Assembly (NCBI GenBank): GCA_963969365.1
Contig: OZ017756.1
Coordinates: forward strand, 806,001 to 870,000
Direction of reading: 5' to 3'
Source: Asterochloris sp. CNOR1
Lineage: Eukaryota > Chlorophyta > Trebouxiophyceae > Trebouxiales > Trebouxiaceae
DNA length: 64,000 bases
Positions within the stretch are counted from its first letter, which is position 1; every line of letters begins with the position of its first letter. A program made the translations under genes and the position numbers. Below the pieces are notes generated by a model. The model ran no database searches, was not told the DNA's origin, and saw nothing but the letters and a program-made list of their open reading frames with translations. Positions 1 to 64,000 of this stretch are shown in pieces.

Positions 1-1342
1 ACTTTGTGATGGGCGTGGACTCCACAGACAATGAGCTGCTCACGCTGGAGATCATTCACCACTTTGTTGAGGTCCTGGACCGCTACTTTGGCAATGTCTG
101 CGAGCTGGACCTCATCTTCAACTTTCACAAGGTGCGGCCAGCGTTGCGCTGCTGCAACAGGATGCACCTGACTTCGAAAGGGTTGTTGTCAAGTGCTGCA
201 AGGTCTGCTCTAAGGTCTCGACCTGGCGTGCGCCGCAGTGTAAGCCTGCTGCTGTATTGCGCAGCGCTGGGACTTTCTGCATTATTGGCATTGTCTGCAA
301 GGCGGGCCTTATTTTCAGCTTCCCTAAAATGCTGCTCAGCATGTTGCCGCTGCAGCAAGGTGCAGATGACTGTGAACGGCTGTAGTCAAGTGCTGAAGGC
401 CTGCTTTGAGATCTGGGCCTGATGCGTGCGCAGCTGCTTGTGCCTGCTGCTTCATTGCACTGCTTGGCTCGACAAATCAGGACGTGACCTCGTCTGCAAC
501 ATATACAACGGGTGTGCAAAAGCAGCAGTAACATGCCCATGCCGCGTGTGTGAAGGCAACTCCGAGCCTGTGGTCTTGGCCAGCACTCCTTGTGGCCTGC
601 TGCTAATGGCAGAGCACTGCACAAGGAGAACACCTTTGGATGGGGCCTCATCCCTGTCAGGTTGAGGGCCTCAGGAAAGCACTGCAGTGGGTGCAACCTC
701 CCTCTCATTGCTCTGGGCTGGTTGGAGGTGGACTGGGACCAGGGACGGGGGGGGCTGTGGGGGGCGGGAGGGCATGCTGTGGTCATGCTGATTGGTGTCA
801 GATGCTTCAAAAGCTGGCACTCAGCATGCTGTTCATGGCTCAGGGACACAAGAAGGCAGCGTGCTGACAGGACAGTGGTGTGTCACACTGCATCAGGCTC
901 AGCCTGCTGCATAGTTCACCAAAGCTGCGCTCCCGGGATGTCCTGGTCTCCCATGCCATTTTCCTCTTGGGAGATGAACAGAATTATTTTGCGCTGCTGC
1001 TTCCCCTAGAGAGGAAGGGCCAGCATTTGTGTGCTGCAGCCTTCAGTCTTTTGCTCACCACAACATGCAGTTCCTAACTCTGTGCACTACATGGTTCAGC
1101 TGCTCATGCAACAGGATCATGCTCTGCAGGCTTATTTCATGCTGGATGAGATGCTGCTGGCTGGCGAGATGCAGGAGCCCAGCAAGAAGGCAAGCGCTTA
1201 GCAGTTCTGGCCACTTGTCATGGGTGTTGCCTGCGTTTTGCCTGCGGAGCTTGCCTGTGTTTCACTTGCGGAGCTTGTTGCTTCCATGCAGGCCATCACA
1301 AGGGTGATTGAGGCGCAGGACCAGCTTGTGGAGCAGGCAAAG
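1..1342 (+). CDS. AP1S: AP-1 complex sigma (small) subunit, 5' end outside window
   Basis: This is the C-terminal half of the small sigma chain of the clathrin adaptor AP-1, which sorts cargo at the trans-Golgi and endosomes. Three exons are visible: 1-131 ([20 protein letters not shown], then [11 protein letters not shown]), 1130-1189 ([20 protein letters not shown]) and 1292-1342 ([17 protein letters not shown]). Together they follow plant AP-1 sigma closely. The intron after 1189 starts with GCAAGC, a GC-AG intron, and acceptors end in TGCAG. The N-terminal exons lie upstream of the window. The end is uncertain: a donor follows 1342, and a short phase-0 exon at about 1769-1803 ending in TGA could close the gene, but it has no clear family match. 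Plants distinguish AP-1 sigma from AP-2 sigma by small differences. AP-1 fits better here because of the LEIIHHFVE segment, but I did not align it. Confidence 0.85.
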
Positions 1343-1805
1343 GTTGGTGGCCCTCCAGCCCCTGGTACTAAGTAGCTGGGATCGTAGCTCTTGTCTTCTG
1401 CTCTCTTTGCATTATTTCATTCATTCTGTTGAGACACACTTTGAACCAACAGTGTCATCAGTTCAAAGAAAAGAAGTGTTGGGAGGCAAAAAATGGTTCT
1501 CCTTTCCAAGCATTCGTCAGCGAACTACGGTCTGAGCAGATGCGTGCCTGCAGTGCAATAACTGGCCACCAGCCCTCAAAGCAGCCTCCCAGCGTAGCTT
1601 CAGAGATCAGGCACTTGCAGGTGTCTGAAAGCAGGGCATCTCTTTTCAAGTGCATCCTTTTAGGGGTGCTCTTATTGAGCTGCCTTAGGTGAGTGCCCTG
1701 AGTGCACTCCTTCATACAAACTGCAGCTAATCTGTTGACTACCTTGCTCAGGCACCGTCCCTGCAGGGAGTGGGCAAGCAAATCAGATGTAGCCACCTGA
1801 AGTGA

Positions 1806-3546
1806 ATGATTCATGTGCAATGCAGATGTCTGGCAGCATTGCCACTGATGGGACGCAGCAGGCCCAGGCGACTCCTGCAGAGCTTGAGTGCAACCGTCAC
1901 CCTTGGTCAGCCTCTGGAATACCTGGCTATCTGTGCCGTTGCCAAGGTGAGGCTTGCTGGCAGCCCTGTTGGAAAGTTGGACCCTGCCAGGGTCTGGCTG
2001 TTCTCGATGCTATGTACTGCCACACACCACTGCAGTGTTGGAGTGTCCTGCTGCAGAATCAGGCCATCGATCTCCAATTCTGGGCTGAGTGGCACAGGAG
2101 CATGGGTGTTTCACGCATATATCTCTGGGATCATGACAGCTCCGTCCCCATGAGCACAGCGGTTCAGGACCTCATAGATGATGGGTATATACAATACACA
2201 TGGTTCTCAGACTCTGAGCCAGCACACACCGACCCCGCCCAGTTCTTTGTTTACAACAGGTTGGCTGCCGATGCCCAGCGCCTTGCTACCTGTCTGATGT
2301 TCTGATTGTACTGCCCCCCTTCCTCATCCCATCGGCACACCTTCTGCAGCCCCAAGACACATCCTGCACATACGTCATGCTGCAGGTGCATAGAGAAATA
2401 CTCCTCGCGGCACCGCTTCCTGGCCTTCCTAGACGTTGATGAGTTCCTGGTGCTTAGGGACAGGCAGCGATTCCCCATGCTGCCTGACTTGTTGAGGAAA
2501 TATGAGTCCTTCGGAGGTGACACCTGGCTTGCAAGACCCTAGTATGAGAGGCAACAACTGGCGTAACTCTTTGGCATACCTTGCGGGCGTGGAGAGAGAG
2601 AGAGATCTCAGCTTTCGATGAGAGAGACATCAGCAGCCTTGGTGCCCGCATGCTCCCGCCACTTCCAGCCATCACCTGTGTCTTTGGCGCCATCCTGGCT
2701 GCAGCACAATGCCCTGGCATGAACAGCTCTGAAGTGCCTGCAGTGGACACCCTCATGCGTGATGCAGTGTGCAGCCCGAGGCAGCAGTTTCCAGCCATCA
2801 GCCATGGGCAGCCCAGTCCCAGCCCTCAGCAAAGCACTGCCAGCCCATAGCAAATAGCTGCAGCTCCCCCGCGACTGAGTGTGCTGCAGCAGCTTAGCTG
2901 TCTGCGATGACTGCAGGCCTGGCAGTCAACTGGCTTGTGTTTGGCAGCTCTGGCCACAAGAAGCGCCCAATCAGCCCAAACATCTTCGAGGCCTATGACA
3001 TGTGCATGCCTACTGACGGCAGCAACAATGACACCCTGCATGTCAAGGTGAGCTCCAGTGACAAGCTTTGCTGCGTGCCACTCCAGAAATGAGACTTCTG
3101 AACCTGCTGCTCCCCAGGTCATTGCCAATGCGGCACAGGTGCTCGGCCACAATGGCAATCCCCACCAGTTTCGGTTCAGGGATGGCAGCTTAGCAGTCAC
3201 AGAAGACATGGAGCCTCTGGACAGTCATCAAACAATACGGCACCATTCGCACTACCTCAGCTTGCATCACTACGTATTAAAGTCAGAGGTGAGACAGGGG
3301 CCTCCTCAAAGGCAGCGCATCTGGTCTTCAGGATGCACTTTGGCCTGCTCTTTGACGAGGCCTCCCCCCCCACAGGAGGAGTTTGCCACCAAGATCACAC
3401 GGGGAGTGCCCGACCGTGGCACCAGAAAGAGCTGGCCCTGGTTCCATGCTATAGATGCGCTGTGCACAGTCAACTGCACCGCCAGATGGGGCAGGCCCTC
3501 ATTGGACAGGCCTGCAGCTCCCCCAGCAAAATATATCCTGGCATGA
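1806..3546 (+). CDS. Glycosyltransferase family 92 (DUF23) protein
   Basis: Probable Golgi-type glycosyltransferase of the GT92/DUF23 family, whose known members transfer galactose onto glycans. Six exons keep phase: about 1806-1946 (ends EYLAICAVAK), 2057-2259 (NQAIDLQFWAEWH, then VSRIYLWDHDSS), 2386-2516 (LAFLDVDEFLVLRD), 2918-3047 (LAVNWLVFGSSGH), 3118-3288 and 3376-3546 (stop TGA). The ordered blocks AICAVAKNQ, E/Q-WH...G, DHDSS, FLDVDEF (DxD-like metal site) and NWxxFGSSGH are the family signature. The final exon carries the typical TKITRGVPDRG tail followed by a short Pro/Ala end. The start at 1806 is only the first in-frame ATG. No signal anchor is visible there, so a 5' exon may be missing between 1343 and 1805. 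The gene lies head-to-tail with the AP-1 gene. Confidence 0.8.
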
Positions 3547-4950
3547 GGTGCAGATGCTGGGCATCGACAACTGCACAGACATATGCGGCCCTCGAGCAGG
3601 CTTGCTCCCCTCCTTTTTTTGAACACATGAGCTTGACATCAGCTCTTCCAAAGGATTCATCTGATTGCTTGGCACTTTGCATCACGCCTTTGGCAGTCTG
3701 TTACTGAACCCTGACCAGCTGAGGCTCAAATGAATTCTTTGACTTACACTAATCTGCCCTCTTGAGATGGGTCCTCCATCTACGAAGCACCGTTGGCATG
3801 CAGCCCATTACTCAAAGTTTCGATGCTCTCTTCTGTTTTGAGCCTGGACCCTGCCACTCCTTCATCTAGCAGGCGCTTGATGCTGAGCATGTGTTAGCCG
3901 TGCGGGGTGCCTGTTACACATTGAGGGGTTGAGTACATGCACAAGACCACCCCGCTGTGTAGGACAGTCTGGTGACCACTGGCCTGCAGGCCAGCTGTTC
4001 TTCAGCAGCAGGCACAGACTGCTGAAGAGGTGCCCATGTTATTGATACTAACAGATGCTGCGGAAGCAGCACTTTGCTGAGTGCCTGCAATGGAACAAGG
4101 TGTAGAGTGAGCAGCAGCAGCGCTGGCTGCTCGGGTTGGGTCAGGGGTTGCCAAACACATTGTGTGAAGCCCCGGATGGCCTGATGCTGGGGGCCTGGCT
4201 GAGGTCCTGAGACAGCTGAAAGCTTTGTTATATTGCTTCACGGGCAGGGGGGAATCAGAAGCTGGCAGAGTCTGCTTGTCAGACAATATAGTGAAGGAGG
4301 GCGGGCTGCAACAATCGGGCTGGAGCCTGTGTTGTGTGACAAACCTGTTGATGAGTCGACAGTTGCTGTTGCATGCGGCGCTGTACAAGTGGGATGCTGT
4401 TGCTGTGCAGGAGGCAGAGACTGGTGGCCTGCAGCTTGATTTTGCTCATACGTGCCGGCAAGGCAGAGCTGCAGGGACTGACAGCAGGGAGAACAGCAAA
4501 ACAATGCTCCAGCATCTGAGATCAGCGGTGTCCTCTTGCTTCTGCATGTAGGTGGGCCAGGAGCCAAGAGCGCCAGGCATGCGACCAAGCCAGCCGACAG
4601 ATGCACCAGCAAGCAGCACAAAACCCCAGCTTCAGAGGAATGGTTGCCTCTGACATGCACGATGCTTGCAGCCGCTGCCAAATGAATGGCAGCTGGCATG
4701 ACAGCAAGCGACAAGGCCCACCTCAAGCATGCAGACAGCCAAGGACAGGGAGGCCAACCATCTCCAGATAATGATGACGTTCTGCTTTGCTGCCAAGCAG
4801 TGAACCCATCTGCGCCCGCAAGCTTCCCCCACAAGTCATGTGCCCCGTCGAATGACCACACCAGCCGAGAAAAAAGAAAATCCCTAGCCTGCCTGCGAAT
4901 CCCTTACACCAGGAGCCTGAAACTCCCCTTGAGACCACAGCCCGACCAAT
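3547..4950. other. Spacer, no gene seen
   Basis: About 1.4 kb between the GT92 stop and the CP12 start. Open frames on both strands (for example 4238-4861 on the minus strand) are low-complexity Cys/Ala/Leu-rich readings without splice-linked continuation or family resemblance. It probably holds the GT92 3' UTR and the CP12 promoter and 5' UTR. Confidence 0.5.
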
Positions 4951-5950
4951 ATGCAGACTTCAATCGCAAAGCAGGCCGCCGTTGCGAGGCCCAGGGCCGC
5001 AGTGAGGCCATCCGGCGTGGGGGCTCGCGTCAGACAGAGTATGTATCTTGATGCATCTCTGCTTGGCACCTGCTGTGCTTGCAGTTGACAAGCTTGCCTG
5101 GGCAGCCTGGGCCCAAAAAGTGATCTGTGGTGCAAGGTTGCGCCTGTTATGCAGACCTGCTGGTGGTGCGGGCTGAGCCCGCAGTGGCAGACAAGAAGAG
5201 CCCCGTTGAGACAGCAATTGACAGTGCGCGGGACACCTGCGAGTCTGGCTCTGCAGGGGAGTGCGCAGCTGCATGGGATGAGGTAAGCTGGGGCTGTCGA
5301 TCATTGTGCAGCGTGTTGGGCTCTGCACCCTGGCTGTGCTTGGGGCTGGAGGAGGGCATTGTGCCCTAGGCCAGGCACGAACATCTGGCCATGCGCTCAC
5401 CCACCAAAGAGCCTTGCTAAACATCCTCTCTTCAGGGACTGCACATGCACATACTGGCTGGCTTTTCAGGGGCAGCTTGTTAAGTTGTGCAGCAAGCCAG
5501 CTCTGTGCGACACTGCCAGGTCCTTTGAGCATACCTGTGTCTCCACAGAGCGCTTCTGGCCTGGGCAATCTGCTCCTGTTCAGCAGTGCTGCATGGCTGC
5601 AAGTCTTGGGGGCATCCTTGCTGGCAGACGTGTCAGATACAGGGCGTTACATTTACAGCCTGTGTACTGGTTGGGGACCCTCAAACTCGGTGCATAGTAC
5701 AGCAGTACATCTGGCCTGGTACAGTCAAGCACACAGCAGCTGCTGGCCAACAGGACGATCTGCAACCTGTTCAGCAGCAGTGTCTTGGAGCTCAGCACCG
5801 TACCCAGCTCATGACTTGCTTGGCCTGCAGGTGGAGGAGCTGTCTGCAAGTGCAGCAGACAAGAAGCAGGCGAAGGGGCAATCAGACCCCCTGGACCAGT
5901 ACTGCGACGACAACCCAGAGGCAGATGAGTGCAGAGTGTATGAGGACTGA
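4951..5950 (+). CDS. CP12: Calvin-cycle regulator CP12, chloroplast precursor
   Basis: Small, partly disordered chloroplast protein that clamps GAPDH and phosphoribulokinase into an inactive complex in the dark under thioredoxin control. Three exons fit in phase: 4951-5038 (MQTSIAKQAAVARPRAAV, an Ala/Arg-rich transit peptide), 5155-5282 (SPVETAIDSARDTCESGSAG then ECAAAWDE) and 5831-5950 (VEELSASAADKK, then YCDDNPEADECRVYED-stop). All hallmarks are present: the N-terminal Cys pair, the core AWDEVEEL across intron 2, the C-terminal Cys pair, and the acidic C-terminal tail that enters the GAPDH active site. The predicted precursor is about 111 residues, normal for the family. The first intron was placed by phase and its exact acceptor is the least certain point. 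Confidence 0.93.
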
Positions 5951-7003
5951 GGCAGCCTCAGGAGAGGCACCATGGTGCTTGGCAGTGCCTAATGGCAGGC
6001 CTTCACCTTTTCTTCACTTACGGCAAGCGGCAGGGCTGCCATGTGAGACTAGCTGTTTGTCTTTTGAAACTGTGCCATATACCTCATAAATTCAAGCTTG
6101 ATGTTTTGAACCCTTGACAGTTTGAGCAGCGGAATGGGTGAAGCACCCCAGTGGGGGCAATGCAACAATGTTCAAGGCTTGACAATATGCAGGCTAGCAA
6201 GGGAGACTGATAGCATGGGTGTCAAATATACTTCAGGGTCTCAAGACAGGAGGATTGTGCCTTCAGCTGAGACCCTCTTGTCTACAGGAGGGCAGGGCAA
6301 GCCGTTAGCAGCTGCTCAAAAAGGTGGGCAAAGTCAAACGAGAAGTGACTGTGAAGGTGTTGGCTGTCTCCCAGCAGGCACTCACCACATCACAGGACCC
6401 CCGCACATCGTGTTGCATGGGCAGCAACAGCAATTCTCGACCGCAATTGCGCAGTCCTCAGCTGCAGCAACACCGGCATCCAGCTCAGGATGCTGCGTTC
6501 AGCGCACAGCAAGGTACGGACTGCCAACGACCCTTGAGCCGTTGGCTAGCAGGCTGCACGCCAGCATGCAAGGTCGCACTTACCTGCAACGCAGCAGCAG
6601 ACGCAGAGGATGAGGTCGGCGATGCAACCCATTGTGACGGGAGGCTGTTGGGACTAAGTGTTCTGAGCAAATGCTGTTGGCTGGAAGAGGAGTGAAGTGG
6701 TCCACTCCTTTTCTGTAATACGTTTTGACGGTCAAAGCTGCTGCCTACAGCTCGGAGACTGTGCACAGATCCTTGCTGGCGAAGTTCAGATCGCCTGCAG
6801 TTGCTTGGTAGAGAAGCAGATTCATTGCAGAAGAAATCTAAGGCAGAATTGTGCCACTGCTTGCAGCTGTCCTGCTATTGGTCGTCACTGATGAGATCAG
6901 AAGCAGCATCATTGATGATACTTGATCAGCAGCACAGCGGGTTGTGACTGCTTGGGCCACCAGCAGGTCAGCCCCCTCAGACGTGTCAGTTGCCGCGAGC
7001 AGC
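5951..7003. other. Spacer, no gene seen
   Basis: About 1.05 kb between the CP12 stop and the RUVBL1 start. A 163-residue open frame at 6122-6613 is Ser/Ala/Gln-rich with no recognisable domain and no splice partners; I read it as chance. Likely 3' UTR plus promoter sequence. Confidence 0.5.
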
Positions 7004-12704
<5,701 letters not shown>

Positions 12705-13098
12705 GAGCCCAAGTAGACCTCAATACACCTAATGTTGCACAAGGTGCTGTTTGTGTGCAGCTCCTAAACATGCACCCTCTGTGTTTGCTGCCCATGCCGT
12801 CCAGACGTGTTTTTGTTCCAGTGGGACAAAAAAAGAAATAACCTCCATTCATCTCAAGCCAAGTGCTCAGCAGCTTGAGCAGACATGTGTGCTAAAACAG
12901 CAGCAGCCTGCTGAAGAGGAATTGAGAGGTACTGGTTAATGGAGATGGGAAAGGGGGCAGATGCGCAAGACTGTGAGTCAAATGGGCCCATGATGAAATG
13001 TCGGTGAATAATCAAATTGAAGTTGTGAGGCAATAAATGAAAGCAGTGGGTCTTGAGCCTGACAGAGGAACTGCAGGCGGCTGCACTTGCTGCTGGTC
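12705..13098. other. Convergent intergenic spacer
   Basis: 394 bp between the RUVBL1 stop (+) and the GH5 stop (-). It is locally AT-richer and should hold the two 3' ends. I see no gene or strong hairpin. Confidence 0.5.
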
Positions 13099-16000
13099 TC
13101 AGGCTGCAACAATCTGACAGCTCAGGCCTGCAATGCTGACAACCTGGGGCGCAAAGTTTGGCCCAGTGCTGGCTGCAATGTAGCCAAAATTTACAGAGTT
13201 GCCGCCATTTGCTTGCACGGTGCTGTAAAAGTCGCCGGCACTGCCTGTTGCAACACCGGAGGCAAAGCTGGTCAGATCCCAGTTCCATGTCTGTGGGACA
13301 CTCACATACTGTGTGGCTGTAATAACAATGCTGAAAGGCACCACAATCGGGCTGCTGCCAGAGTTGCTGATTTGGTAGTTGATGGCTGAGTACAGCTCTG
13401 CAGCATGGCAGACGGGACCAGTCAGGTTGCTAACTTCAATTCTGGTGTGGATGCATACTCACCTTCAGGTGGATGGGGTATGCAGCAGTGCACAGCTGCA
13501 GAGGTACACCATTTACCAGTTGACACCAAAACAAACATGTTGGGCTGGGACATCTGCAGTAGTACTGGTGATCCTCTTGCACCCTATTGATTGTGGAGGC
13601 CCTGGTGGGCTCCTGCTGGGCATGTGTGCCTTTTGCAGCAGTGCAATGCTGCTGTCATCTGCCTGCTGGTGGCGACAATTGCGCAAGCAGCTGTCACCTG
13701 GTCCGCCCTGGGTCCACAGGCCACTGGTTGAGAATGTGACTGCGCAGGCTGCATTGGAAGGAGCGCCCCCTGCAGGGACAGCTAAGTTGTTTGAAGCCAT
13801 AGGGTGCATGGGCGTTTGCTGCAGGCTAGCTTAGTGCACAACGAAACACTTTGCAACTCTGTGGTGACCGCACCCACAAGCCTGTATTCACGTGATGGCT
13901 CGCGATGGATCACCCTTCGCGGAACACTAGGGCCAGGCTTGCATCCAGGCTGCCTGCTCTTGCATCTGGCCGTGTCCCACACTACAGTCTCAGGCAGCAA
14001 CCTGGTGAGGGTGGAGGACTTGCAGGCGGTCCTGGGCTGCCTGGCGAGGGAGACGCTGGAAGAGGGCTGCTCTCTGGTGTCGCGCTGGTTTCTGGCACTG
14101 AAGTGGTTGCGGGAAGCACAGGTGTCGCGCTGGTCTCTGGCGCTGAAGTGGTCACGGGCAGCACTGGAGCCACAGTGGTGGGCTCAGCAGTGCTCACTGG
14201 GGGTGCAGGAGTGGCTGGTGGCGTGCTGCCGCCAGGCTCTGTGGGCCTGACGCCTGGTGTGCTGCCCAGGTACCTGCAGTGCATGGACCAGGTGCTGCTT
14301 GGTGTGATGCATGAGTTAGAGAGCAGCAACCTCCAGAACACCTGGAGCTGAGCTGTGTGCTGGCCTTTTGAGGTGACACCTGCACCCTGCCGCCTCCACA
14401 GCTTGACAGTGCAGTGCATGAATGCAGTAAGGGCTGCAGGCAGGGGCAAGGGGTGCGGGTAAGCGTGCCGCTGTCCCTGAATGGTGGGTGCCGGCCTGCT
14501 GCCATCAGGGAAGACATGCGCTGGGGCACAGGCCAGGTGACAGGTACACGGTGCCCTAATGCAACCCCTCTGATGCTCACCAGGGGGAGCCACAGTAGAG
14601 ACAGCTCCTGCTCCTGTCATGGCACCACAGATGTACCGGCGCCAAGGGCATTCTGCTCACCAGGGGACCAAGCCGATGCCAATGAGGTAGTCGATTTTGT
14701 CCCATCTGATGTTCCCCCAGGCGTACTGGTCATTGCTGGTCGCGCTGGTGTCAGGTGTTGCAATGCCCTGCATCACAAAGTCAGCTGCTTCACAGCATGA
14801 GCAGTGGGACAGTGTGTGCTTGTTGGCGCAGCCAGCCACTACAGGCACCTGACACAACACAGAGGCCAAAGCTTCATGGCTTGCTGCCCTCAGGGCAGTG
14901 CTGCACTCACAGCAGTGTCGCCTGAATTGGCATTCCAGCAGAACCAGAGCCAGCCGGAGACACCCGCGTGCAGCCCGTCAGCAGCTGGAGTTCCATCTGA
15001 AGGTGCAACGCCCCGATCCAGCTGCAGTCAAGACACACACATCCTGCCGAGGCAGTCATGACTCAGTGTGTGCAGCATAGAGCTGCAGCTAAGGCATGCA
15101 TCACAGCTGTTGAAAGCTGTAGACAGCCCCCAGCTGCAGCAAAGGCCAGTTGTAGCATTGCGACAGTGCTCTGCCAGAGCTTGCAGCAGAGCCATACAAT
15201 CAAAGCAAAGGCATGGGCATCAGCAAGATTGCGCAAGACAGGCAGGCAGCTGAGCAGAGCACACCAGGTAGGGTGCCAGGTCGGCAAAGAAGCTGCCATC
15301 GGGTGAGGCCGGGTCCAGATCGTTGGTACCTGCAGGACAGCACAACAGGGCCGTGCCCACTCAAGCTGCCCCAGGGACTGGTACCTCATGATGTACCAAA
15401 GCAGCTGAGCTGACGGACAGGATGCCTCTGCACTGATGGATTTTGGAGGGGTGATGCCTCAGCACAAGCAGCAGCTGTGACTCGAGCAGCTCGAGTGTTA
15501 ATGCAGCAGACAGGTCAGGCACAGGAGCCGACTGCATGCATGCACAGCAGCTGGGCACAGCCCTCAGATGCTGAGTCTCCATGCATACAGAGGTGTGCAG
15601 CATTGCAGCTCACCAAACTCTCCAATGACAACTGGGAAGCGGTGACAGTTGGTGGGGTCAGTTCTGGAGCAGTAGCCCTGGACGTTAAGGTAGCCCCAAG
15701 CCTGGGACAGACGGGTGTACAGCTCTGCCCCCAGGTATCCGCCTGTGGCCAGGCTGATGGAGGGGCCATAGACGTGGGGTGATGCCACTACCTGCAGACC
15801 GCAATGAGGGAGCAAGGTGCAAGTGCCACGTCTGCACCGGGCTGGAGGGCTGCAGCATGCACGCCTGCAAGGGTCAAGGTTGTGCTGGGTCAGCAGATGT
15901 TGTGCACCGCGCTGCTCGCTGCGAGTGCAAGCAGGCATGTGGCACTGCCATCTGCTGTGGATTGGATCAGAGCGGGTCAACAAAGCCCAAGTGGATTTCC

Positions 16001-19000
16001 AAAGGAGCTGGCTTGCCTGGTTGATGTAGGGGCGACTCAGGAGGGGCTCAAAGAAGGGCGGCCCTGGGTCGCTGATGCCAGGGTACTGTGCAAGCACAGA
16101 GGGCTGGCTGGCAATGCCCCCTCCGTCGTTGTACTGCGGACCAGGGTACTGGGTGCCTGCAGTCAGCGAGCAATGTGTGCCCCACCCTGGGAGCCGCTCC
16201 CCTGCAGCGTGCACTTGAAGCACAGGAGCGCTTAGGGCAGCCTCCCACAGCTGCAGCGGTAGAGCCAAGATCCCATGCCTGCCCCACTCACCCTGGGAGC
16301 TGTACTGTGAGGTGCCCTCAAAGAGCAGGAGCGCGTTGGGCAGGATTGGGTTGACTGCATCCCACAGCTGCAGCAACAGGGCTCCATAGCCCACAGCTGT
16401 AGCGGCATTGCCTCCGGAGCTGGGCTCCCAGCGCACGCCGGCGATCTCAGGCTCGTTCACTCCATCAATGATGACCTGGTTGGCGGTGATTGCGTTTTGA
16501 GCCAACCCCTGGGCCAGCTGGACCCAGTAGTTGAGCCACACTGCAGGGCCCTGGGTGCTCAGCACCGCTGTGTCCTGCAGGGCAGGGTATGTAAGTCAGC
16601 TGGGGACCATGAATGCAACCACACTTTGAGCCCTGCTTGCTCAGCAAGTCTTCATCCAGGGCACAGCGTGGCCAGGGACAGGTAGCTGCTGCTCACCATG
16701 ACATTGTGAATCCAGCAAGACTACAACCTTCAGTCGTCAGATGCTGGAGCCCATCATGCAACATGCTGCAAGCAATGCGAGCAGAGCAGGCCTGCAGCAT
16801 GCAGAAGCAGCTATGACGGGTGGAAGACAAGTGCGGCGCTGCAGCTCCTTCACGCTACTACAAAGTAGCGTGAGGCTGGAACAAGTGATGTGGTGCTGCT
16901 TGCCTGTTGGTACTGGTAGTCGATGACAACATAGAACCCGTTGGCTGTCAGGAAGTTGACTACTGCCAGGAAGCGCGCAAAGGTGCTACCAACATCGCTG
17001 CCGAAGGTGTCCAGGTAAGTGCTGCAGAGGCCGGCAGGGTCTGTGAAACCCTCGGCTGTGGAGGCCTGCACAGCACAGCACCAGTTGCACGTCGTTGCTG
17101 GCAGCTCCCGGCCAGGGCTGCGGACACTTGCAGCTGTGCTGCAGATGGAAATAGTGCGTGCAGCAGGGGTGTGGACAAGACCCTGATGCTGGCCATCGGG
17201 AGCAGCGTCACGGCCGCTGCTGCTGCTCAGAAGCACTGGAGCGCATTGCAGGCACAGGGCACAGAGATGGTGCTCCAGCAGTCTGTGGGCGAGCCAGTCT
17301 GACATTCCTGTTTGTGGGTGGCCATAACTTGCTGCGTCTGGCGAAAGCACAGGCACCCTCCATTGCACTCAAGCCTTACATCAGCAGGCTCAGCTGCCCC
17401 CTTAGCCGCAAACCATGTCTCACCTGCAAGGTCTGAGGGAAGAAGGCATCAGAGGTGGGCGCCACATTGGGGTCTGTCACAAAGCTCTGGATCGTGGCCA
17501 CATCCACTGGGGTACAGCTGGAACCCTGGGGGACAGCTGGCAGGGTGAACAGGGTGGTAAAGCTGGTCAGTAGGCGAATCGAGTTGAAGCCCAGGGAGTA
17601 GATGCGCAGCACAACTGTGGCAAAGTCGCGGGTGAGCTCTGTGGAGCCAGCGTAGAGCCCTGCAGCAATGCAGCATGAACAATTGGTACCAGGCAAAGCG
17701 CTGCACGTCTGCGACGCACTGGATGCTGCTTCTGCCTTTAGGTGAGACACGGGAAGGGGGTGCACTGAAGCAAGCTGTTGATGTGATGGCGGCAGGCTGT
17801 GGATTGACTGGACAAGACAGCTGTGGCACATGGCAAGCCAGTGCCAAGCCCAGCATGTCCCATTGGCAGCACCGCAGCATGCAGCCCCCTGGCCACGCCT
17901 GACAGCAGTGTAAGACTCGCATAGCCGCAGGGGGCTCACCGTCTACCATGGTCTCCGTGCTGTCGAAGCCAAACCAGTTGACCCCAGTTAAATAGAATTC
18001 AGTGCCTGTACTGTCCACAATCCTTCCATTGCTGGTTGTCAAGGGGCCGGCAGAGGTGGCCAGCTCTGCAGCGGCTGCTTGGCCCAAGCCAGCAGCAGGA
18101 CCCGGGGCAGGGGCGCCAGCCCCTGTGCTTCCATTGGTCTGTGGCAGCACCAGCCTTGCTGGCTGGATACTGACCTGCAACCAGCACCACACATGATGCA
18201 TTGCTTGGTGTGCCCTGCCCCTGCTGACTTCTTGGAAGTTGGCTGTCAAGCAGGCGCAACACAGCGGGTGTCATGCTGCTTGTCAGGCTCTCAGTTTGCC
18301 TTTGCATGGAAGCCCCAGCAGGCAGGCAGCTAACATGCTGCCATTTGTCAGAAACCGGCATGCGAATGACACAAGACAGACTCCTCACCGAGCAGGGATT
18401 GCCGTTCAGCACAACAGCAGTGGGCTGGAAGAAGCCTGGGGCTGCTCCAGTGAAGGGCGTGGCTGCCATCAGGGCAACAGTGATGGAGGTCAACCCACTG
18501 GGCTCCAGCGCCTGGTAGGACTGGATGATCATCCCAGAAATGGTGTTGTTGGAAGTTGTGACGTTGGAAAGGGTGGTTGTCTGGGAGACCACGGTGACAG
18601 GAAGTGACATCGCGATGCTAACTGCCAGTGGAGCCGCGGTGGCAGTGGCGTTGAGGTTGGTGAGTGTCACCTTGAGGACCTGCGGGCACCGGGGCTCACT
18701 CTTTCCTGCACCGCGCAGGTTGACTGTACAAAGGAGGCAGCGGGGCTGGAGAGCACAGCAGGTTGTGAACTTGCCATACAGCTGGCGGCCATCCTGGAGG
18801 CTGCCAAACTGCATAGCATGTCTGATCTTCAGGAACCTAGGCAACAGGCCAGCTCATGAACAACTGTCGCAGCCATGACAACGGCGCACAGCCCGATCCA
18901 GTTGAGCGGCTCCCGGCGAGCATGCCTGGTAAGCGGCCCCCTGACCCAGTGTCACAACAGGCGAGGCTATGAGCAGCTCAGACATGCACCACGCAGGGGA

Positions 19001-19777
19001 ACAGCCCAGCTGACAAGCTCAGAGTGGTACTCATTTGCAGAAGTGGCGGGCAGGCATGCGGGGCCTGGCAACTTGACATCCACTGCCATAGCCACAGGCT
19101 GTGTGGAACCTAAGGTCAGCGACTGACTTTCCAGAGTGCATATCCGGGGTTCAGGTCTGCCATTGGCATGGCAGTCGTGTTGTCAAAGGTGGCTGAGCAG
19201 GTGGCGTGGCGGTACTGCTTGGCACGTGGGGTTGGCTGGAACTGGGTGGTGTTGGTTGAATTAAGGGTGAAGGTGGGGCTGATGGCCTCCAGGCTGGCCA
19301 GGGTGTCTGCGCAGGGGACAACCTTTTTGAGCTGTCCCGCTGAAGCAGGTGGATGTGCTGGCAGGACTGCCATCTCAAGACATGTCATGGCAAGCACTGG
19401 CGGGCAGGCAGTCATGGCTACACAGGAGAGGACTGGACCAATCCTTCAAGGCACCAGGCTGGCAGAGACCCCAGCCATGCTGCTGCCAGCAAAATATGTT
19501 GTGGGAGACTGATGGGCCATGGTTGCCAGACGCTACTATGCAGTGGCCAGTGCATGGCAGCCAGACTTTGTGCAAGGGCTGCAGATGCAGTTCACGGCTG
19601 CAGCAGGCAGGCAAGCCATCTAGACAGCAGGAGCCTCCGCGGCCCACCATGTGGGTCAATGGGGACAGCTTGCAGATCGGACTGCAAAAGGATGCGGCTC
19701 TGGCTCTGCATCGCCCCAGCAGAGGCTGCCAGGCAGCAGAGCAAGAGCCTCAGCAGGATGGCGCCTACTGCTGCCAT
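13099..19777 (-). CDS. Secreted GH5 endoglucanase with N- and C-terminal carbohydrate-binding-like modules
   Basis: Large secreted glycoside hydrolase family 5 enzyme, probably acting on beta-1,4-glucan. It starts at 19777 with a signal peptide (MAAVGAILLRLLLCCLAASA). Well supported minus exons: 19777-19648, 19306-19128, 18808-18712, 18679-18389, 18174-17940, 17659-17424, 17065-16904, 16574-16292, 16156-16017, 15791-15614, 15329-15265, 15021-14911, 14767-14661, 14273-14002, 13769-13698 and 13397-13099. Order: N-terminal beta-rich module (VLKVTLTNLNATATAAP), Gly/Ala/Pro linker, GH5 barrel, a long Pro/Ser/Thr linker (14273-14002), and a C-terminal CBM-like domain ending GLSCQIVAA. GH5 residues seen: acid/base Glu in DGVNEPE, HVYGPS, nucleophile Glu in VVIGEFG, then WLWFCWNANSGD and GLVPWYL. 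Two introns start GCAAGC (next to 16904 and 16017). The join between 19128 and 18808 is unresolved because phases need one more exon there. Confidence 0.85.
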
Positions 19778-22313
19778 CTGCAGAGCAGAAGATGAGTCAG
19801 ACTTGATGCTGCTGAAGATCAGGAGCCGCCCTTGAGCCAGGCCAATGAGGCCGGTGCCCCATGTGCAGCGAGCAGTCAGAAGGTGGCTGTAGTTATCAGG
19901 TGGGGCGGCAGCTCAGATGCATGTGCTGGTCAAATAGGACCGCTGCAATTCCGAAAGCCGTTGGCTGGGACCTTGGCTGCCACCACAGATCTATATCGCC
20001 CAGGTGTGGAGGCTGACTTGATCCAGGTCAGATGCTTGCCGGATGTGCCGTCTGCTAGCTTGTGAACCTGGGTCCCCTTTGCTGTGTAGGAGCTTTGGGG
20101 TAATCCACAGACAAGTCAGTGAGATGCCTGAATGCCGTTGAGTTCTGGTTGCCTTCGTTGGGTCAATGAAGATTACATTTAGAGTCCGTTGCCTCAATGG
20201 CTAGGCATTGCTTCATGTCAGTGTGCCTGGCCACCAGCACATCATTAGTTAGCTTCAGTTCAGTTTAAGTATCAGGTTCTTTGCAGTCAGCTCGATGCCC
20301 ATAAGTGTGTGCTCATGTGAGCAAGTCCTTAGGTGTCTGGTCAGAGTCTGAGTCAGACCTAGTTGAAGGAAATGTATCTGATGGCATTAGCGGCCCTTTT
20401 GAGTACATGTTCGCATTTGGCATGTTCCCCCAACTTAAGCCCTGGGTGGGGGTGCAGCAACCAAGGAGTCAACGGCACCCGAACAGCAGGGTCATCCGTG
20501 CTCTATACAAGGCATGCATCTGCCTCAAATCGGCTTCGGGCGGCAGTCTGTCAGCAGATTCACCTTCAAGCTGCTTATCATGCAGCCAACTGAGACCAAC
20601 ATTGCCAGCTCATAAATTGTCTGGTGTCAGGGCACATCCAGGTATGCTTCGCTGCCGCAAGATGTTGGAACTCCTCAGCAATACCCCTCGCGGGGCAGGA
20701 GATGCAGTGTAGCATGTGAGGATGTCCAGGGAACAGCATGGTGAGGAGTTCCAGGGTGCACCTTATGCCCCATGGTAGGATGGGGAAGCGCATTTCTAAA
20801 GTCAAGCAGACATGCTCTGAAACTGCCCAGCCGTGGCTTGACCAGGCATTTCTGGCTCAGCATCTGAAGCGGAGGTTTGCTGGGTGCAAGCTGTGCTACT
20901 TTTGCAACCTTGCTAATCACTGGCCTGGTAGACAGCGCAACACCCCGCAGGCAGGGTCTGATCCGTGCCAGAATGACTGAATTGGACTTCCTCAATTGGC
21001 AAAGCAGGTATGCAAGCAAACTTGCAGCCAACTCCAAGAAAATGGGGGGTATTGCAAAATTGCAGTTCAGATTCAAAAAGCTGTGTCTGCTTAGCTTGGT
21101 CTGTGCTAAGGGGAGTACTGGCACTGAGTCTCTCCTCTCCAAAGGTCTTCTCATGTCGACCAAGGGTGTCCTCTTCCTGAGGTCTGCTTGGCAACAGCCA
21201 ATGGCACAAGTGATGCAATTGACCTCAGGTCTATGCTGTCATTGGTGCTCGTGACAGAATGAACAGCAGCAGCACAGAATCTGTCAAAGGGCTTTCAGGC
21301 ATCTAAGGTGGGCCCAGAAAAAATAAGTACTGCATATGGGAGAATTGCGTTGGCCGTGCCTGCAGGGCAAAGGCTGCACCATGCAGACAATGGTAGAGGA
21401 GAGGCCACAGATCTTCTGCAGCACTGAACTGGATCTGGTACAGCCAGTCCAGATTGCCATTTGCACTGAAGCTGACAAGGCCAGTCGGCGGATGCAACAG
21501 CAACCACTGCAAGGCAGACAACCCTGCTGAGCAGCGCCAGCTCACCTTGGTGTCAGGGCTGCATGAGTGGAATCAATTGAACAAAAAATCCACAGACCCC
21601 ACAGAGGCGGCTGGGCTGTCAGGGCCCAGTTCGCCGCCAGGGACCAGCATGCTTGTCTGGTGATCCAGCTCAGAACGCTTCACAAAGCGGCCCTGCACCA
21701 GACAAAGGGAGGGCCTTTGAAGGCTGCAGGACGGAAGGCTTAAGTTGCTGCTCCATGTCAGTCAGCTTCCTCTCCTCCAAACAAAGCAAGCCTGAAGTGC
21801 CTAGCGTGAGACCCTGTGAGCAAAGTGCCTTTACAAAAGCCAGCATGATTGGAGTGCTCCAGAGAATGGCTTCGAACAGAGCAGCCCCGCACCAGGAAGA
21901 GGAAATCACTGTGTCTACGGCCTGCAATCATGACTGCAGGAGGCAGGCACTTGTGCATGTGGCATCAGCTCTGCAGTAACCAAGAGACCCTCCAACAGAG
22001 AGAGCGACGAGAGGCAGAGCCATCTGCAGCAGGCATGGCTGCAGGAGGCAGGCGGTTCAGAGCAGTGTCGGTTGTAGGCTGAAACATTGGCAGGGCTTCA
22101 TGAGCACGACCAGCAGCAATGCTAGCTCGAAGCACTGCACAGTTTGGCAGTTCTGCAGCGCCAGTCATGCCCTGGTGCAGGCTGAAGGAGACAGTCCGGC
22201 CTGCGTCATATGCCTGGCAGTGTTCCCCAGGGTTGCCAGGCAGACATCAACATGTGTCACAGCAGGCATGTCCAGCCCGCAAGACAAGCCGTCTGTGAGA
22301 GCAGCAATTGGGC
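19778..22313. other. Large spacer, no gene recognised
   Basis: About 2.5 kb upstream of the GH5 gene. The longest frames (minus 20675-21163, 162 residues; plus 20305-20712) lack splice-linked neighbours and recognisable motifs, and parts are AT-richer than neighbouring genes. A minus reading at 21303-21545 contains GLVSFSANGNLDWLYQIQF, which looks mildly protein-like, but I could not extend it. It may hold the GH5 promoter and part of the CCT gene 3' UTR. Confidence 0.4.
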
Positions 22314-22466
22314 AGCTCTGCTGCCTGTGCTGTCCCCGTCCTGCTGCCACATGGGGCAAACTCCGGCTGGGCAGCCACAAGCCTGTGCACCAGGTCTGCC
22401 TGTGGCTGCCCAGCTGCAATTTGCCCCATCTGGCAGCAGGACGGGGGCAGCACAGGCAGCAGAGCT
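22314..22466. repeat. Long near-perfect inverted repeat (hairpin)
   Basis: Two 66-nt arms, 22314-22379 and 22401-22466, are reverse complements with about 5 mismatches (two of them could be G:U in RNA on one strand) around a 21-nt loop. The arms include CTGCTGCCTGTGCTGTCCCC and its counterpart GGGGGCAGCACAGGCAGCAG. It begins 13 bp past the stop of the minus-strand CCT gene, so it should be transcribed in that 3' UTR. It could be a small-RNA precursor, an RNA stability element, or a recent local inverted duplication. I see no flanking target-site duplication or transposon ends. Confidence 0.8.
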
Positions 22467-22478
22467 CAGTCACAGCCA

Positions 22479-25400
22479 TCAGCGGGTCCGCACCTTGAAG
22501 CGGGGCCGCTGCTCAGCATTGACTCGCCGCATCTCGTAGCGGATTTTGGAGCCAGCGGCCGCTCGATGCCGCTTCTTCTCACGGTAACGGTCCAGGGAGG
22601 CTCTGCGTGCCTCCTTGCTGTCCGCTGCAGGCAGGGGCCAGCACCTGGTAAGTTACAAAACACAAACAGTTGGTCCCACAACCTGCGAGCTGGCACAAAT
22701 TGGCCTTTGGGCCTGTCCGCTGCAGCAGGGGCCAAGCAGGCGCAGCACACTGGGATAATCCTGAAATTAGCAAGCTGTTGGCCTGCTACCATAGCCCTGC
22801 GTGGCGCCTGCTGTCTGCTGCAGCAGAGGGGGCAGCAGCAGCACACTGTGGGTGTTGTCCATACATTATACTAGGGAATACTGTTGGGCAAGCTGAGCAG
22901 CACGACAAACATGCTGTGGGGCCACGGGGCCAGCTGGTTCATTATAGGCAGTAACCCTGCAGGGGCTGTATTACACAAACCAGGGATGCAGCTGGCCCTC
23001 AGGGTTACCAGATCTGGCAGTCAGGGGCCCCATTCTAGGAGGCATCAGCAACGGAGACCACCTAAGCTCAGGCACAATGTACGGCAAAATATCGCCATGG
23101 GATTTGCCTCTAGTCACCATCTGGTGCACATGCCAACACAATGTCTGGTGAGAGATGGCAAGCCCCAGCTGGGCTCAACAACCAGGTCTGGCAGGCCATC
23201 TTCTGAGTGCCTGAGCTTCTCAGGCACTGGCTTCACCGCAGGGGTCACCACAAGGTAGCAAGCGCATCTGTTGCATGTCTGCATCTGCTGCCCTTAGCCC
23301 ACAGACTGAGGCTGCACAAGAAGGGCAACCCTCACCTGAGCTCAAGTACCAGCTCTGGCAGACAGTCCCCTGCGGCACCGCCTCCACCACAGTGAGCTCC
23401 GCGGAGGCCGCCCCAGCAGGGGGCGCCACTTCGGTCTTCACACATGCCAGCAGCAGCTGCGGCTCTGGCGCCCCTGCTGTGACCACCGCCTGCAGCTCCG
23501 CCGCCTGCTCCTGCTGCTGCCGAGCAGCCCGCCGAGCGCTGCACCGCATGGCCCTGGTGCTAGCTGTCCCTGAGGGGGATGCAGGGGCAGCAGCGACCAA
23601 CCCTGGCAGGGTGCGCGGCTCCTCCTTGAACTGCGGCTGGGGCCGTAGCTGGGGCTGGGGACGCAGGTGAGCAGATTTGATGTCCTCCCGGCTGCCGCCA
23701 GCCGCCTTGCTCCCAGGCTGCTTGCGCTTGCTGGAGCGGCTGCGCGAGCTGGCGGTGGTGCTGACAGGTGCGGTGAGTTGGCTGCATGACACCTGCAGAG
23801 TGGTGGCCAATGCTGTGAGTGTCCCGCTGGCATTGGTGAACTCCTGCCGGACAGGCTGCGCTGGCCTTGTGTACGAACCTGCAGAGTGGCAGGTACTTGA
23901 TCAAAGGGAACCTTCTATGGGTACCGGTCAACCGAATCCCTGATTGTTTGGGCATGACTGTCTGCTGCAGATGCAGCCGATTGCCACCATAGACATGCCC
24001 CTTCCTGGTGCTCTGATTGACTGTGCAGCACTGCCTTCTGCGATACAAAGCCTACACAGCCCTGAGATGCGCACATGTGGAAGGCCCCGCCGAGGGTTTG
24101 CAGGGTGGCGCTGCCTGCAGGCGCTTCTGGCCAGTCAGTAGGTCAGTGGAGCAGCTTGCACATCTATATCTTCACCTGCACATCTGTACCTTCACCAGAC
24201 ATGCAAAGCACCATTCTGCAGCCTGAACAGCAGGCCCTCTGAGGACTGCAGCCTCACCTGCAATCCCACGGTTGGCAGAGCCTGTGCAGCCGCCAGCTCG
24301 GGGGGCATGGGCCCCAGCGGGATGGCCTCCATCATGGCTGTGGGTGCCGTAGGGGGCGCTGTCAGCTCCAGCGATTCCAGTTCCTTGGCACTGCTGCCAA
24401 TGGCAGGCGCCGCACCCATCTCCTCCAAAGCCCTGTACGGGGATGGGGCTGCTCATCTAGGTACATGGACTCAAACGTAATCAGGGTGTGCATAGAGCTG
24501 CCTGTCCGGGTGGCTGGCAAGGCGCAAGCAGCAAAGACACAGGAGGCAGGACGGTCGAGAGCTGCCTATCGCTGCGCCACAGCACGGAGAGGGCCAACAG
24601 TCAGCACAGAGCAAGCACAGAGTGTGCATAGCAGTAACTTCAGCAACATAAGAAAAAACCGTGTCAAGGGCAGGCACTGGCCCGCAGGTGACCAACACCC
24701 ATGCGTCAAGGCGGGTCGCTGCAAGGACGGCGCGAGTCTCACCTGAGCACTTCGCTGCAGTCCAGCTGGAGGATGGGCTTGCGGCCGCCCGGTGGCACGC
24801 AAAACACAGCCCCCTGCTGCGCTTCCACCTTGATCTCCTCCTCAACTTCCTGCCTAGACTTCTGCTTCACAGCAGCTGCCAAACCAGGGCCCATGCCGGG
24901 CCCGTCCACGCCGTACCCGCCCACCACACCAAAGGCTGGTGGGGTCATGGTCATGCCCAGGAGGCCTGCATCTGGGACATAGGGTCCATACATGGGGTAC
25001 CCCAAAGGTCCTGGCATGACCTGGCCCAGGTGGAAGGGCAAGCAACCGAGCGCAGTGCCACCCTCCTCCTCCAGGTGCACCATCTGGGCTGCAGCATCCA
25101 GCCCCAGCTGGGAGATGGAGGCCTGGCCGTCGAGCAGCATGGGCTTGGGGGCCAGGCTGGAGCCTGGCCGCAGGGCTGCGCACTCCAGGGGGGAGTGGCA
25201 GCTGCCCTGGTGCGTCAGCGTGTGCTGCAGGGAGCCTGCGCTTGTCAGGGAGCTGCCGAAGGCCTCCACCCCAGAGGTGCCTGCCTCTGACAGTGTGTGC
25301 TCCAGGTGGTGCAGGGGGAGCGCGTCCGAGCCAGCAGGCAGCGCGAAACCTGCAGCTGAGTCCCCTAAGCATGCTCGGGTTCTGAGTGGCCCCCGGGGCA

Positions 25401-25638
25401 CGCGTGGCCGGAGGGTGGGCAGCGACAGCCCGTGTAAGCCTGAGCCTGTGCCTGAGCCTGTAGCTCGCGCTGCTGCGGCTACTGGGGAGCTGCCATGCCC
25501 CTCCAGTGCTTCTGAGCAAGGCCTGTGTCCTGCCATGGGGCCCAGGAAGGCGCCAGCTAGCTCCTGATCCCAGTCCATCTTGCAGGCTGGACTGCTGCTG
25601 GCAGGCAGGGCCATGGGCATTTGTGGCACCTCCTGCAT
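22479..25638 (-). CDS. CCT-domain (CONSTANS/TOC1-type) transcriptional regulator
   Basis: Nuclear regulator whose C-terminus is a CCT domain, the module through which CONSTANS-like and PRR proteins meet NF-Y and DNA. Four minus exons keep phase: 25638-24743, 24432-24258, 23792-23336 and 22624-22479, giving 557 residues. The last exon carries ARRASLDRYREKKRHRAA then KIRYEMRRVNAEQRPRFK, matching the family pattern R-x5-YxEK...IRY..R...A..RPR.KGR. The rest is low-complexity and Pro/Gly/Gln/Ala-rich. No B-box, receiver or ZIM domain is visible, so it belongs with CCT-only (CMF) proteins. A basic Ser/Arg/Lys stretch near SRSRSSKRK could be a nuclear localisation signal. IKVE and FKEE fit the sumoylation consensus. 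The start at 25638 is the first ATG of a long open exon. A hairpin follows the stop. Confidence 0.85.
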
Positions 25639-25756
25639 GTGCAGCAGGAACAGACTGCAGCCTGAGTGACTGGCCGACAGTGAACGGCTCTGTCAAGGCC
25701 CAGCCAGCCTTTGAACTGCCCCTCCAGAACCCCCGGCCCTGACGTCCTGGCTGGCA
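25639..25756. promoter_or_regulatory. Candidate bidirectional promoter
   Basis: Only 118 bp separate the CCT gene start (minus) from the ATG of a high-GC3 first-exon candidate on the plus strand at 25757. If both starts are right, this is a shared divergent promoter. I see no TATA-like element. Confidence 0.3.
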
Positions 25757-28700
25757 ATGTCGGCAAACAAGCGATGCAAGCCTCCAAGGTGCACCCAGCC
25801 ATGTGACCCTCTCCACGAGCTGTCGATGGCTGTTGCAGGCGTCTTGCACAGCCAGACCAGCAGCAGGGACACCGTCTGCATGCACAACCTCCCACGACTG
25901 CCCGCCCTCACATGCAGAGAGAAGCCCCTGGTTGGGAGTGACATGGTGTGCACATGAGCAAGCACAGCAGATGCAGGCTGTTGCAGAAGCACCCCTGACG
26001 CAGTTCAATGACTCAGCACGCAGTCGACTAATCGAGTTGAAGCAGTACAGACTGGCTCTTCCAACCATGCCTCAGGCAGCCCCTTGGGGTCTTACCCAGG
26101 CTGGAGGCCAACAGGAGAGCAGGCAATGCAGACAGGCAGAGGGCCAGCTGCTCTCTCCTAAAGCACGTACCATGGTGGATCCGCTGCAGTCAGCTTGCGG
26201 CTGTGGTACGACGCCCAGCTCCTCGTGCAACAAGGTGGATGCATCTGAGGCACTCTTAAGCATCTGGGAGTATTTCCTGATGTCGCATGGAACACCTCTA
26301 CGGACCTGCAGCCTGCACTGCTCTGCCTGCATGGGGACATGTTGAATTGCCTGCATCAGAGACTCGGCAGCCGTCACCCTTGCGTCTGCTGTCATGCAGT
26401 GCTAAGCTGGGCACCCTGCGCAGCAGCAGCCTCTACAGGTGGCTGCATGGGCCAGGAGAAGTGATCAAGGACGCAACCAGCATCAAGGTTAGTAAACCAA
26501 GACATCGCTCACCTGCACACTGCTGCTAGGCTCTGATCTGGCATTCAGTACATCATGCTGCTCACAGGGGGTTGAGGAATCAAGGCAGCCTGCATGCAGG
26601 TCACCTCGATGAGGGGTCTGCGAGCTCCTCCACACAGGACAAAAGACTTCATGTTGGGAGCAAGCCCGAGTCGGAATGGATGTTGCTGGGGCCTGGCATG
26701 CTGCATGGAGTGTGCACCGGGCCTCTCACCTGCAGTCACCTTCATTACTGCAACGAAACCCTGACCTGGTTCTGATGCCGTCTCCGCCCCTACCAGCACA
26801 TCTGGGACGTTATCAAATGCTGAGAGCATAGTTTCCGGAAGTCTGCCCGGTGGTACGAACGACAGCACTTAAGCTTGGGATGGTGGGACCGCATGCTCTG
26901 CTCTGGATTTAAGATCCAGCAACGAGAGGCGGGGTATTGCTGCTTACAAGAGCAGGTGGCCTGCAAGTTGGCCTGGGTGATGCAGAATCAGTGTCGCTGC
27001 TGCTCACAGAGATTGTGCAACATGCCAGGCCGCATCAGGCGGCCAGGGTGTGCTGAGGTGACTTTGAGGAGTTTGACTGGAGACAGGCTCTGATGCAGGG
27101 CAGCCAAGGGGTTGCACCTTGCCCTGCGCTGCAGTCAAGTAGCAAGGCGGCCGAGCCTTGAAAGTTCACCACTCAAATCCTCATCGGTTGTTCGCATCCC
27201 TGCATGAGCTGCTGCACATGTGTCCTGTCCTGCACTTGGCATCCGGGTGTTGTAGGACCTCTTGCACCAGGAAGGTGGCGCTGCCTGCACATCTGTGGCC
27301 GCATACCCTCCATCAGCATGATGTGCCTCCACCCCGCACATACTCCAATTGCAAGCAGAGCACGCTGGCTGAGGCAGGCAGTGGCCCCAGCATTCAGCCT
27401 GCATGCCCTGGCACCCGCTGACAGATTGAACCCAGCCAGACTCAGCCTCCAGCATGGTCATCTGCTCGGCACTTATGTAGAAACATCCAGCCCCCAGTGC
27501 CCAGTTCTGGCAGCTGGCCTTGCCCTGTGCCGGCTGCCCAGCTGCCGTACCCAGTAAACAGCTGAGGACTTGCTGCAAGAGACCTGGCAGGCTCTTGTCA
27601 TGTGGTCCACCACAGTCTTCACATTGCCCAACACACACGAAGGTGGTGGTGGCCCCCTATGTCCTAACTTGGCATCAGCAACTCTGTCACCTTTTGCTTA
27701 TGTGCTCTTGTGAACCTGAAGGCTGCTGGGTTTGTAGTAGATGATCTCTGGCAAAGCCTGGACCAGTGAATTGGGCAATAGAGGACAGAGACAGCTGAAA
27801 GTCAAGTCAGCAAGGGGTTGCTTGATGAGCCTACATGGCCTTGGCAACTTCAACGGGATTCACCAAGCAAGGCAGATGTCTGTTCACGGCACAAGCCAAA
27901 AAGGCAGTGATGCAGCTGCCCATGCTACAGCCAGGGGGGAGACCAGCACACTCGACCTTGCAGCCTGTATGAAATTGGCGGTCCAGCAGCCATCTGCGCT
28001 GACCACACATGTTTGGTCACCTCACTTAGTCATCAGTAAGGCTGGCTTCATGCCCTGCAGAATGTGAGAGGCCCAGACACACGCCAAGCCAGCAATGGAG
28101 GATTGCACCTGCTCTGCCTTGCTTCAGCCTGGGTGCTTGATGCATGTGGCTGCGCTGCCAGGTGTCGGTTGTCACCTGCCAAGTGGTGGGCTGTTGCTAC
28201 AGCTTGTGAGCCCACCACTTGGCTCACTATCGAGCCCCACCATGCCTGGTGTTGTTTAAGTGAGAGAGGAANNNNNNNNNNNNNNNNNNNNNNNNNNNNN
28301 NNNNNNNNNNNNNNNNNNNNNNNNNNNNNNNNNNNNNNNNNNNNNNNNNNNNNNNNNNNNNNNNNNNNNNNNNNNNNNNNNNNNNNNNNNNNNNNNNNNN
28401 NNNNNNNNNNNNNNNNNNNNNNNNNNNNNNNNNNNNNNNNNNNNNNNNNNNNNNNNNNNNNNNNNNNNNNNTGACAGTTTCGATGCTGCCACTCTGCACC
28501 AAGCGCAGCTGCAATACTTGTGCTGCTTGTCAGCTGGACACCTGCTCCCTGACAGCACAGCAACCTGCAACGAGCTGCCAAGGCGACGTGCACAAGAGCT
28601 TGCATCTCTCGCCTCAGGCATCTTGAACACCAGCTCGTGCTCCACGTTGCTAATGCCAGGGATGGACAGCACTTTGCAATTGACCGTCTTAGCCGCTGGC

Positions 28701-30418
28701 AAGCTGGGGAACATCTGACTGACAACCCAAGTGCTGTCAACATACAAAGTAACGGTCAGCAGCCTGTCCCAACACACATTGTACTGCTTTTTGAATTCAT
28801 CTGTGCCCTCCAGGTGCAGTCTAACAGAGAACTTGCCGAATCCACGGCAAAGCAGTGAGGATCCCTGTGGTAAGGATAAGGGTTGTCTTGCCCATCCAGC
28901 ACCCACACCCTCAGCTCCAGCCCTGGGAGCACCACGGCTTGCACACAGCTCGAGAAGGAAGCCATGGCCAGTTCAACTGAATCTTGTGCCCAGATGCTCA
29001 GGGAACTCTCTGCCGCAGACTGCGGTCTTGGCCGGGGTGAAGTGAGAAACTGGTAACAACGCGTGGGAAATGTCACAGCTACCTGGAGGGGCCAAACAGA
29101 AGCTCTTATGAGGGAAAATAATATAATGTCGTGAATGAACTACAAATTCAATGCTAAGCCTGCTGCAGAACGGCTGCTCAGGATGTCTGGTACTACGGCA
29201 GTAGTTGATCTGAAAGCTGAGGCACCGATTGTTCTGGTAAAACAACCAGCACCTGCACTCATCAGGGCCCGGGCAAAATGCTCAGGCCCTCCCTCACTGA
29301 TCCACTGGGGAGAGGAGGAAGGAGACTGAAGGCCTGGCATGTGCAGTTACTGCAAGAAGCATAATTGTTCCAAGGCATGCCACTGAGTGTGTGACCAATC
29401 ATCTGAACAGCGTGTCTCCAAAGTCGTCAGCATCTCCGCTGCGCATAGGGCAGTGCGGCAGCTGAATGTCCCAGGCATAGCTGGTTCAGACGTTGGATCC
29501 ATACATCTGGCCGGCCAAAGGCTGTTACAATCTTCTTGCAGGCCAGTCTCACTGGGCATGCCCTGCCATTCTGAGCTCGTCCATCAAAGTGCCTCCTAGG
29601 AGTCACCTGGCCTGGGCGGGCCAACAAAACTTCACATGCAACCCGCCCACACCAGCAGCTTCTCAAGTGTTTTGTTAATGACTTTTGTGAGCGAGGTGAT
29701 GAACATTGGAAATGGGGCCCTTCAGTAGCTTGCCAGCTGTGGTGCTTTCTCACACTGAGCACCAGCCGTTGCTGGAGCCGTCCTTCTGCTTTGAGGTGCC
29801 AATGCTGGCAGGAGATGAGCTTAGCAGGCCGCCACACTCCAGGCACTTTTGCATCTACCCCAGCCAGCCTGACTCCTGGCGAGCCCCCTCCTACGCTGGC
29901 TTCCAAAGCTTGCAGGTGGGCGTTTAGTCTGAGCAGCAGTGCAGCCTTGCCCACAGTTCATCACTCAATGCACTATGCTGGCAGCAAATCAGGAGAGCCA
30001 GTTGACACGGCCATACAGTGGCCGAAGAAGGCCACTTGTGCCAACCTGCCAAAGGGAGCATTGAATGGCTGTGCCACTTCCATCTGCCAGTGTGCTAGGA
30101 CTGCAATTGTTGACATGCAGCAGTGTAGGGCAGGCAAGTTGGGAAAAGCATGCTTGCAGCGCATCCCCTGCAGAAAGCGCAGAATGACCCCAATGTAACC
30201 TGCTGTCCCAGCCCATTTAAGCCTGTTTGGGTACTTCACAACTTTGCAGGCCTCCTTCAAGACCTTTTCCAAGGTATGTTGCCAAGCCAGAGAGGCTGCA
30301 ACACTTTACAGACATTCCAATGGCTGCTGTATTGTTGTGACTTGTGCCTGTTGCAATCATCCCCAGTCTTCAGGTGAAACGATGTGGTGCTGGTCGACCT
30401 CCCAAGTCATGGGGCTAA
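25757..30418 (+). CDS. Unrecognised plus-strand gene(s), exon-intron structure unresolved
   Basis: Several segments look like real plus-strand exons but I do not recognise a family. They are 25757-25945 (starts MSANKRCKPPRC; GC-rich third positions; donor GTGTGC), 26190-26234 (SLRLWYDAQLLVQQ), 26400-26487 (AKLGTLRSSSLYRWLHGPGE, ends at GTTAGT), a segment ending at 29915 (RHFCIYPSQPDSWRAPSYAG), 30250-30273 (ASFKTFSK between a clear TGCAG acceptor and a GTATGT donor) and 30374-30418 (VKRCGAGRPPKSWG-stop). The last three join in phase and end with an AT-hook-like GRPPK motif. Not all phases match between the early exons, and the 200-bp gap falls inside, so this may be two genes. A competing minus-strand coding signal at 28613-29076 makes one continuous plus gene doubtful. 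Confidence 0.3.
28272..28471. other. Assembly gap (200 N)
   Basis: A run of exactly 200 undetermined bases, likely a scaffold gap of nominal rather than measured size. Any gene model crossing it is incomplete. Confidence 0.99.
28613..29076 (-). CDS. Unrecognised minus-strand exon(s), beta-strand-rich
   Basis: The minus strand reads as plausible protein over about 150 codons in two frames. Up to about 28862 the frame gives SIWAQDSVELAMASF and VLPGLELRVWVLDGQDNPYP. From about 28860 down to 28613 the frame gives GKFSVRLHLEGTDEFKKQYN, LLTVTLYVDSTWVVSQMF and NVEHELVFKMPEA. The alternating hydrophobic pattern suggests an Ig-like or beta-sandwich domain. The frame change near 28860 needs either a very short intron, an assembly error or a real frameshift. 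The downstream side runs into the N gap. I cannot name a family. Confidence 0.3.
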
Positions 30419-30600
30419 GTGACCCCCTCTGAGCTGCATTATCTTTCTTAAGTGGCCCCACCCATTATGGCCTCTTCTGGGACTCCTCATGCATCCTATT
30501 TGCCAGCGTCATGGCCTGCCATGCTCCATCTGCCCTCTCTCCATCTAATCTGGGCCAAGCTGCCAGTCCATTGCCACACCACAACAGTCAGGATGAGCCA

Positions 30601-33594
30601 TTACCTGTGGCGCTGTGCCGCCTCAGCAATCAATCTGACTGCAGAGTCCACATCCTCTTGTGTGGTGTGCCGCCCAACAGAGATGCGCAGCGTGCCCAGC
30701 GCCAAGTCCAGGGGCACCTGAAGGAAAGTGTAACAGCGTCACTCGTTCAATAAGCACCGCCTTGCTAAGCCGTTGCAAGCTTGACCGTGCACTAGCACGC
30801 TGAGCAAGAGAGGACTTGGCAAAACAGGCGGCACAGCATCGAAAAGCATGCAGGCGTATGCATTCGAACCAGAGGCCACATGCGTGAGGGGCAGATGCAG
30901 CAGGCCTGCACTGCCTCCAGGACATCGGCTCTTGGTTGTGTGGTTGTGCCTAAGTGGCAGCTGATGCAAGACATGAATCTGTGCTGGCATGCAGGGGGCT
31001 GGTCCTGGTTCAGCCACCCAAGGGGCCCAAGCTCGCCTGCGCACCTGCATTGCCTCCAGGACGTGGCTCATGCTGGCATGCTGCCCAGAGTGGCAGGCAG
31101 CGCCTGCAGAGGCCGCCAGGCTCGAGGACAGGTCCTCCAGCAGCTGCGTGGCTTGCAGGCCTCGGATGCTGATGCTCAGCGTGTTTGGCAGGCGCTGAGT
31201 GCTGCCAGTGGGCCCATTGATGTGCAGGTTCTCCTGCAAGCTGGGCAAGGTGTCACATGACAGCCAGAACACAGGAGGCCCAGCCGCATTGACACTTTCA
31301 AATCCACGCAGAGCAGGGGCACTTGTCCGCTGTGCATCGACGTGCAGGCTGAGCATGCTGCAGCGCTCTGTGGCCCACACTGCAGCTGCCACAGCTGCCT
31401 GCCAGCTTGCAAAGGTCTTCCCAGGCGGACTTGCCAGCTTAGCAAGCCCTGCCACCCATCTGAAGCAACATGCTGTACTCAGTCCTGTCCGGCTGGCTTG
31501 ATCTCCGCCAGCCCATGCATACCCTGCCTCCAGCATCCTGCCACTCACATATGCAGAGGCACTGCGCAGTCCAACCCGTTCTCACCCTGCCGAAGTGCTG
31601 CAAAAGCTGGTGCTGCAAGCTGTCCCGCAGGCCCTGCATGTGCTGGTGGTTGCTCTCCAGCTCCTGCGAGACAATGCCTGCTGCCACGCCAAGCGCAGCC
31701 GCTAGCAGCACATTTTCTGTGCCTGCCCTGCGCCCTGACTCCTGCAGATTGAGAATCAGGCCTTGATCTTGGGATACACAATGGGCAGCAAGGGTTTGCT
31801 ATTGCGGGGGCCTGTGGGCTGCGTGCCAGCAAAGTGAAGCCAGCAGGAGGCAGGCTGTCTCACGTCGTGCAGGGGTGGCTGCAACAAAGAGGCCACCAGC
31901 AAATTTTCAGGGTTGTGCAGGGGCAGCCACACACAAGCACGTGACCCTAGATCCAGCACACCTGACCTCCGCCCATGAACATGGGCCCCAGCTGAACTCC
32001 AGACCTGATGTACAGAGCAGCCACGCCCTTGGGGGCGCCGAACTTGTGGCCCACAATGGTCAGCAGGTCGACTCCCAGCTCCCCCATATTGACAGGTACC
32101 TGCAGCGCAGTGCAATGGTGAGCAGCCCGCGCAGGTGCTGCTTTTATTGGGCGAGCGCAGCCATGAGCAGCTGCGGGCTGCTGAGCACTGCCATCTGCAT
32201 GCATGGTTGCTGCACTGATTTGCAAGCTTTGACTTTCCACTTTAGATGCTCAAGAGCATGCTGCCAGTCCTGTACTGCGGAACCCATGTCGCTCAGGCAA
32301 TTGTCGCTGCACCACCATGCACATTATTACTCACAGCAGAGCTTTCCCATCTCAGCTTGAAGAGCAGAGGTGGCCCCCTTCTGGCCGACACCCTTCCCGC
32401 ATCGGCACACAGTCTTGAGCATCACGCTACCGTCAGGACACTCACCTTGCCAATGGACTGGGCAGCATCGCTGTGCATGAGGATGCCATGCTGCCGAGCA
32501 ATGCCAGCAGTCTCCTTGACTGGCTGCAGGGCGCCTGTCTCATTGTTGGAGTGCATGAGAGTGCACAGCACCGTGGCCTCAGTGAGGGCTGCCCGCACAG
32601 CCGCAGGGCTGACTTGCCCCTCTGGACTGGTCCCAACGAGCGTGTAGGAGAGCAGTCCCTGTTCAGCCAGACCGTCCAGGGTCCTCAGGATGGCTGGATG
32701 CTCAATATCACTGCAGACACATCTTGAAACAGTGGCTGTTGTCGGCAGTGTCTAGCGCAAGGCGGCAGCTCTGCGCTTGAGAGCAGCAGCTTTGCAGATC
32801 ATGCTTGTTGAGCGCAGATGCCAGGGCTTGACAGACCCCAAGCCCTTGCTGTGGCAAAAAAATGAGCCCCAGATTGTGTCCACAAAACGACAGAGCAGAG
32901 CCCCTTGCCTGGACACAATGTGGGGCAGCTGGCCACTTCTGATCCTCACTGCACGGCCTGCAGGACCCGTCACAGCCCCCCAGATGGCCCAGCTGTCGCT
33001 CTCTGTGCCGCAGGAGGTGAACACAATCTCGCCTGCAAAAGAGGGACAGTGCTGCCAGCCAGACAAAGCGGGCTCTGCTGTTGAGAGGAGAGCTGCTGCG
33101 AGGGCGAGCACATTGCATCCCTCAGCGCCATGGAATGCGCAAGCAGTCCTGCCTGCAAGCAGGGCAATTTTACACAGTGCGCATCTGGCAGCTCTTTGCT
33201 GCTGCCGACAAGCCATGCTGCTGGCTGTGCTTGGGGCAACATCCAGGCTGCTGTGTAGAAAGCATGCGCAGTGGCACAAAAAGTTTGTCCAGAAGGGGAT
33301 GCTTGCCTGGATCTGCACCAAGCATGGTTGCCACCTGGGCTCGGGCTGTGTCCAGCTGCATCTTTGCCAGCTTTCCCCTGGCATGGGTGCTCGAGGGATT
33401 TCTGCACAGAATTGATGGTCTTCGGGTGCACCAGATACTTGCTGAAACGAAAGCCATGCTATGCATGACCGGCAGCCTCACCCCCAGTGCTCTGGCAGCA
33501 GATCTTGAATGGCCTGTGCCACCTCTGGGAACACAGGGGTGGTGGCATTGTGGTCCAGATAGATGATCTGCTGGGCTTCACATGGTGTGCTCAT
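30601..33594 (-). CDS. SCLY: Selenocysteine lyase-like / cysteine desulfurase family aminotransferase
   Basis: PLP-dependent class V aminotransferase-fold enzyme; the closest remembered relative is animal selenocysteine lyase, which releases selenide from selenocysteine. Eight exons keep phase and give 398 residues: 33594-33482, 33401-33307, 33032-32909, 32710-32446, 32099-31962, 31741-31586, 31233-31045 and 30717-30601. Motifs: YLDHNATTP, NPSSTHARG, FTSCGTESDS, MHSNNETGALQPV, HSDAAQSIGK, PLP lysine in TIVGHKFGAPKG, RRAGTENVL, RLPNTLSISIRG, catalytic Cys in GAACHSG, and RISVGRHTT. The GAACHS context is the lyase type, not the GSACTS of IscS/NifS. Two introns start with GC (33306 and 32908). 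No transit peptide is visible from 33594, though an upstream in-frame stretch to 33711 could extend it. It could also be a cysteine desulfurase of unknown target. Confidence 0.85.
30905..31080 (-). repeat. Decayed duplicate of SCLY-like exon 7 / donor junction
   Basis: The plus-strand string at about 31041-31075, which spans the end of exon 7 and its donor (CTGCATTGCCTCCAGGACGT), recurs in diverged form at about 30905-30940 (CTGCACTGCCTCCAGGACAT) inside the following intron. The copy lies about 135 bp away in the same orientation. Confidence 0.55.
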
Positions 33595-33780
33595 GCTGCT
33601 CACATCTGCTACCCTGCCATGCACCGCTGATCTGGGCCTTTCTGATGCTAAGGCCTGCCTGGGCCAGCAACACCGGGCAGGGGGTGCACCAAGCTCGATT
33701 GGCATGTCCAATTCGCATGCTGACCTAGCCGTTCAGTCTGCATCGCATACTTGTCAGGTTTGAGCAGATCCGCATCAAAA
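33595..33780. promoter_or_regulatory. Bidirectional promoter region
   Basis: 186 bp lie between the divergent ATGs of the SCLY-like gene (minus, 33594) and the dienelactone hydrolase (plus, 33781). Both starts are well supported, so the two 5' UTRs and promoters must share or overlap this segment. No TATA box stands out. If the SCLY protein starts at the upstream in-frame position near 33711 the space shrinks further. Confidence 0.6.
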
Positions 33781-36475
33781 ATGTCTGCAGGACTCACCCC
33801 TGCCTGTTGTAAGGAGGGCAAGATCTGGACAGGCACCCCTAAAGGTCAGTAGTCAAAGGTTTGCTGAAGTGCTGCCCAGAGGGTGATTGCCTGATCTGAC
33901 TGCGGGCTGGGCATGCAGGAAAGGAGGAGGAGTGGGGTGGCATCAAGGTTTACGTGTCCAAAGCTGACTCCAGCACAAGGGCCATTCTCATGCTTCATGG
34001 TAGGGTTTGCACATACTGCACACAGCTGCTGCTGCCATCCCTTGTTGAACAACATGCATGCTATACGCCGCCACTGACAGTGACTGTGATGTCTGTAGAT
34101 GCCTTGGGCTGGAAACAGAAGAATGTACGGCTGCTGAGTGATGCATGTGAGCGGCCCCGCAACTTTTTCACATATGTGGAACAGTACAGTGCCTTGCAAC
34201 TGAACCAAGAGAAGGTGCAGGGAGCAATGGCTGCCCTCTGTTTCCAGCAATTACTGCTTCAGCTTGATGAAGATGAGTTAACCTGCCTGACCTCCACATG
34301 GCTCCAAAGGTCACGTCGGTTGCCTGCAGGGGCAGCATGTGGCTACACAGCAGTAGTGCCCGACCTCTTGATCACGGGCCCAGTACCAGAGGATGGTGCG
34401 TGTGCTGCGCCACCTGAGTGAAGCATGCTTGGGTCAGCACAATTTGCAGCAACTGTCCCTGGCATTGGCACAATCCTCAGTGATCCAGCAAGCATGCAGC
34501 AGTGTGCACATCGCGGCATGCACCCAGCCTGCACACAGCCCTGTGGCCAGGAGCCCAGCACTGTACTCCAGCATGACCACGTCGGGGAAAATGCAAGCTG
34601 CAGCATGCAGGGCGTGGCTGGGATGCAGCCCGAGAGTCCACCCGTTGCCAGGGATTGCTTGCATTCATGATTCCTCTAGAGGGCCGAGCATCATGTCTCT
34701 TGCTGCCCCTCTCCACCAGCACCCCCTGATTCAGGCCGGCTGGCTAGGTTGTTCAACCTGAGCCATCGAGCAGCACATACGCAATGCAGGCCTCAGTCCA
34801 CCCGGCAGTTGCCGCCTCTGCCTGCAGCGGCCACCAACCAGGAGAGCCTGGGCAAGTGGTTTGACGCCAACCCCTTCAGCGATGCGTCAGTGCACAAGAA
34901 GATCGACAGGATCATTGCTGAGCTGAAGAAAGAGGGAGCCAGCAAGATTGCATGCGAGGGCTTCTGCTGGGGCGGCAACTATGCTCTTGACCTGGCTGGC
35001 ACAGACAAGGTGAGTTGACTGAGACCTCTGGCAGGTGAAGTGTAAGCAGGGAGCTGTCAAGATGAGGCTTCTGGGCCTGTAGTTGTTAAACTGGCTGCCA
35101 AAGATGAGGTGAGCTTGCATTGACAAAAGATGGCCTTCCAGCGGCAAGCTGCAATGGCAGAGGGCGCCCAATATTCTGACTCTTCTGCTATAGCCCTTGC
35201 TGACAGCCTGACTGTCTGCAATCAAGCCTTATGGGGTGTCTCACTGTCAGCACAATGCATGGTGCCTGCAGGTTGCTGCTGTGGCTGTGGCACATGCTGG
35301 CGGTGTGAAGCCTGAGCAGCTGGATGCCGTCAAGCTGCCCACCTTCTTCCTGCAAGCTGAAACCGACCCTCTGTGGACACCTGAGATCCTGGAGAAGGCC
35401 AAGCAGGTTCGCTGGATGCAGTTACTATAGTTTGTTGCATCTGCTGAGCAATGGCAGCCATGGCTGGCAAAGCTAGGCAGCTTATGGCATGGACCTGATG
35501 CTGCTGCTTGAGGCAATAGAGCTGTCGCTGCAGTGGTGCACAAGCTTCCCCCCAAGTGCCTGAGGCTGCCAGAGGCTGATTGCATGCTAGCAAGCAGGGT
35601 TGTTGGACTGCCCTCAGCTTGCACAGCCAGCACGGCTTACGTGTTTTCTGTGTGATATATGGGTCCTGGACCTCGCAGCTGTCAGGCATCTCAAGCAATG
35701 CGGTGCACAGGAGCTTGCCAAGCAAACACTCTGCCTGCAGGTTGCTTCCAAGAAACCAGGATGTGAACTGAAGGTGAGGGTCCTGCAGCAGCTGAAGGCC
35801 TGCTGGCTGGCAGGTTGCATACAAGATACGGGTGTTCCGCAGCAGCTGGTGGGGTGCAGGCTGGCAGATGCGAAAAGCTTTGGCCAGCAAGAGAAAGGGC
35901 CACTGCACATGTGCTGCAGTAGATGTTGCTGCTGCATCATCGTTGTGGGGTACACTAGAGGGGCTTGACAGGTTGGGCCGCGTGCACAGCTGAGCGCTTT
36001 GGTAGGGTGGGCCAGGCTCTCAGTTTGCCCCTGCTCTGCTGCCTGCAGGTCTACCCTGGCACCCAGCACAGCTTTGCCGTGCGCGGCGAGATGTTTAGTT
36101 TCCAGGCAAGTTCTCTGTGCTGATTGAGCTGCAGCAGCTGTGGGACAGTCCTCCTCCCCCCAGCAGCTTGCTGTCCACGTGTTGCAATCAGAGGTGGCAG
36201 GACGCACAGCAGAGTCCTCCCACCTCTGCTTGGCCAAGCTGCAGGCAGCTGCTGAACTTGCAGCCTCAAGCTGCAGCTGTCCCTGTTTTTGCTGGTGTCC
36301 TCAGCGATTCAAGCTGTGCACACCTCACGCACAGCTGTGCAGGGCCATTGCATGAGCTGCAAAGGTGCAATTCATGTTCTGCTCGCAGACTGGCCAGGAC
36401 ACAGACAACCCCACGAGCTCTGCTGCGACTGCAGCCTTCCACGACGCCAAGGCATTCTTTGACAAGCACACCTGA
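33781..36475 (+). CDS. Dienelactone hydrolase family protein
   Basis: Alpha/beta hydrolase of the dienelactone hydrolase (carboxymethylenebutenolidase) family; the eukaryotic substrate is unknown. Nine exons keep phase and give 250 residues: 33781-33844, 33919-33999, 34099-34146, 34330-34395, 34828-35009, 35272-35406, 35741-35773, 36049-36105 and 36389-36475. The N-terminus SAGLTPACCKEGKIWTGTPK is typical of plant and fungal members. The nucleophile Cys lies in CEGFCWGGNYA (family GxCxGG), the catalytic Asp is probably in FLQAETDPLW, and the His is in YPGTQHSFAVRG. The last intron (from 36106) starts GCAAGT. It has no obvious signal peptide and should be cytosolic. It is divergent from the SCLY-like gene. 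A decayed copy of the exon 7 start lies in the next intron. Confidence 0.9.
35731..35845 (+). repeat. Decayed duplicate of DLH exon 7 acceptor junction
   Basis: The acceptor and start of exon 7 (GCAGGTTGCTTCCAAGAAAC, from about 35737) recurs as GCAGGTTGCATACAAGATAC near 35811-35832, about 75 bp downstream inside intron 7. The exon 6 acceptor (CTGCAGGTTGCTGCTGTG, near 35266) begins similarly. Confidence 0.5.
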
Positions 36476-38021
36476 GTGGTGCTCTGCTGTCCATTCTGCA
36501 GCCCTCTGCCCCACCCCCTGATCCCTGGGAGTGCAGTTCCTATTAAACCCCTTGCCTCTCACCACAACTTGAACTGGTAGGCAGTGTTACTCTTGCAGGA
36601 CACAGACAATGTGATGCAGTGCCCAGTATGAACCCTTATCTGGTTTGATCTGAAGATATGGCACTCCCACAGCAATGGCCTTTTGTTGTTTTGCATTGAG
36701 GCTGCCCCAAGCTCATGCAGGCTGCTTGCGTGTCTGGTGCCTTCCATGGTGGGTGATCCAGGCGCTAAGGCTGCAGGCTCTAAGGTGCATGCACCTGCAC
36801 AGCTCTCCCCCTGTAGGTCCGCAACCGCCTGTTGCCCTCTGTATTATGCTCTGCTGAGGACAATCTCCCTCAGGCCCGAGCCCCTTCTACCTTGACCAGC
36901 TCAGGCTCTGCTTTGTGCTCGTACACATGTGCTGTGGCCAGCCTCCAGCTCAACACACATCAGACATCAAACATCAAACATCAGAGCAGCATATGCTGTG
37001 TATCAGATGCGGGGATAATTACCCCTGTGGCTTTTGTGCCTCTGGGGCAGTCTCCCTGCTACATCAAAGTGCTGATGCCATGGCCCATTCAAGCCTTGCA
37101 GACGCTTCATCGTCTGCACTGGCAGCTGGTCCACATCCAACACTTGACTCAGAGTTGCCACAAAAGTCAACCATCCACTGACAGGCTGCGTGATGGTGCT
37201 GAACTGTCTATGAGAATTCTGAAGCCTTTTGAAGCCTTGGATCAAGCAGAAACACAAAGCGGTCATCATCAGTCTGCTGCAATTGCTGAGGCCAGGCCTT
37301 GCTGCCCAGGTGTCAAGGGCGTAGTGACACTGTGTCATCTGGTGGTCCATCCATGTGACGATATCATTTCTCGGTCCTGCTCAGGGGCTGGCACGTGTTG
37401 GCCTGGCGGAAGCAGCCTGACTCCCCACGACATCCAGCTCAGGTGTGGTGCTGCCGCCTCCTCCAGTGCCCAGCTGAGAGCCTGCAGGGCTTCACTGACA
37501 CATGTTGAAGAAGTTCAGCAATTGTTATATGGTGGGCAGTGCAGCACACAGCATCCCACACCGAAAGGACAGCATCGAGCTGCTGCAGGGCCCCCTTCTG
37601 GTCTGTTCCAGTGTGAAAAGGGTGGCAGGCAGATGTAAAGCAGCAGTACAGCAGAAGTGTTCTCAGGGCAGTGAGCATCTGTAGGCTCGCCTGCTGGAAT
37701 GCTCCACTGTGACGAGGCTGGCAGGTGCAGCGCCTCAGTCTCCAGCTGCTGCTGTGCTGCCAGCTTAGCGTTGTATGCTGCATCAGCCAGGGCAGGCACC
37801 TTTCAGAACAGCAGGAGTGCAGAGTATTGGAGACAGTAGCAAGCAGCATGTGCAGCACTTTGTCGCCAGTCAGCGTTAGGGCGGACACAAAGGCGCCGCA
37901 GCCAGCTGGAATGGTGCCTGCAGCACATCAGCAGCACCAGCTGCAAAGCACATGTGCTCCAAGGAACATGCAACGCTACTGGCGGCAAACACACGGGTCC
38001 AATCGCAGGCAGGTCAAGACT
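36476..38021. other. Spacer with a short tandem heptamer
   Basis: About 1.5 kb after the DLH stop. At 36957-36983 there is a short tandem run of ACATCAA-like units. A minus frame at about 37792-37888 reads VSALTLTGDKVLHMLLATVS, which looks protein-like, and another at 37680-37799 reads ALADAAYNAKLAAQQQLETE. These may be exons of the small gene just upstream or of the neighbouring coiled-coil gene, but phases did not join. Confidence 0.35.
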
Positions 38022-38024
38022 GAC

Positions 38025-38250
38025 CTGCACCGACTGGGTCCCGTGCTGAGCGCCCATTGAATGTGGTGTGCCACTGCTCAGGGCCGCCTGCAGGCAGGTA
38101 GCCACAGGCAAGTTGGCTTACTGGGGAACGGCTCATGTCAACAGAGGGCACTGACAGCCCCAGTGAGGCTAGATCTCTACGAAGAAGCTCACAGTGTGGT
38201 GCCAGTTTTGATGGCAGATGCGGCGGCAAGGCATGGGCAATGATGGTCAT
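38025..38250 (-). CDS. Small unrecognised minus-strand gene fragment
   Basis: A minus reading starts with ATG at 38250: MTIIAHALPPHLPSKLAPHC, then LLRRDLASLGLSVPSVDM, to a GTAAGC donor at 38121. A second piece, 38087-38025 (AALSSGTPHSMGAQHG), follows a TGCAG acceptor in phase and ends at GTCAGT. Further exons near 37900 or 37700 are possible. No family is recognised. It begins only 88 bp past the QRICH2-like stop, so it could be a 3' continuation of that gene instead of a separate one. Confidence 0.25.
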
Positions 38251-38337
38251 CAAGGCGCTTCATGCACAACATCAAGGCTCTTGGCCGCAGCTTTAGCTGT
38301 TATGCAGCCCTGCCAGCAGCCCCAGCATCCCTCAACA

Positions 38338-41300
38338 TCACTTGCAGCAGGCGCACCAGGCCACCACCCCCAACTGCCCCAACACACAAGCGTCCCCAGC
38401 CCCACCTCCCTTGTCGGGTGCTGTGGGCTGGCTGCCCGGCACGTTCCGTGGGTGTGTGACGGGCTGGTCGCACGACAGGCACATGGTGACCCCGTTGGAG
38501 CCCAGGGTCGTCCGCAGCCCCCGCGCGGCGCCGGGGGACCCGTCCCGCAGCCGCCTGTCCCAGTCTGCAAAGGCAGCCTTGATCGCCAGCCGCAGCTCCT
38601 GCAGGGCACCAAGTTGTTCATTCAGGCTTGGGGCTGGGGAGGGCAAGAGGTCAGAAAATATGGGGCACTGGGGCACCAGAAATGGCCATCCAGGCCTGCC
38701 AAGGCAGCCTGGAAGGCCAGCCGCAGCTTCTGCAGGGGTGCAGTAGCTTTTTGCTTCAAACGTAGGAAGTAGAGGCGCTTGTGAGATGGGGCAGTGATGC
38801 AAGGTGGAGCCTCCATCGCTGCACAGAGAGGCAACCAGTACAAGCGCCGGCGCAGCTCTGTCCAAACAGAATTGCTGGCCAGCTGTGGCCCCTGTGTCAA
38901 TGCAGTCATGTCTTGTCCACTCCGCAGGCAATCGCCAATGGTGGGGAGGGGTGTTGTCACGCAGCCATCGGCCTGCTGGGCTGTCACCTGCAACTGGGCG
39001 TCGTCCGCCTTGAGCGCCAGCGCAGCCCCCGCCCGGTCCGTCACCTGGGTCAGCCCCTGCAGCAGCGCGCTCTCCAGATGGCTGCTGCGCTGCTGCAAGC
39101 GAGCCTCCGCTGACTTCAGGGCGGGGATGTCTGCCTTGCCTGCAGGGCGACAGGGGCCAGGTGTGGCTGCATGCACATGAAGGGCAGGACAAGAGGGGGC
39201 TGCTGCAGGGCAAGCCTGCATGCGGCACGGTTGTGCGCCTTGCCTGCAGGTACAGAGGGGCCACATGCACATCAAGGCAAGGGAGCAGCAGCTGCTGCAT
39301 TGCTGCAGGTAGACAGCATTGTCTTCATGGCGGGAACACCTGCCCTGCCTGCAGGGGAACAGGGGCCAGGTCTGGGCATGTGATCACAAAGGCAAGACGA
39401 GAGTGCCTGCTGCGCACCTACAGACAGGCCTCTGATAACCTCGGTGATGGTGTGTCTGACATGCCTGCAGAAAGTGCCTGCCTTCTCAAGCGGCCAAGGG
39501 TGCACAGCAAATTTGGGGCCTGCTTCCGTGTAGGCAGTGCAGGCTGTTTCAGGCTTCAGGACACATGCACCTTGCCACCACGAGGACATGTTGTCAACTA
39601 CACATACTATCTGAGCATGCCCCACACAGCTGGAGCACAGAACCTCCCAGGAAATTTCTTCCAAACAGATGTGGGCAAGCAGAGATGCAGCGATCTGTCA
39701 CGAGGGTGGATCCGCAAGCTCCCGGTGGATCCCCTCACAGCCAGGGCCGACACTCACCTGACAGCTCCCTCTCCAACACATCCCGCGTCTGCAGCAGCGC
39801 CTGCGCTGCATCTGAGGCCACTTTCTCCAGGCTGGAGTCCAGCTGCAGACCAGCAGAGTGGCACCATCAATCAGGCGAAGCAGTTCCTCTATGGTGGGCC
39901 TCTTGCTGGCTGAACGCCAGGGCAGGTGTGGCACAGTCAGCTGCACAGAGGCGGAGGCCCAGCTCAAGCAGATCGAGTGCAACAGTCACAAGTGCAGGGT
40001 CAGCTGCACCAGGCTGCGGTCCAGCTGCAGCCCTCCAACATGGGCAGCCAGACCGGCAGACGCTTGGTGCAAGGCTTCTTGACAGGCTCAGGTGCGGCTC
40101 AACTTCAAGCCAGCTGAGCGTAGTAACCTCCCAGAGGGGAGGCAAGCTCTGACAGAAGGACACTGCCTGGAGCTGGCCGGCATGCAGGCTTTGTGTGACA
40201 GCATTGTGGGGCGTTCGCGCTGAGTAATGCGTGAGTCAATACAGCACACTCCTGCTGGAATGAGGAACGTTGGCACCAGGCTGGGTGGCAGCGGCAGCTA
40301 TGTGTTCAGCACTGCAAGCGGCTGTGCCGCGAGCACTGCAGCATAACTCTGCTACAGGCCTGCCTGCGGCTGCAGGGCCACATCGGTCATGCGCACTACC
40401 TGCTTTGCAGCATCAACAGCAACAGCTCACAGCGTGCCTGCATCCACATGCAGCAGCACACCACAGTATCTGTCCAACATTCACAGCCATCAAAAACAGC
40501 ACCACATGTACGTACAGAGGCACAGTCCTCTCTTGACCTTGACCTTGACTCAGCCTTGCCTCTTCAGGAAGCCCTGCACACGGACGGCTTGTATGCCTGC
40601 AGGCTTACCTCTGCCCGCAAGGGCACGACCGACCTGTCCGCCTTTGTGCTGATGCACTCCTCGATACGACCCTCCAGACCCCGCAGGTGTGCCTCCAGTA
40701 TGGCATGGTTGGCGCGGGGCTCCTGCATGGACCTGCAACCGGGAGTGCATAGCATGGCTTGTGAGCACAACACCAGGTGACTGCGACGATGGTGAAATCT
40801 GGTTGCGTTAGGCCTGTCAGACCCTTTGCCCAGCCAGCAGGCAGGTGAGCACATACAGGTCAGAACTTGCCCCATGTCAGGAAGCAGCACACATCAGCAG
40901 CCAGCAGGCAGGTGAGCACGTGACAAGCAGCGCTGCAGGGTGTGAGGGCAGGACACAGTCAGGTGTAGGCAGCAGGTGGTGCCTGCCTTGACTGCTAAGC
41001 ATGTGCAGGTGGCCGCTGTGCCTGTTTGGCCACGGCACCTGAAATCACTCAATGACTGCCCCCATGCTTCCAGCAACAGTTGTGCACCTGTCTTTGACCT
41101 GAGTGGGCCTTCCCAGCATCCCCTTACAGTCAGAAAGCTCCTTGGGACACAACTCCCCTGCCAGGGTGTTGACAAAAGCTACAGAAGGTTGGTGAGTGGG
41201 CGCCTTCACGCACCTCGCCAGCATCTTCTCCAGGTCTGAGGGCAGCACAGCGTCAGATGCTCGCAGCCGCGTGACTTCCAAGTCCTCAATCCGGCTCATT

Positions 41301-44300
41301 GCTGTTGCTAGCCCTTTGTTGAATGGCGCAATCATGCTGGGCAGGCTGGCCGTATTGTGCTCCACCTGCATGCCGTCAAAAACCACTGAGTGCAGCTTCG
41401 CATATTATCTCGGCTTTGCTGTCCTCTATTGAAGGCACAGCTCTGCTGGGTAGGGTGGCAGTGTGTGATAACAGGCAATGTCCTGCTTGGCAGCTTGGCA
41501 GTCCTGTGCTCAACATTTAGGCCATGAGGCACCAGATAAAGAGCGCGGAGCCTTGAAGGATGTTTGCACCCTGCTATGAAGCATGCTCTGCTGGGATGCA
41601 GAACCTTGCCAGACAGCCTGGCTGTCTTGTATCCGCCTGCACATATGATGCACAAGCCAGCTGTGCGAGCAGGCTGCCCACATCGAGATGCGATGCATTG
41701 CACTTTCCTGCAACTGCATGGTGCATTCTTGCTCATCTCTGTGCAGACAATGGACGCCTTCCAGGTCAGCAGGCCAGGTCAGGGTCCTGTCCTCAGGCCC
41801 AATGACAATGAAAGACCACGCACCTGCCATGCAGCTAGCACCTGTTTGGTCCCCAAATCCCTCCTCAGCACACCTGACTCCCCCCTTTCCCAACATCACC
41901 TGAACCTACCTGGGCAGTCAGCGCCTGCGCATGTCAGCACCCTTATACAGCTGTGCCAATGCATGCCCCTTCGACCACACAGCGCAAACAGGCAGCAAAG
42001 CTCACCTTGGCGGTCAGTGCCTGCGCAGATGTGCGCACCCCATCCAACTGCGCCCGCGTGTGTGCCTGCGCCTCGTCCAGCGCCTTGAGCAGCTGCTGAC
42101 GCAGCTCATTGGATTTGGAGTTTATCGCATACACATTGGTGTCTGTCTGGGCCTGGAAGCGCTGCTGGCGATCCTGCAGCCCATAACCACTGCACCAACT
42201 GTGTCCAGCGACTCATGGGCAGAGCAGGACGGCAAAATGTTTGGAGACACGGCATGGATCTGGGGCTGCAAGCGGTGCTGAAGTTCTGCAGCACCGTCAG
42301 GAAGAAGAATCTCTGTCTGGCAGCGCTGCTACGTGTTGTGTACAACACTGGAAGGAACAACATGCTGATGTTCATATGGGCCTGGCTGCTGGTAATCGCC
42401 CTGCAGCCAGTGGGCTTCAATAGAGTTTCCTGGTCATGTGCTGCCTGGGCTCAGTCAACATGTGCACTTAAGAACGGGGAGGGGTGCGGCCTAAGCAAAC
42501 TCTCAAAGGAGTTGCCAGGTGCACACACATGATGGACAAGGCTCAGCAGAGATGCTGTGTCTGCTGCATCAAGCTGTGTGTGCTTCAGCTCTGTCAAACA
42601 GTCTCCACTGAAGCTGTTCCCCTTCCAGGCAATTCGGTCAAGCAGAGCCCTCACCTGCAGCTTCCTGTCCTGTTGGCCCTGCTTTGGCATTGACAGAGCA
42701 GCACCAGAGTGCATCAGTTTGTTTGGTGGACAGCCCATCAGCCTCAACTAAGCTGCTCTTGAGAGGCCTCCCACCTCCTGCTCAGACAGTCTCTTCTGCA
42801 GCTCCCCGACCCTCTTGTCCTCAATGCGCTGCAGGCGCTGAGAGTTGGTCTCTGCGTCCCCGATGCGCGTCCGCAGCTCGTTCATCTCCTCAGCCGTGGC
42901 AGCCACTTGCTCCTGAACAGCACAGCACATCTGACAGGTCATATTTAGTTAAAGGTCTCAGGAGTGGCTGCTGCACGGCTCAAACCTGTGAGCATTGTCT
43001 CATTCCAAGCAGCAACCCCAGCTGCTCACGGGTGCCGAAATGCGCGCACAGCATCCTGGGGCAGAGGAGAGTGGCCACCGCTGATCAGCAGTGCCTGCCA
43101 GCTCCTACAAAATAGAATACACCACATTCGACCCCTCCATTATCTCTGCTCATGTAATTCTCAGCATTAGCTGCTCGCTCCTGAACAGCACAGCTTGCAG
43201 AGGTTAAAGGGGACATCAGTGCCATGCTCCGCAAGGCGGCGCCTTGCACCTATGTCAGCATGGTCCCCTGCACTCACAGGCTCCACTCCCTGGCCTGGTA
43301 GCACAAAGAACCCCAGCACCCCAACCTTGCTGCCTCCCCCTGAAATTGTGCAGCAGCCTCTGACATGACATGCCTATGCCAGACACTGAAGCAGGGTAAC
43401 GCTGCCGTGACACAAGCAGGGATTGTGCAAAGGGCCACATCCATGATTCCTTGTCCTGAGTCGGCAGCTGCTGCAGCACAAGCTGGACTTGCATGATGGA
43501 GGGCCAGCCCACCTTGAGGCGGGTCTGCAGCTTCTCCATTTGGGTCAACTTGGTTCCCACCGCCTGCCGGATTGCGCTGTCCGCCTCAGGGTTGCCTGCT
43601 GGCGCCGCTACTCCCTCTGCCCCAGCACCTGCAGGGCAGACATGACAGCAACATTGCAGCCAGAGCTCAGATGATTCTGCTGCATCTATGTAGCTTCGAA
43701 TGGCTTGTAGCGCTCCAGCCCAACATCACAAGGTTGCTCCAGGATCCAGCCCACATGATGGTGCCCCAGCTCTGTCCAGAGAAGGGTATAGCCTGCCTGC
43801 CCCGCAACAGCCAGCTCACCGCCAGCTGCTACAGCAGCCGCCGCCATGGACGCATCAGGCAAGGCAGCAAGGGCAGCCACTGGGGGCCCCTGCAGCTCTG
43901 GTGCCTCCCGCGGCTGCCCCACAGCGTTACACAGCTTGAACAACTGCCCAAAGTATTGCCCTTGCATGAGCCAGGTCTCTAGTTCACCTCCAGCGGCCGC
44001 AGCAGCTGCTGAGGAGGGCATGCTGGGCAGGGCAGCGGGGGCAGCCATGGGGGGCCCCTGCAGCTCCAGAGCTTCCAGGCGCTCCCCCATGTCAGCCAGG
44101 CGCTTCATGCACCGCTCAGCCGTGCTCTGTGCCTGGGTTGCAGTCGCCCGCAGCCCATCCACCTCCTCCTGCAGCCCTGAGACGTCCGCGCTAGGGGGGG
44201 CTGCCAGCATCTGCAGTAGCAGCAAGAAAAGGTCAGGACGGCATCAGAATGCTGTGGCTGCTTCGACATTACAGCGGCCTTGTTGGGCAATGCTGCCGGC

Positions 44301-46468
44301 ATCTCAAGTCTAGATGGAATGGTGCGGGCCAGGATGGCAGACCATTGTGGTCTGCGACTCTGAGTCGTCCACACTCAGGGCAGCTGCTGCTCTGTAGAGG
44401 CAGGGGGTAAAAAAGAACTACTGAGCTCAGCAGTTCATAGCAGGGAGTGGTACCATTGCAGCGAGGCAATCTGGCATGCCTGCAGCCCTGAGATGTGCAG
44501 ACCTAGACCAAGCTGCAGCAGTGCAGTCTACAGGGGCTTGTCCAAGCCGCTGGTGAAATTGAGGAGTGCTGAAATTGGGTGTAAGAGAGGGTGATGTACT
44601 TTGCTTTGGGCTTGTGCCTATCACTGACATCCACAGTGTCTGTAGTTCAAAAGAGCACATGCTGGGGGATGCTGGCGGGTGCAGCAGCAAGTGAGGCAGT
44701 CCTGGCAGTTGCAGGGCTATAAGGAGCACTGCTCCATGCCAGCAGAGCAACGCCTGACCACGAGGCACAGGCCGCCATGACCCGGCCGCACAACTGGGGC
44801 CTGTGTATGGTGCAGTGATGCACCCACGTGCATGTGTTCCAACGCAATTTGAGAAGCCAACCCCACCTGCACGGCAAGCAGCCTGCCAGGTGCAGAACTT
44901 TCAGGTGCTGCCAGCTGCTCCCCAGACCCCCGCAGCATCCCCGGAAATGCTGGCATCCCTGCTGCTGGCTGCTGTAATGCTGGCATCACTGCTGCTGGCT
45001 GCGCCGCAGGCAGCTGTGCAGGTGAAGGGCTACAAGGTTTGGCTATAGCGCCTGACATCTGCGGCAGCTGGGGCATCAGCGCCGCCCCTGGCTGCTGCGT
45101 GCCAGTTGCCACTGCCTGCTGTGGCGCTGCCGCCCCAGGCAGCTGCCCCTGAGCCTGTACAGCCTGCACCTGGGCTGCAAAGGCCTGCAGCTGCTGGGCA
45201 CTCATTGCCTGGGACTGCTGCATGAGGGTGTGCACCTGCAGCAACAGCATGCATGGGTTGGGATCTGGCTGCTGTGCAAAGCTTCGAGCATGTACTCTGA
45301 AATGCCGCACAGTTTGTGGAGCATCTCCTTTTAAGGCAGTAAGCGGGTAACCATGTCAGACACTCACCCAGGGATGCTGCAGCCTGCCAGGGTGAGCATG
45401 GAGCAGGGTGCAGGCATCCTGCTGCCTGCCCACAGTTGCTGTTTTCAGCAAGTGCTCCCACACATGGCAGCACATATGACATGCCGCTTACCTGAAGATT
45501 GGAGCTGGGCCTGAACATCCTGCTGACTCAGGCAGCGCCCAGCGGCTGCACCCTCTTGGTTGCCAGAGAGTCTGACCATTGTGTAGTCTGCTAGATGGCC
45601 CCATTGCAGCCCAGATGCTGCATGCCAGCCACATTGCGCAAAGCAAACAGAGACTGCCTGCCTGAGACTGGAGCTGGGTCTGGGCATCCCGCAGCTTCCG
45701 GTCAGCATTGGTGGTCTGCTGCTTGACCTCCAGCTGCAGCTGCTCCAGAACTTGCTCCTGCTCCTCTGAACGCTTCTCAGTAGCCAGCATCCTCTTCAAC
45801 ATGCCCTGCATGAAGGCATTTTTGGAGCATGATGGGGTCAGCTTGCACTAGGACACTGGGACTGGCCTTGCTCAGACTGCTGGTCAGGCACCAGCAGTTC
45901 TCTGAGCACGGTGTGCACAGGGAGAGTACCTTGGGCTGCATGTACAACATGGTCAGCAGGTGCAGATCCTCTGCTGTGGGTGGCTGCAGGTGCCAATTAT
46001 TGCTTTGCAAAAATTCTTCACCTGTCATAGTTTGCAACCTGGTGTTGGCAGGCTGGTGCGTAAACACACCAGAGTGTGACGGCACAGACGCCCTGCTGGC
46101 AGCTTCTAATGATGCAGGCCTTTGCACACCTTGACATCTCGGAGCTCTTCTTTGAGGAAGGCAATGGTCACGTTGTGATCTCTTATCAAGCCCTCTGTCT
46201 GGACCTGCAGGTGGGCAGCGGGATTCGCTCTATTGCACAGTTATCATGGCAACTATGGCTGACATGGTGCAATGGTCCCTCTTGGTTTGCTTGCCTGTGC
46301 ATTGACCTCCTTGGCGACCTGTCTCATCATCGACTCCAATGCGGAGGTATTCAGCTGAATGAGGTCCGTGACAGGCCCTGCAGGCTGTGCCACATTCTGG
46401 ACCGGCATGGCAGCCTTCATGCCTGCTACACACGCACTGGACTGGATAGCCAGGCCAGAATAGGTCAT
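38338..46468 (-). CDS. Coiled-coil protein with DUF4795 (QRICH2-like) C-terminus
   Basis: Long heptad-rich protein ending in the block GVTMCLSCDQPVTHPRNV, which resembles the CLSCDRP signature of DUF4795 found in QRICH2 (a sperm flagellum protein in animals). Sixteen minus exons keep phase for 778 residues: 46468-46295, 46204-46130, 45983-45930, 45805-45662, 45235-44867, 44210-43988, 43897-43820, 43628-43513, 42912-42775, 42678-42655, 42173-42006, 41365-41214, 40732-40609, 39842-39758, 39139-38988 and 38598-38338. Coiled-coil examples are VLEQLQLEVKQQTTNADRKL and RIEDKRVGELQKRLSEQE. A Gln/Ala/Pro-rich stretch (45235-44867) recalls the Gln-rich part of QRICH2. Introns after 46295 and 45662 start with GC. 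Neighbouring exons 44210-43988 and 43897-43820 share a duplicated peptide (ELQGPPMAAPAALP / ELQGPPVAALAALP). Several introns hold decayed exon copies. A ciliary role is inference. Confidence 0.65.
38680..38738 (-). repeat. Decayed copy of the last QRICH2-like exon start
   Basis: Minus reading TGCAG|AAGCTGCGGCTGGCC at 38729 mirrors the true exon start at 38598 (TGCAG|GAGCTGCGGCTGGCG). The copy would give KLRLAFQAALAGLD where the exon gives ELRLAIKAAFADWD. It sits about 130 bp upstream in the same orientation. Confidence 0.65.
39311..39356 (-). repeat. Decayed copy of QRICH2-like exon 39139-38988 start
   Basis: The reading GRAGVPAMKTM preceded by CCTGCAG parallels the true exon start GKADIPALKSA. 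The surrounding intron (39131-39420) shows two or three repeats of a CCTGCAGG...ACAGGGGCCAGGT block about 100-210 bp apart. Confidence 0.5.
40000..40030 (-). repeat. Decayed copy of QRICH2-like exon 39842-39758 start
   Basis: CTGCAG|CTGGACCGCAGCCTGG near 40024 parallels the true acceptor and exon start CTGCAG|CTGGACTCCAGCCTGG at 39842; the copy lies about 180 bp upstream in the intron. Confidence 0.5.
41484..41513 (-). repeat. Decayed copy of QRICH2-like exon 41365-41214 start
   Basis: Minus reading GTTGAGCACAGGACTGCCAA (VEHRTAKLPS) parallels the true exon start GTGGAGCACAATACGGCCAG (VEHNTASLPS). A run of CTGCT(T/G)GG...GGC(T/A)G blocks at about 41330-41620 suggests further, more decayed copies. 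Confidence 0.5.
45492..45519 (-). repeat. Out-of-phase copy of a QRICH2-like exon end
   Basis: GATGTTCAGGCCCAGCTCCA, flanked by AGCAG and GTAAGC, copies the end of exon 45805-45662 (GATGCCCAGACCCAGCTCCA). It has usable-looking splice sites but its 28-nt length would break the frame to the next exon, so it is probably not used. Confidence 0.5.
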
Positions 46469-46523
46469 GGAGTCTAAATTCGAACTGGAGTTGTTACACT
46501 TCACTGTCAGGCATGCTCTGCTG

Positions 46524-49500
46524 CTAGTCCATTTGCAACACTGGGTAGCTGGCTGGTGGTTCCTGCCCAAGTCCCAGGCTCTGCCGTTGCTGAGAGATGG
46601 TGTCCTGCACCCGGCGAATCTCGTTCTGCAGGCAGCAGCAAGTGGGCATCTCACCTGCATGCACTTTCAAAAGGCAGATATGTCCCCACATGGCACCAAT
46701 GCCTGAGACCAGAAAGCATCGGGAGCAAGCGTTGACTACGCTGAGTGCAGACAGGCAATTTTTGTTTGTCTGGCGGATGCAGCAGTGCTGAGAGATCTTT
46801 ATGACTCTGCACTCTGCCTGAGCTGCTGCTGGCACTGCCTGCATTTCTCGCCGCAGCAGTCCAAGTGAGTCTGCCCCTACCTTCCATGCGCCCAATTGCT
46901 CGCGCAACTGCTGCCAGCTGGCTGTCGTGAAGGTGCGATGCGAGCACTTAGACACGCTGAAGCTCCCACGCAGCTGGTCTATGCGCCCCTCCACAAGCCT
47001 CTGCAGGTGCATACAATGGGATGTACGGAGAATGTACTCGCTGTGAGTCACTCAGCTGCAGCCTCAATGCAGAGCCACAACAACTGGCAGGTGTCAGTGT
47101 AATACTTTGCAGGATGGCGCTCCAGCCAAGCCCTGCCAATCCTTGAACGATAAGTACGCTCTGGCTGGGCCCCCAGCAGACATCCCAGGCCTTGAGCAAA
47201 TCCACGATGCCACTGTGAAGTTTGATGACAGAGCCTGCAACCTGTGGTGACACCTCACTTTGCCGGGCGCTAACGTCCTTCTCCAGACCTACCTCGCCAA
47301 AGTCCTGCACAGTCCACTGCTGCAAACTTGCAGTGCTCCTCAGCATGAAGACCACGCACCTCCCTGCTGATACTCCAAGGCAAGCATTCCAGACTCACCT
47401 TGCCAATGGCCCGCACAATCCACTGCTCCACCTCCGCATTGTTCTGCAGGCCAAGGGCTTGCTGCACAGCCTGGAAGCTGACCACGTGGCTCTTGCTGCT
47501 GAGAGCCATCAGCGCTGTCAGCCTCAGCTTCAGCAAGAGCTCCTCCTGGGAGATCTCCAGAGCTGCCAGGCTGGATTTGTCAAAGCTCTCGAAGGCCTGC
47601 AGCAGCACAGCACCATGAGTCAGCTTCTGCCTGGTGACTCAGCAGCGCCTCCCCCTCGCCTGCCCAAGTGGTGCTGTAGGCAACCCCATATCGTGCACAG
47701 GCGCAACAGCCAGACCCTGGACAGCCGCAGCTTCAGTCGCACCTTCAGCAGCAGCACCTCCTGTCAGACCTTTGCAGCCGCTGCATTCAGCTAAGAGGCA
47801 CATCAACAGCATGCAGCAGACCTTCCCTGACCCAGCCTGTCAGCGAGGCATGTTGCAATTATTGTCAGAGAGGATGTTGCCAAGCATGTGGACACCAAGC
47901 AAGATGCCATGCAAGGGATGCACAAGGGGCGCCGGCCAGGGTATGCCTGCAGCCAGCTTGCAGCTGGTCACCCTGTTCAGCGCATGCACACTAGGGGACA
48001 CCTTACAGGCATGCCTCTCTCTGCAGCTGAGTCACCGGCTTGCTGCAATGAATGCATGAATCACTAAGGACTGGACCCCAGAGTGCTGCCTGCTAGCAAC
48101 ATGTTGCTGCCGAAGTACTAGCTGCCAAATGCCCCACAGAAATGATCGTATCCTGCCCCACGCAGGGTCCTGGTTTCAGCTGCCCAATTGTACATGCTGC
48201 CTGATCCAAAGCCCAAGGATTGGCAGCTGCGATCCAGTCACCTTGAGGTCCCCATCCAGCACAATTTGCAGCAGCTGCCACAGCTTCCCATACTGGGCAT
48301 CCCCCTTCAGCTGCGCCACTGCAGGGCTCTCCAGCAGATCAAACTGGAAGACGTCTGGGCTGCGTATGAACTCTGTGACAGCTGCAGCTGACACGCCCTT
48401 CACGCTGGCCAAGTCCTGGGTACTGGCGTCCTCAAAAGAGGCCAGGCACCTCAGGGTGAGCCGGTAGGCATCCCTTGCAGCACTTTTCCGTTTCTGCAAA
48501 AGCGTGCAGTGGGTCAGCTGGCAGATCAAGAACAGGCAGGCATTTTGGTGCGTGACCTCAGGCAGAAGTCTGCGGGCCTGCACAGGGAAGCCGCAGGAGG
48601 GCACTAACAGCCTGAATTTAGCAGAGCAGGATGCATGGGGGTGGCATGGCTGCTGCATGCTAGGGTGGATGCCTGCAGTGGAGCACATGGGAGGCAGGCT
48701 GACACATTGGAGGCCCTCAGGAGGCCTTGACAGCATCCTGGGCAGAGACTGCACCTTGGAAACTGTGCGTAGCAGGTCTGCACATGCCAGGTACAGGTCG
48801 CGGCTCTGGCTGGGGCTCAGGTGCCACTCTTTTATCCACAGTTCTGCCCGTGCCTGCACACCAAGCAAAGGCCTGTCAGCGCTGAGACAGAAAGGGCCTG
48901 CTTGCAGCTGCTGTGGCTGCCTGTGGCGAGTTGGCTGCACTGAGGCTTGCTATGGATCGCGCCGGTCAGGCTGCCAGCGCTGGGACCGCGAGTGGCTATT
49001 GGGTCCAAGTTAGGTTCTGGCTTGAAGTCAAGGCCAGCCATCAAGTGTTACACAGCAGCACTTGTGTGTTAGCCTGCCAATCCAGGCCAACCAGCTGCAC
49101 TGAACCACCCTGGTGCAGCACCTCAGGCGCACAGGACTCCACCAGGTAAGCACACCCTGCCTCACTTTGCAGCTCAGCTGGCAGCTCACCCTGATCACAG
49201 GCGCCAGCAGGTTTGCGAGGTCTGCCTTTTTAGCATAGGAAATGCTCTGCAGCAGCATGGCATGCTGCGTGGCAGCATCCTCTGCCACATTGTGCAGCTC
49301 AGCAAGTCCCTGCAGCCTCAGGTCGGGCTTGTCATTTGCCTCCACCTGCAGCAAGGGTGTGCAGAGGGTCAGTCCAGCCAGCTGGTGGCCTGGACTGCAC
49401 TCTTGCATGACTGCTCACAGCCCAGCAAAATCCTGTGCAGGTGAGTGCGCGAGCTTTGTGACTTGCAGCATGCCCCGTGTGTGTGTTTGTGAGGGCATGC

Positions 49501-50288
49501 TGCTGAGTCCAGGGGAGCCCTCGTTCTGGTAAAAGGGCTGCTGCCAATTGTGGCTGGAAGTGTGGTCTGGACGCTTGTAGCGTGAGCTGGCCTGGCCTGC
49601 CACGTCAGGGTGTTGCAGATCTTGTCAGACACTTGGCTTCTCTTGCACGCAACAGGACAGCCAGGACACGCACCTTTAACGTCAAAGCTGCTGCCACCTT
49701 CTTGCCCACAGGCAGCGCCTGCTGCGGCGGCAGCTTGGCTACCAGGTGGCAGATGATATTTATGCAGCACTCCACGTCTGCAGGTGGCAGGAATGGCACA
49801 CTTGGTGCAGTTGAGACAGGCTGCCATATCAAGACTGCTATGGCAACACTTGGTCACTCAAGTGAAGCACTAAGGGCAACAACTTGGCGGTAGTCTGATT
49901 TGAGCAGGGCTGCTAAACAATTCACAGCTGCCTGCCCAACCCTGAAACAACGCTGGCCTGTTCAGTGCAGTCACCTGTGCGCTTTGCTTTCTCAAAAATA
50001 AGATTGAGGTGGGGCACGAGCTCCTCCACGACCTCAGCAAATCTGTTCTCCTCCAGCAAATTTTTGCAGGACTCCAGCAGCTTGGATCCCTCTGTCTCGA
50101 CAAGTGCTGTCTGCTCCTGAAGGTCAGCCACACAAAAGGAGCAGTGAGGCAGTGATGGGACTTGGCATGGTACATCTGCCAAGCAGCACATGATCACTGA
50201 CCTGCCCATTGTTTAGGAGAGTGGCAAAGTGCTGAGCCACAGCCAGATAGCTGTCCTCCTCAGATGTCTCCACCAGATGGGCAGACAT
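46524..50288 (-). CDS. EIF3M: Translation initiation factor 3 subunit M
   Basis: PCI-domain subunit of eIF3, which recruits mRNA and the ternary complex to the 40S ribosome. Nine minus exons keep phase for 419 residues: 50288-50202, 50116-49975, 49777-49674, 49345-49190, 48853-48755, 48493-48242, 47596-47399, 47000-46881 and 46625-46524. The PCI region is clear: ISQEELLLKLRLTALMALSS, VSFQAVQQALGLQNNAEVEQ, WIVRAIGK, then GRIDQLRGSFSVSKCSHRTF and WQQLREQLGAWK, as in animal and plant eIF3m. The length is close to that of plant eIF3m. The start MSAHLVETSEEDSYLAVAQH is the first ATG. The stop lies only 55 bp upstream of the QRICH2-like start on the same strand. It diverges from the DnaJ gene across 469 bp. 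Confidence 0.93.
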
Positions 50289-50757
50289 GCTGGCTGCTCA
50301 AGAGCCCTGCGGCAATGGCCCTCCTGTAAGGTGCACTGCCCCTAACAGCAGTTGAATGGGCCTGCTGTGGCCTGGGATCGTCACGATGATATCTGGCCGC
50401 CAATGAGACGAGGAAAACGTTTACCTGGGCCTTCCGAACCAAAGCGTCCCTGTTGGCCCAGCTTTGCCCCTGCTTCTCACCTTAGGGAGGCCAGGAACAG
50501 GAGAAGGGTCAGGGGACCCATCACTGTTTGCAACTGCACAAAGTGGCCTCTGTGGCAGTGCTGATCGCAGTCAGGTGAGTTTGCCCTGAATCTGCTCTCC
50601 GAGTTGAGTTCATGGCAGCAATGGCCTCATAGTCCAAGTACCCTTTGCTGTCTCATGCTGCTACAGCTTAGCAAGCTGAGCAAGGGCCACCAGGCCAGCA
50701 GACAACACCTGTTTGGTATTGCCGATGCTGCAGGCAGGAGGGCCTCGCTGAGCACGC
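50289..50757. promoter_or_regulatory. Divergent promoter region, eIF3m / DnaJ
   Basis: 469 bp between the eIF3m start (minus) and the DnaJ start (plus). No coding signal or clear box element is seen. Confidence 0.4.
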
Positions 50758-53700
50758 ATGGTGGACATGGCCAACCACGAGCAGGCTGTCAAGTGCACTG
50801 AGATCGCACGGGCAGCCATGCAGGCCAACAACCTGGAGAAGGCCAGGCGCTTTGCAGACAAGGCCATGAAGCTGCATGCTTCTGATGAGGTCAGTGGCAG
50901 TGCCCCATGGCGGCACATGTCCTCATCTGAAGCTTTGCATGGTGCTACAGAGGAAGCTTGCATGGTCTCTGCATGCTGGCAGGCACAGGGGCCTCGTGCC
51001 CCTTTCAGGGATAGCTGCAGACGCTGGCACAGCGAGCTGCGTTGCTGCAAAGCACGGGCTTGAGTGTGTGCTTAGCTGTATGGCCTGCATCAGCATCACT
51101 TGAGCAGAAGAAATGCAGGCAATGGGTCCTACTTCTGCCCCACCAGGCAGGCTGTTCACATTCACAATGTTGCTGAATGATGCAGAACAGGTCAGGGCTC
51201 TGCACTTGATCAGGGCGTCGTACAGCTTCACCAATGCCCATGCATTGGTTTGAGGCAAAGCTTTTGGCCCTCATCACAATGCAGGTGCGCCTGTTGATCA
51301 TTCAGATCAATGCAAGGACCTCCAGCCGCAGCGCTACCCCCAAGCCGACAGCCAATGGCCATGCGTCGGCAGCAGACGTGCGCCAGAGGCCTGCAGCAGC
51401 GCAGGGTGCGGGCCGCCCCATCCTGCCGGAGAGGGAGATAGATGTCTCCACGCCAGAGCAGCGGGAGCTGGTCAGTATAGTATCTGAATCTGCCAAAGCA
51501 GGCAGGGGATGTCTTCAAGCCTAAGCAGCTGCTGGTATATGCGCTACCCGGGCCACCTGTTGGTCATCTTCTGCTGAAGCTGTCTATGCCACAGCCTGCT
51601 GCGGGGCCTGCTCTGCTTCAGATCATGTACAACATGGGCTTGCCGTTGCCATCGCTGGATGCCGCAAACTCAAGCAGGGGCTTGCAGGCTGCCTACTACT
51701 GTTGGCATAAAGCATGCTGTCGTGCAAGCAAGCATTGTTGCATCTAATGAAAGCCACCAATCTCTGCTGCAGGTGCGCAGCATCAGGAGGACCAAGGATT
51801 TCTATGAGATCCTGTCTGTCAGCAAGGACACCAGCGATGAGGACATCAAGCGGGCCTACAAAAAGCTGGCGCTGAAGCTGCACCCAGACAAGAACAAGGC
51901 CACCGGGGCGGACGAAGCGTTCAAAAGTGAGTCTGGTCTCGCTTTTGTCCCGAGGCTGTGGCTGTATCGCTGATTTGATTTCGATGGCTATCAAGCCGCA
52001 CTTGAGGAGACATCAGACCTCTGGGGCAGGCACCGTGTCCAGGTTGTCATATGGGCGTGTGTCACGAGCTCCTGGTGTCCTGCCAATGCAAGGCAGCAGC
52101 TTTTGCTTTGGACGTAGGCATGGCAGCAGACAGCACTATGACACTGTCTTCAGTGCTTGGCTGCCCTGACCTGACCCCCGGTTGCTGCTGCAGAGGTGTC
52201 CAAGGCATTCAGCTGCTTGGCAGACCCCCAGAAGCGAGCGGCCTATGATCGCTACGGCGAGGATGATGGGATGCAGCGGCGGGGTTCGGGCATGCCCCAC
52301 GGCTTTGCCACGCCGGACGATTTTGACCCCAACGAGATTTTCAACATGTTCTTTGGGGGGGGCGGCTTTGGTGGGGGCTTTGGGAGGTGGGTCTGGGGGA
52401 GCCTGTGGCGCTTTTGAGGTGCTGTTGTGCTGAGCTGCTTTGTCCTTGAACTCAGGAAGGGTCGTCATGCTTTGCTCCAATGTGGGGGAGGGCTGTCAGC
52501 CTGTGTGTCAGCCTGTGTCTGGGACATGCAGCCAGTGCGATGTGTAGAGGACCCTGCATATCCTCACTTTGCGCTGAGGTGCCAGGTAATTGGCGAGTTT
52601 TGGCACGTCCTTGCTTTCAATTGTGGAGATTCAGGTTGCTGGGGGATGTGGCTCACACAGGGAGCTCTGGTGATGTGCTGCGTGGCCAAGAGTAGGCATG
52701 AGACTGGGTGTCGAGGGCACCACAAGCTGCGGCAGTCATTGCTGACCCTCGCCAAGAATGTGCTGCCTGCCAAAAGCCATGTTGCGCTCCCGTCTTGCTG
52801 CAGATTGCCTGAGGTGTCAGGACTGCCCCGTTGATTGTGTGCAGAACATGCAGTCCCTGCTGCCCCTTGTGCAAATCTGTAGAGGTGGGACCCTGCAGTG
52901 ATCATTTGCCCCAGCCTCTGCTGGTCCTTTGATGTATGCAGCTGAGATATGTGCATGCCACCTGCAGGAGTCATGTGTTCCAGACAGGGTTTGGGGGGCC
53001 GCCCAGGAGACCGCGGCCCCAGGGGCAGCAGCAAGGGCCGACAGGCAGCTTTGCGGGCATACTGCACCTGCTGCCCATCCTGCTGCTGCTGTTCTTCACC
53101 TTCATGATGCAGCCCAGCGAGCCGGTGAGCAGCACCTTCCACCATGCCTGGATGGCCACATGGCCTGAGCACTGGCATTGCTTGGGGCCAAGACTGAAAG
53201 TGTGCATGCTCAGGGTGATCAGCTATCTCCCTCTGCGTCACACTGCCTTGTGTCTGACCTAGCAAGCTGGTGTGCATCCTGTGCCCTGCATGGCCAGTCC
53301 TGAACTGTGCCTAGTTGATGTGTTCCACTTCAGTCAGCGTGGTCGCATGGCACAGCCTGTGCGCATGCGCAAATGTGTGCACTGTTGGCCAATGCACAGC
53401 AGTGGTGCCCTGCACAGAGTAGCAGGCCTACCCCGGTGCATGCTAGGCTCCTGTGCTTGCCATGCATGTTTGCTGAATGCTGCTGCATGCGGTCTGCTGC
53501 AGAGAGGCTGGTGTGCTCCTGCGCATCGCCTGGCAACAGCTGCCATCCAGGGCGTGTGGGCAAGCCCGCAGGGTCTGCTGACAGCTGGCATCACTGTGGC
53601 TCTGAGACAGCAAACGTGTCCAGCCTGTGGGTTGAAGCTTCTGCCTGTGCAGGTGTTGAGCGTGGGAAAGGTCCCAATTCGTACAGGTCTGCGGTCAGCT

Positions 53701-54507
53701 GGGCGCCGTGATGTTGCCTGATGCCTGCATGCTGGTGCCTGTGCAGGTTTTCAGCTTGGAGAGGTCCAACGTGTACCTTGAGGAGATGGTCACCCGCAAG
53801 TTCAACGTGCCGTTCTTTGTCAAGAGCGAACACCAGTTTGAGCAGTCCTATCCGTCTACCAGCAGGGAACGGTGAGCCCGGGGGTGTCTACCTGTTACAG
53901 CTGCCAGGAGCAGTGGGACGCATGAGATGTGCTGTGGCAGGGACTGCATGTGTTGCTCTTCCAGCGGCAGTAAACGTTGACTGGCCTTGGGACCTGGTAA
54001 AGCATACCGCTGGGCGGCGCAGCAAACTAGCTGCACTTTAAGGCAGCCGTGCTGGCTACTGATCAGCACCTCGTGGCCTTGCCTATATTGAGACGTGTGC
54101 AGCGGTGCTTGTCCGCCTTCCACCTGCTGCTTCAGGCACAGGACTTTCTTGCATGCCCCACTTTCTGGCCGCTTGCAACAATAGGCTGCCTGCCCAGTCC
54201 CATGATGTGCAGGGCTCGAGTCGAAAGCGAGGTGGAAACCGCTTTTAGGGAGTCCCTCGAACAAAATTGTTATCACGAGAGGGCACGGCGTGACAACCTG
54301 CTACGCTGGGGGCGCAAGGAGCAGGCCAAGAATCTGCCCACTCCCAGGCAAGTTCTATTCCACTGTGGTATCGTGTATGCTCCCTGTCAACCGTTCTGTC
54401 TGCTTATTCACACCTGCTGGCCATTAACATGTCCTTCATGCTGGCGCAGTTGTCAGATGCTGTCAGACACCTTTGGCGTGATGCCCAGACATATTTTTGC
54501 CTATTGA
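50758..54507 (+). CDS. DNAJB12/DNAJB14-type ER-membrane J-domain co-chaperone
   Basis: Type II J protein with DUF1977, anchored in the ER membrane, which stimulates Hsp70 in quality control and ERAD. Eight exons keep phase for 379 residues: 50758-50889, 51285-51470, 51773-51926, 52194-52386, 52968-53124, 53747-53871, 54213-54347 and 54450-54507. An N-terminal helical segment ([20 protein letters not shown]) precedes a polar linker and the J domain ([20 protein letters not shown], with the HPD motif in KLHPDKNK). A Gly/Phe stretch with [13 protein letters not shown] follows, then one membrane segment ([17 protein letters not shown]) and the C-terminal DUF1977 region ([20 protein letters not shown], then NNLL-like [20 protein letters not shown]). 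Intron 7 (from 54348) starts GCAAGT. The size and order match DNAJB12/14 and plant homologues. Confidence 0.93.
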
Positions 54508-56329
54508 CAAAGGCCTGAAATGAATGAAAACATGCAGCGCTGTGCAAACCTCAAGGATCTTGTTTGGCTGCTGCTCGCTGAAATGGGTTTCTGGCCTACA
54601 CAAGATGTCAGCAGGGCAACAGAAGCCTTGGCGGGTTGCACTGACAAAGTGCTGTCTAATTGATCACTGGCAGCTGCTGGTCTACACCCTGTTGTTGGTG
54701 AGGTAGTGAAGCGCAGACCTGCACTCAGATATCATGCTGCCCCTGCAAATGCAAAGAGAGGCCTGCACCAGTAAGGTGGCACGCTGACAGGCAGCCTCGA
54801 GAGACGGTTGATTGATGTCAGTTTGTGAAGGCATTAATCGTGCAAAAGTCAGGCTGAGTGGCAGCAGTCGGCCTTCAGACAAGAGTGGGAACCACCAAAC
54901 CTTGCCATGGCTCCTGCTCTGCTACGCTGCTGCCTGCCCCACACTGCTGCTCATCTGCAGATTGCAGCCTGGCACAGCCGCCAAACGCTGCCTGGTGTGA
55001 TCTCCTAAGTGCCACATTGCCATGCAAATAAGATGCATTGAGCTGGTAGCCACTGCATTGTTATGTTTGATGGACAATGGGCAAGGCTGGACTACTGCAC
55101 AGGCTAGTGGGCATGGCAGTGGCTTGTGTAAGCAAGAATAACTTTGCCAGCGCTGACAGTGTCACACAGAGCATCTCAGCAATGTGCTGCTAGAGGCTTG
55201 GCAAGCAGTCAGGCTGACCTAAATAGCTGCAGCGATGCCTGAAACATGGAGGCTGGCTAGGGGAAGCTCCAATCTTGCTTGGACGTGGAGGCTATTATCT
55301 CCTCTCCTAATGGCAATGGCACCTCAGTGCTGAATGCCTGTGTCAGCAAAGCTGGCACTCAGCTCAGGAGGAATGACTTCACTGAAAGGGGAGCATTGTG
55401 GGTGACCCGTACTTGAGGGTGTTTGCAGTGTAATGATTGCCTCACAGCTTCCACAGCCTGCCTCATGTGTATCATTGCAGCGTGGCCAAGACAGAGGCTC
55501 ACCAATGCCTCGCCTTTTACTAAGCATTGCAGTGTCTTGACCACACTCAGCTGCATCAAACCAATTTTGATCGGCCTTCGTGGCCACACTACATTCACTG
55601 GTGCAATCTCAGCTGGGAGAGAGGCCTGGTGGCTGCTGAGAAGGGTCTCATCACTCAGTCTGTGGAGGTTCAAGACCTGTCTCACTGCATTAGCAAGGGG
55701 ACGTGCAAAGGCAGCAGGGATACAGGCCTGGCGACTGCGCAAATTCTGATCGTAACCTCAGGTGCTTCAGGGAGGTTTGACTTCAATGTGGCCCATACTG
55801 GTGCAGCCTGCAGGTGGCCATCTGCACTCTGCCCGCCAGCTGGCGTGCACAGTGTGTGGTGGCTTTCAAGTGGCCTTGGTGCCAGCCAATGCATGAGGCC
55901 ACGGGTTGCCTGCTGGTCTGTATCGGCCCCTTACTCCACTCCAGCTGCATGATTCTCCCAGCACCGGAAACTCCGGCCACAGTGCTCTACAAAGGAATCC
56001 TCTCCATTGTCAGGTTGGTGTACAGCCAGCTGGGTCTGCAGGGATGACGGGGTGGCATGCACATTGAGCTGCCATCAACAGACTGCTCAGCATCCGATTA
56101 GCACCAGCAGCTTTCCAAGTCTTTGCACGGTCGTGCCTGCAGGGCATGGAGGAGGGCAGCGCTGGGACAGCCCCTGCAGTGGCCACACCGAGATGAGCAT
56201 ATCCAGGGACCAGTAATGCTCGTCTGCTGCAAGCTGCGGTCATGTGCAGCAGAGCAAGCTTGAAGGGCAACTCACATCTGGTCCTTGATACAGCGCCTTG
56301 ACCTGTATGTCGGCAGGCTGACCTGTGAT
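54508..56329. other. Spacer, no gene recognised
   Basis: About 1.8 kb. A 127-residue minus frame (55359-55742) and a 141-residue plus frame (55527-55952) have no recognisable motifs. Minus pieces near 56100-56200 might be the decayed C-terminal part of the SelD-like relic, but I found no DVTGFG motif. Confidence 0.4.
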
Positions 56330-56741
56330 TCATCTGTCCCGCGCCTCCCCCCGCATGGCAGCAGCCATGATGGTGCCGGTGCCCAGGGGCTTCGTCAGAA
56401 CCAGCACCTGCCCTGCCTGCATGCCACCCTTGGCCATGAAGGTGTCCTTTCTGACAGACTCCCTGACAGACTCTGTGACAGACAAGGATGGTACATTGAA
56501 TGGAGGGATGGGTTGCAGAAGGAGTGTGTTAGTGAGTGAATGAAAGGGGAGTGGGGAGTGGAGAGGAGGGCGTGCTCCCGAAGGAGTGCCCTTCAAGAAA
56601 TTGGCAGCGGCCTTGCGGCCAACTACCGGTGAATGGAGGTAATTTTCAATCAGCAATTGCGGCGCCTCGGTTAGACCTCATTAGCTGCCGCACTGCCCCA
56701 AGCGCAGAGATGCCGGACGTTGGGTATGGAATGGTCACTGC
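56330..56741 (-). pseudogene. Selenide water dikinase (SelD/SPS)-like relic
   Basis: Two minus segments resemble parts of selenophosphate synthetase in the right order. 56741-56677, flanked by a TTGCAG acceptor, reads AVTIPYPTSGISALGAVRQL, like the family's A-x-VTVPY...E-x-L-x-Q-LMAG. 56438-56330 reads GGMQAGQVLVLTKPLGTGTI then MAAAMRGEARDR, the very characteristic LTKPLGTG block. Between them (238 bp) the expected GGHT/S-x-E region is not visible. The second piece meets TGA where homologues continue with Trp, and no donor precedes the stop. I found no N-terminal DDAAV or ATP-binding motifs upstream and no DVTGFG downstream. The likeliest reading is a decayed host gene; a functional gene with exons I failed to see is the alternative. 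Confidence 0.45.
56451..56484 (+). repeat. Short tandem repeat in the SelD-like relic
   Basis: Near-tandem units CTGACAGACTCC / CTGACAGACTCT / GTGACAGACAAG lie just upstream (in gene direction) of the LTKPLGTG segment. Confidence 0.6.
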
Positions 56742-57598
56742 CTGCAAGACACAGCGTGCCAGGTCCCTCAAGTATGGGTGAGTGACGTTTTCTATGGATT
56801 GTGCATGCTGATGGGCCTCTGGGACAGGCAGTGCCCATCCCAGATGTGGCCTGTGAATGCTCAACACTTGGTTGCTGCCACAGTGACAGAGTGCTGTGTA
56901 CAAGTCAGGGCATGCTGGGGTGGAGGATGTCGTCAGGTGAGCCATCAGCCATAGTGATATTTCTTAGATGCCAGGTTGAGGTGTGCTGCAATGTCAAGCT
57001 TGTGCACATTGCATTGCATGCTGTGTGCTGTGACAAGTGAAGCAGAATGAGGTCAGGCGGGCAATGTGGAAGATGGTGCTCAATGGGGCAGGCAGCAGGT
57101 GTTCTCCACTGCATCAGTGCAGAGCCTGCCATTGCTGAGTCCTTGGCTGTGTGGGGCAACAGCAGCCTTCACCAGAGTCAGCATAAACTCTGAGATGTTA
57201 AAACGCATTTGTGGGAGACACAACTGCTCATGAGTAGCGAACATGTGAATTCCTCTGAAGACCACTGACTAGAACAGCACCTTACATCATTTTGCCCAGC
57301 AGTACAGCTGCCTGAGCAGCGACCCCCTGCAAGCTTGCGATATGACGGGGCCAAGGCCATCTCTGGCGCTGTAGCCGTTGTTCCTCTCTCATTGTTCCTC
57401 TCTCTTTTTCTTGCAGTGCTAATCTTCACTGTGCAATACTCCATTCATCCAAGGACTTCAGAGGGCAGAGGACTGCCAAGATCATATGCAGACGTAAGTG
57501 TTGCGTGATTGTCAGCTGCATGAAGCCCACTCCACGGGAGAAAAGGCTGACGACCAAACAGGAGTGGTGTCTGCCACCGGTTGACCAGCGGCGGCACC
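56742..57598. other. Spacer, no gene seen
   Basis: About 0.85 kb before the TPR gene. Frames are short and unconvincing. A pyrimidine-rich run with TCTCTCATTGTTCCTCTCTC at about 57386-57405 lies about 200 bp upstream of the TPR start and may belong to its promoter or 5' leader. Confidence 0.4.
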
Positions 57599-59778
57599 AT
57601 GGTCAAATCAGAAATGCTTGCTGGCCACTCACCCCAAGGTTGCACAGTGACTCATCCATCACTACTCAGGCCTGCCAGATGCAGAGCAGCAAGGACATGT
57701 CACTGTCAAGCAAAGCCAATGCTTTGCAAAGGCCATTGTCGCAGACAACTTCTTCTGTCTGGAGCAGCAATGCTGGCAATGTGGCACCCGTCACTTGCCC
57801 TTGCGCTGTCATCAGATGTTCAGCCCACCAAGCTGAGGCCAGACTTGGCACCAAACCAGTCAGACTACAACCCCACGGACCCAGACCTGCGTGAGGCAGC
57901 AGGCCTGGTGCAGAGAGCATTGAATGCAGAAAACGTCAAGGTGATGGCTGCCATCATGCCACTGCTGCAGCTCATGATGCCCCAAAGCTTCCTGCAGCAG
58001 GCAGCCCCATGCAGTATTGGCAGCACACAACACCCCTCATGGCTGCCGCAGGAGGAGGAGCGTCTCTGGACACTGATCATTGACAAGTACGGGAAGTTCG
58101 AAGCGAATTGGGTGCCTGATGTTGTGGGGCGAGCCTGGGGAAACAGAGGCAACGCGCGGTCGAGGCAGGGCAAGCTGCAGGAGGCCCTCGCTGACTACAA
58201 TGAGGCAATCCGCATCTGCCCCTGGTCGGGTGACCCTGTGCTGAACAGGTACGCACACAGCAAGCCTCTCTGAGGTCTGCTGGCCTGTACCTCATAGCGC
58301 CATGCAGGCCGCAGTACAGAGCGCTTGGCAGGCTGGCTCACCTTGATGAAGAAGTGTGGCACTCCACTCGTCCAGAATGCAGGCGCTGAGCTCTAGCAGC
58401 TGTGCTGCCCTGCAGTGAGAGTGCATTCACCTAACCCTCAGGGCTGCTGGATGCACCAGAGGAACCCACATTGCCGCCTGCCTGTGCACACCAGACGCAA
58501 GCCTGCAGCTGAGTCCACTGAGCACCTACAGGGGAGTGGTGCTGGAGGCTCTTGGCCGCTTCCCTGAAGCAATCACAGATTACCAAGCGGTGAGTGCAGC
58601 AAACAGTGGGCCCTGCTGCGTCCAGCCCCTGCAGCTCTACAAAGCTAGAGATGCAGCTGCATGGTTGCTGAAGTACAAAGGGATTGCAGCCATGCCTTTA
58701 GCGAATTAAAGGGGTGGCAGCAGCTCCAATCACTGCAGAGGGCACTGTGTTGCACTGTGCAGCAGCATCACCTGCTCAGCGGCCCGAAGTCAGCCCATCC
58801 TGGCCGCACTCAGTCCCCGTGCATCTCACCTCCTCTCTGGCTATTCAGGTGCTGGAGAAGCAGCCGCAGGATCCAGCAGCCTGGAACAATCTGGGGAACG
58901 CCACAGCAGGTGGGGCCAGCAGAGCTGTCCTCTCCGCTTGGGGCACTTCCTGAACGCCCAGCTGTGTATGATACTGCTCTGCGGCGTCCCCTCGACACTT
59001 TCGATCTGACAAGCTGTGGCTGCAGGGCTGGGAAATTGGAAGGAGGCAGTGGAATACTATGGCAAAGCCGCCTCACTAGCGCCAGAGTTTGCATTTGCAG
59101 GTGGAGTGCCAAAACAAACATGCTGGACATCCCTTGCTGATGTGGGCATGTGCTCAGGCAAGGCTTGCTCTCTGCATTGACATCTAAATCTGTGGACTCC
59201 TGTTGTGTCTACAGGTGCAAACAAGGCAGTGGCGCTGTATCAGCTGGGTCAGGTCAACGAGAGCATGAGGGAGATGCGGTGCGTGCAGAGTGATGGCTCA
59301 CTTCCCTGAAAAGCAGGCTATCACTAAGCGCTGCCGCCCATTCCTTGCCGCTTTGTCTGAATGCATGCCTAATACACTGCGCAGCTGCTGCTGATGGGAC
59401 TCGTGCGCTGGGTGCAGCAGTGTTCTTAGTCTTCTATGCAGGGCTCTGCTGCGGCGATATCCTGAGTTTGCTGATGTCAGGGCAGCTCTCACTGCTGCGC
59501 TGTGGGGCCTGGACAAGGTTGGAGATGCAGAGACCAACTGGCAGCGCATCAGCGATCCCAGGTACGCACCTTCTGCGAGCAGTCAAGGCAGGTCATGGCT
59601 GTGCATCACCAGGCAAACATGCTGGCAGATCGTGCCTGTCACCTGCCTCAGGTGCTGACAGGCTGCTTGGCATGCCTGCAGGTACAGGGACCTGGACTGG
59701 CTGAGAAAGAGGAGGCGCTGGCCTCCCCGCCTCATGCAGAATTGGCAAGCATTTCTAGAGATCAAAGCTGGCAGCTGA
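57599..59778 (+). CDS. Chloroplast (thylakoid-lumen-type) TPR protein
   Basis: Conserved plant/algal tetratricopeptide-repeat protein. Eight exons keep phase for 337 residues: 57599-57940, 58052-58248, 58532-58589, 58849-58909, 59026-59100, 59215-59278, 59442-59561 and 59682-59778. The N-terminus is a Cys/Arg/Ala-rich transit stretch followed by a twin-Arg, hydrophobic, AxA-like signal (RRQLLLSGAAMLAMWHPSLA then LAL), suggesting Tat import into the lumen. The mature part starts DYNPTDPDLREAAGLVQRAL. TPRs follow: WGNRGNARSRQGKLQEALAD, GVVLEALGRFPEAITDYQA, WNNLGNATAGLGNWKEAVEY and NKAVALYQLGQVNESMREMR. The tail has LLRRYPEFADVRAALTAALW and RRRWPPRLMQNWQAFLEI. I recall close plant homologues of unassigned biochemical role. 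The lumen location is an inference from the RR signal. Confidence 0.88.
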
Positions 59779-59893
59779 AGGAAAGGCTCCGTGTGAAAGC
59801 AGGGACAGACCGCACAGTTTGTTGCTTACTGAGTACCCGTGGACCACAGCTGCCGGAGATTTGAACACTTTTGACGGCATCAACGCGTACTCA

Positions 59894-61805
59894 ATGTCGA
59901 GCGAGGCTGAGGCCAGTAAGGCTGAAGCCGTTGCATGGCAGTCCCTGGCAGATGCCGTGTTGCTGGACCGCGAAGGGGGCCCTGTCAAAGCCGTATCACT
60001 TTGGCAGAAGCAGCCCTGCCTCATCCTCTGCATGCGCCGGCCTGGCTGCAGTGAGTTTGAGCCCCATGAGGCATTTGTGACTCTGCCATTTGTCAAGAGC
60101 AAATCCCCGCACATGGCTTGGAAACAGCTAGGCCCCGAAGTGGTGCTTCACCATTGGATTGAGCATTGCGCTGCAGCCTCCTCCGCAGCACATTATTGCG
60201 TATTGCCCGCCCTAGCAAGCTTTAAAAGCCCTGCATCCTCCTGCAGTCCTGTGTCGTGCTGAGGCTAAGCGACTTTGGGGACTTCACAAAGTGATACGGG
60301 ACGAGCTTGGCATCAGGATGGTGGTCGTGGTTCATGAGTTCCTGCAGACTGAGATCCAGGTGGGTGCAGGTGCACAACAGTGCAGCAACACGCCGCATCT
60401 TGCATGCATAGTGGGTCCAACTCAGCAGGTGGGGCACAGCTGGCATGGGGGCCCTGACTCAGCCTGGCTGCTTGCCTGGAGCTTGTATGCTGCAGGGAGA
60501 GGCAGCGCCTGGAAGGGGCCTGAGCAGCATTCAGCTGCTTGCATCCTAGAACCTGCGCCAGTGCCGTCTGTTGCTGGCATAGCAGCACCTTTCCTTGGGC
60601 AGGACGTTATTCAATTGGCTGCCCACAAGATTTGACTGCCCTCTGCCCTAACTTCTGATTTGCACCCAAGGCTGGGCCTGCCAGCCCCGATCAACAATTG
60701 CATCTGTGGTGTGCCTTCTCACACCAGTACTCTGTTGCCTGCAGGCATTTGCACCGGCGTTCTGGGCTGGAGAGGTCCTGTATGATAAAGACAAGGCCGT
60801 CTTTCAGGCACTGGGGAATGGGAAGATCAGGTGCTCCACCAGCGGGCGCCAGCAGACCTCTGAAAGCACTGCCCCATCACATTGGATCTGCTGACACAGT
60901 TTTGGGAAGCTGCGGGCTGCTCCAGCGGCAAGGAAGAGCTGCCAGAGTCCTGTGAAGCTGAATGCTCGCACCAAAGCAGCATGCCCGCCTCACTCAGCAT
61001 TGCCCGCAAGCGAAGCGTGCTGACTGGGGCCTGCACCAGCTTGCGCCCTGCTGTGAGCTGTTACCAGCCCCGCTGGATACAGCCTGACTTGCCTGACTGG
61101 GGTGCTCATGCGCTGCAGGAAGGGGTCAATGCTGACCTTCCTGAATCCCTGGAACCGTGTGTACAAGAACACGTCAGAGGCGCGGCAGGAAGTGACAGGC
61201 AAGCAGGGATTGCCGCAGGGGGTGTCCCACCTCCTCTAGCATCTGGCCCACCTTGGACACGGCTGCTTCCTCGCAATGCCTGACCTAAAACAAACATGCA
61301 TGGCATCCTGCCCGGAGATTAAGTTGCCATGCGTGCGCTGAGCCTGGCCCTGCTGCTTGTTGCAGACTTCAACTTTAAGGGAGACGCCTCAGTACTCGGA
61401 GGCATGATGGTCATCAGGCCCGCCTCTGGGAAGATGGGCGCACAGCTGGAGTACATCTTCCTGGAGAAGGTGACGTCCTGCTTACGCCCCGTGCCCAGAA
61501 GTCTGCTGTAGCTTGAGCGCGCACGAACAGCCTGGCTGCGCTTTGCCTTGCACAGCCCCGTCTGGCACAGGCTTCAGCCAGGGCCAGTGCCACTTCTCAT
61601 CAGGTCGCTCACTCCTTTTCCTGACATATTCCTGTGCAGGCCTTTGGGGACCATGCACAGCACGATGAGGTGAGAGCTGTGCCTTTAAGACGGCTGCATA
61701 TCGAAGTTAGGCTGAAGGCCAGTCCTGTATGGCCAGGTCCTGAAGGTTCTGACTGCCCTGCTGCAGGTGCTTGCAGCCTGCCGCCGCGCTGCAGGACGGG
61801 AATAG
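59894..61805 (+). CDS. PRXL2/AhpC-TSA-2 (SelU-family) peroxiredoxin-like protein
   Basis: Thioredoxin-fold redox protein related to animal PRXL2A/FAM213 and to algal/fish selenoprotein U. Seven exons keep phase for 202 residues: 59894-60050, 60247-60359, 60745-60830, 61119-61198, 61366-61469, 61640-61669 and 61767-61805. The redox motif spans intron 1: CLILCMRRPGC then ILCRAEAKRLW, giving CxxC (C-I-L-C). In SelU proteins the first position is selenocysteine; here it is TGC, Cys. Further blocks are MVVVVHEFLQTEIQ, WAGEVLYDKDKAVFQALGNG, RKGSMLTFLNPWNRVYK, DFNFKGDASVLGGMMVIRP and YIFLEKAFGDHAQHDEVL. Intron 4 (from 61199) starts GCAAGC. The start is the ATG at 59894; an upstream in-frame stretch to about 59819 could add a leader. 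It follows the TPR gene by 115 bp and converges on the PDIA6-like gene. Confidence 0.88.
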
Positions 61806-62017
61806 TGATCAGGTTGTCGAACTGTTTGATGGCGCACACACTGAGATTCCATTTTGCGATGCCTCTGGCTGGCGACTCATGTACAGGACAGTGCAGATTG
61901 TTCCCCTGGACAGTGAAGTCACCGCACACTGCAATTGCTTGAGGGCATCCTGTTCTGCACAGTGGGCATGACCCCTTCAGAGCGCCAAATTGAATGATAA
62001 CCTGTGCAAAAAGCTGA

Positions 62018-64000
62018 TCAGAGTTCATTGTCCTTGTGTTTCTTGGGCCTGTCTCTTTTCTTTTTCTTGCTGCGGGGCTTAGCCGTGTGTTGCGGTTGTG
62101 CCTGCTGCTCCTGCAAGGTGTAACAGGCTGTGTTTCAGTCTCAGAAGATGCCTGCTGAGGGGTGCACGACAGTTCCTCTACAGCTTGCCTACGGTAGACA
62201 AGGCAGTCTGCTAGCTCCAGCTGGCAGTCCTTCAGCCTGGGAGAGCCCAGCGGTACCTGCTCTTCCTGCTCTATCTGTTTCAAGCGCTCCTCTGTGCTCA
62301 GACTGCTGCCCACTTGCTCCCCCATGATGTCACTCAAGTCAAACTCCTCCTCGATCTCCTGCTGCTCAGGCTGCATCACTGCCTCCCCACCGTCCACCAA
62401 CTGGGGCAGCTCCTGCAGGCACACAGGCATCCTGGGCTTTGGCACAACATTTGCCTGCTGGGGCCGGGTTGCTGTGGCAACATACAGGCCACTGAGAGAC
62501 AGCAGGCCCCCATATGTGGGCAGACAGGCTGCACCATTGCAAGAAGGCAAAAGCAGACACCAAGAGCAGTGTTCAGAGCCTGTGACACTGTGAACCCTTC
62601 AACGTGCTGTCTGGCAGACATGCGCAGGCAGACAGGCCTGCCCACCTCCAGAGCCCTGGGCACAAGAGCATTGCCAAGCAGGCCCTTAAGGAAGTCCTGG
62701 AGGTTGGCAAGTGAGTACTCTCGCTGCAGCTGGAGGATGCTCCTCTTCTTGGGGCTGAGCGCGACAGCTGTGGGCAGCTGGCTACCTTCAGCTTGCACCC
62801 CTAGCTGGGCGGCAAAGCTGTGCTGGCGCAGGGCATCCACCCACCTGCAGGGTGTGACTAGCACGTCAGCGCGCGCCGACAGCACCAGGCTAGTTCCTGA
62901 GGGGTACCAGGATCATATGCTGTTTTGCACTGCCAACACACAGTGCAGTCCAGGGCTATGCTTCAGCTTGGGAGGCACAGCATCCACCAGTGCACCACAA
63001 GCACTTGTCATGGAAGGAAGGCCTCCGTGATTGTAGGCCGCCTGTGTGGCAGATGACCTGGTCACACAGCAATGCAAGCCAAGCGCAGTAGCACCACCAG
63101 CAGATGCCTCACATGAAATGGATGGGGGCAGCTGTCATGTGCTCTGCTGCAGCCTTCAGGTCCTGCAGCTGGTCGGCAAAGCTGTCTGCTTGTACGTCCA
63201 GCAGGGCAATGAGGCACAGCCCTGCACTTGCAGTACACTGCTGCTCCATCTCAGCGTTGCTGGTGAGCTCCACCACTTCCTTACGAGTCTTCTCAGGAGC
63301 TGCAGCTGCCTCCTGTGCCTTAGGCCCCAGCCTGCAGGCGGCATAGTCACTCTCAACAAGGCCTGCTGCTATACAAGGAGCTTCTCTGTGCATCAGCGTC
63401 AGCTCTTGTGAGGGACCAGCAGCCACATGTGGACCATTTTGTGCAGCTCCACCCCTCAGGAGTGACAGCCAAACTACCTGGCAGGGGCAGCGGCAGCAAC
63501 AGCTCTCACACTTCAGCATAGCTCTCCAAGCAATTTCTTTGTCATCTCTGCAGAAGCAAGCCAGTGCAGGCCCTTCTTCACTGCTCAAGACGTGTGAAAG
63601 TGAGAAATTTGCACATGAGCTCACCACATGTTAGGCCCAGCCTGGCAGCTGAGCAGCACACGGAGGGCAGGCCCCTGCTTGCTGAAGGTGAGTTGTACTC
63701 ACTTGAGCCTGGTGGACGCCATGTCCAGCTGATGAGCCATGCATTTGTGATTTGCCATCACCCCTTTGCAGATTGCAGTGTATGCTGCTTGACTGCATGC
63801 AAGCTGTAGCTCAAATGAGCTTGTTGGGAGCCACATCCAGTCAGGCTGCTCAGGATTGCATAGAGATGGTGCCTAAAGTTCTGTGCTGCTCATTGTCACT
63901 GCTCCCGTCACTACTGCATGCATGCTGCAGCTTACTTGAGCTCATTGGAGGCCATGTCCAGCCAGGCCGCCAGGTAGGGATACTTGAGGGGGCCTCGGAA
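62018..64000 (-). CDS. Protein disulfide isomerase A6 (P5)-like, 5' part outside window
   Basis: C-terminal portion of an ER disulfide isomerase. Minus exons in phase: 64000-63936 (partial, GPLKYPYLAAWLDMASNEL), 63331-63113, 62844-62646, 62412-62257 and 62110-62018. The non-catalytic thioredoxin-like domain matches PDIA6: EVVELTSNAEMEQQC, IHFMWVDALRQHSF, PTAVALSPKKRSILQLQREY, SLANLQDFLKGLLGN, ELPQLVDGG, then the acidic EIEEEFDLSDIMGE. Unusually, the acidic tail is followed by a charged spacer (STEERLKQIEQEEQ) and a Lys/Arg-rich exon (KPRSKKKKRDRPKKHK) ending DNEL, a KDEL-like tetrapeptide. The CxxC thioredoxin domains lie upstream of the window. The last exon was chosen because it has a TGCAG acceptor and ends in an ER-retention-like signal. 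Reading straight through 62257 gives a less sensible tail. Confidence 0.75.
63681..63975 (-). repeat. Tandem copies of a PDIA6-like exon end and donor
   Basis: Three same-orientation copies of a roughly 48-bp block, spaced about 112-121 bp, end in GCC(A/)CATGTCCAG-like sequence at about 63681-63728, 63793-63840 and 63916-63961. The last is the true exon end (LDMASNEL plus donor). The others read LDMASTRL (with an intact-looking GTGAGT donor at 63700) and LDVAPNKL. Confidence 0.65.

Follow-up and report, generated by a model that had tools for sequence, protein, structure and literature searches.

Diverged copies of exon edges in the introns of Asterochloris sp. CNOR1 are consistent with ordinary short local duplication

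Why should an intron carry a decayed copy of the exon edge and splice site that bound it? The window considered here, a stretch of 64,000 nucleotides of the green alga Asterochloris sp. CNOR1 (contig OZ017756.1), raises this question through a first-pass annotation, which described such copies in five genes and proposed that local tandem duplication repeatedly copies exon-intron boundaries. Alignment within the window recovered exon-edge copies on the same strand, at or beside the splice site, in all five (5/5). In total, we identified them inside the adjoining introns of the RUVBL1, SCLY-like, DLH, eIF3m-like, DnaJ and PDIA6-like genes and of a coiled-coil gene (Table 1). The interval originally given, 38680-63961, contains part of these examples, but RUVBL1, SCLY and DLH sit at about 9.5-36.5 kb. 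For the coiled-coil gene, the label "QRICH2-like" was not borne out: a Pfam search with the submitted part of that gene gave only a sub-threshold match to Med11.

Table 1. Exon edges, their copies and local duplications in the window (positions in window coordinates)
Feature	Position	Strand	Basis or remark
RUVBL1 acceptor junction 11559/11560, used copy	11546..11579	+	window alignment; VVNRYIDQG matches RuvB-like 1 directly after EINK
RUVBL1 decoy of acceptor and exon start, intronic, 363 bp upstream, CTGCAG/G retained	11183..11216	+	alignment
RUVBL1 exon end ahead of donor 10738/10739, source of copy	10697..10718	+	EINK end backed by protein alignment
RUVBL1 exon-end copy, intronic, 186 bp downstream	10883..10904	+	gapped alignment continues across donor
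SCLY-like exon end (VLEAMQ) at donor; end at 31045	31044..31062	-	protein alignment crosses joint
SCLY-like exon-end copy, 139 bp into intron (downstream)	30905..30923	-	gapped alignment, 66 columns
DLH donor junction 35009/35010, used copy	34992..35014	+	protein alignments cross joint
DLH donor decoy, 99 bp downstream, GTGAG retained	35091..35113	+	alignment
Duplication, period 131 bp: 38565-38606 and 38696-38737	38565..38737	-	both within predicted exon; at the start of the interval 38680-63961
Coiled-coil gene, decoy of 42005 donor, intronic, 96 bp off	41908..41931	-	58-column gapped alignment across junction
Coiled-coil gene donor 42005/42006	42004..42027	-	predicted junction, without homology confirmation
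Coiled-coil gene duplication, period 168 bp: 43813-43921 and 43981-44089	43813..44089	-	window alignment
Coiled-coil gene, copy of 45665-45692 exon end, 169 bp off	45496..45523	-	copy region also predicted exon
Coiled-coil gene, end of exon close to predicted donor 45657	45665..45692	-	predicted junction, without homology confirmation
eIF3m-like donor decoy, 106 bp into intron, GTAGGT retained	47282..47324	-	alignment; called exon by gene finder
eIF3m-like donor junction 47398/47399, used copy	47388..47430	-	hand-joined VRAIGK-RLVEGRIDQ, gapless match to eIF3m
DnaJ acceptor decoy, 94 bp upstream, TGTGCAG/G retained	53642..53665	+	alignment
DnaJ acceptor 53746/53747, predicted used copy	53736..53759	+	homology limited to upstream DnaJ domain
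PDIA6-like donor, copy 2, 233 bp into intron, GTGAG retained	63698..63729	-	alignment
PDIA6-like donor, copy 1, 121 bp into intron, GT lost	63792..63849	-	alignment
PDIA6-like donor 63935/63936, predicted used copy	63913..63970	-	open frame; homology limited to exons after donor

In four genes (RUVBL1, SCLY, DLH and eIF3m) the true junction is backed by protein alignment, while the used junctions of the PDIA6-like, DnaJ and coiled-coil genes are predicted from open frames and gene models. Protein alignment places the conserved protein on the exon-side copy in RUVBL1 and eIF3m, and the downstream RUVBL1 exon-end copy, which the gene finder called an exon, is skipped in the alignment to RuvB-like 1. 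The ungapped match in SCLY comprises the exon end and one intron base. Both copies of the 168-bp-period duplication in the coiled-coil gene lie mainly within one predicted exon, adjoining a predicted boundary at 43819, and a 221-bp query from the DnaJ gene has one match genome-wide.

Short direct repeats at close spacing are far more abundant in this DNA than any background that we compared. Within the window, where pairs were counted at a score of at least 14, there were 35 pairs on the 140 diagonals 60-199, whereas 3000 diagonals with offsets of 2-20 kb gave 13. In a larger sample of 314 kb, we counted 250 direct pairs at spacings of 15-499 bp compared with 24 inverted pairs, the latter counted in 10-kb blocks, a difference of roughly 10-fold. 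Thirty local shuffles gave means of 10-12 pairs and a maximum of 19, so that the observed number exceeds them more than 20-fold, and distant diagonals predict 16 pairs; the excess vanishes by about 500 bp spacing. We also scored each junction against its own intron and against introns from other genes, which share the same CTGCAG/CAGG bias. Among donors, 25 of 283 fell in the top 1%, as did 25 of 291 acceptors; with consensus positions masked, 14 of 283 and 14 of 291 remained (p = 1.4e-6 and 2e-6). The outcome that had been named at the outset as telling against the pattern, no excess above the CTGCAG/CAGG background, did not appear even with the consensus masked. These data support an origin of the copies in local direct duplication, with word bias set aside.

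Median gapped similarity extends over 0.44 of the period. Among pairs at least 90 bp apart, flanks remained similar past the cores in 25.9% of 270 compared with 6.3% of 804 controls, which indicates that the duplicated units were longer than the cores; either strict tandem duplication or the copying of short templates may have produced them.

From the excess and placement of these repeats we infer an ordinary process of short local duplication, masked by splicing wherever it crosses an exon edge and followed by decay, and we regard this as the probable explanation. Short direct duplications with a period of roughly 15-400 bp would arise along the genome, probably via slippage or break-repair copying of nearby DNA. 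A duplication within an exon would usually harm the protein and be lost unless the frame was kept, and one within an intron would be harmless. A duplication crossing an exon edge would leave two splice sites in the gene; if the exon-side site is chosen, the mRNA would be unaltered and the extra copy would turn into intron sequence. As that copy decayed, the lengthened intron would come to hold an eroded exon edge along with a decoy site. In keeping with this account, repeats within one exon favour multiples of three (12 of 21) and exon-intron repeats do not (24 of 90).

Several observations sit uneasily with this account. Exon interiors are no poorer in repeats than introns (2.9% versus 2.3% of 20,000 points each were spanned by a repeat), so the proposed loss from exons lacks direct demonstration; protein repeats that keep the frame, and decoys that the gene models took for exons, may account for this. 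Pairs within the same exon occur at 86 ppm, intron-intron pairs at 79 ppm and intergenic pairs at 34 ppm, and the deficit of intergenic relative to intronic repeats is unexpected under a purely random process. Moreover, regions differ: repeats span 49 of 808 junctions in C11, the window's own contig, but 1 of 168 in C1 (p = 0.0015).

The persistence of decoy acceptors is a further point against duplication and decay. AG is retained in 14 of 18 decoy acceptors, where overall identity predicts 12.8, and GT in 6 of 11 decoy donors, where 7.4 are expected; within the same-intron subset, the corresponding counts are 10 of 14 and 4 of 9. Harmful decoy sites might have been the first to disappear, yet decoy acceptors often persist. 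Selective purging of decoy sites has left no clear sign in these small numbers. The frequent retention of AG makes the use of decoys testable. As to the proposed role in introns, the copies do leave decoy splice sites there, but the creation of introns is rare, its whole-intron signature being confined to 3 of 488.

Are exon-intron junctions themselves singled out for duplication? In the 314 kb, local repeats span 50 of 976 junctions predicted by our own gene models, which are wrong near the copies in RUVBL1 and eIF3m. The ratio to intron interiors is 1.9 (95% interval 1.3-2.7), roughly what selective preservation of one copy would give; intron interiors hold similar self-copies at about half the junction rate. 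Intronic partners cover exon edges most densely, at about 5-7% compared with 2.9% of intron bases overall. Copies in the gene's own intron reach the top 0.5% for 7.2% of 319 upstream exon ends and 4.0% of 327 downstream exon starts, whereas exon pieces set back by 80-120 bp seldom do so (1.4% of 215 and 0.4% of 233). Introns carry copies both at junctions and away from them, in keeping with ordinary duplication: at spacings of 60-120 bp, the rate per opportunity is 106 ppm for intron-intron pairs, 180 ppm for an exon and its downstream intron, 212 ppm for an intron and its downstream exon, 66 ppm for intergenic pairs and 2.3 ppm for the far background.

The two-fold junction rate, the dense coverage of exon edges, the higher repeat content of genic than of intergenic DNA, and the junction excess in C3 (9 of 84 spanned, or 10.7%, against 2.1% of intron interior) could reflect duplication aimed at splice junctions or at the edges of exons, perhaps through transcription- or splicing-linked breaks. 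We consider such targeting unlikely, given that a two-fold excess is expected if selection preserves the exon-side copy, which would thereby stay recognisable for longer. Moreover, masking leaves only a weak result at the 1% level (odds 1.8-1.9, p = 0.11-0.12), and of the three stretches sampled off the window's contig, two show no junction excess, C6 (4 of 92, or 4.3%, against 4.1% of intron interior) and C1 (1 of 168, or 0.6%, against 1.2%). The first-pass proposal stands as regards local direct duplication; its further implication, a special copying of boundaries, is unsupported, with intron interiors at about half the rate and an excess in C3 but none in C6 or C1. There is a slight chance that junctions are preferred for small duplications in parts of the genome and that introns lengthen stepwise through copies of their own edges, as the two donor copies in the PDIA6-like gene would illustrate; if so, the strong decoy acceptors that persist would keep a supply of alternative 3' splice sites in place.

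It is similarly doubtful that some of the copies, rather than being decayed decoys, are real duplicated or alternative exons. The gene finder calls both copies exon in certain pairs (e.g. those from window coordinate -181960 on C11 and from 14997 in the C1 stretch), and the lean of same-exon spacing towards multiples of three points the same way, but in RUVBL1 and eIF3m the homologous protein aligns continuously and omits the exon that the gene finder had added.

In the Rogers model, entire introns are born when an exon piece carrying AGGT is duplicated in tandem, so that the surroundings of donor and acceptor are copies of one another and the period equals the intron length. This is highly improbable as the source of the copies and is ruled out as their main cause, fitting at most 3 of 488 introns. 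These three score at least 12, where 0.3 are expected (at least 14: 3 versus 0.1), and one is 98% identical with a period of 47 (C11:617727-617773), although this best case looks more like a duplicated acceptor and exon start, with acceptors at 617726/617727 and 617773/617774. The other introns lie at background (7 versus 6.9 at a score of at least 9), and introns that hold a copy of their own junction are longer (median 412 bp, n = 23). Chance similarity through the common words CTGCAG and CAGG and the splice consensus is the least credible of all: the acceptor consensus CTGCAG/G is very strong and masking removes nearly half of the top-1% junctions, but the masked junctions remain above the 1% expectation, and the comparisons with inverted repeats, shuffles, distant diagonals and introns of other genes exclude this cause.

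Ordinary local duplication with splicing-masked exon edges would give quiet lengthening of introns a measured rate, namely that of the repeat-spanned junctions in the 314 kb. Intronic copies of exon edges can also mislead gene finders, as seen in RUVBL1 and eIF3m, and decoys with intact sites allow the choice of splice site among similar neighbours to be tested directly.

The exon-edge copies seem to belong to a class of event already known, not to a new mechanism; internal gene duplication affecting introns has already been published for animals and plants. Among the matches listed, no title or abstract opening presented exon-edge copies in introns as recurring in green algae, which leaves their absence from the literature unproven. 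Gao and Lynch reportedly described, in 2009, internal gene duplication in several eukaryotes, sometimes with changes to introns or their creation. Our cases are alike in consisting of duplicated within-gene pieces, but they are mostly short diverged copies in existing introns, and the signature of creation is found in few. Similarly, the "doublets" of Thomas et al. are said to have been reported in 2004 as short paired near-adjacent copies in eukaryotic genomes, identical or nearly so; the repeats described here are likewise short and close, but they are diverged and were tested against splice junctions.

Three further systems have parts in common with ours. In Drosophila, introns were gained through tandem duplication of proto-splice sites, that is, exon sequence bearing AG/GY (PMC2891723), a whole-intron origin that accounts for a minor part at most of what we observe. 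In the potato RdRp gene, a tandem-duplicated intron-exon boundary brought a 3' splice site and exon start, and the copy gave rise to a new functional intron and exon (PMC4974935), whereas the copies here are mostly diverged. Finally, repair-mediated local duplications in vertebrates are short nearby copies that include exons and intron splice sites, for which break-repair copying was proposed (PMC2671141). That set consists of insertions in transposons, with cases within 50 bp excluded, and has a mean spacing of 1.2 kb, compared with about 100 bp in the Asterochloris sequence.

Ungapped self-comparison of the window located intronic copies of exon edges and their splice sites in all five genes for which the first-pass annotation had described diverged, same-strand copies of 20-60 bp, usually 75-210 bp from the original, as well as in eIF3m-like and DnaJ genes. 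Several of these copies lengthen to approximately 55-85 columns in gapped alignment, most of them crossing the junction. Protein alignment backs the real junction of RUVBL1, SCLY, DLH, and eIF3m (the last with exons joined by hand); for PDIA6, alignments reach only the exons after the junction, the preceding exon being an open frame into the adjoining piece L027, and the DnaJ and coiled-coil junctions are gene-finder predictions. A 200-N run at 28272-28471, either a gap in the assembly or a withheld stretch, was a source of false short-period matches when unmasked and was masked. In the RUVBL1 region, an intron (9990-10412) also carries a ~30-bp unit (GCCCAGCTCAGGCCTGCAGGCATTCATGAC-like) in four related copies, some of them spaced at about 74-76 bp.

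Junction segments and their intronic copies (window positions; ungapped self-comparison)
Gene	Segment	Copy	Remark
RUVBL1	11546-11579	11183-11216	acceptor
RUVBL1	10697-10718	10883-10904	exon end
SCLY-like	31044-31062	30905-30923	
DLH	34992-35014	35091-35113	donor
Coiled-coil ("QRICH2-like")	42004-42027	41908-41931	first pair
Coiled-coil ("QRICH2-like")	45665-45692	45496-45523	second pair
PDIA6-like	63913-63970	63792-63849; 63698-63729	donor region, two copies
eIF3m-like	47388-47430	47282-47324	beyond the five genes
DnaJ	53736-53759	53642-53665	beyond the five genes

Same-strand self-matches (pairs) scoring at least 14 numbered 35 in the window on 140 diagonals (copies 60-199 bp apart) versus 13 on 3000 diagonals (2-20 kb). 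A 314-kb sample, comprising the window itself (64 kb), 200 kb of adjacent sequence on contig C11, and 50 kb of contig C1, yielded 250 direct pairs at 15-499 bp. Inverted pairs, tallied within 10-kb blocks, numbered 24; local dinucleotide-preserving shuffles (30) gave mean counts of 10-12, and distant diagonals predicted 15.8. These controls establish that local direct duplication is real and rule out word bias as the source of the copies. In all, the analysis covered 354 kb plus a further 2 kb from a genome of 56 Mb. On contig C6, pieces L028-L029 (C6:1000001-1020000) carry 270 local direct pairs per 100 kb, compared to 48 on C1.

A simple home-made gene finder, trained on the 314-kb sample, predicted 72 genes and 488 introns with donor consensus CAG/GTGAGC and acceptor consensus CTGCAG/G. 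The acceptor consensus is extremely strong across the sample, and GC replaces GT in ~10% of predicted donors, a share that may partly reflect prediction error. The models err near some copies: decoys (intronic copies of splice sites) in RUVBL1 and eIF3m were called exons, and eIF3m was merged with a neighbouring gene.

Counting a junction as spanned when a pair scoring at least 14 covered at least 8 bp on each side, 19/488 donors and 31/488 acceptors were spanned; for random points (20,000 per class) the values were 2.3% in introns, 2.9% in exons, and 0.7% in intergenic sequence. When each 50-base junction query was matched both to its own intron and to those of other genes (excluding introns <160 bp and exons <25 bp), 25/283 donors, 25/291 acceptors, and 18/587 intron-interior queries fell in the top 1%. 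With the splice consensus masked, these became 14/283, 14/291, and 16/587; the difference between masked junctions and interiors reached significance at the 5% tail (p 0.010 for donors, 0.005 for acceptors), but at the 1% tail it did not (p 0.11-0.12). The gap was smaller with 40-base queries (0.5% tail: 4.1% of 317 donors, 5.3% of 318 acceptors, 1.9-3.8% of intron segments).

Spanned junctions were far commoner on C11 (49/808) than on C1 (1/168; p = 0.0015). Among two fresh stretches outside gene-finder training, C6 had no junction excess (4/92, versus 4.1% for intron interiors), and contig C3 had 9/84 versus 2.1%. C1, C6, and C3 pooled gave 14/344 (4.1%) versus 2.2%, an excess due to C3.

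The overall junction-to-interior ratio was 1.9 (gene bootstrap 1.3-2.7). Both copies of an intron-internal pair would diverge; an exon-intron pair would diverge mainly in its intron copy, and so would stay recognisable up to twice as long. We infer that the roughly two-fold excess is explicable without a special mechanism. Exon edges have copies in introns and exon pieces 80-120 bp deep have hardly any, and repeat periods lean towards multiples of three within exons (12/21) and not between exon and intron (24/90). Edge copying together with this leaning is the pattern expected from local duplications filtered by mRNA selection. Against this reading, local repeats were no scarcer in exon interiors than in intron interiors: 2.9% versus 2.3% of random points were spanned, and same-exon pairs reached 86 pairs per million opportunities (ppm) versus 79 ppm for intron-intron pairs. 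The presumed loss from exons may be concealed by protein repeats that keep the frame and by decoys miscalled as exons. The contrasts between contigs given above also count against this reading. Intergenic repeats (34 ppm) fall below both, and a simple random model leaves their deficit relative to introns unaccounted for.

A signature of whole-intron tandem duplication occurred in 3/488 introns versus 0.1 (score at least 14) to 0.3 (score at least 12) expected, the strongest being a 47-bp duplication, 98% identical, at C11:617727-617773. There (C11:617715-617804; L003:1715-1804), CTCTGCAG/GTGCGCAG and the exon start after it are duplicated in near-perfect tandem, setting two near-identical acceptors side by side with a period that is not a multiple of three. 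Judged from its sequence, this looks like a single copying of an acceptor together with the start of its exon, a new case of the annotated pattern. Decoys retain GT in 6/11 and AG in 14/18 cases, about as often as other positions; among same-intron decoys, 6/14 acceptors and 3/9 donors score above the real site or at most 2 bits below it.

Published work (PMC4974935, PMC2671141, PMC2891723, PMC3443670) already describes internal gene duplication that affects introns, duplication of intron-exon boundaries, and copies made nearby during repair, splice sites among them. The present junction copies are a quantified instance of this kind of duplication.
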